This document shows, piece after piece, positions 1 through 64,000 of a stretch of DNA of 64,000 nt. The DNA comes from Larkinella rosea (GTDB taxonomy: Bacteria > Bacteroidota > Bacteroidia > Cytophagales > Spirosomataceae): NCBI RefSeq assembly GCF_003858635.1, contig NZ_RQJO01000010.1, positions 310,001-374,000 of the forward strand. The letters are read 5' to 3'. How positions within the stretch are numbered: the stretch's first letter is position 1; each line of letters opens with the position of its first letter. Position numbers and translations under genes: made by a program. The notes below the pieces were generated by a model. The model did not search any database. It saw only the letters and a list, made by a program, of their open reading frames with translations, and had not been told where the DNA came from.

Positions 1-1264
1 CGGGCAGCCCCATGACTCCAGCGCCCGCTTCCTCGCCCCCGCGCGAACCCAGAATCAGGTCTTCGGCGTCGGGTGGCAGAATGGTTTTGTTCTTGCAGGT
101 TTGCAGCAACATATTGTACTGCTCGGCATCGCCCACCAGAATACCGCCCAGCAACTCCTTGCCATCCGGCGAGATATTGATGCGTTTGTAAACACCTTTG
201 GCTTTGTTTTCGTAAGTAATGGTTCGGCAGGCCGGTTCCGACACAAACGGATCGCCAAAACTGCCGACGTCGGTGCCGATCAGCTTCAGTTTGGTCGACA
301 TGTCGTAGGGCTTGAATTCCTTTTCCAGGCCCATCAACCGGGACGCCACCACTTCAGCCATTTCGTAACCGGGTGCCACCAGACCATAAATCATGTGGTG
401 AACCACAGCGCATTCGCCAATTGCAAAAACCGCTGGGTCGGAGGTTTGCAGAAAGTTATCGACCACGATGCCTCCGCGCGGGTGCGTCGTCAAACCGGCC
501 GATTTCGCCAGTTCATCGCGCGGACGAATACCGGCAGAGATGATCAGCATGTCAATGTCCAGCAGCGTGCCATCGGCAAACTGAATGCCTTTGATGGTGT
601 CTTCGCCGGTAATTTGCTGCGTATTTTTGGACAGGTGGATCTTCAATCCCAGCGATTCCAGTTGCCGTTGCAAAACCCCGGACCCGGCATCGTCGATCTG
701 GCGGGGCATCAACCGGGACGCAAATTCGATCACGTGCGCTTCTTCCAGTCCCAGATCGAGCAGGGCTTTGGCGGCTTCCAGCCCCAGCAAACCGCCCCCC
801 ATCACTGCGCCTTTCCGCGCGCGTTTCGCGTACGATTGAATGAAGTCCAGGTCCTCGATCGTGCGATACACGAAAACCCCGTCTTTTTCAACCCCGGCAA
901 TGGACGGCACAAACGCGCCGGAACCGGTCGCCAGAACCAAATAGTCGTACGGTACGACCACGCCGTGGTGCGAACGGACCTCTTTCCGGTCCCGATCGAT
1001 GTCGACCACCGGGTCAGTCAGGTAGAGCTTGATGCCGTTTTCGGTGTACCAGCTTTCGGGAGCCAGCGTCAGATCTTCGGCGGTTTTTCCGTTAAAATAC
1101 GCACTCAAATGGACGCGATCGTAGGCCACCCGCGGCTCTTCCCCAAAAACCGTCAGGATAAATTGTGGGCCGTTTTTTTGTTTGGCTAGCAGTTTCTCAC
1201 AGAATTTGTAGCCTACCATGCCGTTGCCCACCACGACGACATGCATCATTTTGTTTGCGTTCAT
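1..1264 (-). CDS. nirB: Nitrite reductase large subunit NirB, N-terminal part (runs off the window)
   Basis: The open frame on the minus strand starts at 1264 and runs out of the window at base 1, giving about 421 residues of the N-terminal half of NAD(P)H-dependent assimilatory nitrite reductase, a cytoplasmic sirohaem enzyme that reduces nitrite to ammonium. Near the N-terminus there is an FAD-binding GNGMVG motif in MMHVVVVGNGMVGYKF, followed by FGEEPRVAYDRVHLSAYF, which is typical of NirB. The visible end reads LPPDAEDLILGSRGG, the start of the BFD-like region; the sirohaem part lies outside. The first ATG sits inside a dyad (1263-1280), so ATG codons at 1249 or 1246 could be the real start. 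It is divergent from cobA, which makes the sirohaem precursor. The family is clear; only the start is uncertain. Confidence 0.93.
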   Translation of the reverse strand, partial: MNANKMMHVVVVGNGMVGYKFCEKLLAKQKNGPQFILTVFGEEPRVAYDRVHLSAYFNGKTAEDLTLAPESWYTENGIKLYLTDPVVDIDRDRKEVRSHHGVVVPYDYLVLATGSGAFVPSIAGVEKDGVFVYRTIEDLDFIQSYAKRARKGAVMGGGLLGLEAAKALLDLGLEEAHVIEFASRLMPRQIDDAGSGVLQRQLESLGLKIHLSKNTQQITGEDTIKGIQFADGTLLDIDMLIISAGIRPRDELAKSAGLTTHPRGGIVVDNFLQTSDPAVFAIGECAVVHHMIYGLVAPGYEMAEVVASRLMGLEKEFKPYDMSTKLKLIGTDVGSFGDPFVSEPACRTITYENKAKGVYKRINISPDGKELLGGILVGDAEQYNMLLQTCKNKTILPPDAEDLILGSRGGEEAGAGVMGLP

Positions 1265-1280
1265 AGTTAATAGTAACTAT
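1263..1280. promoter_or_regulatory. Dyad ATAGTTA-N4-TAACTAT at the nirB start
   Basis: Two 7-base arms, ATAGTTA and TAACTAT, are separated by ATAG. A further TAGTTA follows, so 1274-1285 is also a perfect 12-base palindrome. Nearly the same 18 bases occur at 2546-2563, and looser versions lie at 1481-1498 and 1501-1518. Arms of this size around a 4-base spacer resemble the sites of Crp/Fnr-family regulators; that assignment is inference. The site overlaps the first possible nirB start codon. Confidence 0.6.
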
Positions 1281-1436
1281 AGTTATAAAACAAACCCGTT
1301 TATTTATTGTACTATTTCAGTAAAATTCCCCAATTACCCCTGAAATAGTGTGCTTCAAAATTAAACTGATTTTTGGCAATTTCCTATATTTTTATTCTGT
1401 ATGTCTTAAATTTTAATCTTATTTTTATCGAAATCA

Positions 1437-1467
1437 TTTGTTTTTCAAAATTATGCCCTTAATTTTG
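1437..1467 (+). promoter_or_regulatory. Bacteroidota-type promoter of cobA
   Basis: TTTG (1437-1440), a 19-base spacer and TAATTTTG (1460-1467) match the Bacteroidota -33/-7 consensus TTTG-N19-TAnnTTTG exactly. Transcription would begin near 1473, about 70 bases before the cobA start, leaving the paired dyads at 1481-1518 inside the 5' leader. Confidence 0.65.
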
Positions 1468-1480
1468 AAGCAATAATTTA

Positions 1481-1518
1481 ATAGTTACCAATTACTACTA
1501 ATAGTACATTTTAACTAT
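1481..1518. promoter_or_regulatory. Two tandem degenerate dyads in the cobA leader
   Basis: ATAGTTA-ccaa-TTACTAC (1481-1498) and ATAGTAC-attt-TAACTAT (1501-1518) keep the 7-4-7 layout of the nirB-side dyad. Each has one perfect arm and one arm matching at 5 of 7 positions. They lie just downstream of the predicted transcription start, where a bound protein would more easily repress than activate; that reading is inference. Confidence 0.5.
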
Positions 1519-1540
1519 TAACACTCTAAAAGCGATAGCG

Positions 1541-2296
1541 ATGAAGCCAAAGCTTACACTCGTGGGGGCGGGTCCCGGCGACGGCGAATTGATCACCTTA
1601 AAAGGAATCAAAGCGCTTCAACAGGCCGACGTTGTTTTGTACGACGATCTGGCCAACCATGCCCTGCTGGATTATGCACCCAAACACGCGCTGAAAACCT
1701 ACGTGGGAAAAAGGGCGGGAAAAGTGTCGTTCACGCAGGATGAAATCAATGCGCTGATTGTGCGGATGACGCAGGAACACGGACATGTGGTTCGGCTCAA
1801 AGGCGGTGATTCGTACGTATTCGGACGCGGGTACGAGGAATTTGAGTACGTCCGGCAGTTTGGCATTACCTGTGACGTGGTACCGGGTGTTTCCAGTTGC
1901 ATAGCGGTTCCGGCTTCGCAGGGCATACCGGTTACGTCCCGTGGGGTAAGTGAAAGTTTCTGGGTCATCACCGGCACCACCCGCCACGGCGAACTTTCCG
2001 ACGACCTGCGACTGGCGGTTCAGTCAAAAGCCACGGTGGTTGTGCTAATGGGCCTCAATAAGCTGGCGGAAATCTGCGCGCTTTACTGCCAGGCCGGACG
2101 GGGCCACGTTCCGATGGCCGTGGTTCAGAACGGCACCCGCATCAATGAGCAGTGTTTGGTGGGTCAGGTCTGGAAAATGCCGCATTTAGTAGCCGAGCAT
2201 GGCGTGGGGGCGCCGGCTGTGCTGATCATCGGCGAAGTAGTTGCCCTGCACCCGACCTATCTGGCGGAGTGTCTGCGCAGCCTGTCGGTGGTTTGA
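1541..2296 (+). CDS. cobA: Uroporphyrinogen-III C-methyltransferase (SUMT)
   Basis: This 251-residue cytoplasmic enzyme adds two SAM-derived methyl groups to uroporphyrinogen III to give precorrin-2, the precursor of sirohaem. Family marks are the N-terminal GAGPGD loop, VVRLKGGDSYVFGRG near residues 85-100, PGVSSCIAVPASQGIPVTSRG at about 115-135, and the GTTRHG segment. The length is that of a stand-alone CobA without the CysG oxidase/ferrochelatase half. It is divergent from nirB, whose product needs sirohaem, and opens the nitrate gene run. It has a good TTTG-N19-TAATTTTG promoter and two dyads in its leader. A hairpin-forming repeat begins within a few bases of the stop codon. Confidence 0.95.
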   Translation: MKPKLTLVGAGPGDGELITLKGIKALQQADVVLYDDLANHALLDYAPKHALKTYVGKRAGKVSFTQDEINALIVRMTQEHGHVVRLKGGDSYVFGRGYEEFEYVRQFGITCDVVPGVSSCIAVPASQGIPVTSRGVSESFWVITGTTRHGELSDDLRLAVQSKATVVVLMGLNKLAEICALYCQAGRGHVPMAVVQNGTRINEQCLVGQVWKMPHLVAEHGVGAPAVLIIGEVVALHPTYLAECLRSLSVV

Positions 2297-2300
2297 CGGT

Positions 2301-2409
2301 ATTCGGTATACGGTTTACCGTTTTCGGTGCGGTTCCCCGCCGGGACTGGCGCATTTGATTAGCGCGTTAATGAGCATGCGTCAACCACCGAAAACCGTAA
2401 ACCGAGAAT
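2301..2409. repeat. Word-type inverted repeat after cobA
   Basis: The left arm (about 2301-2330) and right arm (about 2386-2409) are imperfect reverse complements built from CGGTTTACCGTTTTCGG-type words. The left arm begins about 5 bases after the cobA stop. The same vocabulary (GAAAACCGTA, CCGAA, GAATA) recurs inside the nitrate reductase gene near 7310-7378. Confidence 0.6.
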
Positions 2410-2415
2410 AAAAAA

Positions 2416-2448
2416 GCCGATCCGGTGTGGGGGCACCTTTGGATCGGC
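2416..2448 (-). terminator. GC-rich hairpin with a U-run only on the minus strand
   Basis: GCCGATCC (2416-2423) pairs with GGATCGGC (2441-2448), and GGTG/CACC extend the stem. A run of A precedes it on the plus strand, so it has terminator form only for minus-strand transcription, yet no minus-strand gene lies to its right. The rest of the 2297-2674 gap holds the word repeat and the dyad at 2546; I see no gene in it. Confidence 0.4.
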
Positions 2449-2545
2449 CAAAACGGGTTTGTCTATGTTAAACACAAACGGTTCAAAGAAAATGAAAATA
2501 AAGACGTAAAGCAAATTCTGCCACCTTCACCGCGCGGGCTCGCTT

Positions 2546-2563
2546 ATAGTTGATAGTAACTAT
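2546..2563. promoter_or_regulatory. Dyad ATAGTTG-N4-TAACTAT upstream of the porin/NarK genes
   Basis: This 18-base site differs from the nirB-side site (1263-1280) at one position and has the same ATAG spacer. It lies about 110 bases before the porin start at 2675. The near-identity in front of separate nitrate transcription units supports a shared regulator, whose identity is not shown by the sequence. Confidence 0.6.
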
Positions 2564-2674
2564 GGGTTTGTACGACCTGCCTTCTCAGGTGATTGCCTTT
2601 CAGTTTCCCGTTCCGGGCTCTCCGGATGTTTTTGCACTGGCCGTTTCTTTTTTCTTTCAACCACCATCGATGCC

Positions 2675-4219
2675 ATGAAACTCTACTTCAGGCCATTCGG
2701 ATTCGTATGCCTTTTTCTGACTGTTGTCCACTTCCATCTCTATGCACAGGTGTCGCTGATCGGCCAGCTCCGGACCCGCACCGAACTGCGCGACGGCTAC
2801 GGAAATCTGACACCCAAAAATAGCCGGGCGGCTGCATTTACCTCGCAACGCACCCGGCTGACGTTCGGTTACAAATGGAACCGCGTCAACTTCAACGTCG
2901 CCGTGCAGGATGTGCGGGTGTGGGGTCAGGACGCATCCAGCATCAGCAGCACCGACGGAAACCGCCTGATGGTTCACGAAGCCTGGGCCGAACTGACGCT
3001 CATCAACAGCGCTGATAGTACCCTGAAATTCAAGCCCATCCAGAATTTATCGTTAAAAATCGGACGTCAGGAGCTGGTATACGACGACGTGCGGCTGTTG
3101 GGCAATCTCGACTGGCTGCAACAGGGCCGCCGGTTCGATGCGGCCCTGCTGAAAGCCCAGCACCACGGGTGGGCGCTGGATCTGGGCGTCGGGTTTAACC
3201 AGAATTCGGATGCATTCGGAGCAACCGGCACGGCTTACACGCCCGCCAATGCCCCGACCTCGGCCCTGTCGGACAAAAATGTCACGCTGGCGATTCCGGG
3301 CGGTTTTCTGCCGACAGTGGGAAAAGGGGGCGTTCCGGTGGTGGCCAATGCCGTCAGTACAAATGGGCAGAATCAGCAGTTCAAATCGTTTCAGATGGCG
3401 TATCTGACGCGTAAGTTTGGCGGTCCGGCGTCCGGTCAGGTCAAATTTTCGGCACTGGTCTTTAAAGACGATTTTTCGAAATACCGAATCGACTCGCTGG
3501 GCAGCGCGGCAACAGGTTACGTATATGGCCGACGTTATGACGTTTCGGGCGTCCATTCACGGCTGACTTACGGCGCCATGCTGACGCGGCAGGCTGGTGG
3601 CTCCAGCGACAAAACCGTTCAGGTTCAATGGCAGACTTTCGGGTATCTGCAAAGTGGCAAAGACCGCGACGGGCTGCGCATTCGAAACGCTTATCACTAT
3701 GGCGCGAATGTCACGTTCCAGAAAGGATTGCTGAGTGTGAGCCCGGGTTATGAGGTACTGTCAGGAACAAATGCGGCCACCGCAAAACCGGGAGAAACCG
3801 GGCGATTCGATCCGCTGTATGGCACTCCGCACAAGCATTGGGGATATATGGATTACTTCTACGTCGGCACGGGTTCGCCCGCCGGTGGCTTAAAAGATGC
3901 ATTTCTGAAGTTTAAATACACCGGAAAACGCCTGACGACGGCCCTCGATGTCCATTATTTCGCACTGGCTGCACCGACACTCAACAAAATGCCGGATGCG
4001 GCTACGGGTGCCAGGCTGGAATCGAAACTGGGGCTGGAATACGACTTCACCGCTACCTACAGCCTGAACAAATTCACGATGCTGGAAGCCGGTTACGCCC
4101 TGATGAAAGGCACCAATTCACTGGAATACAGCAAGCAAGGCACCATGAATCAGAAAGACAAGCTGGGAACGTGGGCGTACCTGATGATCAATATCCGGCC
4201 CGATTTTTTTGTCAAATAA
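2675..4219 (+). CDS. Alginate-export-family outer-membrane porin
   Basis: The protein has 514 residues with an N-terminal signal peptide (hydrophobic FVCLFLTVVHFHLY, cleavage likely after YAQ) and then a long alternation of polar and hydrophobic stretches typical of a beta-barrel. Segments such as RTRTELRDGY, SQRTRLTFGY and LKIGRQELVYDDVRLLGNLDW match the Alginate_exp family. The name does not fix the substrate: here it precedes a nitrate transporter by 24 bases, so a role as outer-membrane pore for nitrate is the best inference. It probably shares a transcript with narK and lies downstream of the 2546-2563 dyad. No residue directly shows ion selectivity. Confidence 0.8.
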   Translation: MKLYFRPFGFVCLFLTVVHFHLYAQVSLIGQLRTRTELRDGYGNLTPKNSRAAAFTSQRTRLTFGYKWNRVNFNVAVQDVRVWGQDASSISSTDGNRLMVHEAWAELTLINSADSTLKFKPIQNLSLKIGRQELVYDDVRLLGNLDWLQQGRRFDAALLKAQHHGWALDLGVGFNQNSDAFGATGTAYTPANAPTSALSDKNVTLAIPGGFLPTVGKGGVPVVANAVSTNGQNQQFKSFQMAYLTRKFGGPASGQVKFSALVFKDDFSKYRIDSLGSAATGYVYGRRYDVSGVHSRLTYGAMLTRQAGGSSDKTVQVQWQTFGYLQSGKDRDGLRIRNAYHYGANVTFQKGLLSVSPGYEVLSGTNAATAKPGETGRFDPLYGTPHKHWGYMDYFYVGTGSPAGGLKDAFLKFKYTGKRLTTALDVHYFALAAPTLNKMPDAATGARLESKLGLEYDFTATYSLNKFTMLEAGYALMKGTNSLEYSKQGTMNQKDKLGTWAYLMINIRPDFFVK

Positions 4220-4243
4220 CGCTTACCTGTTAATCAAAAAGCC

Positions 4244-5560
4244 ATGAACTCATTCGCCAATAAACCCCTGGAAACGCTTTCCATCTTCTCGTTCAAAGGC
4301 ATTCAGATGCGGACTTTCCACATCACCTGGATGACATTTTTTGTCTGCTTTTTCGGCTGGTTCGGCCTGGCACCGCTCATGCCCGCCATCCGTGCCGATC
4401 TGGAACTGACCAAACCCGAAGTCGGAAACACCATCATCGCTGCCGTTTCGGCCACCATTTTCGCCCGGCTGGTCGTCGGCCGCCTGTGCGACACCTGGGG
4501 ACCCCGTAAAACCTACACGGCTTTACTCGTTCTGGGTGCGTTTCCGGTCATGCTGGTCGGGCTCGCCCACGATTACACCACCTTTCTGCTGTTCCGTCTG
4601 GCGATTGGCGTCATCGGCGCGTCGTTTGTCATCACGCAGTTTCACACCTCCATGATGTTTGCCCCGAAAATCAAGGGAACCGCCAACGCCGTCGCCGGTG
4701 GCTGGGGAAACCTGGGGGGCGGAATCACCCAACTCGCCATGCCGGTTATTATGGCGACCATCATTGGATTTGGGTACACCAAACCCGAAGCCTGGCGGCT
4801 GGCAATGGTGTTTCCGGGTATTCTGATGCTCATCATGGCATTTGTGTATTTCCGATATACAAAAGATACACCAAACGGTAACTACCGGAACGCCGGACCG
4901 GATGAGATCCAACGCACAACAGTTCAAGGTGAAAAAGTCAATTTCTGGAAAGCCTGCGCCGACATCCGCGTTTGGGCGCTCGCGCTGGCCTACGCCTGTT
5001 GCTTCGGAATGGAAATCACCTTCGACGGCGTGGCATCCCTCTACTTCTTCGACAATTTCGATATGAAAGAAACCGAAGCCGGTTTTTGGGCCATGCTGTT
5101 TGGTTTCATGAACCTATTTGCCCGGGCGCTGGGCGGTATTGTGGCCGACAAAGTGGGAAGTAAATACGGTCTGCGCGGCAAAGGCATTCTGCTGGCCGGA
5201 ATGCTTTCTCTGGAAGGCTGTGGCATTATGCTTTTTGCCAACGCCGGTAACTTACCGATGGCTATTCTTTCGATGATCGTCTTTGCGCTGTTTCTGAAAA
5301 TGGCCAACGGTGGCACCTACGCTATTGTTCCGTTTGTCAACCCGAAAGCCGTCGGAGTCATTTCGGGCGTTGTCGGCGCGGGCGGTAACATTGGCGGCAT
5401 GCTGATGGGCTTTCTCTTCAAGTCACAATCCATCAGCTACGGACAGGCATTTCTGTACATCGGCGGTATCGTCGCGGCCACCGGACTGCTCCTGTTCCTG
5501 GTCAATTTTGGAAAAACCGCCGTCGTTAAAACTGCCGAAACGGAGTTGCAAACCGCTTAA
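4244..5560 (+). CDS. narK: Nitrate/nitrite MFS transporter, NarK/NrtP type
   Basis: This 438-residue inner-membrane protein has about 12 hydrophobic segments and belongs to the nitrate-nitrite porter branch of the major facilitator superfamily. Visible marks are the FFGWFGLAPLMPAIRADL opening, the RLVVGRLCDTWGPRKTYT loop after helix 2, GGWGNLGGGITQLAMP in helix 5 and GVVGAGGNIGGMLMGF in the second half; the glycine-rich pair is the nitrate signature. It imports nitrate for the reductase encoded next door. Start codons at residue 1 and residue 22 (MRTFHITWM) are both plausible. A word-type inverted repeat begins directly after the stop codon. Confidence 0.93.
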   Translation: MNSFANKPLETLSIFSFKGIQMRTFHITWMTFFVCFFGWFGLAPLMPAIRADLELTKPEVGNTIIAAVSATIFARLVVGRLCDTWGPRKTYTALLVLGAFPVMLVGLAHDYTTFLLFRLAIGVIGASFVITQFHTSMMFAPKIKGTANAVAGGWGNLGGGITQLAMPVIMATIIGFGYTKPEAWRLAMVFPGILMLIMAFVYFRYTKDTPNGNYRNAGPDEIQRTTVQGEKVNFWKACADIRVWALALAYACCFGMEITFDGVASLYFFDNFDMKETEAGFWAMLFGFMNLFARALGGIVADKVGSKYGLRGKGILLAGMLSLEGCGIMLFANAGNLPMAILSMIVFALFLKMANGGTYAIVPFVNPKAVGVISGVVGAGGNIGGMLMGFLFKSQSISYGQAFLYIGGIVAATGLLLFLVNFGKTAVVKTAETELQTA

Positions 5561-5650
5561 AAGGAGGAAATGATTAAAGGAAGAAGGAAAAAAAGAATTC
5601 GACCAATTTATTTCCCTTCCTGCTTTCATCCGTTCCTCCATTAATTCCTT
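5561..5650. repeat. Word-type inverted repeat between narK and the nitrate reductase gene
   Basis: A purine-rich left arm (about 5561-5595, GGAGGAAATGATTAAAGG words) is matched imperfectly by a pyrimidine-rich right arm (about 5606-5650). It fills nearly the whole gap and starts at the base after the narK stop. The left arm could pass for a Shine-Dalgarno sequence but is too far from the next start. Confidence 0.55.
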
Positions 5651-5656
5651 CAAATC

Positions 5657-8600
5657 ATGACTCATCAAACGACGTGTTGCTATTGCGGGGTTGGCTGTGG
5701 GATCGTGGTCAATCAGGAGCCGAATGGGCGGCTGACGGTTGAAGGCGACAAGCAACATCCGTCGAACCGGGGAATGCTCTGTTCGAAGGGCATGAATTTG
5801 CACTATACCGTGATGGATCAGTCGGATCGGTTGCTATATCCCCAGATGCGGTTTAACCGGTCGATGCCCCTGCAACGCGTAAGCTGGGATGCGGCCCTGG
5901 AGCGGACGGCCGCTGTTTTCAAGACATTTATTCAAAAATACGGCCCGGATTCGGTGGCATTTTACGTGTCAGGTCAGTGTTTAACGGAAGAATATTACCT
6001 GGTCAATAAACTCATCAAAGGCTTTATTGGCTCCAACAACATCGACACCAATTCGCGGCTTTGCATGAGTTCGGCGGTGGTGGGGTATAAACTGTCGCTC
6101 GGCGAAGATTCCGTACCGGTTTGCTACGACGACATCGAGGAAGCCGACGTTTTTTTGGTTCAAGGGGCCAATCCGGCCTGGTGTCACCCCATTCTCTGGC
6201 GACGCATCGAAGCGCATAAAACCGCCAATCCGCACGTCAAAATCATCTGCGTCGATCCGCGTCGGACGGATACCGCCCGCTCCTCGGATCTGCATCTGCC
6301 CATCCGTCCCGGCACCGACATTGTGCTCAATCATGCCATTGGGCGGTTACTGATCGAAAACGGGCACATCGATCATTCGTTCATTGTCGATCATACCGAC
6401 GGTTTTTTAGCGTACCGCGAGCTGGTGATGCAGCGTTCCATTGACGAAGCCGCCGAGTTGTGCGGCATTGACTCCGAAGCCATTCAGACAGCAGCGAACT
6501 GGATTGGCCGGTCGAAAGGTTTCCTGTCACTCTGGACAATGGGTCTGAATCAGTCGGTGATTGGGGTGAATAAGAATCTATCTCTCATCAATTTACACCT
6601 CATCACCGGGCGAATTGGAACACCCGGCAACGGCCCGTTTTCGCTCACCGGGCAGCCCAACGCCATGGGTGGCCGCGAAACCGGCGGTTTGGCAAACATT
6701 CTTCCGGCCCACCGCGATGTGATGAATGCTGCTCACCGCGCCGAAGTCGAAGCATTCTGGAACAGTCCGGTTAAGATTGCGGCAAAACCGGGTCTGACGG
6801 CCACGGAAATGTTCGAGGCTCTGGCCGACGACCGGTCGGGCGACGCTTCGCTGAAAGCCATCTGGATCATCAACACGAATCCGCTGGTGAGTATGCCGGA
6901 TGTGAACACGGCCGAAAAAGCCCTGAAAAATGCCCGGTTTGTGGTGGTTCAGGATATTTCGAATCGTGCCGATACCGTGGCGTTTGCCGATGTGGTGTTG
7001 CCCGCGGCTGCCTGGCTCGAAAAAGAGGGCACCATGACCAATGCCGAACGGCGGATTGCGTACCTCCCGAAAGTCATCGACGGCCCCGGCGAAACCCTGC
7101 CCGATTCGGAAATTCTCTGGCGGTTTGCGCAGAAAATGGGTTTTGGCGACGCTTTCAAGTACACGAACTGCTCCGAAGTGTATCAGGAATACGCCCAACT
7201 TACCGCCGGAACGAATGTCGATGTAACGGGGGTAACGTATGAATTACTCCGAAAAAACCGCACGATTCAGTGGCCATTTCAGCAGCATGATAAGCCTATA
7301 ACGAATAATGAATACCGAATAGCGAATAGCGAAAACCGTATCCCGAAAACTGAAAACCGTATTCCCGAAACCGGCACGAAACGGCTTTTCACCGACCACC
7401 GGTTTTATACGGCCAATCAGCGGGCGCAGATTCACGCGGTTCCGGATGGCAATACGTCCGAACCCACGGATGAGGATTTTCCGCTGGTTCTAACAACGGG
7501 GCGGATTCGCGATCAGTGGCATACAATGACCAAAACCGGTCGGGTGGCCAAACTGGGACAGCACATTCCGCAACCGTTTTTGCAAATTCATCCCGACGAT
7601 GCGAACGTTCGCGGCATTGAGGAAGGGCAACTGGTCGTGGTTCAAAGTCGGCGGGGTGAGGTCCGCGTGAAGGCACAGCTTACCGATGACGTTCGACCCG
7701 GTTTGTGTTTTCTGCCCATGCACTGGGGTAAAATTCTGACTAACAATCAGGTACGCGCCAACAACCTGACCAACTCGCTCGTCGATCCACGTTCCAAAGA
7801 ACCGGATTTCAAGTTTTCGGCGGTTGAAGTGTTGCCCTACCAAAAACCGGTCGAGAAAATCATCATCATTGGCGCCGGTTCGGCGGGTTTGGGTTTCATC
7901 AATGCCTATCGCTCATTAACGAATCAGGATGAAATTCACGTTTTTTCCCAGGAATTTTATCCATTCTACAACCGGGTTCTGCTGCCCGATTACATCAGTG
8001 GAGCTCAATCCTGGGAACAACTGGTCAAACTTCGCGAGGAGCAGTTCGAGGAAAACCGCATTGTCGTTCACAAAGGTGTCGGCATCGCCCACATCGATCG
8101 GCAGGCCAAAGTTGTCATCGACACCAACGGCGTTGAACATCCCTACGATAAGATGCTGATTGGCACCGGTAGCCGGGCGTTTATGCCCAAAGGCGTGCCG
8201 CGTTTGCCGGGAATTTTTAACATGCGGTCGCGGCTCGATGCGGATTCCCTCCTTCCCTTTCTGACCCAAACCGACCCCCATGCGGTGATTGTCGGATGCG
8301 GTTTATTAGGACTGGAACTGGCAGCATCGTTGCGGCAAATTGGCGTTCGGGTCACGATGGTCCATCGGTCGGGGCGGGTGATGGAACGCCAGCTCGATCC
8401 GCTCGCCAGCGAATTATTATACCTGGAATTGCGCGACCGGGGGATCGATATCTATTTCAACGAAGAAGTACAAACGTTTGCCGGAACCAGCCGACTGGAG
8501 GGTGTTCAGCTAAAATCGGGCCGAAAGCTGGACTGCCAGGTGGTCGTGATGGCCATCGGAACCGAGCCAAATATCGAACTGGCGCGGTCGGCAGGGTTGG

Positions 8601-9256
8601 TTTGTAACCGGGGCGTGGTGGTCAACGACTACCTGCAAACGTCTGATCCCGACATTTTTGCGGCCGGTGAAGTAGCGCAATGGAACGGACAGATGTGGGG
8701 CATTACCCTGGCGGCCGAACAACAGGCCGAAGTGGCGGCCCGCTTCATCGCCGGGGATATTTCGCAGCCTTATCGGGGCAGTTTATCCATCGGTATCCTG
8801 AAAATGGAAGGATTACACCTGTGCAGCATGGGCTTAACGGAAGTTCCATCGAATCAAGGGTCCGATTACGAGGAAATCGTTTTTATCGACAAGGCAAAGC
8901 GGTATTATAAAAAATGCATCGTTCACGGCGACAAGCTGGTGGGTGCCATTCTGGTGGGGGATAAAAACGAATTTGCGGAATTCCGCGAGTTGATTGCCAA
9001 AGGCACCGAACTCTCCGAAAAACGCCTTCAGCTCCTGCGTGCCAGCCAGAAAGTTGACCCGATGGAAGGCAAACTGGTTTGCTCCTGCAACAGCGTTGGT
9101 CAGGGAAATCTGGAACGGGCCATCTCAGCCGGTTGCACCGATTTTCAGCAATTGTGTCAAAAAACCGGCGCCGGAACCGGTTGCGGTTCGTGCCGCCCGG
9201 AAGTGCGGAGTATTTTGGAGAAAATGAGTGAAGCTATGGTAGTTAATGAACAATGA
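5657..9256 (+). CDS. nasA: Assimilatory nitrate reductase fused to FAD/NAD(P)H and [2Fe-2S] modules
   Basis: The 1199-residue protein reduces nitrate to nitrite in the cytoplasm. Residues 7-42 carry the [4Fe-4S] ligands C7-x2-C10-x3-C14 and C42; C136 in RLCMSS is the likely molybdenum ligand; TGQPNAMGGRETGG is typical of bis-MGD NasA enzymes. The molybdopterin-dinucleotide-binding domain covers about 610-730 (TTGRIRDQWHTMTKTGR). A pyridine-nucleotide oxidoreductase follows, with GAGSAG near 738 for FAD and GCGLLG near 880 for NAD(P)H. A BFD-like [2Fe-2S] domain ends the chain (CSC near 1140, later CGSC). Carrying its own reductase suggests it takes electrons straight from NAD(P)H. Residues about 547-575 are low-complexity, with a repeated ENRIP motif, and derive from an intergenic-type repeat. 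The last residues, VVNEQ, and the stop are encoded in another repeat arm. Confidence 0.93.
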   Translation: MTHQTTCCYCGVGCGIVVNQEPNGRLTVEGDKQHPSNRGMLCSKGMNLHYTVMDQSDRLLYPQMRFNRSMPLQRVSWDAALERTAAVFKTFIQKYGPDSVAFYVSGQCLTEEYYLVNKLIKGFIGSNNIDTNSRLCMSSAVVGYKLSLGEDSVPVCYDDIEEADVFLVQGANPAWCHPILWRRIEAHKTANPHVKIICVDPRRTDTARSSDLHLPIRPGTDIVLNHAIGRLLIENGHIDHSFIVDHTDGFLAYRELVMQRSIDEAAELCGIDSEAIQTAANWIGRSKGFLSLWTMGLNQSVIGVNKNLSLINLHLITGRIGTPGNGPFSLTGQPNAMGGRETGGLANILPAHRDVMNAAHRAEVEAFWNSPVKIAAKPGLTATEMFEALADDRSGDASLKAIWIINTNPLVSMPDVNTAEKALKNARFVVVQDISNRADTVAFADVVLPAAAWLEKEGTMTNAERRIAYLPKVIDGPGETLPDSEILWRFAQKMGFGDAFKYTNCSEVYQEYAQLTAGTNVDVTGVTYELLRKNRTIQWPFQQHDKPITNNEYRIANSENRIPKTENRIPETGTKRLFTDHRFYTANQRAQIHAVPDGNTSEPTDEDFPLVLTTGRIRDQWHTMTKTGRVAKLGQHIPQPFLQIHPDDANVRGIEEGQLVVVQSRRGEVRVKAQLTDDVRPGLCFLPMHWGKILTNNQVRANNLTNSLVDPRSKEPDFKFSAVEVLPYQKPVEKIIIIGAGSAGLGFINAYRSLTNQDEIHVFSQEFYPFYNRVLLPDYISGAQSWEQLVKLREEQFEENRIVVHKGVGIAHIDRQAKVVIDTNGVEHPYDKMLIGTGSRAFMPKGVPRLPGIFNMRSRLDADSLLPFLTQTDPHAVIVGCGLLGLELAASLRQIGVRVTMVHRSGRVMERQLDPLASELLYLELRDRGIDIYFNEEVQTFAGTSRLEGVQLKSGRKLDCQVVVMAIGTEPNIELARSAGLVCNRGVVVNDYLQTSDPDIFAAGEVAQWNGQMWGITLAAEQQAEVAARFIAGDISQPYRGSLSIGILKMEGLHLCSMGLTEVPSNQGSDYEEIVFIDKAKRYYKKCIVHGDKLVGAILVGDKNEFAEFRELIAKGTELSEKRLQLLRASQKVDPMEGKLVCSCNSVGQGNLERAISAGCTDFQQLCQKTGAGTGCGSCRPEVRSILEKMSEAMVVNEQ
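7299..7378 (+). repeat. Word-type repeat read in frame inside the nitrate reductase gene
   Basis: GAATA, GCGAA, GAAAACCGTAT and CCCGAA words recur here and encode a polar stretch with repeated N/S-ENRIP units. The wording resembles the right arm of the intergenic repeat at 2386-2409. It lies between the catalytic domains and the dinucleotide-binding domain, at a point that should be a surface linker. The reading frame stays open through it. Confidence 0.65.
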
Positions 9257-9334
9257 ATAATTAACAATGAAATGTCTGGGATGTATTTGGCCCTGTTTAT
9301 GGACTTAATTATTCATTGTTCATTATTCATTTCT
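9243..9334. repeat. Word-type inverted repeat at the end of the nitrate reductase gene
   Basis: The left arm (about 9243-9275; AATGAACAATGAATAATTAAC) pairs with the right arm (about 9306-9334; TTAATTATTCATTGTTCATT). The TGA stop of the reductase gene lies within the left arm, so the last codons (V-N-E-Q) come from the repeat. Confidence 0.7.
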
Positions 9335-9341
9335 AAAGCTT

Positions 9342-10802
9342 ATGCGCGATTATTACACCTTAAAAGTCAACCTGCCGGCGGGAATTGTTTCGCCCGGCAC
9401 GTTGCAAACCGTGTTGCTGATGGCCCGCAGTGCCAACGTGCGGAAAGTGCGGTTTGGCAGTCGGCAGCAATTGCTGATGACAGTACATTATGAAGATTTA
9501 CGCGGCTTGGAAAAAGAATTGAAAAAACAGCCCGTTTTTTATGAAATTAATTCCGACCTCCATCCCAACATCATTAGTTCGTACTGCGGAGAGGATGTTT
9601 TCCGAACGGGGGCCTGGCTGCGGGAAAGCGAGTATCATACGGTTTTGGATCAGTTCGAGTATGCGCCAAAGCTGAAAATAAATCTCTCGGATTCCAACCA
9701 GAGCTTTACGCCTTTTTTCACCGGAAATCTCAATTTCATTGCCTCACCGGAACCGCATTTCTGGTTTCTGTACGTGCGACCCAAACAAAGTAACCGGGTT
9801 TATCGCTGGCCGGAACTGATTTATACCAACGACCTGGGTCGGCTGGCCAAAACCGTTGAAGCGGCTCTCCTCGAAAACCGCTCCGGACTTGACGAAACGA
9901 TCTATCAATCGGTCCGCAGCCAACACCGTTTTATTACCCAACCCGCCACGCAGGAAGTTGAATTGCCGGAATTTTCACTGCCCTATTACGAAGGATTTAA
10001 TCGCTACGGCCAACGCTCGTGGCTGGGTTTGTACCGCCGGGATGAGCAGTTTTCCGTTGATTTTTTGCTGGACATCTGCACCCTTTGCCTGAAAACCCGG
10101 ATTGGCGAAATGTGCGTAACCCCTTGGAAATCGCTCATTATCAAAGGAATTGAAGAAAAAGACCGCGCAGCATGGTCGCATGTACTGGGCAAACACAACA
10201 TCAATGTGCGGCACGCGGCCAACGAACTGGCCTGGCAAACCGAGGACCACAGCGACGAAGGAATGCAACTGAAAAACTACGTGATCCGGTATTTCGAAAA
10301 ATACGACATGCGCACCTTCGGGCTCTGTTTTGGCGTGCAGACGCGGCCCAAATCGGAGGTGTTCGGATCGGTGCTGGTGCGCAAACGCCCGTTGCTGCAC
10401 ATCGGTCAGCTGGCGTTATTCAGTCTGTACGATCTGTATTATACCGAAAATTTCAACCCGAACAGCCGGATGTACATTCCGTTCGAAAAAGGGCTCTTGA
10501 AAGTCTTTCTGCCCAATCAGATCGACCGGTTGTGTCGCCAATTCAGCAACCGTCGTTCGCTGGAAAACGGAAAAACCGCCCGGCTGGAACCGGAACCAGC
10601 CGACCCAACTCCCCAGCCAGTTACCGTCGTCCATCAATGCCCACACTGTCTCACCATCTACGATCCCCAATTTGGCGACGAACGGCAGGGCATTTTGCCG
10701 GGTGTTCTGTTCAGTCAACTTCCGGCCGATTATTCGTGTTCCACCTGTGACACGCCCAAAAGCGCGTTACACGAAATGCCATTGTCAATGATCAATGTTT
10801 GA
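9342..10802 (+). CDS. Sulfite/nitrite-reductase-like protein with C-terminal rubredoxin domain
   Basis: The 486-residue protein has two recognisable parts. Residues 1-390 resemble the ferredoxin-like half domains of sirohaem sulfite/nitrite reductases: GIVSPGTLQTVLLMARSA, RFGSRQQLLMTV and CVTPWKSLIIKGIE correspond to the family's repeated substrate-side motifs. The four-cysteine sirohaem/[4Fe-4S] signature is not seen; only scattered cysteines such as CTLC near 245 occur. The end (about 435-486) is a rubredoxin fold with CPHC and CSTC knuckles for one iron. It therefore looks like an electron carrier or scaffold rather than a complete reductase. It sits 85 bases after the nitrate reductase gene, probably in the same transcript, and could feed electrons to NasA or NirB; the partner is inference. 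Confidence 0.75.
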   Translation: MRDYYTLKVNLPAGIVSPGTLQTVLLMARSANVRKVRFGSRQQLLMTVHYEDLRGLEKELKKQPVFYEINSDLHPNIISSYCGEDVFRTGAWLRESEYHTVLDQFEYAPKLKINLSDSNQSFTPFFTGNLNFIASPEPHFWFLYVRPKQSNRVYRWPELIYTNDLGRLAKTVEAALLENRSGLDETIYQSVRSQHRFITQPATQEVELPEFSLPYYEGFNRYGQRSWLGLYRRDEQFSVDFLLDICTLCLKTRIGEMCVTPWKSLIIKGIEEKDRAAWSHVLGKHNINVRHAANELAWQTEDHSDEGMQLKNYVIRYFEKYDMRTFGLCFGVQTRPKSEVFGSVLVRKRPLLHIGQLALFSLYDLYYTENFNPNSRMYIPFEKGLLKVFLPNQIDRLCRQFSNRRSLENGKTARLEPEPADPTPQPVTVVHQCPHCLTIYDPQFGDERQGILPGVLFSQLPADYSCSTCDTPKSALHEMPLSMINV

Positions 10803-10841
10803 CCATCATTTTCTTTTTCACCCACTTACCCTTTTGTCTCC

Positions 10842-11318
10842 ATGAAACCGCACGCACTCGAAACCGTCTATTTTGATTTTGAGAATGACTTTGTCGATAC
10901 GTTCCGCTGCATCCCGATGATTGTGCGCTACAAACTGGACACCAGCCTGATCAAACTAAAACTACCCGAATGGGTGAAATTAACGGTTGCGGAAAAACGG
11001 GAATTAGCGACCCGGCCCTGTTTTACCGAACCCGAAATTATGGGGTATCGCCGGTTTTTGACTCAGCTTGTGGCCGAGCGTTGTGGCAAAACCGTTAGCG
11101 AATTACCACCGGTGGACGCCAGTTGGGACACGCTGGGCCGTGTTCCCGAAGAAGTGCAGCAAAAAGCGGTCGAATACGGTTGTGTGCCCCTCACAATTGG
11201 ACAATGGATTCGGCTGGATGTGCTCCGGCGGTTTGCCCTGGTCAAATTAAGTCGTTCGGGGCACGAAGGGAAAAACTTCCCCCGGGCATTGAAGGAGTTT
11301 GGGATTGGCCGAAGCTGA
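10842..11318 (+). CDS. Nitrate-reductase-associated protein (NarM-like)
   Basis: This 158-residue cytoplasmic protein matches the Nitr_red_assoc family, best known from cyanobacterial NarM, which is needed for active nitrate reductase. The opening segments FDFENDFVDTFRCIPMIVRYKLD and LKLPEWVKLTVAEKREL are the family's conserved core; the second half (about 100-150) is a mixed helix region ending in RSGHEGKNFPRAL. No cofactor motif is visible. It is the last gene of the nitrate run, 40 bases after the rubredoxin gene, which supports a role in nitrate reductase maturation or electron supply. The family call is good; the mechanism is unknown. Confidence 0.82.
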   Translation: MKPHALETVYFDFENDFVDTFRCIPMIVRYKLDTSLIKLKLPEWVKLTVAEKRELATRPCFTEPEIMGYRRFLTQLVAERCGKTVSELPPVDASWDTLGRVPEEVQQKAVEYGCVPLTIGQWIRLDVLRRFALVKLSRSGHEGKNFPRALKEFGIGRS

Positions 11319-11388
11319 AAGTGGGGAATACGGAAAATTTTTATTCCCAAATTGAGTAATTATAACACCGCTGCGTATCTTGTGGCTT

Positions 11389-11396
11389 TATATTTG
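11389..11396 (+). promoter_or_regulatory. Candidate -7 element TATATTTG
   Basis: The octamer fits TAnnTTTG, about 200 bases upstream of the histidine kinase gene. No well-spaced -33 TTTG is visible, so this is weak. I see nothing else in 11319-11599. Confidence 0.3.
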
Positions 11397-11599
11397 TTTG
11401 TACTTTCAGAAGCAAGCCACTTTCAGATCTCAGCTTTCCGATCGGTTTTTATACCGGGAATGGAGTGGGTTTTCCAATGGAAAATCGCCTTTAAATCGGG
11501 TTGAACTGTGTTAACCTCTAGATTGAAATCGGCTGCCTGACATAGCGAACCATCTCTCTGTGAAAAATGGAACCGTTTCCAGCGTTTAACATTGAATAA

Positions 11600-13684
11600 A
11601 TGAAATCAGCCCCGATTTCAACCCTTCTAAAAAGGAGGTCAATTCCGGTTTGGTGTCTGAAATGGATTGTACTGGCTTTTATCCTCAGCTTCAATTCCTG
11701 TGATCCCTTCCCGGCCAAGGACATCAATCACCAGGCCCGGGTGGATAGCCTTCTCGACCGGGCCGATCACCTCAATACAATCCAGAATACCAACCGGGCC
11801 AAATTATTTCTGGATTCGGCCTACGCCCGTTTTCCGGAAGCCGGTATCCTGGATCGCTATCGGAAATACCAACGCCTGCTGACCTATTATTCAGACCGGA
11901 ATAACACAATTAATTTGGTCATCGCAGAGCAATACATTGATAGTCTTTTCCTGTTGTTTGATCGGGAGGGAATTAAAAATAAATACCGGGCCGAATATGC
12001 CCTGGCGCACCTAAACCGGGGTGATCACATGCAATTTCGGAAAAACTACGACGAAGCTTACAGTTACTATTTTCGTGGCAAAATACTAATCGACCCCATT
12101 GATAAATGCAAACGCAACCCGTATACAGCTCGGGTTGCCAGCATGACTTACGAGCAGAAAAATTACGCCAAAGCAGCTGGCTACTACAAACAGGCTTACC
12201 AGGAAGCGATGGAATGTCCCGAGGGCGATAGTTTTGACAATTTATTTGTGAACCGGCAGGGTTATCTCAGCAACGTCGCCCAATGTTATTCGTTGCTGAA
12301 CCGACTCGACAGTGCTGTTTATTTCTACGATCTGGCACTGCAATTTATTCAACAAAACGAAGCCAAATTCCCTACCAAGCAGAATTTCATAGAGCAGGCT
12401 CGTGGAGTTATTTACGGAAACCAGGGGGCTGTTTACCGGAAAATGCGGGATTATAAACGAGCTATTCCCGTTCTTCAGGAAAGTATCCGTATCAACAGTC
12501 AGAAAAACCGGTATAACTTCGACGCCCAATTTTCGCAGGCCACCCTATCCAGGGTCTATTTGGAAGATAATCAGATGGGTAAAGCCCGGTCGGAGATGGA
12601 AAAGTTGCAGGCTTCACTGGACACCTTATCCAACGACGAGGCCCTGTTGCGCTTGTATTCAGTGGAGTGGCAATTTTGGGACAAGTTAAATCAACCCGGT
12701 AAATCGCTCTCTTTTCTAAAAAAATACCTGAAACTAAAGGAGGTAGTCGATCGCAATTCCCGAAACTTTGATAAAATGGATCAGGTCTTGCTGAAACTCG
12801 AAAACGAACACAACACGGAACTGCTGCTTAAAAAGGAAGAATTAAACCGGTTGTATCTCCTGGCAACCATTGCCATTTCGCTGCTCGCACTCACCATCGC
12901 CTTTTTAATCTGGCTAAGCTGGAAACGAACCCGCCGAAACCTGCTGAAACTGGCAGATCTCAATCGGCAGATTATAGGAAGGAATACGCAGTTGCAAACC
13001 ACGCTGACAATTCTGGAAAAGAGCCACCAGGAAAACGCCCGGCTGCTGAAGGTGGTCGCCCACGATTTACGGACGCCGGTCGGCTCCATCAGCATGGCGG
13101 CTGACCTGCTCATGGAAGGCGAACTGAAAGTGCGGAAACCTGAGTTTTTTCTGAGCATGATCAAAACCTCGTCGGCCGATGCGCTCGATCTGATCGATAA
13201 CCTCCTGCACTCCAACACCTTACCCGACAAAAAAGAACGGGTCGAATTGCGGGAATTTCTGACCTCCTGCGTTGATGTTCTTCAGTTAAAGGCGGAAACC
13301 AAAAAACAGTCTATTGACCTCAAAACCGATGCCATCGATGTCTTCATCGACCGGCAGAAAATGTGGCGCGTTATTGCAAATCTCCTGACAAATGCAATCA
13401 AATTTAGCCCGCCGGGTTCGACGATCACCATTCGGACGAAAAAGTCCGCCGATCGGGTGCGACTTATGATCAAAGACGAAGGCATCGGCATTCCGGCGGA
13501 ATTAAAGGATAAGGTGTTCAGTCCGTACAGCGAAGCGAAACGAACCGGTACATCGGGTGAAAAAACATTCGGCCTGGGCCTGTCCATTTCCCGCCAAATC
13601 ATTGAAGCTCACGATGGTAAGCTCTGGTTTGAGAGTCAGGAAAACCAGGGAACCACCTTCTACATCGAGTTTCCCGTTCACTAA
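11600..13684 (+). CDS. TPR-containing sensor histidine kinase
   Basis: The protein has 694 residues. An N-terminal hydrophobic segment (WIVLAFILSFNSC) looks like a signal or lipoprotein-type leader, though the box before the cysteine is not canonical. Residues about 50-390 form tetratricopeptide-like helical repeats (for example QKNYAKAAGYYKQAYQEAM), predicted periplasmic. One membrane helix follows at about 415-437. The cytoplasmic part has a short coiled coil, a HisKA dimerisation helix with the phospho-acceptor in VVAHDLRTPVGS (H488), and a HATPase_c domain with NLLTNAIKFS, DEGIGIP and GLGLSIS. No response regulator gene is adjacent, so the target is unknown. It is separated from the nitrate genes by 280 bases, and a link to nitrate is not shown. 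Confidence 0.88.
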   Translation: MKSAPISTLLKRRSIPVWCLKWIVLAFILSFNSCDPFPAKDINHQARVDSLLDRADHLNTIQNTNRAKLFLDSAYARFPEAGILDRYRKYQRLLTYYSDRNNTINLVIAEQYIDSLFLLFDREGIKNKYRAEYALAHLNRGDHMQFRKNYDEAYSYYFRGKILIDPIDKCKRNPYTARVASMTYEQKNYAKAAGYYKQAYQEAMECPEGDSFDNLFVNRQGYLSNVAQCYSLLNRLDSAVYFYDLALQFIQQNEAKFPTKQNFIEQARGVIYGNQGAVYRKMRDYKRAIPVLQESIRINSQKNRYNFDAQFSQATLSRVYLEDNQMGKARSEMEKLQASLDTLSNDEALLRLYSVEWQFWDKLNQPGKSLSFLKKYLKLKEVVDRNSRNFDKMDQVLLKLENEHNTELLLKKEELNRLYLLATIAISLLALTIAFLIWLSWKRTRRNLLKLADLNRQIIGRNTQLQTTLTILEKSHQENARLLKVVAHDLRTPVGSISMAADLLMEGELKVRKPEFFLSMIKTSSADALDLIDNLLHSNTLPDKKERVELREFLTSCVDVLQLKAETKKQSIDLKTDAIDVFIDRQKMWRVIANLLTNAIKFSPPGSTITIRTKKSADRVRLMIKDEGIGIPAELKDKVFSPYSEAKRTGTSGEKTFGLGLSISRQIIEAHDGKLWFESQENQGTTFYIEFPVH

Positions 13685-13837
13685 ACCCCGTAAACATCTC
13701 CGTTTCTGCATTACCGCATATCAAGTCAACCCAACCGGTTTTGGGAGGATCCCCGCCAGTTATCAACCGGGCGGTTTTGCTCCACATTTCATGCTCATTT
13801 TTAATGGAATATCTATCCATCAACATAAAATACGGGC

Positions 13838-13987
13838 ATGGAACGTGGCGAAAATTTCACCAAAAAAGACAGTCTGAAAACGATCCGGGGCGGATTACAA
13901 CGATTTCTGGAACGGCGGTTCGACTGGATCGCCCTGTTGATCATCACCCTCATTATTTTACTTAGCCTGGTTTTTTTTAACGCATAA
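13838..13987 (+). CDS. Small single-span membrane protein
   Basis: The 49-residue frame MERGENFTKK... has a charged, arginine-rich N-terminal half (about residues 1-29) and a hydrophobic C-terminal half (ALLIITLIILLSLVFF), with only two residues after it. This is the shape of a tail-anchored small membrane protein. It lies between two sensor kinase genes on the same strand. No family is recognised. The support is the clean charge/hydrophobicity split and the codon pattern; a chance frame remains possible. Confidence 0.45.
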   Translation: MERGENFTKKDSLKTIRGGLQRFLERRFDWIALLIITLIILLSLVFFNA

Positions 13988-14114
13988 AAGCTTTACTCCA
14001 GGACGGAAAAAGGCGGTTTTGTACGAGCAGCAGGTTCGTAAGGAGTGAGCGTTCGGTATCGGAACTGAGTGGATAATCCAGTAATATTACAGCCTGTCAA
14101 TCGGGAGTTGATTT

Positions 14115-17100
14115 ATGCGGTACATCAGGGTCTTTTTACTGGTTTGGATTGCCTGCTGGCAAACGAATGCCCAAATTCCTACCCTGACGCTCGAACTCCT
14201 GACCACCAAAGAAGGCCTTCCGTCGAATGATGTCTGGTGTCTGAACAAAGACAAACAAGGTTTTTTGTGGGTGGGTACGGGCCGGAACATCTGCCGCTAC
14301 GACGGCTACACGTTTCTCCGGCTCGACAGCCTGAAACTGGGTTATTGCTCCGGCATCTCTTCCGATTCGTCCGGCAACGTGTATGCCACCATTGCCACCG
14401 GGGGATTGTGTCGGATCGATCCCCGAACGCTAACCGTCGAAACCGTCCTCCGCAACAACTTCGACGACAGCGATCCAACCAACGACACACACGACCGGGT
14501 TTTTGTCGATTCGCGTCAGCAAATCTGGATGAGCGATTATACGGCGGTAAAACGCTATGACCCGAGCCGAAAAAAACTCCGGCGCTACGCCCTGACCTCC
14601 GCACCCAATGTCCACCACGACGCCACTTTTTTTGAAGACAGTAAACACCGTCTCTGGGTCATTTCGGAGATTGGGTTATACGGTTACGACCGGCGAAACG
14701 ACCAACTGACGTGTCTGCTGGGCAGCGAAGCCCGGGTACCGGCCAACAAAAAACCGGTCCGGCTCGAAAAAGCGTTCGAAGACACCAGGGGTAACATCTG
14801 GATGGGTGGTTACGACTCGGGGCTGATCCGGTTTTCGCCCGCCGATTCAACTTTTTTGTTTGTAACGAAAGGCCTCCAGAATCAGAACGTCATCTGCGGG
14901 CAGGAAACCGTTGACGAAAATGGCCGTCAGGTATTGCTGATCGGGACCGAAAAAGGCGCGAGTCTGTATTATCCCGAGCAGGATAAACTGTATAATCTGC
15001 CCGAATTCTACGACAAAGGGATTCACGTCAAAGATATTTACAACGATAAAGACAACGGTATTCTCTGGATTGGTACGCGCGAGGGCATCTTCAAATACCG
15101 GTATCGCAATCCGGGCATTCACACCATTAACATTCCTGCCAGCGTGGTTCGGTTGCCGGTAGAAATTACCAGCCCGCTCCAGATGCCGGACGAAAGTTTC
15201 TGGCTGGGACTTTCGCACAGCGGGGCATTGGCCTGGCAGGCTGCGACGAATCAATTTCGGCTGAGTCCATATCCGGTCAACGCCTATACGTACCGGCTTC
15301 GGTTGATTCAAAACCGCCCGGTGGCCTTTACCGACAAAGGGCTGTTTGTCGGTAATTCGCCCGGCGAACCGTTTTCGGTTTTGTCGAAAGCCGAGCGGTT
15401 GTTCAGATCCACGGAGTTTCGGGATGGTCTCCAGGATCGGAAAGGGCGGTTCTGGATCGCCAGTCTGACGGAAGGTTTGAAAGTCATTGACCCCAAAACC
15501 AACACCGAAATCAAACTTTGGTCGGCTGCAGTGGGCCAGGAATTGATCAATAAAAATTACATCCGAACACTCATTGAAGCAGCCGATGGCAAAATCTGGG
15601 TGGCGACCTGCCCCAACGGGTTATACTTTTTTGATGAACCCGGTGGGCGGTTTATCAACATCCACCAGTTGTCCGTCAACCGAAACAAAAGATTGAGCGG
15701 TTTGTGCATTAATTCCTTGCAGCTCGGCTCGGGCGGTTCGGTTTTAGTCGCCAGTTGGGGGGGTGTCAACAAAATTTCGTCGACGGGCCAGATTCTGGTT
15801 TCGTTTGATTATCAGCACGATAATCTCAATGATACCTACTGCTCCAACATTTGTGAAGACAATACCGGGAACCTCTGGTTCAGTTCGAACGAGGGCATTC
15901 ACATTGCCAATCCCCAAACCCGGAAAATCAAGTATTTGTCCACCATCGACGGTTTGTACAGCAACTATCCGGTCGGTTTTCTGAAAGCCACTAACAATCA
16001 GTTGATTCTCGGGCACATCAATACCGTCAATATTCTAAATATGATCACGCTGAATCAGGCCAATGCCGTTCCGCACATCGCCATTAGTTCGGTGGAAGTG
16101 AAAGGAAAAATGATTCATCAGGACCTGACGCGGGAGATCATCATTCAGCCTGACGAAAACTCCCTGACGCTCAACTTTTCGACCCTGGATTTTGAGCCCA
16201 CTTCCCGCAATTTATTCAGCTACCAACTGGAAGGGCTGGAACCCAACTGGGTTGATCTGGGCACTCAGCATACGGTTTCGTTCAGCAATTTGCCCGCCAA
16301 ATCGTACGTACTCCACGTCCGGAGCAGCAACAGTTTTGGGATTGCCAGCCCAAAACCGCTGATCATTCGATTTATGATAAAACCGTATTTCATCAACACC
16401 TGGTTTTTCCGAACGCTCGTCGGACTCACCATTGCCGGTCTGATTGTCGGGATGATGCGCTGGCGGGTCAATACGCTCGACGAGCGCAACCGGCTGGATT
16501 TGCAGATTACGGAATGGCGGTTGAAGGCGCTGCAATCGCAGATGAATCCGCATTTTCTGTTCAATTCGCTCAATTCCGTCCAGAATTACCTCCTGACCAA
16601 CCGCGGTATCGAGGGTGCCAAATACCTGTCGAAATTTTCCAAGCTGGTGCGCCGGATCATGGAAAATTCGAACCACCCGTACCTTTCGTTCGAGCAGATC
16701 ATCGACACCTTGCGCATGTACGTCGAAATCGAGTCGTTCCGCTTCAATCATGAATTCAGTTACACGTTCGATATTGAAGAAAATGAAGTATTGCTCGAAG
16801 CCCAGTTGCCGCCGATGCTGCTCCAGCCCTACGTCGAGAATGCCATCTGGCACGGTTTGATGCCAAAAGAAGGGGAAAAGAAACTGACCATTACGGCCCG
16901 GATTCAACACAAGCACATCGTTTGTACCATTGAAGACAACGGCGTTGGACGAACGTTTGCCCCCCGCACCGAAGGTCACATTTCGCGCGGTCAGGAAATG
17001 ACCCGTGGTATTTTCGAATCCCTGCGCCGGAAAGACAGCGAAGCCAAAATTGAGCTAATCGACCTATTCGATGCCGATAATCAGCCCGTCGGGACGCGGG

Positions 17101-17132
17101 TGAACATGGTCATTCCCATTGAAAACGTATAA
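14115..17132 (+). CDS. LytS-type sensor kinase with periplasmic two-component propeller
   Basis: The 1005-residue membrane protein has a signal peptide (about 1-20), a long periplasmic array of propeller repeats (about 25-650; units such as DKQGFLWVGTGRNICRYDG and DTRGNIWMGGYDSGLIRF), and a Y_Y_Y domain (about 670-745; FSYQLEGLEPNWVDLG). A membrane helix near 758-780 is followed by a His_kinase domain with the conserved QSQMNPHFLFNSLNSVQNYL (phospho-His near 812) and a HATPase end containing DNGVG. Only 3 bases separate it from the LytTR regulator gene, so the two form a two-component pair. The ligand is unknown. Propeller kinases of this sort often sense glycans or cell-surface state in Bacteroidota. 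Confidence 0.92.
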   Translation: MRYIRVFLLVWIACWQTNAQIPTLTLELLTTKEGLPSNDVWCLNKDKQGFLWVGTGRNICRYDGYTFLRLDSLKLGYCSGISSDSSGNVYATIATGGLCRIDPRTLTVETVLRNNFDDSDPTNDTHDRVFVDSRQQIWMSDYTAVKRYDPSRKKLRRYALTSAPNVHHDATFFEDSKHRLWVISEIGLYGYDRRNDQLTCLLGSEARVPANKKPVRLEKAFEDTRGNIWMGGYDSGLIRFSPADSTFLFVTKGLQNQNVICGQETVDENGRQVLLIGTEKGASLYYPEQDKLYNLPEFYDKGIHVKDIYNDKDNGILWIGTREGIFKYRYRNPGIHTINIPASVVRLPVEITSPLQMPDESFWLGLSHSGALAWQAATNQFRLSPYPVNAYTYRLRLIQNRPVAFTDKGLFVGNSPGEPFSVLSKAERLFRSTEFRDGLQDRKGRFWIASLTEGLKVIDPKTNTEIKLWSAAVGQELINKNYIRTLIEAADGKIWVATCPNGLYFFDEPGGRFINIHQLSVNRNKRLSGLCINSLQLGSGGSVLVASWGGVNKISSTGQILVSFDYQHDNLNDTYCSNICEDNTGNLWFSSNEGIHIANPQTRKIKYLSTIDGLYSNYPVGFLKATNNQLILGHINTVNILNMITLNQANAVPHIAISSVEVKGKMIHQDLTREIIIQPDENSLTLNFSTLDFEPTSRNLFSYQLEGLEPNWVDLGTQHTVSFSNLPAKSYVLHVRSSNSFGIASPKPLIIRFMIKPYFINTWFFRTLVGLTIAGLIVGMMRWRVNTLDERNRLDLQITEWRLKALQSQMNPHFLFNSLNSVQNYLLTNRGIEGAKYLSKFSKLVRRIMENSNHPYLSFEQIIDTLRMYVEIESFRFNHEFSYTFDIEENEVLLEAQLPPMLLQPYVENAIWHGLMPKEGEKKLTITARIQHKHIVCTIEDNGVGRTFAPRTEGHISRGQEMTRGIFESLRRKDSEAKIELIDLFDADNQPVGTRVNMVIPIENV

Positions 17133-17135
17133 CTT

Positions 17136-17942
17136 ATGAGCCAACAACTCCGTGCGGTTATAATTGACGACGAAACCAACGCCCGCGAAGCACTTACCAA
17201 TCTGCTGAAGCTGATTTGCCCGGAAGTGGAAATTTGCGGGGAAGCGAAAAACGCCGATCTGGGCATCGAACTCATTAAAAAAGAGCGTCCGAACCTGATT
17301 TTTCTGGATATTCAGATGCCGGGTAAATCCGGCTTTGAAATGCTGTCGAGTTTCGAAAAGGTCGATTTCGGAGTCATTTTCACCACGGCCTACCAGGAAT
17401 ACGCCATTCGGGCGTTCCGGTTCAGCGCCATCGATTACCTGCTCAAACCGATCGACCCGGAAGAATTGCAGACGGCGGTCGAGCGGTTTAAATCCAAAGT
17501 AGGTAGCGTCAATCCGCAGCAGTTGCAGATCTTGCAGGAGCAGATCGAGACCACCCCGAGCCTGCGGCTGGTCCAGCGCAAAAAAAACGACAACCAGCGC
17601 ATTGCCCTGCCCACCGCCGAAGGCATTCATTTTGTGCAAATGACCGAAATTATTCAGTGCGAATCGCTGGGTTCGTACACCAAATTTCACCTTGTCAAAG
17701 GCCCGGCCATTGTGGTGTCGCGGTTATTGAAGGAGTACGAAGAGATTCTGGATAACTATTATTTTTTCCGCGTTCACCAGTCGAACATCATCAACCTCGA
17801 ACACATCAAGCGGTATGTCAAGGGCGACGGCGGCCAGGTCTGGATGAGCGACAACACCGAAATCGAAGTATCGCGCCGTCGCAAGGATGAATTTCTGTCG
17901 CTGCTGTCGGATTTTTACGTGAATTCAGGAAAATTGAAGTAA
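17136..17942 (+). CDS. LytTR-family response regulator
   Basis: This 268-residue cytoplasmic regulator has a receiver domain (residues 1-125) with the acidic pair D11/D12, phospho-acceptor D58 in LIFLDIQMPG, a conserved threonine in FTTAYQEYA, and K in YLLKPIDP. A LytTR DNA-binding domain follows (about 160-262), with IQCESLGSYTKFHL and FFRVHQSNIINLEHI. It is the partner of the kinase 3 bases upstream. LytTR proteins usually bind tandem direct repeats; no target site is evident nearby. Confidence 0.94.
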   Translation: MSQQLRAVIIDDETNAREALTNLLKLICPEVEICGEAKNADLGIELIKKERPNLIFLDIQMPGKSGFEMLSSFEKVDFGVIFTTAYQEYAIRAFRFSAIDYLLKPIDPEELQTAVERFKSKVGSVNPQQLQILQEQIETTPSLRLVQRKKNDNQRIALPTAEGIHFVQMTEIIQCESLGSYTKFHLVKGPAIVVSRLLKEYEEILDNYYFFRVHQSNIINLEHIKRYVKGDGGQVWMSDNTEIEVSRRRKDEFLSLLSDFYVNSGKLK

Positions 17943-18034
17943 AACCGGTCAGCATTCTTTTGCAACCACTCGAAACTAAGACCGGTTTTGATTGAAACAG
18001 AACACTTACCGGTGATTTTTCTTAATTTTAATGC

Positions 18035-18855
18035 ATGAGCAAACAAATAAATCAGTATGACAAGATTTTCAAAGAAAATATTGAAGCCGTCATACCGAGT
18101 TTGATGCAAAACGTCCTTGGAATCACGGCGGTTTTGTCTGAAGAGTTGCCCGATGACATTCAGCATACGAAAGAACGAAAACCGGATGTACTGAAGAAGA
18201 TCACCGATAACCAGGGCATTACATTCATTCTGCAGATTGAATTTCAGGTAGCCGACGAGCCTAAAATGATTTACCGCATGGCTGAATACTACATCATGCT
18301 CGAACGAAAATACGAATTACCAATTGAGCAATTTGTCATTTTCTTAGGATCGCCAAAACCGCACATGCCCACGCAACTAAACCGTAAGTGTCTAAAATTT
18401 AATTTTTCGCTGATTTCGTTTGACAGCCTCGATTACCACGTTTTTCTCAAATCAACATATCCCGAAGAAATCGTTCTGAGCATTCTGGCCGATTTTCAAG
18501 GAGAAGACCCCGAGAACGCGTTGCAGCAAATCATTCATCGGATTGAAGAAACGACTAGCGGTGATTTTGCGTTAGATATTTCAATCAGTTGCGTGTCTTG
18601 GCTCAATTACGTAACTTACAACTAACATTAAAAACTGTTATGGACAGCATTGCCAAATTTATCAGCAAAGAAAAAGATGCTCTTTACTTGCTTGGAATTG
18701 ATGATGGCGAGGAGAAAGCAAAATAGCAGACACAGACAAAGTTTGTAACCAATTTGTTAACAGAAACGAATTTCACCATTGAACGAGTAGCGAAAATTGC
18801 CGACGTAACAATTGAATTCGTAAAGGAAATCCAGCAAAAAATCGCTGCGAAATAG
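18035..18855 (+). pseudogene. Rpn/PD-(D/E)XK nuclease-family gene, broken by a frameshift and a stop
   Basis: The first 180 residues (YDKIFKENIEAVIPSLMQ, then ERKPDVLKKI and FILQIEFQ, the D...E-x-Q core) match the Rpn family of transposase-like PD-(D/E)XK nucleases. Near 18574 the frame is lost. In the next frame the expected continuation RYFNQLRVLAQLRNLQ appears, consistent with loss of one base in TTA(A)GA. That frame is then stopped by TAG at 18724-18726, and beyond it the typical C-terminal end (FTIERVAKIADVTIEFVKEIQ) continues to TAG at 18853-18855. Two lesions make a working product unlikely, although a 196-residue truncated protein could be made. The region is richer in A and T than its neighbours, which suits horizontal origin. 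Confidence 0.8.
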
Positions 18856-18869
18856 CGGTTTTAAGGACT

Positions 18870-20330
18870 TCAGGGTGTTTTCAAAATCCGCTCCAGCATC
18901 TGTTTTCCGCCCTGGTTGTCCGCATTCAACGCGATTGATTTCTTATACATGACGATCGCGTCCTCCTTTTGCCCATTTTTATAAAGGGCTTCCCCATAGC
19001 TGTCATACACATTCCAGCTTTCCGGAAACAGATCGACATTGAGCTTGAAAATACCCAGCGCTTCTTTGAGTTGACCCCGGCTCATCATCCGGTAGGCCCA
19101 GTCGTTCAGATCGGTTTCGGTCGGCTGGAAACGCGGATTTTTCTTTTTTTCTTCCGCATAAACCGCACCGGCGTTTTCAAAACCGCTTTTGCGCAATGCC
19201 ACATGGAGCGTCGTAATGGGGTCGGATTTCGGGATTTCCGGGTTGTAGCAGCCCGCCAGTTCATCGATAAACTCCTCCGGGGAAGCGCCCGCCAGGTTGG
19301 TTAATACCACAATCGCCAGTTCATCTTCGGGATACACAAAAAAAGCCGAGCGCCCTCCACCCGTAGCAATCATCGCGCTGTGTTGGGGGCGCGGTTTGGT
19401 CACCCAGCCCATCGCCCACTGCGTTGGTCTGCCGTCATTGTATTTTCCCGGCGTCCAGAGTGCGTTTAGGGTGGTTTTTGATTGAAAAAGTTGGCCCCCT
19501 TGCAGTCCGATAATCCAGCGAGCCAGGTCTTCCGCCGTGCTGTTCATCCCGGATGCGGTGCGACGAAAAGCCGGAAAAATTTCATACGAGTTAGTCAGTT
19601 TGCCCTCCGGGAAAGTCCGTCCGTCCATTTTGGTAACATATCCATACGATTGTGTTTTGTTCGGAATCACATCGCGCGAATCGCCCAAACCGGTATTGGG
19701 CATCCCGACAACCCGTAACTGCCGCTCCTGAAAAACTTCAGCAAACGGCTTTTCGCGAAATTTTTCGATGATTTTCCCCAGTAAAGCGTAGTTGGTCTGG
19801 TTATACAGAAATTGCGTCCCGGTCGGAAAATCCATCGGCATCGCCTTCGTTTTTTCCCAGGCGGTTTCCTCGTCCATCACCCGGCCCATCGGCGACGAAT
19901 CAATTACCCGAAGAATGTCCGGCAAACCGGAAACGTGCGTCAGCAATTGCCGGATCGTTACAGGCTGCCAGGTCGCCGGTAGTCCACCAAGGTAACGGGA
20001 AACCGGGGCCGCCAGATCTACTTTCCCCTCCTCTACTAATTGCATCACCGCGACGCCGGTAAAGGCTTTGGTGCAGGAATTGATCGAGAAAACACTTTGA
20101 TTGGTGACGGGAGTCGAATATTGAATATTGCCAATGCCATACGATTTCAGCAGGACTATTTTCCCGCGTTGAACGACCGCCAGCTGGAGCCCGGGAATCC
20201 GGCGCTCTTTCATTTCACGCTGTATAATGGTTTCAATATCGGCCGTTTGAGCAAAAACCGGATTTATTCCGGTAAAGAACGCACTCAGTGCGATAAAGCA
20301 CAGCGTCCATTTCTGTATCTGTTGTTTCAT
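18870..20330 (-). CDS. Exported class C beta-lactamase-fold serine hydrolase with TPR tail
   Basis: The 486-residue protein has a signal peptide ending near VFAQ, a beta-lactamase/DD-peptidase domain (about 30-370), and two TPR-like helices at the end (about 410-480; NVYDSYGEALYKNGQKEDA). The catalytic SxxK is S85-C-T-K88. The usual Y-x-N motif is YNQ (in FLYNQTNYALLG), and TGGG near 320 stands for the third motif. Relatives include esterases, D-aminopeptidases and beta-lactamase-like proteins, so resistance should not be assumed. It is divergent from the lipoprotein gene and a separate unit. Confidence 0.87.
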   Translation of the reverse strand: MKQQIQKWTLCFIALSAFFTGINPVFAQTADIETIIQREMKERRIPGLQLAVVQRGKIVLLKSYGIGNIQYSTPVTNQSVFSINSCTKAFTGVAVMQLVEEGKVDLAAPVSRYLGGLPATWQPVTIRQLLTHVSGLPDILRVIDSSPMGRVMDEETAWEKTKAMPMDFPTGTQFLYNQTNYALLGKIIEKFREKPFAEVFQERQLRVVGMPNTGLGDSRDVIPNKTQSYGYVTKMDGRTFPEGKLTNSYEIFPAFRRTASGMNSTAEDLARWIIGLQGGQLFQSKTTLNALWTPGKYNDGRPTQWAMGWVTKPRPQHSAMIATGGGRSAFFVYPEDELAIVVLTNLAGASPEEFIDELAGCYNPEIPKSDPITTLHVALRKSGFENAGAVYAEEKKKNPRFQPTETDLNDWAYRMMSRGQLKEALGIFKLNVDLFPESWNVYDSYGEALYKNGQKEDAIVMYKKSIALNADNQGGKQMLERILKTP

Positions 20331-20549
20331 TTGAATTTTTCGTTGCTCCCAAAAAGCCGTGCAATTAAGATCCCGCAGGTAACTTCCATTTCATCACAAG
20401 GTTACACGATCGCTACCGAAATCTTCAATTATCAGACAGCAGACTACACCCACGTTTCCTTTTTTAACCAAATGTAGGGTAATTACCACCGCGTTTAAAG
20501 CCAGAAGCCCCTCCTGCATAGTCCTGATTTTCTGCCCTACCAGCCGTTG

Positions 20550-20557
20550 TAGTTTTG
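20550..20557 (+). promoter_or_regulatory. Candidate -7 element TAGTTTTG before the lipoprotein gene
   Basis: This octamer matches TAnnTTTG about 90 bases ahead of the start at 20647; the matching -33 element is weak. I see nothing else of note in the 316-base divergent gap 20331-20646. Confidence 0.4.
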
Positions 20558-20646
20558 AAGCATCAAAGGGAAACAAGGTTCAACCAACAAACAAAATTTC
20601 CTTGCAATCGCCCGATTCAAACTCTTAACAACAACGCTCTAAAATC

Positions 20647-21126
20647 ATGAAAGCTTCAAAATTTTTTATCCTCCTCACCCTCATTGGTTTCGTCGGTTTC
20701 AGTTCCTGCAGCAAAAAATCGGACGATGTTTCCCCGCAGGAAGCCGCGACAAGCACCGCTGGTTTCCGGGTTAAAATTGATGGCAAAAGCTACGCGCCGG
20801 ATTTTTCGTACGCCCTGACTAATTTTCCGGGCAATGATAAGTACTACGCCATTTATGGCCTGGACAGCAAAACCAGTGATGTTGTAGCCATTGCGCTGCC
20901 CAATACCGCTGGCGTCGGAACCCACGAAATCAGTAATGTTACGTTTGGAGTAATGAACCTCGGTCAACAAAGTTTTTCGACCATCAACGGCGGAACCGGA
21001 ACCATTACCATCACAACGAAAACCGCAACAACCGTGGCTGGTACCTTTAGTTTTACCGCTTATGACTCCGCCGGTGCGCAGAAAAAGGCATTAACGGAAG
21101 GCAGCTTCAACGTAACGTTCCGGTAG
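20647..21126 (+). CDS. Small lipoprotein of unknown function
   Basis: The 159-residue protein has a hydrophobic leader and a lipobox-like FSSC (cysteine at 20), followed by a polar linker with KKSDD and then a beta-rich domain (about 40-159) full of G, T and S (GGTGTITITTKTATTVAGTFSF). Such lipid-anchored beta proteins are common in Bacteroidota and often lie on the cell surface. The domain resembles the DUF6252 type; I do not assign a function. It stands alone, with its own terminator at 21163. Confidence 0.75.
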   Translation: MKASKFFILLTLIGFVGFSSCSKKSDDVSPQEAATSTAGFRVKIDGKSYAPDFSYALTNFPGNDKYYAIYGLDSKTSDVVAIALPNTAGVGTHEISNVTFGVMNLGQQSFSTINGGTGTITITTKTATTVAGTFSFTAYDSAGAQKKALTEGSFNVTFR

Positions 21127-21162
21127 CCAATTCCCACAGTTACTAACCCTCGCTATATCCAC

Positions 21163-21194
21163 ACGGCCCTTTCGCAAGAAGGGCCGTTTTTTTT
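21163..21194 (+). terminator. Rho-independent terminator of the lipoprotein gene
   Basis: ACGGCCCTT (21163-21171) pairs perfectly with AAGGGCCGT (21179-21187) around a 7-base loop and is followed by eight T. Confidence 0.9.
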
Positions 21195-21307
21195 CGTACC
21201 TATTGCCCAGTTGTACAGACCAGCCAGGGGAAATTTTAAGGAAATTTTCCAGTATAAAAACTTTATATATAATTAAATTATATATTACAAAAAAATTTAG
21301 TTGCCCA

Positions 21308-22768
21308 ATGCCCATTTCACCGATTTCTATTCGCTCCAGGCGGTTTTCCGGTTTCCTGTTTTTACTGATATCTGGTTGCGGTACTGTTCAGGCACAATCT
21401 CATTTATCAGACAAAATCCGGCAGGTTGAAAATACGCTTTTACCCGCCATTGTCGTTGAAGGTGAACCGCCGTTCAATCTGACCGATCGGATGGCCGAAC
21501 TCAAGATTCCCGGACTCAGCATTGCCGTCATTCAGGATGGCAAAATTGAGTGGACAAAAGGATACGGTTTTGCCAGTGAGGAGGATAAACACCCGGTCGA
21601 TGAAAATACCCTGTTTCAGGCCGCTTCAATCAGTAAACCGGTAGCCGCTCTGGCGACTTTACATTGGGTTGAAAAAGGAAAATTTTCGTTGGATCGACCC
21701 GTCAATACGTATTTGAAAGGCTGGCAATTACAGGACAATCGATACACCAAAACGGAACAGGTAACGCTCCGGCGCATTCTGAGCCACACCGCCGGGTTAA
21801 GCGTACACGGTTTTCGGGGGTACGCAACCGGTGAAGAAATTCCCTCGCTGCTTCACGTTTTGAAGGGTGAAAAACCAGCGAATTCACCAGCGGTTCTACC
21901 AGACACCGTCCCCGGTTCTATGTTCCGGTATTCGGGTGGCGGGTATACGGTTTTGCAAAAAGCGTTGGTCGACCAGTTCAATAAACCGTTCCCGGTTCTG
22001 ATGCAGGAAACGGTTCTGTCAACGCTCGGAATGCGACATAGCAGCTACGAGCAACCACTGGCCGACCGGTTCCGTAGGTTGGCGGCTACGGGTTATTTAG
22101 TTAACGGCCAGGCTGTTGCGGGCAATTGGCATACTTATCCTGAAATGGCGGCCGCCGGTTTGTGGACAACCCCATCCGATCTGGCGCGTTATGTGATTGA
22201 AATTCAGAAATCCGTACAGGGGAAATCCAACCGGGTGATTTCCAAAGCGATGACGGAGCAAATGCTGACCAAAAACCGGGATCTGTACGGCTTGGGCCCC
22301 ATGATGCAAAACGAAGGGGATTCGTTGCTGTTTATTCACGGTGGCTCCAATGAGGGTTTTCGCAGTTTATACGTAGCGCAGGCACACCACGGCAACGGTG
22401 TTGTGGTGATGACCAATTCCGACAACGGTTTTACCATCATTTATGACCTGATGAGAAGTATCTCGAAAGTCTACGGCTGGAATTTTTACAAACCGACCGT
22501 AGTCAAAAAGTACAACTTAAGCGCAGACCAGATCAGCCGGATCGTTGGCAAATACAGCATGCCGGATTACCCATTCGAGATAGTTCAAACCAACGGAAAA
22601 CTCTACCTGAAGCCGCACTGGGAAAAGGCCGTCATGGAACTTATTCCGGAAAGCCCCGAAAGCTTCGTGGATCGGGACGAGCAACAACGACTGGAGGTCA
22701 TCTACGAAAACAGCAGTCAGGTGAAGGCAATCAAATTGTACGGCGATGTGTTTACCAAAGAAAAATAA
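21308..22768 (+). CDS. Beta-lactamase-fold serine hydrolase, probable lipoprotein
   Basis: I start this gene at 21308 because the sequence upstream is very AT-rich and non-coding in character, and the codons after 21308 form a proper leader (FSGFLFLLISGC, cysteine 24). The 486-residue product has SxxK as S107-I-S-K110 in QAASISKPVAAL, YSGGGY in the place of Y-x-N near 217, and HGGSNEG for the third motif near 340. The tail (about 400-486) is a small beta domain of the sort found in D-aminopeptidase/esterase relatives. It resembles the protein at 18870-20330 in fold but not closely in sequence, so the two are not a recent duplication. The substrate is unknown. Confidence 0.87.
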   Translation: MPISPISIRSRRFSGFLFLLISGCGTVQAQSHLSDKIRQVENTLLPAIVVEGEPPFNLTDRMAELKIPGLSIAVIQDGKIEWTKGYGFASEEDKHPVDENTLFQAASISKPVAALATLHWVEKGKFSLDRPVNTYLKGWQLQDNRYTKTEQVTLRRILSHTAGLSVHGFRGYATGEEIPSLLHVLKGEKPANSPAVLPDTVPGSMFRYSGGGYTVLQKALVDQFNKPFPVLMQETVLSTLGMRHSSYEQPLADRFRRLAATGYLVNGQAVAGNWHTYPEMAAAGLWTTPSDLARYVIEIQKSVQGKSNRVISKAMTEQMLTKNRDLYGLGPMMQNEGDSLLFIHGGSNEGFRSLYVAQAHHGNGVVVMTNSDNGFTIIYDLMRSISKVYGWNFYKPTVVKKYNLSADQISRIVGKYSMPDYPFEIVQTNGKLYLKPHWEKAVMELIPESPESFVDRDEQQRLEVIYENSSQVKAIKLYGDVFTKEK

Positions 22769-22882
22769 GGGAGAAAAACCGGTGACACCTTTTCCGGGAT
22801 GATTGTGTTAATCAAGTGTCTTATACGCCATTAAGTAATTGAACCTTGTAAAACCGCCGGAGCCATTGACGGTCTGAACCTT

Positions 22883-23635
22883 ATGAAAGCCTTACTGAAT
22901 TGTTCAACGCTGGCCGTTTGTTGCCTGGCATTGATTGGTGCCTCCCCCGAACAGCGTTTGAATGCCGGTTACGAACCCGTTGCCGTTCTGGAATTATTTA
23001 CGTCGCAGGGCTGCTCCAGTTGCCCACCCGCCGACAAACTGCTCAATGAGGTCATTACGGAAGCGAATTCTAAGAACCAGCACGTCTACGGTTTGTCGTT
23101 TCACGTCGATTACTGGGACCGGCTGGGTTGGAAAGATCCGTATAGCAATCGCCAGTTTTCGAACCGGCAACGCCAATACGCCCGCCAGTTTGCCGCAAAA
23201 GGCGTTTACACGCCCCAGGAAGTGGTCAATGGAAAAACGGAATTTGTGGGATCAAACCGGCAACGGCTTCAATCTTCCCTGGCCGAATCGTTGAGCCAAC
23301 CCGCCACGGTGGCAATTTCGCTCGCCTTGTCAGTCCAAAAACCGGAGGCTGTAACGGTCGCCTATAAGCTGAAAGGCGGTTTTCAGGATGCGGTTTTGCA
23401 TGTGGCCCTGGTCAGCAAATCGACGGAAACGACCGTTAGCCGGGGCGAGAATGCCGGACGGAAACTCGAACACCGCAACGTTGTCCGTACCTTAGAAACC
23501 GTCCCGGCTAGCGAATCTGGAAACATAACGCTTTCATTACCAGCCGATTTTGACCGATCGAAGGGATCGATCATCGCGTACGCTCAAGCTCGGCAGGGCC
23601 TATTAATAACCGGAGCCCATAAACTGGATTTGTAA
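22883..23635 (+). CDS. DUF1223 thioredoxin-like exported protein
   Basis: The 250-residue protein has a signal peptide (about 1-20) and the DUF1223 core VLELFTSQGCSSCPPADKLL with a C44-S-S-C47 pair in thioredoxin position. FHVDYWDRLGWKDPYSN and YTPQEVVNGKTEFVGS are further family landmarks. The family is widespread and uncharacterised; a periplasmic thiol-redox role is inferred from fold and motif. The gene appears to be monocistronic. Confidence 0.88.
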   Translation: MKALLNCSTLAVCCLALIGASPEQRLNAGYEPVAVLELFTSQGCSSCPPADKLLNEVITEANSKNQHVYGLSFHVDYWDRLGWKDPYSNRQFSNRQRQYARQFAAKGVYTPQEVVNGKTEFVGSNRQRLQSSLAESLSQPATVAISLALSVQKPEAVTVAYKLKGGFQDAVLHVALVSKSTETTVSRGENAGRKLEHRNVVRTLETVPASESGNITLSLPADFDRSKGSIIAYAQARQGLLITGAHKLDL

Positions 23636-23850
23636 GTTTTACGTTTTCTATCCGGATTAAGCCGCTGTACAATCCGGTACGGTGGCTTTTTCTCTCTACC
23701 CCTCGCTTGTTTTTTCTGTTTTGACATCACTATCAGAATACCAATTGCCGCGTTTCAGTTGGCTAATGCTCAAATCAACGGGGGCAATTACCTATATTGC
23801 CACGCATTTTTGCGCCGTCCCAAAAAAACCGTCCCCGAGACATCACACCC

Positions 23851-24789
23851 ATGGAAGAACAGATTTTAGGCCTGCACCACATCACGGCCATTGCCGGAAA
23901 CGCCCAGAAAAATTTCAATTTTTACACCAAAGTGCTGGGCCTGCGGTTTATCAAAAAAACCGTCAACTTCGATGATCCGCACACCTACCATTTCTATTTC
24001 GGCGACGAAGGCGGCTCGCCGGGTACCATCCTGACGTTTTTTCCGTGGGGCAATGCCGTGCAGCCGGGACGCCGGGGGACGGGCATGGCGACCGAAATTG
24101 GGTATTCTGTTCCGGATGGCAGTCTGGAGTTCTGGCAAAAACGGTTTGCCGATCACAACGTCATTTATAACAAACCCACGCAGCGGTTCGGAGAAACCTA
24201 CCTCCCTTTTCTGGACCCCGATGGCCTGAAACTGGAACTGATTGTTTCAAAAACCGCCGACAATCGGACGCCCTGGGAAACCAGTGAGGTGAAGGCGGAT
24301 GTGGCAACCAAAGGTTTTCACAACACGACGCTAACGCTGCAAAACATCAAACCCACGGCGGATTTGCTAACCGAACTCTTTGGCTACCAACTCATTGATC
24401 AACACGTCAACCGCTACCGGTTTGCGACCAGCGCGGTCGAAAATGCCTCCCTGATCGATCTGGTGGAGGTGCCGGGTGAAAACCGGGGGCACGTAGCGGG
24501 CGGAACGATCCACCACGTGGCGTTTCGGGTTAAAGATGAAGCGGTTCAGAAGGGGTTTCAGGAGCGCCTTGCCGATAAAGGGTTCAACGTGACCGAGCAG
24601 ATCGACCGGAATTATTTTCATTCGATCTACTTCCGTGAACCGGGTGGGGTTCTGTTTGAAATCGCGACTGACAACCCCGGCTTTTCCGTCGACGAACCGG
24701 TCAGTGAGCTGGGCACGCATCTGATGCTGCCCCCGCAATACGAACCACGACGCGCGGAGATCGAAAGTCATTTACCGGTTTTGGGGTAA
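23851..24789 (+). CDS. Ring-cleaving dioxygenase, two-VOC-domain (MhqO/glyoxalase-like)
   Basis: The 312-residue cytoplasmic protein has two vicinal-oxygen-chelate modules. The first (about 1-140) begins with GLHHITAIAGNAQKNFNFYT; the second (about 150-290) contains GTIHHVAFRV and YFHSIYFREPGGVLFEIAT. The conserved histidines and the glutamate in VLFEIAT are the likely metal ligands. Relatives are annotated as hydroquinone-type ring-cleaving dioxygenases induced by quinone stress, but substrate cannot be read from the sequence. I choose the start at 23851 because the VOC domain begins at once there. A shared hairpin terminator separates it from the convergent gene. Confidence 0.87.
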   Translation: MEEQILGLHHITAIAGNAQKNFNFYTKVLGLRFIKKTVNFDDPHTYHFYFGDEGGSPGTILTFFPWGNAVQPGRRGTGMATEIGYSVPDGSLEFWQKRFADHNVIYNKPTQRFGETYLPFLDPDGLKLELIVSKTADNRTPWETSEVKADVATKGFHNTTLTLQNIKPTADLLTELFGYQLIDQHVNRYRFATSAVENASLIDLVEVPGENRGHVAGGTIHHVAFRVKDEAVQKGFQERLADKGFNVTEQIDRNYFHSIYFREPGGVLFEIATDNPGFSVDEPVSELGTHLMLPPQYEPRRAEIESHLPVLG

Positions 24790-24794
24790 AACAG

Positions 24795-24827
24795 AAATGG
24801 GTAACGATTCGAAGCCGTTACCCATTT
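24795..24827. terminator. Bidirectional hairpin between convergent genes
   Basis: AAATGGGTAACG (24795-24806) and CGTTACCCATTT (24816-24827) are perfect complements around 9 bases, placed between the stop codons of two convergent genes. The U-runs are short. Confidence 0.65.
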
Positions 24828-24842
24828 ACCAACCATCTCTAG

Positions 24843-26393
24843 TTACAAATTGGCTTTGATCGGCTTGTTGTCATACGTCAACAGGTTCGTCATCCGGATC
24901 GTGTACTCTGGATTCGGGTTGAGCACTTTCACCCGAATCGAATGTTTGCCCTTCGGCAGTTGGTATTTCCAGAACAGATCGTGGCGTCGTGACGTGAAAC
25001 TAACGGGCAGTTTAGCGGTTTCAACCCGTTTGCCATCCAGATACAATTCGGCGTTGAAAACGTAATTAGCATTCGATCGCTCGCGCGGAGCCGACTGCCG
25101 GGCCGCTCCGGCATTGCCCATCAACACGAAACCAATGCCGTCAAATTCAGTGGTGTATTCATCGGTCAACTCTTTCTGAATCGTTTTTTTCTCGATCGGA
25201 AAATGGCCCGTAAAAGCCTGTTCCAGCCGAACGGTTTTCGGCGTTTGTACGGCAATGGTAACGTTGTCGCCCGACACCTGCCCGCCATTCTTCTGCACCA
25301 CCTGCAAAGCGTGTTTCAAGCCCATCTGGTAGACGTCATTCAGCGACATCGTTGTGTATTTGAAGTCAATGTCTTCGGCTTCTTTCAGCCCCATCGTCCA
25401 GTGCGCCGGGATTTTGTCGTACCCGATCATCGTACCTAAAATCCCTCCCGCCGATGACGGATTGCAGTCGGAATCCTGCCCGCATCGGGTACTGATTTCC
25501 ATCGTTTTGGTGAAATCGCCGTTGCCGTACAGCAACCCGATCACAATGTAAGCCGCGTTGATTTTTGCGTCGATGTTGAACGGAACATGCACGCCATCGG
25601 GACAACCCACTTCGTCGGCCCACTTGCGCTGGGTTTCAAACCACGTCTGTTTCCAGTCGTTCGGATATTTCGCGTGCCACTTGATCACGTCCGCAATGCA
25701 TTGATAGAAAGTGCTTTGCGCCGGAATCGTTTTCAGGGATTCCTTCACCACGTAGTTAATATCGCTCGAAACGAACGCCAGCGAATACATCGCTCCCACA
25801 TACACCCCGCCATACCAGCCGTCGCCGTAGTTCATGATGTGGCCAATGCCGTCGCCGATCTGAGCAGCCGTATTCGGCATGCCGGGGGCCATCAGGCCCG
25901 AAAAATCCGCTTCGATCTGGAAATCAATGTCATCGGCGTGCGGATTATTGAGCCAGTGGCCAGATTCGGGGGCGTTGATGCCATTCAGAATGTTGTAGCG
26001 ACCGGCCTGATTGGCGTGCCAGAGCATGTATTCGGCGTTAGCGTAGGCCTTGGCGTGAGAAGCCGTCGGCGCGTCAAGTCCCTCTTTTTCAAATACATCG
26101 ACGAACGTGAGGTCCATGTACAGATCGTCGTACAGTCCCGGATTGTTGATCATCGTGTGTTTGATGTAGCCGTCGTACCACGGAATATTCTGGTAATCAT
26201 TGATCATCGTTCCCGGATAACGGAACTCCGTGGGTCCGCCAAAGGTGCAGCCAATCACCTGACCGGCCCAGCCGCCTTTGATTTTATTCTGCAAAGCGGT
26301 TTTTGACATCGTCACGGCTTTGGGTGCGCTTTTAGGGGGCTGAAAAGCCGCCAGAACGATTAGACTGAGGGATAACAGAAAGACTTTTTTCAT
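24843..26393 (-). CDS. Exported ADP-ribosylglycohydrolase-family protein
   Basis: The 516-residue protein has a signal peptide (FLLSLSLIVLAAF) and an ADP-ribosylglycohydrolase fold: KGGWAGQVIGCTFGGPTEF at the start, the acidic patch DDLYMDLTFVDVF near 95-108, and CGQDSDCNPSSAGGILG near 300-316 give the aspartates that hold the metals in DraG-type enzymes. A C-terminal beta domain (about 420-516) resembles a carbohydrate-binding module. The enzymes cleave N- or O-glycosidic bonds to ribose. It is the last gene after susC and susD, and rbsK lies in the same run, so release of ribose from ADP-ribose-like or nucleoside substrates in the periplasm is the natural inference. The true substrate is unproven. 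Confidence 0.86.
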   Translation of the reverse strand: MKKVFLLSLSLIVLAAFQPPKSAPKAVTMSKTALQNKIKGGWAGQVIGCTFGGPTEFRYPGTMINDYQNIPWYDGYIKHTMINNPGLYDDLYMDLTFVDVFEKEGLDAPTASHAKAYANAEYMLWHANQAGRYNILNGINAPESGHWLNNPHADDIDFQIEADFSGLMAPGMPNTAAQIGDGIGHIMNYGDGWYGGVYVGAMYSLAFVSSDINYVVKESLKTIPAQSTFYQCIADVIKWHAKYPNDWKQTWFETQRKWADEVGCPDGVHVPFNIDAKINAAYIVIGLLYGNGDFTKTMEISTRCGQDSDCNPSSAGGILGTMIGYDKIPAHWTMGLKEAEDIDFKYTTMSLNDVYQMGLKHALQVVQKNGGQVSGDNVTIAVQTPKTVRLEQAFTGHFPIEKKTIQKELTDEYTTEFDGIGFVLMGNAGAARQSAPRERSNANYVFNAELYLDGKRVETAKLPVSFTSRRHDLFWKYQLPKGKHSIRVKVLNPNPEYTIRMTNLLTYDNKPIKANL

Positions 26394-26412
26394 AATGAAA
26401 TCAGGTTGAAAA

Positions 26413-27993
26413 TTACCAGTTGGGGTTTTGAGTTAAGTTGGGATTGAGTTCGCGTTCGCGCTGCGGAATCGGCCAGAGGTAGTCGCGGTCTTTGTTGAAG
26501 ACTTTTACAAAAGCCGGTAACGAAATGGTTTTCAATTCGCCCGCAGCATCGGCGTAAGTCATACCCAGCAAAACGCCGGGGACTACGGTTTCGGCAATGC
26601 GCCAGCGCCGGATGTCGAAATACCGCAGGCCTTCGAACGCCAGTTCGACCTGTCGCTCATTCCGCACCAGTTTCCGCATGTCGGCCTGCGATCCGATGCT
26701 GGCAACGGCGGGCATGTTGACATCAGGCCGACTCCGCACTTTGTTGATCGCATCCAGAACGCTCTGATCGATGTCGCCGGCTTCGATTTTGGCTTCGGCA
26801 TAAATCAGCAGAATTTCGGCGTACCGCATGATAATGAGGTTGATACCGCTGTTATTCGGCTGCGTCATGTCTTCTTTGTTCAGGTATTTCCGGGTATTAA
26901 AACCAGTTCCCGTCGAGTTTTCGGAATTACCGATCGCATCGCCCGTTCCGCTTCCCGGCCGCGAGTCGTAGATTTTCCCGTTCGGCAGTTCCGAACCCGG
27001 CACGTAGATCGAGTAGCGCAGACGCGGGTCGCGGTTGACGTAAGGCATTTTCGGATTAAAACCGCTCGTTGGATCGGTGATCTCCTTGCCGTTCGTCATC
27101 CGGTACGCATCCACGGCCTGCTTCGTCGGCACAAAACTGTTCACCTGCGGAAACACGCTGTTGGGCGTTGTCAAACTAAAAATATTGTTCGGCTGAATAT
27201 CCTTGATGGACTGCTTGTCGAAAATCACTTCCACGTTGTTTTCGGCCGCATACGTAAACAGATTTTCGTAGGAAGAATACAGGTTATAGACGTTCAAATC
27301 CATCACCTGTTTGGCCGCAGCAGCCGCTTCCTTAAACCGACCGGCGTAGAGCAACGCTCTGGCATTCAGTGCCAACGCTGCTCCTTTGGTCACCCGGCCT
27401 TTCTCCGTTTGCACGGTCGGCAGTAAAACCGCAGCTTCCGTAAACTCTTTGGAGATAAAATCCCAAACCTGCGCCACCGGGGTGCGGGTCAGCTTGCGGC
27501 TTTCCTCCACCGTAATGTTCGTGATCACCAGCGGCACATCGCCGTACAAAACCGCCAGTTTGATGTAAAAATACGCCCGCAGCGTGCGCACTTCGCCTTT
27601 CAGTCGGTTGATCAGGTCTTTGTTGGTCGTCGTCACCTTATCGACATTGGTCAGGAAGGCGTTGGCGGCCTGAATCCCTTTGTACGAGTCGTTCCATTCG
27701 TTCAGAATCCGGGCGTAGGTCGCGTCATAAGCCCCTTTTTCAATGATGGATTCTTCCCGCCAACCCAGCGTTACGTGGCCGATGTCCGACATCGCATCCC
27801 AGTTGGTGTAACTGGCCGGTAATTCCAGGTACGTATAAACCGCATTGGTGGCCAGAATGGCGTCATTTTCCGTTTTCCAGAAAATTTCGGACGACACCCG
27901 GTCGTTCGGAATCGTTTCCAGCAATTGCTCATTGCAGCCCGAAAAAACAGCGGATGCGGCAACGACGAACAGGATCGTTTTTAGATTTTTCAT
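26413..27993 (-). CDS. SusD/RagB-family outer-membrane lipoprotein
   Basis: The 526-residue protein has a lipoprotein signal (VFSGC, cysteine 20) and the usual SusD layout: helical TPR scaffold, GEVRTLRAYFYIKLAVLYGDVPLV near 128-150, MRYAEILLIYAEAK near 385-400, and an ending rich in RRELNPNLTQNPNW-type residues. It is the surface substrate-binding lid of the SusC transporter encoded just upstream in transcription (24 bases apart). Ligand specificity is not visible. Confidence 0.95.
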   Translation of the reverse strand: MKNLKTILFVVAASAVFSGCNEQLLETIPNDRVSSEIFWKTENDAILATNAVYTYLELPASYTNWDAMSDIGHVTLGWREESIIEKGAYDATYARILNEWNDSYKGIQAANAFLTNVDKVTTTNKDLINRLKGEVRTLRAYFYIKLAVLYGDVPLVITNITVEESRKLTRTPVAQVWDFISKEFTEAAVLLPTVQTEKGRVTKGAALALNARALLYAGRFKEAAAAAKQVMDLNVYNLYSSYENLFTYAAENNVEVIFDKQSIKDIQPNNIFSLTTPNSVFPQVNSFVPTKQAVDAYRMTNGKEITDPTSGFNPKMPYVNRDPRLRYSIYVPGSELPNGKIYDSRPGSGTGDAIGNSENSTGTGFNTRKYLNKEDMTQPNNSGINLIIMRYAEILLIYAEAKIEAGDIDQSVLDAINKVRSRPDVNMPAVASIGSQADMRKLVRNERQVELAFEGLRYFDIRRWRIAETVVPGVLLGMTYADAAGELKTISLPAFVKVFNKDRDYLWPIPQRERELNPNLTQNPNW

Positions 27994-28017
27994 CGGTTTC
28001 TGCTTAAGAGTGACTGA

Positions 28018-31000
28018 TTAAAACTGAATGTTCAGACCCAGCGTGGAAAGGGCAGTTTGCGGGTATTGCTCCGTGCGGCCACCGGGTACGGTTTCGGGGT
28101 CCACGTTCCATTCGTTGAGCGCCGAAAACGTGAGCAGGTTGGTGGTCGCGATGTAAACGCTCGCCCGTTCGATGCGAATTTTGCGGGTCAGAACCGACGG
28201 AATCTGGTACATCAACTGCACGTTCTTCAGCCGCAGATACGAGCCATTCATCAAATCCCGGTCGGACATCACAAAATTCCGGAGGTCGTATTTGAGCGGT
28301 CGCGAAAACCGGGCGTTGGGGTTTTGCGGTGTCCAGTAATTCCCCGCAATGAGTTCGTGGGTAAAACCGCCCCAGATGCCCATTTCAATGATGGCCCCTC
28401 CCACCCGCGCTTTCGAACCCGCCGTTCCCTGGAACAACATATTCAGTGAAAACCCTTTGTACGTAAAATTCAGGCTGGAGCCAAAGGTGTATTTCGGGAA
28501 ACTCAGACCGAGAAACGTCATATCCGTCGGGGTAATTTTCCCGTCGTTGTTCAGGTCCAGAAACTTCACGTCGCCCGGCATAATACCGGTTCGCATCGTC
28601 GGATAATTCTTGATTTCTTCCGCCGTTTGAAAGAGTCCGGCGGTTTTGTACCCCCAGAATGAATTGATGGCGTAGCCTTCCGCCGTGATGTAGCGCGTTT
28701 CGTTCCCTCCCGTAATGTACGGCCCGGTTCCCGCCAGATTGCCGACGTTGTTCTGGTTGATGTTAAAGTTGAAACTGGCGTCGATGCCCACCGGGCCAAC
28801 CTTGTTGCGCGTGTTGACGACAAACTCCCAGCCTTTGTTTTCAACCGTTCCGGCGTTTTGCGGAGCGGGCAACAAACCCAGCGTTCCCGGAACGGGCAAC
28901 GTGAGCAGAATGCCGTCCGTCGATTTCCGGTAATAATCGATGCTGACCGAAAACCGGTTGTTCAGAAAATTGGCGTCCAGCCCAAAATTAGACTGCGTGG
29001 TGGTTTCCCAGGTCAGGTTCTGGTTGGCAATGCGGGTCTGCTGGAACGTCTGCGCCGGAAGACCGTTGAACGAATAAACACCCGAACTCAACGTAGCCAA
29101 ACCGCTGTACAACTCGACGGCCTGATTTCCAGTTTGTCCCCACGAACCCCGCAGTTTCAATTCGCTCACGTAACGGCTTAGTTCACCCCAGAATTTTTCC
29201 TCTGAAACCCGCCAACCGGCTGATACCGACGGAAAAAAGCTGTAGCGGTTGTTGCTCAAAAACCGGGAGGAGCCGTCGTAGCGGCCGTTGGCCTCAAACA
29301 GATACCGATCTTTGTACGCGTAGTTGATCCGCCCGAAATACGACCGCAATCCCCACGAATACTCCGTTCCGCCGTTGTTTTTGGTCGCATCGTTCGTGCC
29401 CGAGCCGATGGATTGAAGGTCGTTGCTGTAAAATCCCTGGCGATACGCGCTGAGCGAACGCCCTTTGTTTTCGATCTGCGAATAGCCAAGCAGCGCATTG
29501 ATCGTGTGATCGCCGATGTTAGTGCTGTAATTCAGCAGGTTGTTCATCGTAAACTCCCGGACGTCGTTGCGGTTTTCGGTCAGGCTGTTGAGCGGCACGC
29601 TTTTCCGTACAATCGACGGGTTGAAATAATCCCGAACTTCGTAGCGATTGGTGTAGTTTTTCCCGGTGGTTAGCGTAACGCGGGCACCCAGTTGGGTCGT
29701 AAACGTCAGGCCTTTCAGAATTTGCAGTTCGCCTTTAAAATTTCCGAAGAGGTATTCATCCAGTGTCCGGGCGGTTCCGGCGACTTCCGCCGACAACAGC
29801 GGATTATACCCATCGGAGCTGATACCGTAAGTGCCATCCGGGTAACGCGGAACCGTCCACTGCGACGTTTGCAGCATTTTATTGAAGACGTCATTTTCGT
29901 TGATCGGTGACAGAATTTTATTCGCCCGGTAATTGATATCCGTGCTGAATTTCAGGCGCGACGAAAGCCGGTAATCCGTATTCAACCGAACCTCGCTGAT
30001 TTTCGAATCCGAATTGGCGATAATTCCCTGCTGGTTCTGATACCGGATGCTCAGCAGCGCCTTGATGTTTTCGTTGCCGCCACTGACCGAAACCGAATGA
30101 TTCATCTGGGGTGCCGTGTGCAAAACCGCATCGTACCAGGTGTTGGGCAGCGGGTATTTCAGTCGGTCGGTGGCTGATAAATATTCCTGAATATAAGCAT
30201 CGGTGAAAATACCCGGTCCGCCGGTCGAGTTGGTCCAGGCGGTTTGCTGCAGCCGCAGGTAATCTTCCAGGCCCATGTGAACGGGATTGTTGTTCGTGTT
30301 TTGCAGCGCGTAATAGCCGTTGTACGAAACCGAAACTTTACCGCTCGCGGCCCGTTTGGTGGTGAGCAGAATAACGCCGTTGGCCGCCCGCGAGCCGTAA
30401 ATCGCCGTCGATGAGGCATCTTTCAAAACCGAAACCGATTCAATATCAAGGGGGTTGATGTCGCTCAGCCGCTGTTCGATGCCGTCGACAATCACCAGCG
30501 GCTCATTGGCACCCAGCGTAGTGATTCCCCGAATCCGCATCACCATGTTGGTTTTCCCCGGCCCCGCACCCTGATCCAAAACCGTCAAACCCGGCATTTG
30601 TCCCTGCAACGCCTGTTGCACGTTGGAAGTCGTTCGTTTGACGAGTTCCGGCCCTTTGATGGCGGTTACGGCCCCGGTCAGCGATTCTTTCTTGATGGTT
30701 GAATACCCGACCACGACCACTTCGCTCAGCGCCTTTTCGTCGGACGCCAGTTGCACATCGATCGTGGTACGGTTTCCGACGGTGATTTCCTGCGTTAGAT
30801 AACCGACAAAGGAAAACACCAGCGTAGCACTTGCGTCGGGCACTTCCAGGCGAAAACCGCCCTCGGCATCGGTGGTGGTTCCGCGCGTTGTTCCTTTCAA
30901 AACCACACTCACGCCCGGAACGGCTTCGCCTTTATCACCCGTCACCCGGCCCGAAATGGGCAGCAAAACACTTCTTTTTCCGAAATTACCAAAGGCGGTT

Positions 31001-31104
31001 TTTAACGTGGGCGAAGCCCGAGCCGAATCCGGGTAAACCAATTGACTGAAAAGTCCTATTCCCAGCAGGAAATGAAGGATGCTGAACCGTTGAGATGGTT
31101 TCAT
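28018..31104 (-). CDS. SusC/RagA TonB-dependent outer-membrane transporter
   Basis: This 1028-residue protein has a signal peptide, an N-terminal carboxypeptidase-regulatory-like domain (about 50-130; SGRVTGDKGEAVPGVSVVLKGT), a plug (about 140-260; IYGSRAANGVILLTTKRA), and a long beta-barrel that ends in the aromatic LGLNIQF. It imports oligomeric substrates across the outer membrane using TonB energy. It forms one unit with susD and the glycohydrolase gene. A ribose-containing cargo is inferred from neighbours only. Confidence 0.95.
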   Translation of the reverse strand: MKPSQRFSILHFLLGIGLFSQLVYPDSARASPTLKTAFGNFGKRSVLLPISGRVTGDKGEAVPGVSVVLKGTTRGTTTDAEGGFRLEVPDASATLVFSFVGYLTQEITVGNRTTIDVQLASDEKALSEVVVVGYSTIKKESLTGAVTAIKGPELVKRTTSNVQQALQGQMPGLTVLDQGAGPGKTNMVMRIRGITTLGANEPLVIVDGIEQRLSDINPLDIESVSVLKDASSTAIYGSRAANGVILLTTKRAASGKVSVSYNGYYALQNTNNNPVHMGLEDYLRLQQTAWTNSTGGPGIFTDAYIQEYLSATDRLKYPLPNTWYDAVLHTAPQMNHSVSVSGGNENIKALLSIRYQNQQGIIANSDSKISEVRLNTDYRLSSRLKFSTDINYRANKILSPINENDVFNKMLQTSQWTVPRYPDGTYGISSDGYNPLLSAEVAGTARTLDEYLFGNFKGELQILKGLTFTTQLGARVTLTTGKNYTNRYEVRDYFNPSIVRKSVPLNSLTENRNDVREFTMNNLLNYSTNIGDHTINALLGYSQIENKGRSLSAYRQGFYSNDLQSIGSGTNDATKNNGGTEYSWGLRSYFGRINYAYKDRYLFEANGRYDGSSRFLSNNRYSFFPSVSAGWRVSEEKFWGELSRYVSELKLRGSWGQTGNQAVELYSGLATLSSGVYSFNGLPAQTFQQTRIANQNLTWETTTQSNFGLDANFLNNRFSVSIDYYRKSTDGILLTLPVPGTLGLLPAPQNAGTVENKGWEFVVNTRNKVGPVGIDASFNFNINQNNVGNLAGTGPYITGGNETRYITAEGYAINSFWGYKTAGLFQTAEEIKNYPTMRTGIMPGDVKFLDLNNDGKITPTDMTFLGLSFPKYTFGSSLNFTYKGFSLNMLFQGTAGSKARVGGAIIEMGIWGGFTHELIAGNYWTPQNPNARFSRPLKYDLRNFVMSDRDLMNGSYLRLKNVQLMYQIPSVLTRKIRIERASVYIATTNLLTFSALNEWNVDPETVPGGRTEQYPQTALSTLGLNIQF

Positions 31105-31207
31105 TTTCGTAAAGATTTAAGGGTTTTACTCGTTTTTAGGAATTGTAAGGACGCACGAACCACTCCACCCGTTGGGCGGCTCTTTTTTGCAGCAAATTGG
31201 CTGGATA

Positions 31208-32203
31208 CTAGCGCGCGATAATCAGTAGACTAAGGCCGACGACGTAACAGAGCAGCATGACATTCAGGATCCGGTACGTACTTTTCGACGCATCGCGAAA
31301 CTCCCGCCAGACATAAATCCCCCAAATGGCGGCCACCACTGTTGCTCCCTGACCAAGCCCGTAGGAAATGGCCGGTCCCGCCTGGTCGGACGCGATGATG
31401 CTGAACGAGAAACCAATGCACCAGATAATGCCACCCAGAATACCCATCAGGTGATTCCGCAATCCGCCCCTGAAATAATCGGCGTAGCTGACCGGTTTTC
31501 CAACAAAAGGACGCATCATCAATAGCGTGTTGAAGAGCAGGTTGCTGACCAGAACGCCCACCGAAAAAAAGACGACGGCGGTGTACGGACTCAGTTTACC
31601 GGGTTCCGGCGTGTTGAAATCCGGGAACATCGACTGAGCCACGTATTTATAAAACAGCCCCATCATGCAACCACTGACAATGGCCAGCGCCAACCCTTTG
31701 GTCGAAACTCCCGTCGACTTGTCCGCATTTTTGCGGTACGCATTCGCATTCAGCAGAATCGCTACCATGATGAGCGCCACACCACCAAATAGAATGGTGG
31801 CATTACCGACGGGAGCGTCCAGGTAATTGACAATCACACCAATGACGAGTGCCAGTCCGATACCAACCGGGAAAGCCACCGCCATGCCCGCAATGGAAAT
31901 AGCGGCCCCCAGCAGAATATTGGCGGCATTGAACACCAGCCCACCCAGAATAGCCAGGAATAAATTGCTTTGATCAGCCTGCGCAACGTCGGCCAGAAAA
32001 GACCGCCCACCGGCTCCATTGCTGCCCAGTGTAAACGCCGACAGCAGCGCCAGAATGACAATGCCCAGGACATAATCCCAGTAAAACAGCTCAAAACGCC
32101 AGTGGCCGGCGGCCAGTTTCTGCGTGTTCGCCCACGATCCCCAACAGAGCATGGTAATGACGCAAAACAAAACCGCTAAGGTGTACGTCGGAATGATAAA
32201 CAT
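31208..32203 (-). CDS. GRP/DMT-type sugar transporter, probably for ribose
   Basis: The 331-residue inner-membrane protein has ten hydrophobic helices with the DMT/GRP-type pattern (MLCWGSWANTQKLAAGHWRFELFYWDYV at the start, AFPVGIGLALVIGVIVNY near 125-145). Relatives are glucose/ribose uptake proteins and rhamnose transporters. It lies between susC and rbsK on the same strand, 27 bases from rbsK. Ribose as the cargo is inferred from that context. Confidence 0.8.
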   Translation of the reverse strand: MFIIPTYTLAVLFCVITMLCWGSWANTQKLAAGHWRFELFYWDYVLGIVILALLSAFTLGSNGAGGRSFLADVAQADQSNLFLAILGGLVFNAANILLGAAISIAGMAVAFPVGIGLALVIGVIVNYLDAPVGNATILFGGVALIMVAILLNANAYRKNADKSTGVSTKGLALAIVSGCMMGLFYKYVAQSMFPDFNTPEPGKLSPYTAVVFFSVGVLVSNLLFNTLLMMRPFVGKPVSYADYFRGGLRNHLMGILGGIIWCIGFSFSIIASDQAGPAISYGLGQGATVVAAIWGIYVWREFRDASKSTYRILNVMLLCYVVGLSLLIIAR

Positions 32204-32230
32204 AAGTCAAAAGGATTAAGGGTCTGGTTA

Positions 32231-33181
32231 TTAGGAATTACTGGAATACGGAATGTGATTGATCAGGGGCAGGCTGTTGACCTCCCGGCGGTGGGGCAAC
32301 GACGCCTGAGCACCCATTCGGGTTACGCAAATTGAAGCGGCTTTACAGGCAAATGCCACGGCCTGTTCGAGCGGCAGGTCTTCGGCCAGGGCCACGGCCA
32401 GCGCCCCGTTGAAGCAATCTCCGGCGGCTGTGGTGTCAACAGCCGTGACGGGCGGAGCAGGTATCAAGGTCGAAATCGTATCGGTCAACAGGTAAGCCCC
32501 TTTGGACCCCAGCGTAATAATGACGTTGGGAACGCCTTTTGTCCGCAGTTCCTGAGCGGCTTTTTCGGCGGTTTTCAAATCCGTTACCCGAATCCCGGTC
32601 AGCAGTTCGGCTTCGGTTTCGTTGGGCGTGATGAGGTGTAAACAGGTGAATAAATCGGCGGGTAGTGGCTGGGCTGGAGCCGGATTCAGAATCACCCGCA
32701 GGCCCTTTTCAAAACTCCGGCGAATGACGTAATCGACGGTGGGCAGCGGAATCTCCAGTTGCAGCAGCACCAGCGCCGACGGCTGCAGATCGTCCAGTAT
32801 CAACTCGACATCCTCCGGTTTCAGGCGGCTGTTGGAACCGGGTGCCACCGTAATGCAATTCTCGCCTTTGGCATCGACGTTGATCAGCGCCACGCCCGAC
32901 GGCTGCTCCGGATCGGTGGTGATGTATTTCGGATTTATTTTTTCCCGTTGAAACTGCTGGATGGCCTGTTTGCCAAATACGTCGTTCCCCACTTTGGCCG
33001 CCAGCGCCACCTGACCACCCAACCGGGCCGCAGCCACCGCCTGATTGGCCCCTTTTCCACCGGGATTCATTAAAAATTTTCCACCGATCACCGTCTCGCC
33101 CGGAGCGGGCAGTTTTTCGGCTTTGACAACCATATCGGTATTCGAGCTACCAACAACGCAGATTAAGGTCGGAGAGGGCAT
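32231..33181 (-). CDS. rbsK: Ribokinase
   Basis: The 316-residue cytoplasmic kinase of the PfkB family phosphorylates ribose to ribose 5-phosphate. It shows GSSNTDMVVKAEKLPAPGET at the start, the GGKGANQAVAAARLGG sugar-binding signature, and DTTAAGDCFNGALA near 250, with the catalytic aspartate and anion hole. It is first in the minus-strand run that continues with the sugar transporter and susCD, with a TATTTTTG element 27 bases upstream. Confidence 0.94.
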   Translation of the reverse strand: MPSPTLICVVGSSNTDMVVKAEKLPAPGETVIGGKFLMNPGGKGANQAVAAARLGGQVALAAKVGNDVFGKQAIQQFQREKINPKYITTDPEQPSGVALINVDAKGENCITVAPGSNSRLKPEDVELILDDLQPSALVLLQLEIPLPTVDYVIRRSFEKGLRVILNPAPAQPLPADLFTCLHLITPNETEAELLTGIRVTDLKTAEKAAQELRTKGVPNVIITLGSKGAYLLTDTISTLIPAPPVTAVDTTAAGDCFNGALAVALAEDLPLEQAVAFACKAASICVTRMGAQASLPHRREVNSLPLINHIPYSSNS

Positions 33182-33207
33182 TGGAGTTCTATTTTATATT
33201 AACCAGA

Positions 33208-33215
33208 CAAAAATA
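33208..33215 (-). promoter_or_regulatory. Candidate rbsK -7 element (TATTTTTG on the minus strand)
   Basis: Reading the minus strand, TATTTTTG fits TAnnTTTG. Transcription would start near 33201, 20 bases before the rbsK ATG. No convincing -33 element is seen. Confidence 0.45.
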
Positions 33216-33253
33216 TCTGCAATAAATTATATTTTAATCCCACATTAATACGG

Positions 33254-33271
33254 TTTTAGCTAAAGCTAAAA
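33254..33271. promoter_or_regulatory. Perfect palindrome TTTTAGC-TAAA-GCTAAAA upstream of rbsK
   Basis: Seven-base perfect arms surround a 4-base centre, 73 bases upstream of rbsK in the divergent gap 33182-33343. It may be an operator for the ribose locus or for the divergent gene at 33344. No regulator gene is in this cluster. Confidence 0.45.
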
Positions 33272-33343
33272 TTGGTATTTGTTATTCTTTTAGCCATTTT
33301 CAACAATTAAAGCCATTACCAATCACACCATTCAGCTATTCCT

Positions 33344-34801
33344 ATGATTCCCATTGACGTTTTGCACCCGTTGGTCCAATCGATGACCAAATCGGAGAAG
33401 CGGTATTTCCGGTTGACGGTTTCGCTGCAACAGGGCGAGAAAGCCTATTTACGGCTTTTTGATTGTCTGGATCGGTATGAACTGTTCAATGATGCGTTGA
33501 AAGAAGAGCTGAAAACGTTATTCCCGGCCACGACCATTGAACCCGCCCGGAAACATTTATACCGGGTTTTGATGAAAAGTCTCCGGCAGTTTGAGTCTGA
33601 CAAATCCGTTGAAGAAAAGCTGATGAACCTCATTCAGGATAGCCAGATTCTGTTCAACCGGGGACTCATCAGCGTCAGTTTTGAGCAACTCGAAAAAGCA
33701 AAAAGTCTGGCATTGAAATACGAGAAATTTATGTTCTACATCCTGGCTTCCCGTCAGGAATTGCAATTCAGCGTTCGTCAGCAATTTGTGGGCTGGAATG
33801 AAACCAAACTGGTCGAAAAACAGGAAAAAATCCGCGAGTTGCTGGAACACGAACTGACGGTGCAACAACATGCCTCGCTGTTCGAGGTTCTGTTGCTGCG
33901 GTATTGGAAAACCGGCGTAGTGCGCAGTTTGCAGGAAAGCGTTCGATTGAATGATCTGCTCCTGGAAGAACATCAGGTGCTTACTAGTCAACAGGTTGAG
34001 TCATTTGAGTCGCAGCAACTGCATTTACATTTCCAGTCGGCCTACTTTTTGATGACGGACGATCTGGAAGGCAGTTCACGGGTTTTGCACGAGTTGGATC
34101 GGTTGTTTCAATGCCATCAGCATCTCTGGGCCGATCGGCCGGATCACTACCTGCACCTATTGAACGGTATTTTGCAAACCCTGCGGGGAACGGAGCAATA
34201 CGATAAAATGGAGTATTTTCTGGAACGTCTCCAGTCCGTTTCGACGCCCTCGGAGAGCCTGACGATGACAGTTACATACCAGATTCTGGAACACCGCCTG
34301 CACAGTGCCGTAAACCGGGGACAAGCGTGTCAGGCGTTGCAAATCGTTCAGAATCAACGCGAAGCCAATAGCCGGGATTTACCCAGGTTGCCCATTCAGT
34401 TACAGGTTCAACTGGGATTGACGATCGCACGCATCCATTATAACCTGCGGGATTATTCGCAGGCCCTGTTTCAGATCAACCAGATTCTGAATCAGCCCAC
34501 CCGTTCGCTGAGTCACATTCTGTACATCAGTTGTCGGTTAATGAACCTGCTGATTCACGTCGCACTGGACAACCGGGATTACCTGCACTACGAGATTCGC
34601 TCGATTGAACGAAAACTTAAAAGCGAGAAAAAATGGTACCGGGCCGAACAATTTGTGTTGACGTTGCTGAAGAACTGGCTCAAAAACAAACCGTTACATG
34701 CTTTTAAACCACAAGCTCGTCTGCTGCTGGAAGATCCCTTTGAACGCCAGTTGATTCTGGAGCTGGGCTTGAAAGACTGGTTTGGGGCGATGATGGATTA
34801 G
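33344..34801 (+). CDS. Helical-repeat protein of unknown function
   Basis: The 485-residue cytoplasmic protein (no signal, no membrane segment) begins IDVLHPLVQSMTKSEKRYFRLTVSLQQGEKAYLRLFDCL and is almost wholly alpha-helical, with TPR-like pairs such as LLSHILYISCRLMNLLIHVALDNRDYLHYEIRSIERKLK in spirit if not in consensus. I recognise it only as a type seen in Bacteroidota genomes without assigned role. It is divergent from rbsK and convergent with the esterase gene. Codon use matches its neighbours. Confidence 0.75.
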   Translation: MIPIDVLHPLVQSMTKSEKRYFRLTVSLQQGEKAYLRLFDCLDRYELFNDALKEELKTLFPATTIEPARKHLYRVLMKSLRQFESDKSVEEKLMNLIQDSQILFNRGLISVSFEQLEKAKSLALKYEKFMFYILASRQELQFSVRQQFVGWNETKLVEKQEKIRELLEHELTVQQHASLFEVLLLRYWKTGVVRSLQESVRLNDLLLEEHQVLTSQQVESFESQQLHLHFQSAYFLMTDDLEGSSRVLHELDRLFQCHQHLWADRPDHYLHLLNGILQTLRGTEQYDKMEYFLERLQSVSTPSESLTMTVTYQILEHRLHSAVNRGQACQALQIVQNQREANSRDLPRLPIQLQVQLGLTIARIHYNLRDYSQALFQINQILNQPTRSLSHILYISCRLMNLLIHVALDNRDYLHYEIRSIERKLKSEKKWYRAEQFVLTLLKNWLKNKPLHAFKPQARLLLEDPFERQLILELGLKDWFGAMMD

Positions 34802-34851
34802 GGATTGAATGTCCGGGAATCCTGTTCCCGTAGTCAACCCGGTTTTTGAAG

Positions 34852-35580
34852 TTACAGATATACTTTCACCATTTGTTGCCAGTATTCGGCCCGGTGAGCG
34901 CGGCCTTCCCAGACATACAAATCGTGCGGAATCTGTTTTTCGCCCAGAGACGAACTCAATTCGCGGTTGTTTTCGATAAACGGATCGTCCTGCCCGATGG
35001 CGATCAGGAAATGCATCCGGCGGAGCAGAGCCAGCGTGCATTCGTCGTGCAGATTGGGCAGAAAATGCGTGGGCGTATTGAAATAAATCGTTTCGTCGTA
35101 ATACGTATCGAACAGGCCGCGAAAACACTCGACCGGTTTTGACAAATCGTATCGGCCACTCAACGCCACCACTTTACCAAACCAGCGGGGATGCCGCAGG
35201 GCGATGTTTACGGCATGGTAGGCCCCAAAACTACAGCCAAACGAAATCATGAACGGTTGCGGATTTTTCAGGCGGGTAAATGGCAGTACCTCCTCCAGGA
35301 TGTAATTCTCGTACTGCAAATGCCGGTTCAGACGCTCGTGCGGGGGAATCCAGCGGCTGTATAAACTCTCGGCATCGATGCTGTCCACGCAGAATAATTG
35401 CAGATCGCCGTTATTCAGTTTGTCAGACAGGGCTTCGACTAACCCGAAATCCTCAAAGTCGTAAAACCGCCCGCGCCGGGTCGGGAAAACCAGCACCCGC
35501 GCACCCGCATGGCCGAACACTAACAGCTCCATGTCGCGGTTCAGTCGCGGACTAAACCATTTGTGGTATTCCCGATGCAT
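34852..35580 (-). CDS. Alpha/beta-hydrolase esterase (putative esterase family)
   Basis: The 242-residue cytoplasmic protein has the esterase-D-like pattern: LVFPTRRGRFYDFEDFG early on, nucleophile elbow GCSFG (serine near 122), then a candidate acid in IGQDDPF and histidine in GRAHRAEYW. The serine-acid-histidine order and spacing fit PF00756. It lies 73 bases after the SGNH hydrolase gene and may share its transcript. The substrate is unknown. Confidence 0.83.
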   Translation of the reverse strand: MHREYHKWFSPRLNRDMELLVFGHAGARVLVFPTRRGRFYDFEDFGLVEALSDKLNNGDLQLFCVDSIDAESLYSRWIPPHERLNRHLQYENYILEEVLPFTRLKNPQPFMISFGCSFGAYHAVNIALRHPRWFGKVVALSGRYDLSKPVECFRGLFDTYYDETIYFNTPTHFLPNLHDECTLALLRRMHFLIAIGQDDPFIENNRELSSSLGEKQIPHDLYVWEGRAHRAEYWQQMVKVYL

Positions 35581-35653
35581 AACGTGCTCACGATTCTGTA
35601 AGCAATTTGCACAGATTTTTAATTACCGAACAGCTTTTCAGTTAAAGAATTTG

Positions 35654-36271
35654 TTAAAAAATACCGGGATGTTGTAACAAAATCTGTTGCCAGAGCGCGT
35701 ATCCTTTCCGGCTCAGGTGCAATCCGTCCGACTCGAACAATTCCCAACGCGGATGTCCACCGGCGTCGAGCATCGGCGTATAAATATCGACATACTGATA
35801 ACCGGGCAATTTTTCGATCTTCTGGCGGATCAGGTGATTCGCAAACCGGATATTGTTGATGATATGCCAACGTGCCGGGCTGGGTTTAATGGCCACAAAA
35901 GAAAACGGCACGTCGGGCAAAAGCCCCTGCATCTTGGCGATCAGCGCGCAGAAAAACAGGTAAACTTCCTCCGCGTGTCGCCCATCGCCGAGGTCATTGT
36001 CACCCGCGTAAAACACAATCGAACGAGGTTGCAGCGGCACTACCAGCCGTTCGAAAAACCAGCCACAGGCCGCCAGCGTTGAGCCGCCAAAGCCGAAATT
36101 CAAGACCGGTTTTCCGGCAAAATCATGGTCCAGCGTGTTCCACATCCGGATGGACGAACTACCGTAGAAAACCGTGCGATTCGTAACACCGGCGATGGAT
36201 TGGGCTTTCTTTTCGAGTTGATGGACTTCGTCTTCGTACCAGATCATGGCGTTTAGGAATGATTCCGACAA
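35654..36271 (-). CDS. SGNH/GDSL-type hydrolase
   Basis: This 205-residue protein shows the SGNH blocks: FYGSSSIRMW (nucleophile serine), GFGGSTL (glycine block), YAGDNDL (asparagine block) and SDGLHLSRKGY (aspartate/histidine). No clear signal peptide is present, and a start at residue 9 (MIWYEDEV) is also possible. Family members deacylate lipids or sugars. The gene follows a histidine kinase gene, with a palindromic repeat filling the 72-base gap. Confidence 0.85.
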   Translation of the reverse strand: MSESFLNAMIWYEDEVHQLEKKAQSIAGVTNRTVFYGSSSIRMWNTLDHDFAGKPVLNFGFGGSTLAACGWFFERLVVPLQPRSIVFYAGDNDLGDGRHAEEVYLFFCALIAKMQGLLPDVPFSFVAIKPSPARWHIINNIRFANHLIRQKIEKLPGYQYVDIYTPMLDAGGHPRWELFESDGLHLSRKGYALWQQILLQHPGIF

Positions 36272-36277
36272 AAGTAC

Positions 36278-36377
36278 ACGTACCCACGGACTTTAGTCCG
36301 TGTTTTTGGTAACAATTCTGTTGTTTTAAGACAGAAACACGGACTAAACGGGTCCGCCCGCCGGTCCTTGGGTACGT
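36278..36377. repeat. Palindromic REP/BIME-like element, copy A
   Basis: The left arm (36278-36305) carries CACGGAC-TTTA-GTCCGTG preceded by ACGTACC. The right arm (about 36336-36377) has the reverse form but is interrupted by a GC-rich stretch of about 20 bases before TTGGGTACGT. The stop codon and last residues (RTQGPAGGPV) of the kinase gene at 36344 lie inside the right arm. Confidence 0.75.
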
Positions 36378-38125
36378 TCGTCCGTTGCTGCGTTCGGCAA
36401 CCGGAAATAAAATGCCGCGCCCGGTTCAATGTCGTCTTTCAAGCCAATCTCTCCGCCCATCGACTGGATAAATTCCTTGGAGATTGCCAGCCCCAGCCCC
36501 GTTCCGCTGACCTGCCCATTCTGACCGGGTGCACGGAAATACCGGTCGAACACTTTGGCCCGGTGTTCGGGACGCAAACCGGGGCCGAAATCACGAACCG
36601 TAAACTCGACTTCATTGCCCAGTTGCCGGGCTGAAATGCGAATTTCATTATCTTCCGGACTGTGCCGAATGGCATTCGACAACAGATTGACCAACACCCA
36701 GGTTGCTTTGTCGGGATCGGCTTTGATGGCGGGAAGGTTCGTTAGATGCGAAATCTCAAACCGGATATTTCGCTGACTGGCAGCCACTTCCAGCGCACGG
36801 GTAGCGTACTGAATCAGTTCGCCCGGATCGACGGACTTGATCGTCAACTGGATCTGCCCCGATTCGACCTGCGCCATATTCAGGAGTTCACCCGTAATGT
36901 TGAGAAGCCGGTCGGCGTCGTTCCGGACGTGTTCGACCAGTTGTTTCTGCTCCTCGTTGAGGTCGCCAACCCGTTGGTCGTCGAGCAGTTTGAGGCTCAT
37001 TTTGATGGATGAGATGGGCGTTTTCAGCTCGTGGGAAACCGTGGCAATGAAATTGGTTTTGGCCAGGTCGCGCTCCTGATAGGCGGTTATATTTTCCAGA
37101 ACAATCACCCATCCGGCGGCAATCGGCTGGTCTTCGCCGGTTCGCGTCAGCGTCACTTCGTGGATCTGGCGGTTGAAATAGCTTTCTTTTCCTTCGTCAA
37201 AAATTTTCAGAAACGTTTGATCAACAGCGGTTTCGGACGGTTTTTCCATCAGATTCAGAATCAGCGTCCGCAGCAAATCATTGGTCAGGGCCACATCCGG
37301 TGCGTACCGGCCCACCACATCAGCCTCCTGAACGCCCAGCAACCGGCAGGCAACGGGATTGGCAAACCGGATTTTCTTCTTCTCATCCAACCCGATAATT
37401 CCGTTCTCCATCAACTGAATCAGCGTATCGATGCGTTTTTTCTCGAACAGCACATCGGCCAGTTTGGTGTGTTCGTATTCATCGAGTTTGTGCGCCATCG
37501 AGTTGAATGCGCGCGCCAGCTCGCCAAATTCGTCGTTCGAGCGAAAATGCAGTCGTTCTTCAAAATTCCGGCTGGCCACTTCCTGAATTCCTCGGGTCAG
37601 TTCGCGCAGCGGATTGGCGATGTAACCGGGAAAATTGACGATGAACGAAAAGAGAATCAGAAAGCAGAACGTCCCCATCACAGCCAGCCAGATTAACGCA
37701 TCTTTAGCGGTTTGCTCGGCAACGGTATTTTTTCGGAACATCGCCTGCTGGTTGATCGCGCCAAGTTGAAGCAGGTTTTGCTGAATCCGGGCGACGGTCA
37801 ACGAGTCATTGCGGTTTTCTGATTTCAAGCGTTCGAAATCCACCCGTAATGCGTCGGCCAGTTCCTTTTCGCCTTCTTCGGTCAAATTGGTTTCCTGCCC
37901 GCGCAGGGCGGTTTCGAACGTTTTCAGCGCGTTCGGGTCGGTATTGCGCGTCAGCAGCGACTTTTGCATATTGCCCACAAACTGCAACGACGTATAATTG
38001 TCCTTCAGAATCGCCCGGGCATCATTCGAAAGCTGTTTTAAGTAATACATCGCCAAACCGCCTACCAGCAGCATGACGGCAAACAGAAAGCCCAGCGCGA
38101 GCGATATTTTCACTTTTATTGTCAT
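36344..38125 (-). CDS. HAMP-PAS sensor histidine kinase (kinase half of a split KdpD)
   Basis: The 593-residue membrane kinase has a helix at about 7-29, a periplasmic helical bundle, a second helix near 145-165, HAMP (about 170-225), a PAS domain (about 235-345), HisKA with SHELKTPISSIKMSL (histidine near 365), and HATPase_c with NLLSNAIRHS, DFGPGLRPEH and GTGLGLAISK. Its ATG overlaps the TGA of the KdpD-type gene by 4 bases, so both are co-translated. Together they supply the domains of a KdpD. No KdpE-type regulator is in the window. The last dozen residues (RTQGPAGGPV) come from repeat copy A. Confidence 0.9.
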   Translation of the reverse strand: MTIKVKISLALGFLFAVMLLVGGLAMYYLKQLSNDARAILKDNYTSLQFVGNMQKSLLTRNTDPNALKTFETALRGQETNLTEEGEKELADALRVDFERLKSENRNDSLTVARIQQNLLQLGAINQQAMFRKNTVAEQTAKDALIWLAVMGTFCFLILFSFIVNFPGYIANPLRELTRGIQEVASRNFEERLHFRSNDEFGELARAFNSMAHKLDEYEHTKLADVLFEKKRIDTLIQLMENGIIGLDEKKKIRFANPVACRLLGVQEADVVGRYAPDVALTNDLLRTLILNLMEKPSETAVDQTFLKIFDEGKESYFNRQIHEVTLTRTGEDQPIAAGWVIVLENITAYQERDLAKTNFIATVSHELKTPISSIKMSLKLLDDQRVGDLNEEQKQLVEHVRNDADRLLNITGELLNMAQVESGQIQLTIKSVDPGELIQYATRALEVAASQRNIRFEISHLTNLPAIKADPDKATWVLVNLLSNAIRHSPEDNEIRISARQLGNEVEFTVRDFGPGLRPEHRAKVFDRYFRAPGQNGQVSGTGLGLAISKEFIQSMGGEIGLKDDIEPGAAFYFRLPNAATDERTQGPAGGPV

Positions 38126-39249
38126 GACAGAATCACTAAGTCAATGTCCGATTCCGATAGTTTCGTCAGCAACTGATTGAAGGCGTTGGTGCGCAAAATG
38201 ACTTGCAACAGGTTAAAATGCGGTTTTCCGATGCAGACGGTCGTAATTTTTCGTTTCTCACATTCTTCGACCAGCGCGTTAAAGATACTCCTGTTTTTTA
38301 CCTGCACGACCTCCCCTCCCAATTCCGTCGCCAGTTTTAAATTATTGATCAAATGCCGCTGCACATCCAGCTTGATGTGGTCGGAATCTTCGGCGGGCGT
38401 CTGCACATAAAGCACACACCAGCGGGCCTGGTAATAAGCCGCCAGCCGGGCGGTTTTCCGGATGACGCGCCGGGCCACCACGTGGTTGCTGCTGATGGAC
38501 GCCATCAGCCGTTCGTGCCGGAATTGAGTATTGACCGGCATCGTCGTTTCCACTTTCCGCTCCACCGCCGTCACCACTTCTTTCAACGCCAATTCGCGCA
38601 GTTGCAGGATTTTCTCGGCCTGAAAGAAATTCCGCAGCGCGGTTTCTACGTTGGCCGGATCATATATTTTCCCTTCTCTCAACCGCGTAATCAACTCATC
38701 AGCAGGCAGATCGATGTTCACCACGTCGTCGGCAGCCTGCAAAACCCGGTCGGGCACGCGCTCAGCGACTTCAATGCCGGTGATTTCGTAAACGTCATCG
38801 TACAGACTTTCGATGTGCTGAATATTCACGGCGCTGACCACGTTGATGCCCGCGTCGAGAATTTCGAGCACATCCTGCCAGCGCTTTTCGTTTCGGGAAC
38901 CGGGCACGTTGGTGTGCGCCAGTTCGTCCACAATCACCAGTTCCGGGTGCCGGTTCAGAATGGTTTGCAAATCCATTTCTTCCAGCTCACGACCCTTGTA
39001 AAACACGTTCCGACGCGGAATCATCGGCAGCCCTTCGATCAATGCCTGCGTTTCCAGCCGGTTGTGCGTTTCCACGAAACCGATCGACACATCGATGCCT
39101 CCGCGCAACAACGCGTGCGCTTCCTGCAACATGCGGTAGGTTTTGCCCACCCCCGCACTCATCCCGATGTAAATCTTGAACTTCCCCCGGCGCGACTCCT
39201 GAATGAGCCGGAGAAACTGTTCGGCAGAATGATCGCGGTTGTTGTCCAT
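38122..39249 (-). CDS. KdpD N-terminal sensor protein (KdpD + USP domains only)
   Basis: This 375-residue protein covers just the cytoplasmic N-terminal part of KdpD: Walker A GMSAGVGKT (29-37), ETHNR, Walker B VIVDELAHTNVPGSRNEKRW, then a universal-stress-like domain (about 250-375; RVIRKTARLAAYYQARWCVLYV). It ends before the membrane helices and kinase. I start it at 39249 because upstream codons read through the intergenic word repeat. The 4-base overlap with the following kinase gene suggests a two-piece KdpD. It presumably senses potassium or ATP status for the kdp operon. Confidence 0.9.
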   Translation of the reverse strand: MDNNRDHSAEQFLRLIQESRRGKFKIYIGMSAGVGKTYRMLQEAHALLRGGIDVSIGFVETHNRLETQALIEGLPMIPRRNVFYKGRELEEMDLQTILNRHPELVIVDELAHTNVPGSRNEKRWQDVLEILDAGINVVSAVNIQHIESLYDDVYEITGIEVAERVPDRVLQAADDVVNIDLPADELITRLREGKIYDPANVETALRNFFQAEKILQLRELALKEVVTAVERKVETTMPVNTQFRHERLMASISSNHVVARRVIRKTARLAAYYQARWCVLYVQTPAEDSDHIKLDVQRHLINNLKLATELGGEVVQVKNRSIFNALVEECEKRKITTVCIGKPHFNLLQVILRTNAFNQLLTKLSESDIDLVILS

Positions 39250-39294
39250 TTCTTTGAGAGGTGAATGACGATTATTAATTGACGATTGACCGCC

Positions 39295-39332
39295 GACCAT
39301 CGACCGCTGACCATGGTCAATGGTCGATGGTC
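39295..39332. repeat. Word-type inverted repeat between porin and kdpD genes
   Basis: GACCATCGACCGCTGACC (39295-39312) and GGTCAATGGTCGATGGTC (39315-39332) pair with two or three mismatches around a 2-base loop. Related GAC-words extend to about 39270. The element ends 8 bases from the porin stop codon. Confidence 0.65.
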
Positions 39333-39340
39333 GATCTTTC

Positions 39341-40477
39341 TCAAAAACGTACTGCCATTGAGGTTGTGATTGCCTGATTGGTTCGGTGGGCAGTGGCGGA
39401 GGTGTTTTCGGAGAAAACCGCATCCTTGCTGCTAAAAATCCGGTATTCAATTCGCCAGACCGCCGAAACGTCGGACCGATTCGCCAAAACTGCATAGTCG
39501 TAATTGACTGAATAGCCCCAGGTTTTGAAACCGTTGGGATGTTCCGCCGTTATGGTATTGATAATCACCCCGTTCGAGTCATTATAATACTCGACGCGCC
39601 CGGCAACGTAGCTTTTTGGACTGGTAGCATACCGGGCAATGATGACCGGCGAATACCAAACGTATCTCTTCCGTATTCCCTCATCCATGAGCGGTTTTCG
39701 ATCAGAGCCGATGTCGAAACCCAGCGTTACGCCCAACTTACCGGTCGGATTGAGGATGGCGTAGAAATTATTGAAAAACCGGTTCTGCTTCAACGAATCC
39801 GGTCGGTCGGAACCCAGAAAGGAGCTCCAGTTCAGTGTCACTTTCGAATTCGGTTTGAACTGCACCTGCGTACTGAAAGCGGGTTTGGTATTGCTCGCCA
39901 GCCGATTGATACGTTGCCAGCCGTTCAAAACCGATCCTAAAACCGTCCATTTCCCATTCGGACTCGTGTAGGTTAGCTTGGCTCCCGCCAGGTAATACGG
40001 CGAATTCTCGGCTAACAGGCTGCGGGTCAGGGTCCAGCAATCTTTGGACACCGCACTTTCAAAACCGATGTGGGACGTAAAAATACCGGCATCCAGCCAC
40101 AGATCGCGCTGTTTACTTAGTTTTAAACCGGCATTGGCTTCGTAGATATTCCGCAGCAACGGCTGCTCGGCAGCATAATTGTACTGGGCGTACGTCCCGA
40201 CCTGAATGGCCAGATTCGCGCGCACCCGCTCGGCGGCATAAGCCGCCTTGAGAAACGCCAGATTCACATTCACCTCCCGATTTCGCTTGTGGTTATACAG
40301 AAAACCGGGCCGCTCCTGCGCCCGGGGCTGGCTCAGATCCTGGACGTAATAGATTTCGGCGTAACCGGAAAATGTTAAAGTCGAGGTGGCAGTCGTTGTA
40401 CTATCTTTTTGCGCCAATGAATCTTTATTCCATAGAATCAGTGGTAAAATCGTGAATAGGATCAACGTTTTTTTCAT
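39341..40477 (-). CDS. OmpL-like outer-membrane beta-barrel porin of the kdp operon
   Basis: I set the start at 40477 (MKKTLILFTILPLIL, a good signal peptide ending near SLAQ). The longer upstream frame only reads through repeat copy B. The 378-residue product has the beta-barrel porin-2 look: FSGYAEIYYVQDLSQPR, NHKRNREVNVNLAFLKAAY, and a terminal aromatic SMAVRF for the assembly machinery. It lies between kdpC and the KdpD gene, suggesting an outer-membrane route for potassium or related ions; that is inference. Confidence 0.82.
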   Translation of the reverse strand: MKKTLILFTILPLILWNKDSLAQKDSTTTATSTLTFSGYAEIYYVQDLSQPRAQERPGFLYNHKRNREVNVNLAFLKAAYAAERVRANLAIQVGTYAQYNYAAEQPLLRNIYEANAGLKLSKQRDLWLDAGIFTSHIGFESAVSKDCWTLTRSLLAENSPYYLAGAKLTYTSPNGKWTVLGSVLNGWQRINRLASNTKPAFSTQVQFKPNSKVTLNWSSFLGSDRPDSLKQNRFFNNFYAILNPTGKLGVTLGFDIGSDRKPLMDEGIRKRYVWYSPVIIARYATSPKSYVAGRVEYYNDSNGVIINTITAEHPNGFKTWGYSVNYDYAVLANRSDVSAVWRIEYRIFSSKDAVFSENTSATAHRTNQAITTSMAVRF

Positions 40478-40524
40478 GGTTGTAATCGGTTCAATAAAGA
40501 GCCGGAATTTTGTTGTACTAATTA

Positions 40525-40609
40525 TGTACCCACGGACTTCAGTCCGTGCCCTCTGGTTTACTCTTTGGAAAATGATAAACAAAACACGGACTAAAGTCCG
40601 TGGGTACGT
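40525..40609. repeat. Palindromic REP/BIME-like element, copy B
   Basis: The left arm (40525-40548) and right arm (40585-40609) are complementary with one or two mismatches around about 36 bases. Each arm is itself a small hairpin, CACGGAC-TTTA/TTCA-GTCCGTG, flanked by GTAC. The kdpC stop codon (TAG, 40591-40593) lies in the right arm, whose codons give the tail R-T-H-G-L. Confidence 0.85.
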
Positions 40610-41166
40610 AATTCATCTAATCTGACATTCAGGCGAAGCACATTTACTTTTGCAGGACCAAAAAGCCCAAACAAAGGACCTTCTGTCTGGCTATCAACCA
40701 ATTGATTCAGTTTTTCTCCGGAAATGCCGCACACTTTGGCGATCCGGGCGATCTGGATTTTAGCCGCTGCGGGCGATAAATCGGGGTCGAGACCGGAGCC
40801 CGAAGCCGTCACCAGTTCAGCGGGAATAGCCGCTTTCTGAACACTTGGATTATGAACCAGAAAGGTATCGATCCGCGCCTGTACGGTTTTCAGGTAATCC
40901 GGATTGCCCGGACCTTTGTTCGAACCCGCCGACCCGGCCGCGTTGTAATCCACCGCCGACGGGCGGCTGTTGAAATACCGGTCTTCCGTAAACGACTGAC
41001 CAATAAGCGAGTAACCAACTACTTTTCCATTCACCAAAACCGGTTCCCCTTTGCCGCCACCGGGTGCAAACCGGGCGATTCCGGCGACCAGCATGGGATA
41101 AATAACCGCTAAAAGAACCAGCATGATAAGCGTCAATCGAATGGCCGGAGCGATGTGATTTTTCAT
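40591..41166 (-). CDS. kdpC: Potassium-transporting ATPase subunit C
   Basis: The 191-residue single-span membrane protein stabilises the KdpFABC pump. It has an N-terminal helix (LTLIMLVLLAVIYPMLVAGIARF), the GSANLG-like region seen here as GSAGSNKGPGNPDYL, PAELVTASGSGLDPDLSPAAAKIQIARIAKV, and the ending VNVLRLNVRLDEL. The family usually stops about there; the last residues RTHGL and the stop come from repeat copy B. It is 12 bases after kdpB. Confidence 0.96.
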   Translation of the reverse strand: MKNHIAPAIRLTLIMLVLLAVIYPMLVAGIARFAPGGGKGEPVLVNGKVVGYSLIGQSFTEDRYFNSRPSAVDYNAAGSAGSNKGPGNPDYLKTVQARIDTFLVHNPSVQKAAIPAELVTASGSGLDPDLSPAAAKIQIARIAKVCGISGEKLNQLVDSQTEGPLFGLFGPAKVNVLRLNVRLDELRTHGL

Positions 41167-41178
41167 TTTTTTAATTGG

Positions 41179-43248
41179 TTAGATTAATAATCCGACGACT
41201 AAATCCAGGAGTTTAATACCGATAAACGGCGCGACCAGTCCGCCAAAACCGTAGATGAACAGGTTCCGGCGTAGCAAGGCGCTGGCACCGATCGGTTTGT
41301 ATTCGACCCCGCGTAACGCCAGTGGAATCAGCAGCGGAATGATGATGGCGTTAAAAATAACCGCCGATAATATGGCCGACTCGGCGCTGTGCAACCGCAT
41401 GATATTCAGGCTTTGCAGGGCTGGAATCGAAACAGTAAACAGCGCCGGAACGATGGCAAAATACTTGGCCACATCGTTGGCAATTGAAAAAGTGGTGAGC
41501 GTTCCGCGCGTGATCAGCAACTGCTTACCAATTTCCACGACTTCGATCAGTTTGGTCGGGTCATTGTCCAGATCGACCATATTACCGGCTTCCTTGGCCG
41601 CCTGCGTTCCGCTGTTCATGGCCACGCCCACATCGGCCTGAGCCAGGGCCGGAGCGTCGTTGGTGCCGTCGCCCATCATCGCCACCAGTTTCCCACCGGT
41701 TTGCTCAGTACGGATGTAGTTCATTTTATCCTCCGGTTTGGCTTCGGCGATGTAATCATCCACGCCCGCTTTTTCGGCAATAAATCGGGCCGTCAGCGGA
41801 TTATCTCCCGTCACCATGACGGTTTTGACGCCCATTTTCCGCAGCCGGTCGAAGCGTTCGGCAATCCCCGGTTTGATAATATCCTGCAACTCGATGACGC
41901 CCATGACGGTTTCGTTCTGAGCAACGACCAAAGGTGTTCCGCCATTCGCAGCAATTTTTTTGGCCTGCTCTTCGGTTTCAGTTGGAAAAGAATGACCCGC
42001 CCGAACCACCAGGTTCCGAATGGAATCCGTAGCGCCTTTTCGAATCCGAATGCGTTCACTCGATGATCCATTTTCCGGCAAATCGATTCCGGACGAACGG
42101 GTTTCGGCGGTAAACTTGATCAGCGTTGCGCCGGTCGTACTCAGGTTGCGGGTGACTTCTGTTCCGGCCAGTTCCACAATCGACTTTCCTTCCGGGGTTT
42201 CATCGGCCAGCGAACTCAGCACACTGGAGCGTATCATGTCGGTTTTGGAGATGCCCGGCGCGGGGTAGAAATGCGTGGCTTTCCGGTTTCCAATCGTAAT
42301 CGTACCGGTTTTGTCCAGCAGCAGCGTGTCGATGTCGCCCGCCGTTTCCACGGCCCGGCCCGACTTAGCAATCACGTTCGCCCGCAGCGCCCGGTCCATC
42401 CCCGCGATTCCGATGGCTGACAAGAGCCCGCCGATCGTGGTCGGTATCAGACAGACGAAAAGTGAAATCAGGGCGGCAATCGTAATCGGCGTGTTGGCGT
42501 AATCGGCAAACGGTTTCAGGGCCACGCAGACGATGATAAAGATGAGCGTAAAACCGGCCAGCAGAATCGTTAGCGCAATTTCGTTCGGCGTTTTCTGCCG
42601 ACTCGCACCTTCCACCAGCGCAATCATTTTGTCCAGAAACGATTCGCCGGGCTGCGTGGTCACCTGCACTTTGATCCGGTCGGAAAGAACTTTCGTACCG
42701 CCCGTGACCGACGATTTATCCCCGCCCGCTTCGCGAATCACCGGTGCCGATTCGCCCGTAATGGCCGATTCGTCGATGGTGGCCAGCCCTTCGATGACCT
42801 CCCCATCGGAAGGAATGATGTCGCCGGTTTCGCAGACGAAAACATCGCCTTTCACCAGTTGCGACGACGGAATCGTTTGAATCTCATTGACTTTCCTATT
42901 TCCCACCGTCCGGATCACTTTGGCGGGCGTTTCCTGCCGGGTTTTCCGCAGCGATTCAGCCTGCGCCTTGCCCCGCGCTTCAGCAATGGCTTCGGCGAAA
43001 TTGGCAAACAAAACCGTCACCAGCAGGATCAGAGTAATGACCAGGTTATAGCCCAGAGTTCCCTGCGCGGTATCGCCCGACAAGGCAATGTAAGCGGTTA
43101 CCAGCACCATAATGAGCGTACCGACTTCGACGGTAAACATGACCGGATTCTTGATCAAAACCGCCGGATTGAGTTTGATAAACGACTCCCGGATGGCTTT
43201 CCCAACGATTTCGCGCTGGAAGAGGGAGGATTGTTTTGGCGTTGCCAT
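41179..43248 (-). CDS. kdpB: Potassium-transporting P-type ATPase subunit B
   Basis: This 689-residue membrane ATPase is the energy-coupling subunit of Kdp. It has the phosphorylation site DKTGTIT (near 315), the A-domain TGES, the hinge [21 protein letters not shown], and the expected hydrophobic helices. Length and motifs are normal, so it looks intact. It is unusual that kdpA does not precede it directly: a toxin-antitoxin pair on the other strand fills the 690-base gap, so kdpB may need its own promoter or read-through from kdpA. Confidence 0.97.
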
Positions 43249-43252
43249 GTGT

Positions 43253-43260
43253 TATCTTTG
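43253..43260 (+). promoter_or_regulatory. -7 element TATCTTTG of the toxin-antitoxin pair
   Basis: TATCTTTG fits TAnnTTTG and ends only 6 bases before the ATG at 43267, so the transcript may be leaderless or start at the second ATG (43279). The -33 region falls within the kdpB start region on the other strand. Confidence 0.45.
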
Positions 43261-43266
43261 AAAAAA

Positions 43267-43596
43267 ATGTCTTGTGTTATGGTTGCATCATCGAATCAAT
43301 CCATACTGGAGAAAGTAGTTCATGCATTCGGCTATCGTAGTACGGAAGATTTCCTTCGCATTGAGATCCGAAACCTTTTACAGCAAAAGATTGCTTATTA
43401 CCAAGGCCGTATCGATTTTTATGAACAGAAATACGGAATGAATTTCGATGAATTTCGTCGTCGCATAGTGGATAAATCGGATCCAGTTTTATCAAAATTT
43501 GGGATGATCGAGAAAGAAGACGACGATAATGATTGGGATGATTCGATCGATTTCATGCTGGACTATTCCAATTATCTGCAGCAGATTAATCCATGA
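43267..43596 (+). CDS. Putative antitoxin of a TumE-type toxin-antitoxin pair
   Basis: The 109-residue protein has a helical N-terminal half (ILEKVVHAFGYRSTEDFLRIEIRNLLQQKIAYYQ) and a very acidic C-terminal half (KEDDDNDWDDSIDFML). It overlaps the next gene by 4 bases (ATGA), the usual antitoxin-first arrangement. An acidic partner for a basic RNA-binding toxin fits, but the antitoxin call rests mainly on position. A start at 43279 is possible given the promoter position. Confidence 0.65.
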   Translation: MSCVMVASSNQSILEKVVHAFGYRSTEDFLRIEIRNLLQQKIAYYQGRIDFYEQKYGMNFDEFRRRIVDKSDPVLSKFGMIEKEDDDNDWDDSIDFMLDYSNYLQQINP

Positions 43597-43949
43597 TTGA
43601 AGTTATTGAAACGTTCGCTGCAATTATCAGCACGTATCAACACAACGTGGAAAATAGCCCTGGAACCAAAACCGTTGTACGCTGCCAGATCACTTTCATT
43701 GACCATTCCCGGCTTGTCACTTACGAATCGCGAAAAGACGATAAATTCAAGTATGGTTATCAATGGATGAATCCGGGTAATGAGACACTTTTCCGCTGGG
43801 ACAATACGCCCCATTTCCCCGAATTCAAAACCTACCCATTTCATCGTCACATTGGACCAAGTGAAATCGCAGAATCTTTCCCCGCAGTTTCATTAGCTGA
43901 TGTTTTACAGTTCATAGCTGATCGTATCAACGCAACATCACCGCAGTGA
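43593..43949 (+). CDS. TumE/DUF6516-type toxin
   Basis: The 118-residue protein (MIEVIETFAAIISTYQHNV; then VVRCQITFIDHSRLVTYESRKDDKFKYGYQWMN; HFPEFKTYPFHRHI near the end) matches the DUF6516 group, which NCBI names TumE toxin family. The YGYQW and FPxFxTxPxHxH motifs are characteristic. It is translationally coupled to the upstream small gene, and its last 12 bases overlap the 3' end of kdpA on the other strand. No mobile-element ends are visible. Confidence 0.7.
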   Translation: MIEVIETFAAIISTYQHNVENSPGTKTVVRCQITFIDHSRLVTYESRKDDKFKYGYQWMNPGNETLFRWDNTPHFPEFKTYPFHRHIGPSEIAESFPAVSLADVLQFIADRINATSPQ

Positions 43950-45653
43950 GAAATATTCCGCCAGTGGCCCAAGCGCCAGCGCCGGGAAGAACGACAGGGC
44001 CGTGATGATGAAAATAACCGCGAAGATCATCAGTCCAAAAGTGGGCGTATCGACCGGCAAGGTGCCCGCCGATTCGGGAACGTATTTCTTCCGCGCCAGC
44101 AAACCGGCAATCGCAACGGGGCCAATAATCGGCAAAAACCGCCCCAGAATCAGCACAATACCAGTCGTGTAATTCCAGAAGAAATTATTGTCGCCCAGCC
44201 CTTCGAAACCCGAACCGTTGTTGGCGTTGGCCGAAGTGAATTCGTACAGCATTTCCGAAAAACCGTGAAAACCGGGGTTGTTCAGCCAGGCGGAGGGCGT
44301 AACGGCCCAGTCAGCGTTGCCGTAATTCATAAAAACCCAGGCCCCTAAAGCCGTTCCGCCTTTCACCAGCAACGCACTCATCAAGGCCACGATCGACGCA
44401 ATCTTGATTTCCCGCGCTTCCACTTTCCGGCCAAATAGTTCGGGCGTCCGGCCCACCATCAGTCCCGACACAAAAACCGCAATGATCAGGAAGTAGTAGA
44501 AATTGAGCAATCCCGCGCCAGCCCCGCCGTAGAACGCGTTGACCATCATGCCCAGCAGTTGCATCGCCCCCGAAAGTGCCATCGAACTGTCGTGCATCGA
44601 ATTGACCGAACCCGTTGAAATAATGGTGGTTACAATGCTCCAGTAACCCGACGCCAGCGCGCCGAACCGAACCTCCTTGCCTTCCATGGCCCCCGTTACC
44701 TGCGAAACTCCCAGCTTCGCAATCGCCGGATTTCCGTTCAGTTCCGAAACAAGGGTGGGAATCAGTAGGCCGAGCATGCCGATGGTCATGACACTATAAA
44801 CTACCCAGGCAAACCGCTTGCGGTTGATGAAGAAACCCATCGCAAAAATCATGGCAATCGGAATCAGCACCTGCGCAATCATTTCGACCATGTTGGTGAG
44901 GTAATTCGGGTTTTCGAACGGGTGCGCCGAGTTCGCTCCAAAAAAACCTCCGCCGTTTGTGCCGAGGTGTTTGATCGCAATAAAAGCAGCCGCCGGACCG
45001 CGTGAAACGTTGACCGTATCACCCTGCATCGTCACGATCGTATCTTTGCCGTCGAACGAAGCGGGGATGCCATTGAACGCCAGAAGCAGGGCGATAATCA
45101 ACGACCCCGGCAACAATAAACGGGTGATGGCCCGCGTAAAAAGCACGTAAAAATTGCCAATCGTTTCAACGGTTTTGGGCATGAATGAGCGGAAAAGCAA
45201 AACCGCAGCTGCAATGCCGGTGGCCGCCGACACGAACATCAGAAACATCATGACTCCCAGTTGCGTCAAATATGTCGCGCCCGATTCGCCCGAATAATGC
45301 TGCAAATCGCAGTTCACGACGAAGCTAATGGCCGTATTGAACGCCAGATCCGGCGATTGCGACGGGTTGCCATCCGGATTGAGCGGCAAACCTCCTTGGG
45401 TCACGAGCATTACAAAACCGTATACCAGCCAGACGGCGTTGATGGTCAGCAAAGCGACCAGATTTTCTTTCCAAGACAGGTCCCGATTGGGGTCAATACC
45501 GCCCAATCGGTAGATAAGTCGCTCCAGCGGAGCCACAAAGTCGAACATATTTGGTTCGCCCTTAAACACTTTAGCGAGGTACTTGCCGAGCGGAATTGCG
45601 AGCAGGACGGTCAGTCCATACATCACAATGACGCCGATCCATTCCGTATTCAT
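43938..45653 (-). CDS. kdpA: Potassium-transporting ATPase subunit A
   Basis: This 571-residue channel-like subunit carries potassium across the inner membrane. Selectivity-filter type segments are seen at NCDLQHYSGE, LGTNGGGFFGANSAHPFENP, SMHDSS and TSANANNGSGFEG; about ten membrane helices are present. Length and motifs are normal. It is the first large gene of the kdp run, preceded by kdpF and another tiny gene. Its 3' end overlaps the opposing toxin gene by 12 bases. Confidence 0.97.
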   Translation of the reverse strand: MNTEWIGVIVMYGLTVLLAIPLGKYLAKVFKGEPNMFDFVAPLERLIYRLGGIDPNRDLSWKENLVALLTINAVWLVYGFVMLVTQGGLPLNPDGNPSQSPDLAFNTAISFVVNCDLQHYSGESGATYLTQLGVMMFLMFVSAATGIAAAVLLFRSFMPKTVETIGNFYVLFTRAITRLLLPGSLIIALLLAFNGIPASFDGKDTIVTMQGDTVNVSRGPAAAFIAIKHLGTNGGGFFGANSAHPFENPNYLTNMVEMIAQVLIPIAMIFAMGFFINRKRFAWVVYSVMTIGMLGLLIPTLVSELNGNPAIAKLGVSQVTGAMEGKEVRFGALASGYWSIVTTIISTGSVNSMHDSSMALSGAMQLLGMMVNAFYGGAGAGLLNFYYFLIIAVFVSGLMVGRTPELFGRKVEAREIKIASIVALMSALLVKGGTALGAWVFMNYGNADWAVTPSAWLNNPGFHGFSEMLYEFTSANANNGSGFEGLGDNNFFWNYTTGIVLILGRFLPIIGPVAIAGLLARKKYVPESAGTLPVDTPTFGLMIFAVIFIITALSFFPALALGPLAEYFSLR

Positions 45654-45663
45654 AGTGGTTGTA

Positions 45664-45744
45664 TTAAAATTTTTCCGGTTTCATCAGCACGTACAGCATG
45701 TACGCGAAAACCAGCAGTGCGACAATGAAAATGAGGGTAATCAT
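45664..45744 (-). CDS. kdpF: Potassium-transporting ATPase subunit F
   Basis: The 26-residue frame MITLIFIVALLVFAYMLYVLMKPEKF is a single membrane helix with a C-terminal lysine-proline-glutamate-lysine tail, as in KdpF, the small stabilising peptide of the Kdp complex. It ends 10 bases before the kdpA start, the normal KdpF position. Confidence 0.88.
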   Translation of the reverse strand: MITLIFIVALLVFAYMLYVLMKPEKF

Positions 45745-45755
45745 GGGCGGGAGAT

Positions 45756-45842
45756 TTAAATCTTCTCAAACCATTCGATGGTTTTGTAAAAAAGAACAAA
45801 GCAGGCAAATGCGGTAACAACAAGGAGAAGAAGCGTAGCCAT
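45756..45842 (-). CDS. Tiny membrane protein at the head of the kdp operon
   Basis: The 28-residue frame MATLLLLVVTAFACFVLFYKTIEWFEKI is one hydrophobic helix with a short charged tail, 11 bases upstream of kdpF. Similar peptides ending in xFEKI seem to precede kdpF in other Bacteroidota as far as I recall. It may be an extra small subunit of the pump; I know no tested function. The kdp promoter should lie in 45843-46060, where I see no clear consensus element. Confidence 0.6.
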   Translation of the reverse strand: MATLLLLVVTAFACFVLFYKTIEWFEKI

Positions 45843-46062
45843 CGGTTGATTAGTTAGTGTTGCTAATCAATTGGCAAACAAAGACCCGAGGATAATCAGA
45901 AGAGAAAGCCTGAAGGTAATCTATTGTATTTCAGGTATTTATGCAAACAATTAATTTTCATCTGTGAAAATGCAGCAGACGGATCGTATCAAAATGGCAG
46001 GGCTTTTTTTCAAAATGGAAGACGGAGGTATTCAGAAGGGAAGGTTGCAACAAAAAATAGAA

Positions 46063-46128
46063 TCGGAACGCGGATGCAACGGATTTTCGCAGATAAATCT
46101 GTTTTGATCCGTTGCATCCGCGTTCCGA
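46063..46128. repeat. Perfect 22-base inverted repeat downstream of the mutarotase gene
   Basis: TCGGAACGCGGATGCAACGG... (46063-46084) is perfectly matched by 46107-46128, and the centre contains a second small palindrome CAGAT-AA-ATCTG. It starts 10 bases after the stop codon at 46138 (minus strand). The wording differs from the other repeat families in the window. The remainder of 45843-46137 has nothing else I can name. Confidence 0.75.
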
Positions 46129-46137
46129 CCCTAAACC

Positions 46138-46479
46138 CTATTTCTCAAACTGGAAAATCTGATCCATTAAAACCCATTTTTCACCTTCTTTCGCCCAGGG
46201 CAGCGGTTCCTGAAATTTCCACATCAGTTCCTCCCACTTCTGCACATGCGGATTGACGGCATCCAGCGCGGCTTTTTTCCCGAAGGTAAAATTGTCATCG
46301 GTTTCCAGAATCATGAACATGCGGTTTCCGGTGCGGTAAATCTGCAGATCCTGAATACCGGCCGCCAGGTCATTCGCCCGAACCTCCGGCCAGCCGCTGC
46401 CTTTGGCGTGCCACTGTTCGTATTCGGCGATCAGTTCGGGGTCATCTTTCAGGTCCAGGGCAAGGCAAAATCGTTGCAT
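46138..46479 (-). CDS. L-rhamnose-mutarotase-family protein
   Basis: This 113-residue protein matches the RhaM-like fold: RFCLALDLKDDPELIAEYEQWH at the start, then GIQDLQIYRTGNRMFMILET and VQKWEELMWKFQEPLP. Members interconvert sugar anomers. As last gene of the sugar operon it probably prepares the anomer used by the dehydrogenases. Whether the sugar is L-rhamnose, L-fucose or another is not shown. Confidence 0.85.
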   Translation of the reverse strand: MQRFCLALDLKDDPELIAEYEQWHAKGSGWPEVRANDLAAGIQDLQIYRTGNRMFMILETDDNFTFGKKAALDAVNPHVQKWEELMWKFQEPLPWAKEGEKWVLMDQIFQFEK

Positions 46480-46503
46480 AATTTTTTATGGTTTTGGGTG
46501 TCT

Positions 46504-46601
46504 ACCACGTACCCACGAACTTTAGTCCGTGAGATCTTGGAACTTTATAGTAGCTTTTATAATACTCAGATCTCACGGACTAAAGTTCGTGGGTACGTGG
46601 T
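46504..46601. repeat. Palindromic REP/BIME-like element, copy C
   Basis: The arms at 46504-46537 and 46568-46601 are perfect 34-base reverse complements around 30 bases. Each arm contains a GAAC/GGAC-TTTA-GTCC hairpin next to GTACC. The stop codon of the isomerase gene (TAG, 46580-46582) lies in the right arm, and the tail R-T-H-E-L is encoded by it. Confidence 0.88.
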
Positions 46602-47407
46602 AAATACTTCTTAAACGACTCGATCGTTTGCTTCGCTGCCTGATCCGGATCGGGCCAGGGGAAGGCTTCAGCGGAAATATAACCCTGATAATCAATATCT
46701 TGTAAGGCGGTTGCAATGGCCGTCATTTCGGTATGCCCCAGGCCAATCGGTCGGCGGTTGCTGTCGGCGAAATGGACGTGTCCGATGTACGAACCGGCAG
46801 ATCGGATGCTGTCGGCCAGCGACGTTTCTTCGATGTTCATGTGGAACAGATCGGCCAGCAGTTTGACATGCTGATTATCCAGCGATTTCAGCAAGTTGAC
46901 GCCATCTTCCAGCCGGTTGATCAGGTTGGTTTCGTAGCGGTTCAGGGGTTCGTAGATCAACTTGACGCCGTTATCTTCCGCCTGTTTTCCCAGAATGTTC
47001 AACCCTTCGGCCAGCCATTCCAGCGCCTGTGCGCGTTCGACGCCCGGCACGGCATTGCCCTGCATCGAGCCAATAATCGCCGGTGCGCCAAAACCGGCAC
47101 CGAACGCAATCATGTCCGAAATGAACGCGACGGCTTTTGATCGAACGGCTGGATCGGGATCGGTTAGGGTTAGACCCTGAAGCACTTTACCGGCTCCGGT
47201 GCCGACGGCGGCTATGTTCACACCAAACTGATTCCCCAAAGCCGCCAGCCGATCGGGCGCGACCGCATCCGCCGAAGCCGTAAACAGTTCAACGGCGTCG
47301 AATCCGAGGTCGGCGGCTTTGGCCATGCCCGTTTCCAGATCATGCCAGTAAATCCAGGGGCCGGTTTTGATTTCGGGCACTAATGCAATGGTTACAGCGG
47401 ATTTCAT
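46580..47407 (-). CDS. Sugar isomerase/epimerase, TIM-barrel (hydroxypyruvate-isomerase-like)
   Basis: The 275-residue cytoplasmic protein belongs to the AP-endonuclease-2 TIM-barrel superfamily. Visible marks are DLGFDAVELFT, the metal-binding region LIYEPLNRYETNLINR, LLADLFHMNIEE, and GHVHFADSNRRPIGLGH; the glutamates, aspartate and histidines there are the likely ligands. Its start overlaps the stop of the dehydrogenase gene by 4 bases. The last residues, PRTHEL, and the stop are from repeat copy C. Exact substrate unknown. Confidence 0.87.
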   Translation of the reverse strand: MKSAVTIALVPEIKTGPWIYWHDLETGMAKAADLGFDAVELFTASADAVAPDRLAALGNQFGVNIAAVGTGAGKVLQGLTLTDPDPAVRSKAVAFISDMIAFGAGFGAPAIIGSMQGNAVPGVERAQALEWLAEGLNILGKQAEDNGVKLIYEPLNRYETNLINRLEDGVNLLKSLDNQHVKLLADLFHMNIEETSLADSIRSAGSYIGHVHFADSNRRPIGLGHTEMTAIATALQDIDYQGYISAEAFPWPDPDQAAKQTIESFKKYLPRTHEL

Positions 47408-48444
47408 CGGGTTTTACTCGTGTCAAAATCAACCATAATTTTCGTAATGGGACCCGGATTGGCCGACCAGTCAGCCAGCGCCTGTCCGGCATCGTCGAGC
47501 GAAACCACCCGGCTAATGACCGCATCGACCGGAAACTTGCCCGCTTCCAGGTAGTCAATCACATCCGGAAAATCGCCCAAACAATTGCGCGAACCCAGAA
47601 TCTCGATCTCTTTGCGGACAAATGTACCGGTATTGTAATCGACCGGTTTTTTGGCGTACCCAATGTACACTACCCGACCCGTGTAGGCTACTTCGTCCAC
47701 TGCCGCGCGGTACGTTGCCGCGTTGCCCACGGCTTCGATGATCACATCCGGGCCATCGCCGTCGGTGATTTCCAGCAGGGCTTCGTGCAGATCGACTTTG
47801 GTGGTGTTGATGGCATGGGCCGCGCCCGCCAGTTTCGCCGTGTGCATTTTCGCGTCGTCAATATCAATCGCAATTACTTCGGCACCTTTGTGAACGGAAG
47901 CCGCAATGGCCCCCATTCCTACGATTCCACAACCGATCACGGCCACTCTTTCGCCAGCCGCAACCCGGCCCCGGGCTGCGGCATGAAAACCGACGGTTAG
48001 CGGTTCGACTAATGCCAACTCCCTGACGGACAACTTCGAAGACGCATGGAGTTTCTGCCAGGGCACACTGATGAATTTCGTCATGGCACCCGGCCGGCGG
48101 ACGCCCATCGTCTTGTTATCCTGACACGCATTCGGGCGACCTTTGCGGCAGGAAACACAATGGCCGCAGTTCAGGTACGGATTAAGCGTCACTTTCATCC
48201 CCGGTTTGAACGCGTCCGGAACCTGATTGCCGGTTTCCAGAACCGTGGCACCGACTTCGTGCCCCAGCACGTTCGGGTATTCCTGCAACTCAAATAAACC
48301 GCGAAAACCGTTCAGATCACCTCCGCAGAAACCGACCATGTTTACTTCCAACAGCACTTCATCGGGTTGGGGCGACGGTATTTCTACTTCGCGAACCTCG
48401 GTTTTTCCGGGTTCGACCAGCACTAAGGCGCGTTGTTTCGTCAT
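47404..48444 (-). CDS. Zinc-dependent alcohol dehydrogenase (sugar/polyol type)
   Basis: I start this at 48444 (MTKQRALVLVEPGKTEV). The 346-residue enzyme has catalytic zinc ligands in GFCGGD and LGHE, structural zinc ligands in NCGHCVSCRKGRPNAC, and an NAD-binding GCGIVGMGA near 165-175. It fits the sorbitol/threonine dehydrogenase branch of the MDR family. It starts 1 base after the aldo/keto reductase gene and overlaps the next by 4 bases, so all are one operon. A role in L-fucose or L-galactose oxidation is inferred from the neighbours. Confidence 0.9.
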   Translation of the reverse strand: MTKQRALVLVEPGKTEVREVEIPSPQPDEVLLEVNMVGFCGGDLNGFRGLFELQEYPNVLGHEVGATVLETGNQVPDAFKPGMKVTLNPYLNCGHCVSCRKGRPNACQDNKTMGVRRPGAMTKFISVPWQKLHASSKLSVRELALVEPLTVGFHAAARGRVAAGERVAVIGCGIVGMGAIAASVHKGAEVIAIDIDDAKMHTAKLAGAAHAINTTKVDLHEALLEITDGDGPDVIIEAVGNAATYRAAVDEVAYTGRVVYIGYAKKPVDYNTGTFVRKEIEILGSRNCLGDFPDVIDYLEAGKFPVDAVISRVVSLDDAGQALADWSANPGPITKIMVDFDTSKTR

Positions 48445-48445
48445 G

Positions 48446-49393
48446 TTAGAAAGTTCGTTTCGGAATATTGTTTTCCGGTTTTCCCTCGAACCACAACTGG
48501 TTTTTGACCGGAGCGACCAACGCTCCAATCCGTTGCAGCAATTCGTCGGGGATGGTAAGCTGAAGCGCCCGGACATTCTGCTCAAGCTGCTTTTGGGTGT
48601 TCATCCCAATAATCGTTGTGGCAATAACCGGATGATCGACGGCGAACCGCAAAGCAACATCGCTCAGTTCCAAACCGAATTCACGACACAGGGAAAGCAA
48701 TCTAGGCTGCAGATCTTTCACGGCCTGCGGAGAGCTTTGCCAGACCGGAATCGGGGCGTCCGACAGAATCCGCTGCATCAGCGGTGCGGCATTGAGCAAT
48801 CCGAACCCTTTTTCGAGCGACAACGGCACCAGCTCTTCGTTAATTTCGTCGGCCAGCAATGTGTAGTGCCCCCACGACAAAACCGTATCGACCTCAACCT
48901 CGCGGGCCACTTTCGCCAGATACCGTACGGGCAAACCCGAAAAACCGACGTAGCGCGCCTTGCCCATTTCTTTAATTTTCAGAGCCGCCGGAATGGCTTC
49001 GTTAATAACCTGATCATGATCGCCAAACTCGATGTCGTGCACCGTCAGCAGATCAACATAATCGGTTTGCAGGCGTCCGAGCGATTCGTCGATGCTGCGC
49101 ATGATCCGGTCGTACGAAAAATCGAAAACGCCATTGCCATAACGTCCGCCTTTCGTTGCCAGAAAGACCGCGTTTCGTTTGGTTTTCAGGGCATTACCCA
49201 GCCGGGTTTCGGCCAGGGTGTCGCCGTAAAACGGGGCGACATCGAAGAAATTGATGCCGTGATCGATGGCGGCATGAACCGCCCGGGTGCCTTCTTCCTC
49301 ATTGGTTTCGTCAAATACATTGCCCAGGGGCGACGCTCCGAAACTCAGGAGCGAGACATTCATGTTGGTTTTACCCAATTTGCGATATTCCAT
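48446..49393 (-). CDS. Aldo/keto reductase, L-galactose/L-fucose dehydrogenase type
   Basis: The 315-residue cytoplasmic enzyme starts at 49393 (MEYRKLGKTNMNVSLLSFGASPLGNVF), which is close to the N-terminus of plant L-galactose dehydrogenase. The catalytic tetrad is visible: D in FFDVAPFY, Y in the same block, K in FLATKGG, H in LTVHDIEF. A TACCTTTG promoter element at 49420-49427 lies inside the only longer reading, which favours this start. It is the first gene of the four-gene sugar operon. Confidence 0.88.
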   Translation of the reverse strand: MEYRKLGKTNMNVSLLSFGASPLGNVFDETNEEEGTRAVHAAIDHGINFFDVAPFYGDTLAETRLGNALKTKRNAVFLATKGGRYGNGVFDFSYDRIMRSIDESLGRLQTDYVDLLTVHDIEFGDHDQVINEAIPAALKIKEMGKARYVGFSGLPVRYLAKVAREVEVDTVLSWGHYTLLADEINEELVPLSLEKGFGLLNAAPLMQRILSDAPIPVWQSSPQAVKDLQPRLLSLCREFGLELSDVALRFAVDHPVIATTIIGMNTQKQLEQNVRALQLTIPDELLQRIGALVAPVKNQLWFEGKPENNIPKRTF

Positions 49394-49419
49394 TTCTTCT
49401 GGTCGAAAACCGTATGATC

Positions 49420-49427
49420 CAAAGGTA
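49420..49427 (-). promoter_or_regulatory. -7 element TACCTTTG of the sugar operon
   Basis: On the minus strand TACCTTTG fits TAnnTTTG. Transcription would begin near 49414, about 20 bases before the chosen start at 49393. The -33 element is not clear. Confidence 0.5.
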
Positions 49428-49533
49428 TGCATACGGCTAGATAATTGTCTAAGTAAGTTCGGCGAGCGGTTTTTCTACTTTGACCATTTGGCAACAAACC
49501 GCTTATTCCGCCGTTTAAACCGGATAAGGACCG

Positions 49534-49555
49534 ATTTTAACCAATTGATTAAACT
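49534..49555. promoter_or_regulatory. TetR operator upstream of the tetR gene
   Basis: The 22 bases centred on CAA|TTG match the perfect palindrome at 50260-50281 at 17 of 22 positions. It lies just upstream of the promoter at 49570-49600. A shared site before the regulator and before the efflux operon points to autoregulation. Confidence 0.6.
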
Positions 49556-49569
49556 TTTTGGTTAATTTC

Positions 49570-49600
49570 TTGTTTGTTAGTTTTAGGTATTCTACTTTTG
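49570..49600 (+). promoter_or_regulatory. Promoter of the tetR gene
   Basis: TTG (49570-49572), a 20-base spacer and TACTTTTG (49593-49600) match the Bacteroidota consensus. The start would be near 49606, 15 bases before the ATG at 49621. This rules against the longer reading that begins at 49558. Confidence 0.6.
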
Positions 49601-49620
49601 GACCGTTAATCAACACCACT

Positions 49621-50244
49621 ATGAATTGTCTCCTCGTATCCACCGAAGAAAAAATCAAGGAAGCGGCCAAGGCGGTTTTCCTTGAAAAAGGCTTTGATGG
49701 GACCACCACGCGCGATATTGCCAAGGCGGCCGGGATCAATAGTGCCCTGATGAACTATTATTTTCGTAGTAAAGAGAAGCTCTTTCAATTTATTTTCAAT
49801 GACCTGTGTTCGTTCATGTTCCAGGGAATGCTCGACGTTGTTAATCAGCCGATTAGTCTGCGCGAAAAAATTTCGAGACTGATTGATCACCAGTTTCAGA
49901 TGATGATGCAGAACCCGAATCTGACGATTTTCATCATGAATGAATTGCACCGGAATCCGGAGCGACTTTACGCCACTGTTGGTATGGCCAAGAAGATACC
50001 GGAATCCATTTTTCACCAGCAGATCGACGAGGCCATTGCGCAGGGAACGATTACCCACATCAATTCACAGCACATCATGACCATGATCGTTGCCAATATC
50101 CAGTTTCTTTTCGTCTCCAAACCGATGACCATGCTGGCGAATGGGCTGGATGAAGCCGGTTTTAAAGCCTTTGCCACCCAACACATCGAATACGTCAAGG
50201 AAATGATCTGCGATTATCTTTTTAAACCGGAAACCGCCACCTGA
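49621..50244 (+). CDS. TetR/AcrR-family repressor
   Basis: The 207-residue protein has the N-terminal helix-turn-helix EKIKEAAKAVFLEKGFDGTTTRDIAKAAGINSALMNYYFRSKEKLF (about 9-55) in TetR form, and a helical ligand-binding half (about 70-205) that ends HIEYVKEMICDYLFKPE. It precedes the TolC-adaptor-RND genes by 80 bases on the same strand. A perfect 22-base palindrome lies in that gap and a related site sits upstream of this gene, so it most likely represses both. Inducer unknown. Confidence 0.92.
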   Translation: MNCLLVSTEEKIKEAAKAVFLEKGFDGTTTRDIAKAAGINSALMNYYFRSKEKLFQFIFNDLCSFMFQGMLDVVNQPISLREKISRLIDHQFQMMMQNPNLTIFIMNELHRNPERLYATVGMAKKIPESIFHQQIDEAIAQGTITHINSQHIMTMIVANIQFLFVSKPMTMLANGLDEAGFKAFATQHIEYVKEMICDYLFKPETAT

Positions 50245-50259
50245 TATTTTTTTACCCTT

Positions 50260-50281
50260 GATTTAATCAATTGATTAAATC
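50260..50281. promoter_or_regulatory. Perfect 22-base palindrome before the efflux operon
   Basis: GATTTAATCAA|TTGATTAAATC is a perfect palindrome 45 bases before the TolC start. A second dyad, CAAAC-N9-GTTTG (50281-50299), adjoins it. This is the best candidate operator for the TetR protein encoded upstream. Confidence 0.75.
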
Positions 50282-50325
50282 AAACAATTTAATCGTTTGA
50301 AAATCCAATTTATACAACCGCACGC

Positions 50326-51645
50326 ATGAAACGCACTCATTGGTATCTCTTCATGATACTGACACTTACGCACACACTCGCTCAGGCTCAGGAGCTTACC
50401 CTGGAACAACTCCTCAATAAAGCGCTTGCCAGCAACCTGAATGTTCAATCGGCAAAATTTGACGAAACCAAAACAGAGGCTCGAATTGCCGAAGTAAAAG
50501 CCGGCGCCCGGCCATCCGTTAATCTCTCAGGCGACTACAAACGGTATTTGAAAATTCCCGGACAGGTTGTGCCAGCTTCAGCTTTCGGTGGCCCTGAAGG
50601 CTCGTATCAGGTGCTGGCATTTGGACTTCCGTACAATTTTTCGACATCGGTACAGGCTTCGCAGGCACTCTACAATCCATCGGTGATGATTGGGTTAAAA
50701 GCCGCCAAAACCAGTCGCGAACTGTCGGCGCTGCAAACCCGGCAGGTGAAAGAAGACGTTGCCTACAATGTTTCGGCCACGTATTACAACCTTCAGACGA
50801 CGGCCCAGCAAATGGCTTTCCTGCGCCGGAACATCGTCTCGTCCAACCGGCTGATTCAGATTACCGATTTGCTGCGGCAAAACCAACTGGCGAAAGGCGT
50901 GGATGTGGACCGGCTGCGTCTGAGCAAAACCGCATCCGAAACGCAGATCGAGTCGTTGCAGGCGACGTATAACCAACTCCTGAATCTGCTGAAATTCCTG
51001 AGCGGCATTCCGCAAAGTGAGTCGCTACAGGTGCAAACCGTCATCGACGAAACCATTCCCGTGGTTTCCTTCGACGCTCCGGCCATTAACCGTACGGATC
51101 TGCTGGTGCTCGACCGCCAGAAAGCACTTAACGGTCTTGATTTACAGAATATTAAAGCCGGATTTCTACCTACGCTGTCAGCTTACGGTGTTGCGAACAG
51201 CACGGTTTTTGCCATCGGCGGGGAGCAGTCGTACCTCAAAAATGTGCCGGGTTACTGGGTGGGTCTGCAACTGAACTGGAACGTGTTCGACGGTTTGGCC
51301 CGGAAAGCCAAAGTGACTCAGAAACGACTCGACAATCAGAAACTCGATACGCAGCTTCAGCAAACCCGCGAGTCGATCACGATGGACATCACGAATGCGC
51401 AAAACAAACTGCTCGTCGAACAGCGGAACCTGGCGACCAACCGCGCCCAGGTGGCACTGGCCGAAAAAATTTACACCCAAACCCAACTCCAGTTTAAAGA
51501 AGGCACCGTCGACGTCAGTGAGGTCATCCAGACGGAAGACGAATTACGCAAAGCGCAAAACAATTACCTCAACACCCTGGTGACGTTCCGCACCGCCGAA
51601 CTCGACTGGAAAAAAGCCACCGGAAATCTCGTCATCAATCAATAA
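50326..51645 (+). CDS. TolC-family outer-membrane efflux protein
   Basis: The 439-residue protein has a signal peptide (ending near LAQAQ) and two long coiled-coil repeats characteristic of TolC: LTLEQLLNKALASNLNVQSAK at the start, and the later ARKAKVTQKRLDNQKLDTQLQQ and LALAEKIYTQTQLQFKEGTVDVSEV-type helices. It forms the outer-membrane exit duct for the RND pump encoded by the next two genes. Confidence 0.93.
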   Translation: MKRTHWYLFMILTLTHTLAQAQELTLEQLLNKALASNLNVQSAKFDETKTEARIAEVKAGARPSVNLSGDYKRYLKIPGQVVPASAFGGPEGSYQVLAFGLPYNFSTSVQASQALYNPSVMIGLKAAKTSRELSALQTRQVKEDVAYNVSATYYNLQTTAQQMAFLRRNIVSSNRLIQITDLLRQNQLAKGVDVDRLRLSKTASETQIESLQATYNQLLNLLKFLSGIPQSESLQVQTVIDETIPVVSFDAPAINRTDLLVLDRQKALNGLDLQNIKAGFLPTLSAYGVANSTVFAIGGEQSYLKNVPGYWVGLQLNWNVFDGLARKAKVTQKRLDNQKLDTQLQQTRESITMDITNAQNKLLVEQRNLATNRAQVALAEKIYTQTQLQFKEGTVDVSEVIQTEDELRKAQNNYLNTLVTFRTAELDWKKATGNLVINQ

Positions 51646-51662
51646 CACAACCTGTAAACACC

Positions 51663-52712
51663 ATGAAACGCATTGTTACAGTACTCGCCATTATTTCCAC
51701 GCTGGGCCTGACCGCCTGGACCCTGCTCGACAACAAAAAAGCTGTTGAAGCCAAAGTGTACAAACCGGATGCCGACCAGAAAGTGGGCGTGCGTACGGCC
51801 ACGGCTGAATTCCGGAATCTCTCGGAAGAAACCCAGTTTTTGGGTTCGTTCTCACCCAACCGCGAAATCGAAATCCGGCCCCAGGCAGGTGGTCAGATTC
51901 TTCAGTTACCGTTTGAAGAAGGCCAATTTGTGGGCACCAACCACCTGATTGCCAAGCTGGACGACGAACAACTGCGGTATCAGGTCGAAGCCCTGCAAGT
52001 GACGCTGGAAGGCTACCAGAATGACGTTCGGCGGTATGACGCGCTGGTGAAAGGCGACGCTACCCCCGCCGTCAATCTCGAACGTGCCCAGTTGAACATT
52101 CGGGCCACTGAAGCGCAGATCAAACAGCTCAAAAAACAGATTGCCAACACCACCGTAACCGCGCCTTTTTCGGGAATTGTAACTCAAAAAATGGTTGAAA
52201 AGGGGTCGGTCGTCTCGGTTGGGTCGCCAATTGCCAAAATCACGGATATTTCCTCGCTGAAACTGGTCGTCGATGTGCCGGAAAAAGCCATCAATCAGTT
52301 CCGCGTCGGCCAGTCGCTTCCCATCCAGACGGAGGTTTATCCCAATATCCGCTTTACGGGCCGCATTTCGATGATCGGCGCTGAAGGGGATGCCGCCCAC
52401 AATTATCCGGTTCAGATTACGGTAAACAACTCCACCGCCAACCCGCTGAAAGCCGGGATGTACGGTTCCATTGCCAATCTGAACACCCTGAAAACGAAAA
52501 CATTAGCGGTTCCGCGCCAGGCCATTTTGGGATCAGCCAAGCAGCCGCAACTCTACGTGGTTGAAAACGGTAAAGCCATCCTCAAACCGGTCGAAATCGG
52601 CGCAACGACCAACCAGTACTACGAAATCACGAAAGGGCTGAACCCCGGTGATCAGGTGGTCACCAGCGGCCAGATCAACCTCCAGAACGGCACCTTAGTT
52701 ACTGCGCAATGA
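51663..52712 (+). CDS. RND efflux periplasmic adaptor (membrane fusion protein)
   Basis: The 349-residue protein has a membrane-anchoring leader, a lipoyl-like domain (EIEIRPQAGGQILQLPFEEGQFV, and TVTAPFSGIVTQKMVEKGSVVSVGSP), a helical hairpin (about 95-155), and beta-barrel and membrane-proximal domains (LAVPRQAILGSAKQPQLYVVENGKA). It links the pump to TolC. It is 18 bases after the TolC gene. A word-type inverted repeat begins 8 bases after its stop. Confidence 0.94.
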   Translation: MKRIVTVLAIISTLGLTAWTLLDNKKAVEAKVYKPDADQKVGVRTATAEFRNLSEETQFLGSFSPNREIEIRPQAGGQILQLPFEEGQFVGTNHLIAKLDDEQLRYQVEALQVTLEGYQNDVRRYDALVKGDATPAVNLERAQLNIRATEAQIKQLKKQIANTTVTAPFSGIVTQKMVEKGSVVSVGSPIAKITDISSLKLVVDVPEKAINQFRVGQSLPIQTEVYPNIRFTGRISMIGAEGDAAHNYPVQITVNNSTANPLKAGMYGSIANLNTLKTKTLAVPRQAILGSAKQPQLYVVENGKAILKPVEIGATTNQYYEITKGLNPGDQVVTSGQINLQNGTLVTAQ

Positions 52713-52720
52713 GATCCAAT

Positions 52721-52796
52721 GAGTGAATGATAGAATGAGTGAATAAAAACTCGATTCTGCACCATTTCTCTTATTCACTCATTCTATCATTCACTC
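52721..52796. repeat. Word-type inverted repeat between adaptor and RND pump genes
   Basis: The arms 52721-52746 and 52771-52796 are perfect 26-base reverse complements around 24 bases. They are made of GAGTGAATGATAGAATGAGT words. The element lies 8 bases after the adaptor stop and 14 bases before the RND start at 52811. Confidence 0.85.
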
Positions 52797-52810
52797 AAAA
52801 TTTCAGTCCA

Positions 52811-55800
52811 ATGAATTTCTTCGAAACCATCATCAAACGTCCCTCGATGATTATCGTGCTGTTTGCGATATTGACCATCGGCGGTTTTTTCTCCTACCGG
52901 ATGCTGAGTTATGAGTTGTTACCGGAATTTTCGGTACCGGTCATCACCATCACCACGGTTTATCCGGGCGCGGCTCCCTCGGAAGTTGAAACGGAAGTCA
53001 GTAAAAAAATTGAGGACGCCGTTTCCGGCCTCGACAACCTCGACGACGTGAAATCCAAATCGCTCGAAAATGCGTCGGTCGTCATTGTCCAGTTCAAACC
53101 GGGCACCGACATCGATGCGGCACTCGAAGACGCTCAGCGCGCCATCAACAAAATGGTGAGCGATTTGCCCGACGATGCCGAAACGCCGTCGATGTCGAAA
53201 ATTTCGCCCAGCGATCAGCCGATCATGCAGTTGCTGGCGACTTCCACCCTGCCGAACGAAGTGTTTTACCAAAAGGTCGAAGACGAATACCTGCCGGTGA
53301 TTCAGCAGATTAAAGGCGTGGCCGACATCACGATGGTTGGGGGCGACAAGCGCGAAATCCGGGTGAACGTCGACGACGACAAACTGAACTACTACGGTTT
53401 ATCGCTGCTGCAGGTCACGCAGGCCATCAACCAGGCCAACATGGATTTTCCGACGGGAAAGGTGAAAAGTACCTCGGAAAACATGACGTTGCGGCTGGCG
53501 GGCAAATTTACCTCGCTGGATGACATCCGCAAACTCGTGATCGTAACGCCCCCAAATGGCAGCCCGATTCGCGTGGGCGACGTCGCCAATGTAACCGACG
53601 GTTTAACTGAATCGACCAGCATAAGCCGCTACAACGGGCAGGACGGCATTGGGTTGTTCATCAAGAAACAATCCGACGCCAACGCCGTCGAAATCAGTCG
53701 GCTGGTTCAGGAAAAACTGGCCCGGATCGAGAAAGAAAGCGCCAAAGACAAGGTTCATTTTGCGATTGCCTACGACAGCAGCGTGTTTACGCTCGAATCC
53801 GTCGAAGCCGTCACGCACGATCTGATTCTGGCGATTGGGCTCGTGGGTGTCGTGATGCTGCTCTTTCTGCACAGCTTCCGGAATGCGTTCATCGTCATGG
53901 TCTCGGTTCCGGCTTCGCTGATTTCGGCGTTCCTGTTCATGTTCGTCATGGGCTATTCGCTCAACCTGATGACGCTCCTGGCGTTGTCGCTAGTGATCGG
54001 GATTCTGGTCGACGACTCCATTGTGGTCCTGGAAAACATTCAGCGACACCTCGAAATGGGCAAAAACCGCTGGCAGGCCACGCTCGACGGGATGAAAGAA
54101 ATCGGTTTTGCCGCCGTTGCCATTACGCTCGTGATTGTGGTGGTTTTTGTGCCGATTACGTTTGTGGATTCCGTCATCGCCGATCTGCTGCGCCAATTCT
54201 CGCTGACAGTTGCGTTTGCTACAATGGTCAGTTTGCTGGCGAGTTTCACGCTGACACCCTGGCTGACTTCGCGGCTGGCCAAGCTCGAACACCTGAATCC
54301 CAGAAATCCGTTCCAGGCTTTTCTAATCTGGTTTGAAAAAGGGCTTACCGGTTTAACCAAGTGGTATCACGGTCGGCTGGAGTGGGTATTGAGTCACAAG
54401 CTGGTCTTTACCGGCATGCTGATCGCGCTCTTCGTTTTCACGGGCTGGGTGATGAGTCTGGGAATCATCGGTTCGCAATTCGTGGCACAGGGTGATCAGG
54501 GCAAGTTTCTGCTGACCATGAAAGTCGACAAAAGCGCGTCGCTGCAACACAACAACCTGACCACCCGGCAGATTGAAACGTATCTCCGGAAAAAACCGGA
54601 AGTCCGTTCCATTTTCGCAAACGTCGGCGGAGCCAGCACCGGGATGAACAGCACGGGACAGGGCGAAACCAACCGCACGGAATTAACCATTCAGTTGGCC
54701 GAAGCCGCCGAGCGGCCCGGTCATCAGCCCACGGAAAGCTACATGATTGCGCTCCGGAAAGAACTGGAACAGCATTTTCCGGCCATCGAATTCAACTCGT
54801 CGGTTGTCGGGATGGTCAACTCCGGTTCAGCCCCAATCGAGATTTTCCTCAGTGGCGACAACCTGGATCAGATTCTGGCAGCCGCCAACGACCTGGCCAA
54901 CCGCATCCGTAAAACGCCCGGCGCCAACGACGTGAACGTGTCGATTGAGTCGGGAAACCCGGAAGTTCGGGTTGAAATCGACCGCGAGAAAATGGCCAAA
55001 TTGGGATTAAACATCCAAACCGTGGGTGGCACATTGCAAAATGCGTTTGCTGGTAACGACGATTCCAAATTTCGCGATGGCGGTGAAGATTACGACATTC
55101 GTGTGATGCTCGACGCTTTCGACCGCAAAAACCCGGACGATGTTCGCAGCATCAATTTCTACAGCCCAACGGCGCAGCGCTCGGTTCGTCTGGCAGAATT
55201 TGCGAACGTAAACCTGAGCAATGGCCCCTCACTGCTCGAGCGGAAAGACCGCCGGTCGTCCGTGACGGTAACGGCCAACGTGCTGGGCACCGGTTCGGGA
55301 ACGCTGACCGCTGCGATTCAGGCCGATCTGGTGAAAAACCCGCTGCCCGCGGGCGTATCGCTCACCTGGGGTGGAGATGCCAAGAACCAGAGTGAAGGCT
55401 TCGGTTCGCTCGGCATTGCCATGCTGGCCGCTTTGATGCTGGTTTATTTCATCATGGTGTTGCTCTACGACAGTTTCATTTACCCCTTCGTGGTGTTGTT
55501 CTCGGTGCCGGTGGCCGTTATTGGTGCATTGCTGGCGCTCGCGCTAAGCTCTTCGGATGTCGGAATTTTCGCCATGCTCGGGATGCTGATGCTGATTGGT
55601 CTGGTGGTCAAAAACGCCATTCTGATCGTTGACTTCGCGAATCAGCAGAAGGAAAAAGGCGTTCCCTTCCGGGCGGCCATCCTCCACGCCGGTGAAGAAC
55701 GGCTGCGCCCGATTCTGATGACGACCATCGCCATGGTGATTGGGATGATTCCGATTGCAATCGCCAAAGGTGCGGGTGCCGAGTGGAAAAACTCCCTCGC

Positions 55801-55957
55801 CTGGGTGTTGATCGGCGGACTGACCAGTTCGATGATCCTGACGGTTTTTCTGGTTCCGATGGTCTATTACCTCGTCGACCGCACGAAGGAATGGTTTACC
55901 CAGCGTTTCCGCAAAACCAAAGTCGCCGAAGAAGTAGCCGAAACCGTCGTCTATTGA
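52811..55957 (+). CDS. RND-family efflux pump (HAE1/AcrB type)
   Basis: I start at 52811 (MNFFETIIKRPSMIIVLFAILTIGG), the usual beginning of the family; a longer frame only reads through the repeat. The 1048-residue inner-membrane pump has twelve helices in two halves, the porter-domain opening YPGAAPSEVETEVSKKIEDAVSGLDN, the helix-4 proton-relay region LLALSLVIGILVDDSIVVLENIQRH with D-D, and its counterpart LMLIGLVVKNAILIVDFANQ. It exports small hydrophobic compounds, substrate unknown. The operon ends with a hairpin at 55977. Confidence 0.95.
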   Translation: MNFFETIIKRPSMIIVLFAILTIGGFFSYRMLSYELLPEFSVPVITITTVYPGAAPSEVETEVSKKIEDAVSGLDNLDDVKSKSLENASVVIVQFKPGTDIDAALEDAQRAINKMVSDLPDDAETPSMSKISPSDQPIMQLLATSTLPNEVFYQKVEDEYLPVIQQIKGVADITMVGGDKREIRVNVDDDKLNYYGLSLLQVTQAINQANMDFPTGKVKSTSENMTLRLAGKFTSLDDIRKLVIVTPPNGSPIRVGDVANVTDGLTESTSISRYNGQDGIGLFIKKQSDANAVEISRLVQEKLARIEKESAKDKVHFAIAYDSSVFTLESVEAVTHDLILAIGLVGVVMLLFLHSFRNAFIVMVSVPASLISAFLFMFVMGYSLNLMTLLALSLVIGILVDDSIVVLENIQRHLEMGKNRWQATLDGMKEIGFAAVAITLVIVVVFVPITFVDSVIADLLRQFSLTVAFATMVSLLASFTLTPWLTSRLAKLEHLNPRNPFQAFLIWFEKGLTGLTKWYHGRLEWVLSHKLVFTGMLIALFVFTGWVMSLGIIGSQFVAQGDQGKFLLTMKVDKSASLQHNNLTTRQIETYLRKKPEVRSIFANVGGASTGMNSTGQGETNRTELTIQLAEAAERPGHQPTESYMIALRKELEQHFPAIEFNSSVVGMVNSGSAPIEIFLSGDNLDQILAAANDLANRIRKTPGANDVNVSIESGNPEVRVEIDREKMAKLGLNIQTVGGTLQNAFAGNDDSKFRDGGEDYDIRVMLDAFDRKNPDDVRSINFYSPTAQRSVRLAEFANVNLSNGPSLLERKDRRSSVTVTANVLGTGSGTLTAAIQADLVKNPLPAGVSLTWGGDAKNQSEGFGSLGIAMLAALMLVYFIMVLLYDSFIYPFVVLFSVPVAVIGALLALALSSSDVGIFAMLGMLMLIGLVVKNAILIVDFANQQKEKGVPFRAAILHAGEERLRPILMTTIAMVIGMIPIAIAKGAGAEWKNSLAWVLIGGLTSSMILTVFLVPMVYYLVDRTKEWFTQRFRKTKVAEEVAETVVY

Positions 55958-55976
55958 TTCGACTCCCTGAATCAAA

Positions 55977-56003
55977 AACCGGAGCGCTTCCTGTGCTCCG
56001 GTT
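55977..56003 (+). terminator. Hairpin after the RND operon
   Basis: AACCGGAGC (55977-55985) pairs with GCTCCGGTT (55995-56003); the T-run after it is short (CTTATTC), so termination may be partial. Confidence 0.6.
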
Positions 56004-56039
56004 CTTATTCATTTTTTCAAAAACAGAAACCCCATTGCC

Positions 56040-56300
56040 ATGACAACGCAACAGATTAACAATAGCCTCCAGAAACTCTTTGAAAATCTGGGGATCAGTT
56101 TGAGTGCGCTCACCGACGAAGCCGATTTTACGAAAGATCTGGGTTTGGACTCCCTGGATATTACGGACCTGCTGCTGCAGGTCGAGATCAATTTCGGCAT
56201 TCGGATTCCGGACGAAGACTGGTGGATGCTGAAAACCATCGGCCAGTTGAAAGCTTATCTCGTTACCGAAACGCTTTCGGGCGTCGGTCAGCCTCAGTGA
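56040..56300 (+). CDS. Acyl carrier protein (stand-alone)
   Basis: The 86-residue acidic protein has the phosphopantetheine site DLGLDSLDITDLL (serine 38) and the four-helix ACP pattern. It is not next to fatty-acid or polyketide synthesis genes; its only neighbour is the GAF-type protein 176 bases downstream. It is therefore a specialised carrier, not the housekeeping AcpP. Cargo unknown. Confidence 0.87.
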   Translation: MTTQQINNSLQKLFENLGISLSALTDEADFTKDLGLDSLDITDLLLQVEINFGIRIPDEDWWMLKTIGQLKAYLVTETLSGVGQPQ

Positions 56301-56476
56301 CCACTTCTGGTAAACGTATATAGATATTCGTTGAAAATGAAAATAGTCTCATTTTCGAATTTCTACCGGTGTCAGCGAACTGCGTAAAATACCGGTTTGC
56401 TGGCACCAACCCTTCCGAATTACTGTTTCTAAAATTGGGGTGACGGTCAACTTCGATTCTTCCCCTACCCATTGAA

Positions 56477-58834
56477 ATGGAGACTATGATTACAGAACTA
56501 CCACACACGACCAAACGGGGTGTTTCCATCAAACTATCCTTTCGGCCCTTTATAAATTACCTCCAAAACCAGCAGAAAAACTGTCAGGCCACCAACCGGT
56601 TGGGCGACATGTATACGTACATGACTGACCAGTTTACGCCCACGTTCGGAATCGAGCCGCTGGAGGAATTGTACGACAAAGATCGTTTGTCCATGCTTTT
56701 TCAAATGGCGACGGTAGCGGTTTTTCCGCTGGCCCACACCAACCGCGAAATTTCGTACGCCTTTGGTTTGCCTTTTCCGATGACGTTGTTTCACCAGTCC
56801 GACGAATTTGGTCGTTTACGCGACGAATACCCCAGCCTGTTATCAGACATTCGAGCTCAAATCGGGGAAGAAGATCAGCAGCGGTTTTGGTACCGTCTGA
56901 TTCTGGAAAGATACTACGGTGTGCAGTCATTTAATGGCAAAACCGCTTCGTTTCGCTTTCAGCAGACCGCCAACGGCTTAACCAAGTATTTTCGGATCAA
57001 AATCAACACCACCTTTATTGAGCGCAGCCCAGCCGATTCGTTCAGATTCGAACCCAAATTACCGGACTTACAATCAGCCTGGATTGATTTCGCCAAAGGC
57101 GGTCGACTGCCGAATAAAAATACCGGTGGGCTTACCCTGAGCGATTTCCGTTTTGAGGGGTTTGCTTTTTTTATCGTGGAAGACATCACGGAAGCCGAAA
57201 CCGTCCACCAGTTGCAGGCGGTTTTTTCGCGTCTGCATTCCGACACCGAACCCGAGATTTACCGCCGTTTCGAAACCGCCTTACGCAACCTTGTCGGGCA
57301 GCCCGATCTACAACTGAGCATCGTTCCGTTTCAGCAGGTTAACGGGTATTTTGTGCATCAGGAAGAGATGAGCGCCCGCAGTGTTTTTCTCCGGCATTCC
57401 GGCAAGGTTGTCGATGGGTATAAAGACCCGCACGCTCAGAAAACCGTTCAGGAATTGATCAAAAATCCGGTACCACGTCTGTTTCCCGGTTTGGTTGGTC
57501 TTCCTGAAATGGGTCAGAAAATGCTCTATCAGAACGGTTTTCGCAGTTTTTTGTGGTATCCGATCGTGAACGGCGATGAAGCACTGGGGATTCTGGAAAT
57601 GGCGAGCCCGCAACCGGATGCCTTCGACGAAGGCTTACTTCCTAAAATTGAGCAGGTGATTCCGCTGGTACAGGAATTATTACGGTATCAACTGCGGCAG
57701 TTCAACCAGAATTTGGAGCAGTTGATCAAACAGAAATTCACGTCCCTCCAGCCATCGGTCGAATGGAAGTTTAACGAGGTGGCCTGGGAATATTTGCGAC
57801 TGGGCAAAAAAGAGTCTTTCAACAGCCCGGCCACGCAGGTGCGGTTTCCGCAGGTTTACCCGGTTTATGGCGCAATCGATATCCGCAATTCGTCAAACGA
57901 ACGCTACAAAGCCGTTCGGCAGGATTTTTCCAACCAACTGGCCGCCCTCCAGCAATTGTTGAAACAGGCCGATTTACCCAACGAACTGGCCACACCGGAG
58001 CAGCTCATCGCTACGGCCAGTGCCTGGCAAAGTAAGCTAACCGAAGACCTGAATCCGGAAGACGAACTGAATATCAGTGACTTTCTGGCGCTGGAAGTCA
58101 ATCCGTATTTCGAACACCTGCGGCTGCATTATCCGGATCTGGAAACCGCTATCCAGCATTATTTCGGGCAGACAAACCCCACAAACGGCCAGTTTAACCG
58201 ATCGCTGCAAGTGTATGAACGGAGCGTCGAATGGCTCAACACGGCGGTAAATACGTTCATCGAAAACGAGGAAAAGCAGCTCCAGGCCGTTTATCCGCAT
58301 TATTTTGAACGTTACCGAACCGACGGAATGGAATACACAATCTACATCGGACAGTCCATTTCGCCCCAAAAACCGTTCGAGCCCGACTACCTCCGGCTGT
58401 TATTTAAGTGGCAATTGAACTCGATGGTGGAAATGGCCCGGCTGACGCACCTGCTGCTCCCCCGCCTGCCGTTACCGCTGCAAACCACCCAGTTGATTCT
58501 GGCGCACGGGCAAGCGGTCGACATCAGCTTTCGGCAGGACGAGCACCGGTTCGACGTGGAAGGTTCTTACAGCATTCGCTACGAAGTGCTAAAAAAACGG
58601 ATCGACAAGGCACTGATTGCGGGAACGCAGGAGCGACTGACCCAACCCGACACCATTGCCCTCGTTTACACAAATACCCGGGAAATCGTTGATTATCTTC
58701 CCTTTATCACCGAATTACAGAAACAAAACAAACTCACTTCCGACATCGAATACCTCGATCTGGAACCGTTGCAAGGCGTTGCCCGATTGAAAGCCCTTCG
58801 CTTACGCCTTGATTATTCGTCGGAACAGGATTAA
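56477..58834 (+). CDS. Large GAF-domain-type protein of unknown function
   Basis: This 785-residue cytoplasmic protein has no signal or membrane helices. The middle (about 260-415) looks like a GAF domain (EIYRRFETALRNLVGQPDLQLSIVPF, then FRSFLWYPIVNGDEALGILEMASP). The parts around it are helical, with YGAIDIRNSSNERYKAVRQDF near 455 and a conserved-looking C-terminal block (about 610-785). No output domain (kinase, cyclase, DNA-binding) is recognised. I know it only as a long GAF protein type of Cytophagales. It follows the acyl carrier protein gene; a functional link is possible but unproven. Confidence 0.7.
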   Translation: METMITELPHTTKRGVSIKLSFRPFINYLQNQQKNCQATNRLGDMYTYMTDQFTPTFGIEPLEELYDKDRLSMLFQMATVAVFPLAHTNREISYAFGLPFPMTLFHQSDEFGRLRDEYPSLLSDIRAQIGEEDQQRFWYRLILERYYGVQSFNGKTASFRFQQTANGLTKYFRIKINTTFIERSPADSFRFEPKLPDLQSAWIDFAKGGRLPNKNTGGLTLSDFRFEGFAFFIVEDITEAETVHQLQAVFSRLHSDTEPEIYRRFETALRNLVGQPDLQLSIVPFQQVNGYFVHQEEMSARSVFLRHSGKVVDGYKDPHAQKTVQELIKNPVPRLFPGLVGLPEMGQKMLYQNGFRSFLWYPIVNGDEALGILEMASPQPDAFDEGLLPKIEQVIPLVQELLRYQLRQFNQNLEQLIKQKFTSLQPSVEWKFNEVAWEYLRLGKKESFNSPATQVRFPQVYPVYGAIDIRNSSNERYKAVRQDFSNQLAALQQLLKQADLPNELATPEQLIATASAWQSKLTEDLNPEDELNISDFLALEVNPYFEHLRLHYPDLETAIQHYFGQTNPTNGQFNRSLQVYERSVEWLNTAVNTFIENEEKQLQAVYPHYFERYRTDGMEYTIYIGQSISPQKPFEPDYLRLLFKWQLNSMVEMARLTHLLLPRLPLPLQTTQLILAHGQAVDISFRQDEHRFDVEGSYSIRYEVLKKRIDKALIAGTQERLTQPDTIALVYTNTREIVDYLPFITELQKQNKLTSDIEYLDLEPLQGVARLKALRLRLDYSSEQD

Positions 58835-58920
58835 AAATCGCTGGATAATTCCCGTTAAATCAAGGCTAACGGTTTATGGTAATCGTACCATTTAGCACCG
58901 GTTTTCTAAATCTGCCTTTT

Positions 58921-58966
58921 ACCCTGCTAACCCGGAGATCTCCGGGGTTAGCAGGGTATTTTTATT
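58921..58966 (+). terminator. Strong rho-independent terminator
   Basis: ACCCTGCTAACCC-GGAGA pairs with TCTCC-GGGGTTAGCAGGGT (58921-58957) with one bulged base, followed by ATTTTTATTTT. It ends the 785-residue protein's transcript, 86 bases after the stop. Confidence 0.85.
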
Positions 58967-59624
58967 TTCTTTTTCCGCCAATTTTTCCCGTCCTGCTCCT
59001 CCCCGACCAATCCGGTTTTCGTTCAGGTCTCCTGAGCACAAACGTTCGAAAAACCCGCTCCGATTTTTTTCTGAGCAGTGCTAATCCGTTTTTGTCCAAC
59101 AAACGTATGTATGGCTACTCAACACATTACCAAAGCCTTACGTAACTAGATGTTTGAATTTAGTTACTATTCAAATTTGGAGGAATCCATTATTTGAGAA
59201 AGAATTTTTGTGTATGGCCAAATTACAATATTCTGACATTCAAATACTTACCTGAACACCATAAATTAATTCAACCTTAACCAACAAAAAAATTTAATAA
59301 ATTATGAAAAAAAGTATATTTGCCTGATTATGTTTGATTTTAGTCCTGAATCGGTTGCGCTAAGCTGGTAAAAACACCTCATGACGGTTTTTATCAAACA
59401 TTCAGGAAATTGATTTTTCCCCTGCGAGATCCCCTGCGTTTCAACGATGGTTTCAATCCGCCATCTGAGAATCAAGTTTCAGTATTTTTTTAGCGAGATT
59501 TTGTAAAAACCAATCGGTTTGCTGAATCAATTTATTCGGTAAGAAATACAACCATTCTGAATCATCCTATCCAGGCTACCCGTTAGCGTTTTTTATCCTT
59601 TATTCACGTTTAACCATAAGCACT
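58967..59624. other. AT-rich non-coding region before the DUF4331 genes
   Basis: About 650 bases hold no convincing gene. A TATATTTG octamer at 59315-59322 fits the -7 consensus, about 300 bases before the DUF4331 start, without a clear -33 partner. A short open frame near 58876-59145 is low-complexity and rejected. Confidence 0.5.
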
Positions 59625-61385
59625 ATGGCCATTTTTCCTATCTTTTTAGGACGGCTCAGGCAATTCATTCTGAGCTGTGCCCTGCTGCTGCTGAGCATCG
59701 GCAGTTTTGCCTCGAGTCACCGGGAAGCCCCGCTCATCTCCAGCGATCCGCTGGCCGACAACACGGACGTTTACGCATTTAAAAGTCCCGACGATGAAAA
59801 TACCATCACGATCATCGCGAATTACATTCCGTTTGAATTGCCGGAGGGCGGACCCAATTATTACAGTTTCGGCCCGAACATCCGCTACGAGATCCACATT
59901 AAAAACAAAACCACCACGCCGGAAGACGACATTACGTACCGGTTTACGTTTACCAACAGCAACGACGACGGGACAACCTTTTTCAACATCCGCCTGAATC
60001 AGCAAAACCTGAAAACCGTTTATCGGTGTGAGAAAAGCGTGAACGGCGGCCGAACCTGGACCACCATCGTCGGCAACGGAAAAGTACCACCGGCCAACAT
60101 CGGTCCCCGTTCCATCGAAGGCGGAGTCGGGCTGGGCGCTCCTTCCTACAACTCGCTGATCGAACAGGCGATTGCTACGGCCTCGTCGGGCGAAAAAGTA
60201 TTCTGCGGCCCCGCCGACGACCCCTTCTTTGTCGATCTGGCCGGGGCATTCGACCTCGGAAATTTCCGGCCTGAAGGCAATAAAATCAATGCACCTAAAG
60301 ATGGGCTCGCCCGCTACAACGTGCACAGCATTGCCCTGAAAATTCCGGTTAATCTGTTGCAGAAAGACGGAAAAAGCGTCGGTCAGGCGGCTAACATCCT
60401 CGACCCGGATTTTGTGATCGGCGTCTGGGCATCGGCCAGCCGTCGGCAGATCAAAAGCATTAACGCCGGGGGTGATGTGGGTTACGACGGCGGCTGGGTG
60501 CAGGTGTCCCGGCTGGGGATGCCGCTGACCAACGAAGCCGTCATTCCCATCGGCATGAAAGATAAATGGAACGCCATGACGCCCTACGGCGGGAACGATC
60601 TCCAGTTTGCGGCCAATTTTACCAACCCCGAACTGGCTCTTTACATGGATGATTCCAAATTCGGTGGAGCGGTTCCTTCATTAAAAGCGCTGCGGATTCA
60701 GTCGAAGTCGCTGGGAAGCTTTGACTTCCGGAACGGAAAACCGGGCCTGTTCGGCTTGAAAGGAAATGCTGCGCTCGACGGAACCGCGCTGGCCGAAAAC
60801 GCATTCGGAGCGGTTTTACTGCCCAACAACGCCAGCCCCCGCGCCGTCGATCTGCTGCCGATCTTCTACACCGGTGTGCCCAACCTGCGGCCCTACCAAC
60901 TCGCAACGGGGAAAAACGGCAATCCCCTGGCGGCCGGAAAACCGTTCATCAACAACTTCCTGCCGACCCTGGGCGACATGCTGCGGCTGAACATGGCCGT
61001 TCCGGCAACGCCCCGTAACCACGCCAAGTTCAGCTCCCTCGGTTTGGTCGGTGCCGCCGTGATGGGGTTGACTGATCCGATGTACACCAATGCCAATCTT
61101 CAGTTCATTCCAAACATGGACGGTTTTCCGAACGGTCGCCGGTTGGAAGATGACGTGACCACAATTGAATTGCAGGCCGTTGGTGGGGTGGTACTGGCCG
61201 CAATCGGTTTGTGGTATGACGACTTTATTCCGGGAACCAGCCCCAGCCCGGTAACGCCCAATCTGGGAAGCGTGCTGGGTTTTACCGCCGGTGTCACCAA
61301 AAACGATACGACCCTGAAGGCATCGTTCCCGTACGTGCAGACGCCGTGGAGAGGCTTTAACTACACCAAAGTGACCAAATTCTAA
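59625..61385 (+). CDS. DUF4331 exported protein (short paralogue)
   Basis: The 586-residue protein has a signal peptide (LSCALLLLSIGSFA) and then SSHREAPLISSDPLADNTDVYAFKSPDD, the opening signature of DUF4331. It continues with IIANYIPFELPEGGPNYYSFGPNIRYEIHI and the C-terminal block shared with the next gene. Unlike that gene it stops soon after the DUF4331 domain and has no T9SS tail, so it is probably periplasmic. Function unknown. Long identical stretches with the neighbour (60492-60599 and 60708-61312) indicate recent gene conversion or duplication. Confidence 0.9.
   Translation: MAIFPIFLGRLRQFILSCALLLLSIGSFASSHREAPLISSDPLADNTDVYAFKSPDDENTITIIANYIPFELPEGGPNYYSFGPNIRYEIHIKNKTTTPEDDITYRFTFTNSNDDGTTFFNIRLNQQNLKTVYRCEKSVNGGRTWTTIVGNGKVPPANIGPRSIEGGVGLGAPSYNSLIEQAIATASSGEKVFCGPADDPFFVDLAGAFDLGNFRPEGNKINAPKDGLARYNVHSIALKIPVNLLQKDGKSVGQAANILDPDFVIGVWASASRRQIKSINAGGDVGYDGGWVQVSRLGMPLTNEAVIPIGMKDKWNAMTPYGGNDLQFAANFTNPELALYMDDSKFGGAVPSLKALRIQSKSLGSFDFRNGKPGLFGLKGNAALDGTALAENAFGAVLLPNNASPRAVDLLPIFYTGVPNLRPYQLATGKNGNPLAAGKPFINNFLPTLGDMLRLNMAVPATPRNHAKFSSLGLVGAAVMGLTDPMYTNANLQFIPNMDGFPNGRRLEDDVTTIELQAVGGVVLAAIGLWYDDFIPGTSPSPVTPNLGSVLGFTAGVTKNDTTLKASFPYVQTPWRGFNYTKVTKF
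60708..61312 (+). repeat. 605-base block identical in both DUF4331 genes
   Basis: Bases 60708-61312 read identically to 62457-63061 (constant offset 1749), as does 60492-60599 against 62241-62348. Flanking coding sequence is clearly diverged at both DNA and protein level. Confidence 0.88.
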
Positions 61386-61406
61386 GCCAGATCAATCGGA
61401 TAAACC

Positions 61407-63674
61407 ATGAAAAAGATACTTACCCTTTTGCTGCTGGCAGTTCTGTTTTACCTGCCTTCCGGCCAGTTAATGGCCTCGAGCCACCGCGAAGCTCCGCTGA
61501 TTTCGACCGATCCGCTGGCGGATAATACCGATGTCTACGCGTTCAAAAGTCCGACCGATGCGGAAAAGATCGTATTGATCGCCAACTACATCCCGTTTGA
61601 AGACCCGGCAGGTGGACCTAACTGGTATACGTTCGGCGAAAATATCCGGTACGAAATTCACGTCGACAACAATACCGCAACGCCCGGCGACGACATCACG
61701 TACCGGTTTACGTTCAAAATCGTCAATGAAGACCCGACCACGTTTTTCAACATCCGGCTGGGCAAGCAAAACCAGAAAACCACGTACACCTGCGAACGTA
61801 GTACGAACGGCGGGGCAAGCTGGACCACCGTTGTCACCGACGGTGTGGTGCCCCCCGCGAACATCGGCCCCCGTTCCATCGAAAACGCCACGGTTGGCCT
61901 GGGTGCGCCATCGTACAATGCGCTGGCGAAACAGGCCATTACGATGAGTTCGACCGGCGAACGGATTTTCTGCGGCCCCATCGATGATCCCTTCTTTGTC
62001 GATCTGGGCGGGGTGTTCGACGTTGGCAACTTCCGGACAATGGGTCGGGATGGTTTGGCCCGGTTTAATGTTCACACCATCGCCATTGAAGTCCCCGTTT
62101 CGACCTTGCAGAAAAGCAAAAAAACCGTAGCGATGGCCGCTACTATTCTTGATCCGGATTACGTGATCGGCGTCTGGGCGTCGTCGAGTCGGCGGCAGAT
62201 CAAAACCATCAATTCGGGTGGTGACGTAGGCTACGACGGTGGCTGGGTGCAGGTGTCCCGGCTGGGGATGCCGCTGACCAACGAAGCCGTCATTCCCATC
62301 GGCATGAAAGATAAATGGAACGCCATGACGCCCTACGGCGGGAACGATTTGCAATTCGCGGCCAACTTTACCAACCCTGAGCTCGCCCTCTACATGGATG
62401 ATTCCAAATTTGGTGGAGCGGTTCCGGGCCTTTCGGCACTTCGGATTCAGTCAAAATCGCTGGGAAGCTTTGACTTCCGGAACGGAAAACCGGGCCTGTT
62501 CGGCTTGAAAGGAAATGCTGCGCTCGACGGAACCGCGCTGGCCGAAAACGCATTCGGAGCGGTTTTACTGCCCAACAACGCCAGCCCCCGCGCCGTCGAT
62601 CTGCTGCCGATCTTCTACACCGGTGTGCCCAACCTGCGGCCCTACCAACTCGCAACGGGGAAAAACGGCAATCCCCTGGCGGCCGGAAAACCGTTCATCA
62701 ACAACTTCCTGCCGACCCTGGGCGACATGCTGCGGCTGAACATGGCCGTTCCGGCAACGCCCCGTAACCACGCCAAGTTCAGCTCCCTCGGTTTGGTCGG
62801 TGCCGCCGTGATGGGGTTGACTGATCCGATGTACACCAATGCCAATCTTCAGTTCATTCCAAACATGGACGGTTTTCCGAACGGTCGCCGGTTGGAAGAT
62901 GACGTGACCACAATTGAATTGCAGGCCGTTGGTGGGGTGGTACTGGCCGCAATCGGTTTGTGGTATGACGACTTTATTCCGGGAACCAGCCCCAGCCCGG
63001 TAACGCCCAATCTGGGAAGCGTGCTGGGTTTTACCGCCGGTGTCACCAAAAACGATACGACGTTCAAAAGCGCGTTTCCGTTTGTTCAGGATCCCTGGCG
63101 CGGTTTCATTGGCAGTGGTTACGAACCGAATCAACCATTGGCCGTTAAGGTCCAAAGTTATAATTGCGCCAATGGTGACATTACCTTCGCGCGTGTCGGG
63201 GGCGATCCGGCTAAAACCGTCGAATTCAGCGCAGCGGGCGTTGTCAACGGGGTTTATGGAACCAGCGTGAACCGCCAGATCGAGTTTGGTGTACGGAATG
63301 ATCCGAACAACAGTACCATTACGATCAATGGCCGTTACGTGGGAGAGCCCGCTTCAATGGTATCGTATGTCTTTAACTTCCGCGCGTACTGTGCGCCCGC
63401 CCGTCTCTCCGCCGAGGCCGATCAGTTGTCGGTACGGGTGTTGGGCAATCCGACGAGTAAAAGTGAAGTGGTGGTGGAAGTGACTGGTGTTTCGGGTCAA
63501 TCGCTGCATCTGTCGGTGATCAACAGCCAGGGCCAGCAGTTTGGCGAACACGCCATTCCGGTTGCCACTTCGGTTGAGCGCCGGACGCTGCGGTTGGGCC
63601 AGCAAACCGGGGTTTATTTCCTGGAAGTCAAAACGCCAACGGATCGTCAGATCATCAAATTACTGCGACAATAA
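61407..63674 (+). CDS. DUF4331 protein with T9SS sorting tail (long paralogue)
   Basis: The 755-residue protein has a signal peptide (LTLLLLAVLFYLPSGQLMA), the DUF4331 domain (about 24-560, starting SSHREAPLISTDPLADNTDVYAF), a beta-rich insert with cysteines (about 565-665; YNCANGDITFARVGGDP), and a C-terminal T9SS type A sorting domain (about 670-755; LSVRVLGNPTSKSEVVVEV ... GVYFLEVKTPTDRQIIKLL). It should be secreted across the outer membrane by the type IX system. It begins 21 bases after the shorter paralogue, probably in the same transcript. Confidence 0.92.
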   Translation: MKKILTLLLLAVLFYLPSGQLMASSHREAPLISTDPLADNTDVYAFKSPTDAEKIVLIANYIPFEDPAGGPNWYTFGENIRYEIHVDNNTATPGDDITYRFTFKIVNEDPTTFFNIRLGKQNQKTTYTCERSTNGGASWTTVVTDGVVPPANIGPRSIENATVGLGAPSYNALAKQAITMSSTGERIFCGPIDDPFFVDLGGVFDVGNFRTMGRDGLARFNVHTIAIEVPVSTLQKSKKTVAMAATILDPDYVIGVWASSSRRQIKTINSGGDVGYDGGWVQVSRLGMPLTNEAVIPIGMKDKWNAMTPYGGNDLQFAANFTNPELALYMDDSKFGGAVPGLSALRIQSKSLGSFDFRNGKPGLFGLKGNAALDGTALAENAFGAVLLPNNASPRAVDLLPIFYTGVPNLRPYQLATGKNGNPLAAGKPFINNFLPTLGDMLRLNMAVPATPRNHAKFSSLGLVGAAVMGLTDPMYTNANLQFIPNMDGFPNGRRLEDDVTTIELQAVGGVVLAAIGLWYDDFIPGTSPSPVTPNLGSVLGFTAGVTKNDTTFKSAFPFVQDPWRGFIGSGYEPNQPLAVKVQSYNCANGDITFARVGGDPAKTVEFSAAGVVNGVYGTSVNRQIEFGVRNDPNNSTITINGRYVGEPASMVSYVFNFRAYCAPARLSAEADQLSVRVLGNPTSKSEVVVEVTGVSGQSLHLSVINSQGQQFGEHAIPVATSVERRTLRLGQQTGVYFLEVKTPTDRQIIKLLRQ

Positions 63675-63686
63675 GTCTTTGCAGCC

Positions 63687-63725
63687 AACCGGAGGTGGAT
63701 GAGTTCATCCACCTCCGGTTTTTTC
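63687..63725 (+). terminator. Rho-independent terminator of the DUF4331 operon
   Basis: AACCGGAGGTGGAT (63687-63700) pairs perfectly with ATCCACCTCCGGTT (63707-63720), followed by TTTT. Confidence 0.85.
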
Positions 63726-63768
63726 CGAAACCAACGATTCCCTATCCTCCGCTTGGGCGGTTTGATTC

Positions 63769-64000
63769 ATGTCAGCACGTAAACCTTCTTTTCAACCCCT
63801 TGCCTCGGTATATATTTCGGGCCTGATTTTTCTTTCTCTTTTCACCCTGAACAGTTGTACCGATCCTAAAAAAACCGGTTCAGAGGCCACGGCGACCGGT
63901 TCTACCCAGGAAATTCCGGCTTTATTTGAACGTCGGGGCGAATTAGCCAAGGCCGTTGAATGGCCGCGAACCCGGGCAAAAGTCGATGATTTACAGAATA
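63769..64000 (+). CDS. Lipoprotein, N-terminal part (runs off the window)
   Basis: The 77 visible residues have a leader with lipobox LNSC (cysteine near 31), a polar linker (TDPKKTGSEATATGS) and then the start of a helical domain (ALFERRGELAKAVEW). It follows the DUF4331 pair on the same strand after a terminator. The rest lies outside; a TPR-type protein is possible but not established. Confidence 0.65.
   Translation, partial: MSARKPSFQPLASVYISGLIFLSLFTLNSCTDPKKTGSEATATGSTQEIPALFERRGELAKAVEWPRTRAKVDDLQN

Follow-up and report, generated by a model that had tools for sequence, protein, structure and literature searches.

In the sampled part of the Larkinella rosea genome, about one gene in eight carries a hairpin directly 3′ of its stop codon. 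Comparison with related species reveals that these hairpins come and go as complete units, and that occupied gaps carry a different hairpin family in a relative more often than expected by chance. Two kinds of DNA element would share this gene 3′-end habitat, a reading to which we give about an even chance: the putative REPINs of family A and word-built hairpins that lack a known mover. Family A would consist of two inverted palindromes that bear a GTAC foot and are presumably mobilised by a RAYT-type tyrosine transposase encoded elsewhere in the genome, and the other families would be hairpins, many with arms of 7–9-base words, with no transposase found in the flanks read.

Hairpins of the window and their position relative to genes

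Within the window, the whole 64-kb stretch of DNA analysed, a gapped stem search recovered all nine hairpins of the original prediction, each with 16–35 Watson–Crick pairs and a stem score that none of 200 dinucleotide shuffles of the same region reached, the margin being narrow at 5560 (score 15.0 vs. shuffle maximum 13.0) and at 36292 (14.5 vs. 13.5). They had been assigned to at least three sequence families, which is true but understated, as about seven were found: family A (n = 3), GTTTACGG/GGCTGACGC, GGAGGAA-rich, AATGAAC, TTGACCA, GGAACGCGGAT, and TGAGTGAATGA. No Rfam match at gathering score occurs within the window. The hairpins are listed below, with offsets counted from the upstream gene end.

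2311–2404, unstranded: GTTTACGG...GGCTGACGC family, arms 2311–2329 and 2386–2404, 14 bases 3′ of the stop of the methylase gene 1541–2296 (offset +14); class OTHER, not WORD, by the labelling rule
5560–5642, unstranded: imperfect GGAGGAA hairpin, rich in purines, at the stop of the MFS gene 4244–5560 (offset −1)
9244–9325, unstranded: AATGAAC heptads overlapping the stop of the molybdopterin oxidoreductase gene (end 9256; offset −13)
36292–36348, unstranded: putative degenerate family A REPIN overlapping the stop of the histidine kinase gene 36344–38125 (−), whose C-terminal tail is ...DERTQGPAGGPV (offset −5)
39294–39333, unstranded: TTGACCA hairpin 7 bases 3′ of the stop of the bbp2 porin gene 39341–40477 (−) (offset +7)
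40520–40613, unstranded: putative family A REPIN at the 3′ end of kdpC 40591–41166 (−), encoding its last codons (RTHGL) and stop (offset −23)
46063–46128, unstranded: GGAACGCGGATGCAACGGAT hairpin 9 bases 3′ of the stop of the rhaM-like gene 46138–46479 (−) (offset +9); class OTHER, not WORD, by the labelling rule
46503–46602, unstranded: putative family A REPIN with 35 perfect pairs at the 3′ end of the gene 46580–47407 (−), encoding its C-terminal end ...LPRTHEL and stop (offset −23)
52720–52797, unstranded: TGAGTGAATGATAGA hairpin with 27 perfect pairs, 7 bases 3′ of the stop of the HlyD gene 51663–52712 (offset +7) and preceding the AcrB-type gene 52811–55957

A start within about 10 bases of the stop codon, or across it, thus holds for the nine, loosely in the case of 2311.

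The genome sample comprised the window and 1.2 Mb more (1.264 Mb), with genes called by our own script rather than taken from annotation, and every distance depends on these calls. The finder yielded 139 3′-end hairpins in this sample and none in one randomised copy, which was resampled from dinucleotide frequencies and is not an exact shuffle. Nine of them fall in the window and 130 in the remaining 1.2 Mb, and the hairpin density of the window is ordinary; this finder misses 5560 and 36292, which lie below its score cut-off, and adds 50258 and 63687. Thirteen of the 139 were excluded as terminator-like (loop of 10 or less plus a U-run), and the 126 kept for position counts are distributed over same-strand (82), convergent (37), and divergent (5) gaps and edges (2), with none wholly within called genes. 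Per kb of gap, this corresponds to 0.68 hairpins in same-strand, 1.90 in convergent, and 0.11 in divergent gaps (5 hairpins in 149 divergent gaps). The proposed restriction to gaps between same-strand genes was rejected as a small-sample artefact, since convergent gaps are the densest per kb. The accompanying claim that convergent gaps have no hairpins is right for the three convergent gaps of the window, as called by our script, and fails beyond it, where 37 convergent hairpins were counted, while divergent gaps, also described as having none, are nearly empty in 1.264 Mb.

Hairpin numbers follow gene 3′ ends in the own genome, with 0.133 hairpins per 3′ end in same-strand and 0.134 in convergent gaps (0.124 and 0.128 in a second count); these rates are unequal in L. 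terrae (0.166 vs. 0.109) and L. knui (0.097 vs. 0.148). Moreover, in same-strand gaps with 100 or more spare bases, 28 of 34 hairpins lie closer to the stop than to the next start (p = 2e-4), so the stop-side position is more than an effect of short gaps. The predicted position at gene 3′ ends is real in 1.264 Mb once the same-strand restriction is dropped. An insert immediately behind a stop codon, or spanning it, would spare promoters and ribosome sites, which may be why both kinds of element settle there, and such a survival filter explains the position as well as targeted insertion does. Whole-unit gain and loss is observed, but the suggested aiming of insertion at stop codons is just one candidate explanation of the position.

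Family A, RAYT-type genes, and word-built hairpins

Family A (36292, 40520, and 46503) is multicopy and composed of two palindromes in inverted orientation, as REPINs are; its cluster has 17 members in 1.364 Mb, a few only loosely related, and one element has 90 matches in the own genome, and each element usually matches in both orientations. At one locus of this genome (L268), family A palindromes stand on both sides of a RAYT-type ORF, with hairpins at 1369–1467 and 2117–2222 around the ORF at 1450–2172, which contains NHVH and YTLQNP and scores 76 bits with NF047646, below the 80-bit cut-off. RAYT searches used PF01797, NF047646, and a RAYT protein as queries, and a single Y1_Tnp match exceeded its cut-off. 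The notion that the genome has no RAYT was rejected, as flank reading and further searches revealed three RAYT-type ORFs (L002, L268, and L270), all below the NCBIfam cut-off, which have adjoining palindromes, as do two in L. terrae (L271 and L274). The foot of family A is GTAC, with neither GTAG nor CGTC found, so family A is at most an atypical REPIN. To judge from their sequences, three of the nine hairpins thus appear to be REPINs, atypical at most, and the original comparison with REP elements fits these three, whose palindrome flanks a RAYT-type gene; the other hairpins have no transposase in the flanks read.

Many of the hairpins outside family A have arms made of quasi-tandem 7–9-base words. 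At lag 7, arm periodicity reaches z 9.0 (72 arms), vs. 2.0 in divergent and 0.9 in hairpin-free same-strand control gaps, and at lag 14 it reaches 6.3; with one arm per family, the lag-7 value drops to 2.4. In L. knui, lags 7 and 8 are equally high, and in the Spirosoma group peaks are weak and stand at lags 8–12 instead of 7. Counting overlaps, three consecutive AATGAAY words match the own genome 41 times and are present in 4 of 148 phylum genomes, the own included, in a draw containing no other Larkinella. One survey of 80 loci left out 16, and its groups are loosely named. As a separate observation, 5′ arms have stops in 1.56 frames vs. 1.25 in shuffles (sd 0.06, 88 arms), an excess that perhaps reflects survival.

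Alternatively, every element, the word hairpins among them, could be a REP or REPIN of an undetected or lost RAYT, with the words as secondary decay. The five RAYT-type ORFs with palindromes alongside and the fit of family A itself to the REPIN/RAYT pattern favour this explanation, atypical structures beside Bacteroidetes RAYTs are reported in the portion of PMC6006769 consulted, and transposase flanks were read for only 12 of the 34 matches of the RAYT search. Nevertheless, none of the ten RAYT/IS200 loci read (L001, L002, and L267–L274) has a word family, the palindromes there being others, and neither the three kinds of RAYT search nor these flanks gave a cognate RAYT for word hairpins. In addition, word arms are less alike between copies than REPIN arms (median nearest-neighbour score 0.63, n = 48, vs. 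0.86, n = 19), and GTAC or GTAG stands in the first bases of just 3 of 48 own word arms. Lost transposases could have spread the word hairpins, but a common REPIN origin of all elements seems unlikely.

Upkeep of the stem and exchange between species

A shared RNA role at 3′ ends, either protecting mRNA 3′ ends or partly terminating transcription inside operons, would suit the location of nearly all hairpins at 3′ ends, many of them in short same-strand gaps, and comparable roles and frequent GT stem pairs are discussed for REPs in the part of PMC3733652 consulted. The stems argue against it. Sense-strand mismatches in 157 same-strand elements are 53 GU and 54 AC (95% interval of the GU share, 0.40–0.59), with 13 GU and 17 AC in convergent elements, whereas the same test gives 59 GU and 15 AC in 103 terminators; RNA-level upkeep of the stem was therefore rejected. 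Likewise, the 8 bases that follow the stem include at least five T in 4/67 word, 0/22 REPIN, and 8/68 other elements vs. 7/67, 1/22, and 8/68 for those that precede it, and intrinsic terminators were rejected because a T-rich 3′ flank is no commoner than a T-rich 5′ flank, a result favoured by the prior exclusion of hairpins that combine a U-run with a loop of at most 10. The proposed RNA role is thus left unsupported and appears very improbable; we read the hairpins as DNA-level elements that would be tolerated at 3′ ends rather than as structures protecting mRNA.

In 25 comparisons, the median excess length of an occupied gap over its empty orthologue is 53 bases (median element 84), with 18 of the 25 longer by more than 20 bases, and gap pairs empty in both species (n = 154) differ by a median of 2. 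Different-family hairpins occupy the same 3′-end gap in 9 of 135 cases vs. 2.95 expected in L. terrae and in 9 of 147 vs. 3.45 expected in L. knui, two comparisons that overlap (90 own gaps and the slots of 3 of the 18 cases in common). Stricter rows weaken the count to 6 switches vs. 2.14 expected (p 0.008) and 6 vs. 2.61 (p 0.025), respectively, so that the excess is 2.6–3 times chance, or 2.3–2.8 times on the stricter rows, and it remains after stratifying by residual gap length. Among the hairpins of the window, a GAGTTAA hairpin lies in the L. terrae gap orthologous to that of 5560; the site of 39294 has the TTGACC family in L. terrae too and, in four further Larkinella (G002, G003, G005, and G007), stems of the AGACAAGAG type; and the site of 46503 is an 11-base gap in L. 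knui and holds a GTTTACGG hairpin in L. punicea. At 9244, L. terrae carries the same family. At other sites the family is kept between species while both arms change together: among 43 pairs in which each arm has changed, 35 are complementary again, vs. one third expected. One-sided changes are A–C in 32 cases vs. G–U in 11, a lean for which the two-element reading does not account.

The refilling of gaps could reflect a need for a hairpin at these places: certain 3′-end slots would require one, of whatever sequence, for a task at the DNA level (e.g., relief of supercoils or insulation), and families would swap because the sequence is free. The excess of different-family co-occupancy and the continued pairing of changing arms agree with such a need, which is nevertheless distinctly unlikely, as about 87% of 3′ ends lack one, hairpins are lost and gained as units from gaps, and differences in tolerance from site to site would yield an equal excess. 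Under the two-element reading, different-family occupancy would perhaps arise by nested insertion, or because 3′ ends differ in their tolerance of inserts. Arm complementarity may be kept by a DNA-level process, e.g., replication template switching between arms together with repeat slippage, a proposal that rests on the co-change of the arms and on the lack of G–U bias. A stronger form of this reading is tentative and, on balance, doubtful: a transposase-less class of hairpins, made of inverted heptad-word runs and nearly confined to 3′ ends, would have its arms matched by replication template switching and its whole family swapped while the slot is kept. If true, a slot would inherit a hairpin, but not the hairpin's sequence.

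Comparison with known systems

The analysis separates two easily confused 3′-end populations, palindromes presumably moved by RAYTs and word-built hairpins without a known mover. Moreover, the strand test of G–U against A–C is a cheap check of whether RNA or DNA maintains the stem in any hairpin population, and gaps that keep a hairpin and switch its sequence make "needed" versus "merely tolerated" testable. From intrinsic terminators, with which they share the position after the stop codon, the Larkinella hairpins differ by longer loops and by the lack of a U-tract and of a G–U excess. Cyanobacterial genomes contain STRR heptanucleotide repeats, which are seven-base units in direct repetition, and small dispersed repeats, which are small intergenic elements; the likeness to the Larkinella words lies in the seven-base units and the small intergenic format, but STRR units are direct repeats, unlike the inverted Larkinella words.

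In marine Beggiatoaceae, the portion of PMC4679880 consulted describes TAACTGA heptamers, which likewise are intergenic seven-base units but form direct repeats of one sequence, whereas the Larkinella hairpins contain varying heptad runs inverted into hairpins. Stem-loops or inverted repeats at bacterial 3′ ends are treated for 40 genomes in PMC1590033 and for 118,019 genomes in PMC13155455 and, in the text compared, are ascribed chiefly to terminators and have short spacers; the Larkinella hairpins likewise favour convergent gaps and the 3′ side of genes, but their heptad words and the exchange of families at a single site are absent from that text. With REP/REPIN and RAYT systems, as described in the parts of PMC3733652 and PMC6006769 consulted, family A shares the inverted pair of palindromes, the flanked RAYT-type gene in the same genome, the 3′-end position, and the stop codon supplied by the element, and differs in its foot (GTAC instead of GTAG or CGTC); the word hairpins differ further, as the flanks read contain no RAYT and such a foot is mostly missing. 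In the literature searched, as far as its texts were available, nothing resembles a word-built, family-switching class of hairpins. The 3′-end position has already been published for REPs, and this word-built, family-switching class is the new part.

Hairpins at gene 3′ ends

The nine hairpins of the window (starting at 2311, 5560, 9244, 36292, 39294, 40520, 46063, 46503 and 52720; window at 310001–374000 of contig C14) were recovered, seven with stems well above shuffled sequence and those at 5560 and 36292 narrowly above it, and, in agreement with the original prediction, all of them lie at stop codons, at offsets of −23 to +14 bases from the upstream gene end. An Rfam search of the window returned no family matches. 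In the window and three 400-kb pieces of the 8.17-Mb Larkinella rosea genome, 139 hairpins scored at least 15, whereas a single control copy generated by resampling dinucleotide frequencies had none. After removal of 13 terminator-like hairpins, the others fell in same-strand (82), convergent (37) and divergent (5) gaps and at edges (2), none of this set being wholly intragenic in called genes; L. terrae has two intragenic hairpins. The predicted restriction to same-strand gaps is therefore contradicted, and convergent gaps are in fact the densest, since they make up 19.5 kb out of 183.6 kb of gap sequence. The statement that convergent gaps have none is true of the window but not of the wider sample, and, as script gene calls give the window only three convergent and three divergent gaps, absence there means little.

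The number of hairpins per gene 3′ end in same-strand and in convergent gaps was 0.133 and 0.134 in L. rosea (0.124 and 0.128 in a slightly larger set), 0.166 and 0.109 in L. terrae, and 0.097 and 0.148 in L. knui; the near-equality in L. rosea is thus not a general rule. Where a same-strand gap had 100 or more bases to spare, 28 of 34 hairpins were closer to the stop than to the next start (p = 2e-4). A 3′-end bias is already published for REPs (PMC3733652), stem-loops in 40 genomes (PMC1590033) and inverted repeats in 118,019 genomes (PMC13155455).

Family A and RAYT-type genes

Clustering of 126 L. rosea elements from 1.364 Mb, under a hairpin rule slightly unlike that of the 139-hairpin set, placed 82 of them in 14 multi-copy clusters and left 44 as singletons. 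The biggest cluster, family A (ACGTACCCACGGACTTTAGTCCGTG, 17 elements), a palindrome with a GTAC foot, accounts for three of the nine window elements, one of them degenerate. In L. rosea, ORFs of the type of RAYTs, the tyrosine transposases associated with REP elements, have family A palindromes on either side (locus L268, with NHVH and YTLQNP motifs) or are adjoined by GTACGCCGGAGC (L002) or GTAGAGACGCGAT (L270) palindromes, all three ORFs being under the NCBIfam RAYT cut-off. Family A is an atypical REPIN.

Family A sequence also encodes the kdpC C-terminus, RTHGL or RTRGL, in three of nine Larkinella (L. rosea, L. terrae and L. knui), while the other six have a 187-residue protein ending in K; one of these, L. 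punicea, carries a short family A-like palindrome directly 3′ of the stop. In the window, kdpC and kdpD are separated by a bbp2-type porin gene (39341–40477), and an ORF of similar length is found 3′ of kdpC at the other eight Larkinella loci. RAYT-like ORFs of two Larkinella (L270:611-1252 and L274:554-1213, both minus strand) contain in-frame GTAGAGACGCGAT palindromes, and GRDAINRVST is present twice in each protein.

Stem pairing and family switching between species

Among base pairs changed on both sides in same-family orthologues, 35 of 43 had regained complementarity, where one third would be expected (p = 1e-10, treating pairs as independent and including a few convergent and terminator-like pairs). 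If selection acted on the sense-strand RNA, G-U mismatches should exceed A-C mismatches; across seven Larkinella genomes this excess was absent from the same-strand elements (157 elements; 53 G-U, 54 A-C), and the counts were 13 and 17 in 68 convergent and 6 and 2 in 10 divergent elements. By class, the G-U and A-C counts were 4 and 9 for REPIN elements, 36 and 29 for word hairpins, whose arms consist of quasi-repeated 7–9-base words, and 13 and 16 for the others. The positive control, 103 terminator hairpins taken from these sequences, gave 59 G-U and 15 A-C, and 20 versus 4 for the T-G versus C-A half, which is not favoured by the U-tract (p = 0.0015). One-sided changes in orthologous stems lean the opposite way on the sense strand, about threefold (A-C 32, G-U 11). 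U-tracts 3′ of the stems were not found, terminator-like hairpins having been removed beforehand. Imperfect palindromes are known to undergo template switching at the DNA level (PMC7202029, PMC3820800), a process that may act on Larkinella hairpin arms.

Where gene order is conserved, same-strand and convergent gaps were compared with L. terrae (135) and L. knui (147). The same family was found in both species in 13 and 10 gaps, respectively (3 further L. knui gaps being ambiguous), and different families in 9 of 135 (2.95 by chance, p = 3e-4) and 9 of 147 (3.45 by chance, p = 0.0015), the two comparisons having 90 L. rosea gaps in common and the 18 cases representing 15 distinct slots. Stratification by residual gap length leaves the excess in place (respective Mantel-Haenszel p values 5e-4 and 1e-3). 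Three L. terrae cases have over 15 bases between the positions of the two hairpins in the gap, including the kdpC gap (C14 140477), where a degenerate family A is also kept, and among the L. knui cases two resemble terminators and one has purine-rich sequence in both species; without these six, 6 cases remain against 2.14 expected in L. terrae (p = 0.008) and 6 against 2.61 in L. knui (p = 0.025).

Gaps with differing sequence in L. rosea and its relatives (contig and position in L. rosea)
C10 304005: clear switch, ACCCCACCCC in L. rosea versus TTGACGATTGACC in L. terrae
C13 299700: clear switch, GAGTTAA words in L. rosea versus ATGAATGATGAACG in L. terrae and L. knui
C11 173245: GCGGAG hairpin in L. 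rosea versus a AGACAAGAG-like stretch in L. terrae (stem weak, z 1.7, scored as empty), with stop and downstream sequence shared by the two species

In 25 comparisons the median excess length of an occupied gap over its empty orthologue was 53 bases, and 154 gap pairs empty in both species differ by a median of 2, so the elements come and go as units. It is possible that some 3′-end slots need a hairpin. The most economical reading is that the hairpins would be DNA-level inserts tolerated at gene 3′ ends, with both arms held complementary by DNA processes and slots refilled with other hairpins over time. Refilling is supported by one nested case, C13:507366 in L. rosea, where a GGTTTACGGTGGCTGACGCA hairpin arm has a family A palindrome at its inner end.

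Word hairpins compared with REPs

The 72 non-A arms of L. rosea show a period of 7, with z 9.0 and 6.3 at lags 7 and 14; when each family contributes a single arm, the lag-7 value drops to z 2.4. The lag-7 background is z 2.0 in divergent gaps and 0.9 in hairpin-free same-strand gaps. The period recurs in L. terrae, whose 36 arms reach z 10.9 at lag 7, 8.5 at lag 14 and 5.8 at lag 21, and in a Mucilaginibacter group, whose 24 arms reach z 6.2 at lag 7. It is weaker in the 28 arms of L. knui (lag 7, z 3.1; lag 8, z 3.3), and the 34 arms of a Spirosoma group have no more than weak peaks at lags 8–12. Mucilaginibacter loci (among L173–L213) carry period-7 AGATTTG/AGATATG hairpins and GTCATTGCGAGG...GAAGCAATC hairpins, both in same-strand and convergent gaps. 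A 26-base perfect palindrome of the window, TTGATTTAATCAATTGATTAAATCAA (50258–50283, 3′ of the stop at 50244), has a near copy in L. terrae and is possibly a regulator site.

Word families were beside transposases at none of the 10 loci examined, 12 of the 34 matches of the RAYT-model search having been examined. Since no cognate RAYT was found within these loci and the foot is mostly absent, word hairpins are not classed as REPs, which they resemble in position and size.
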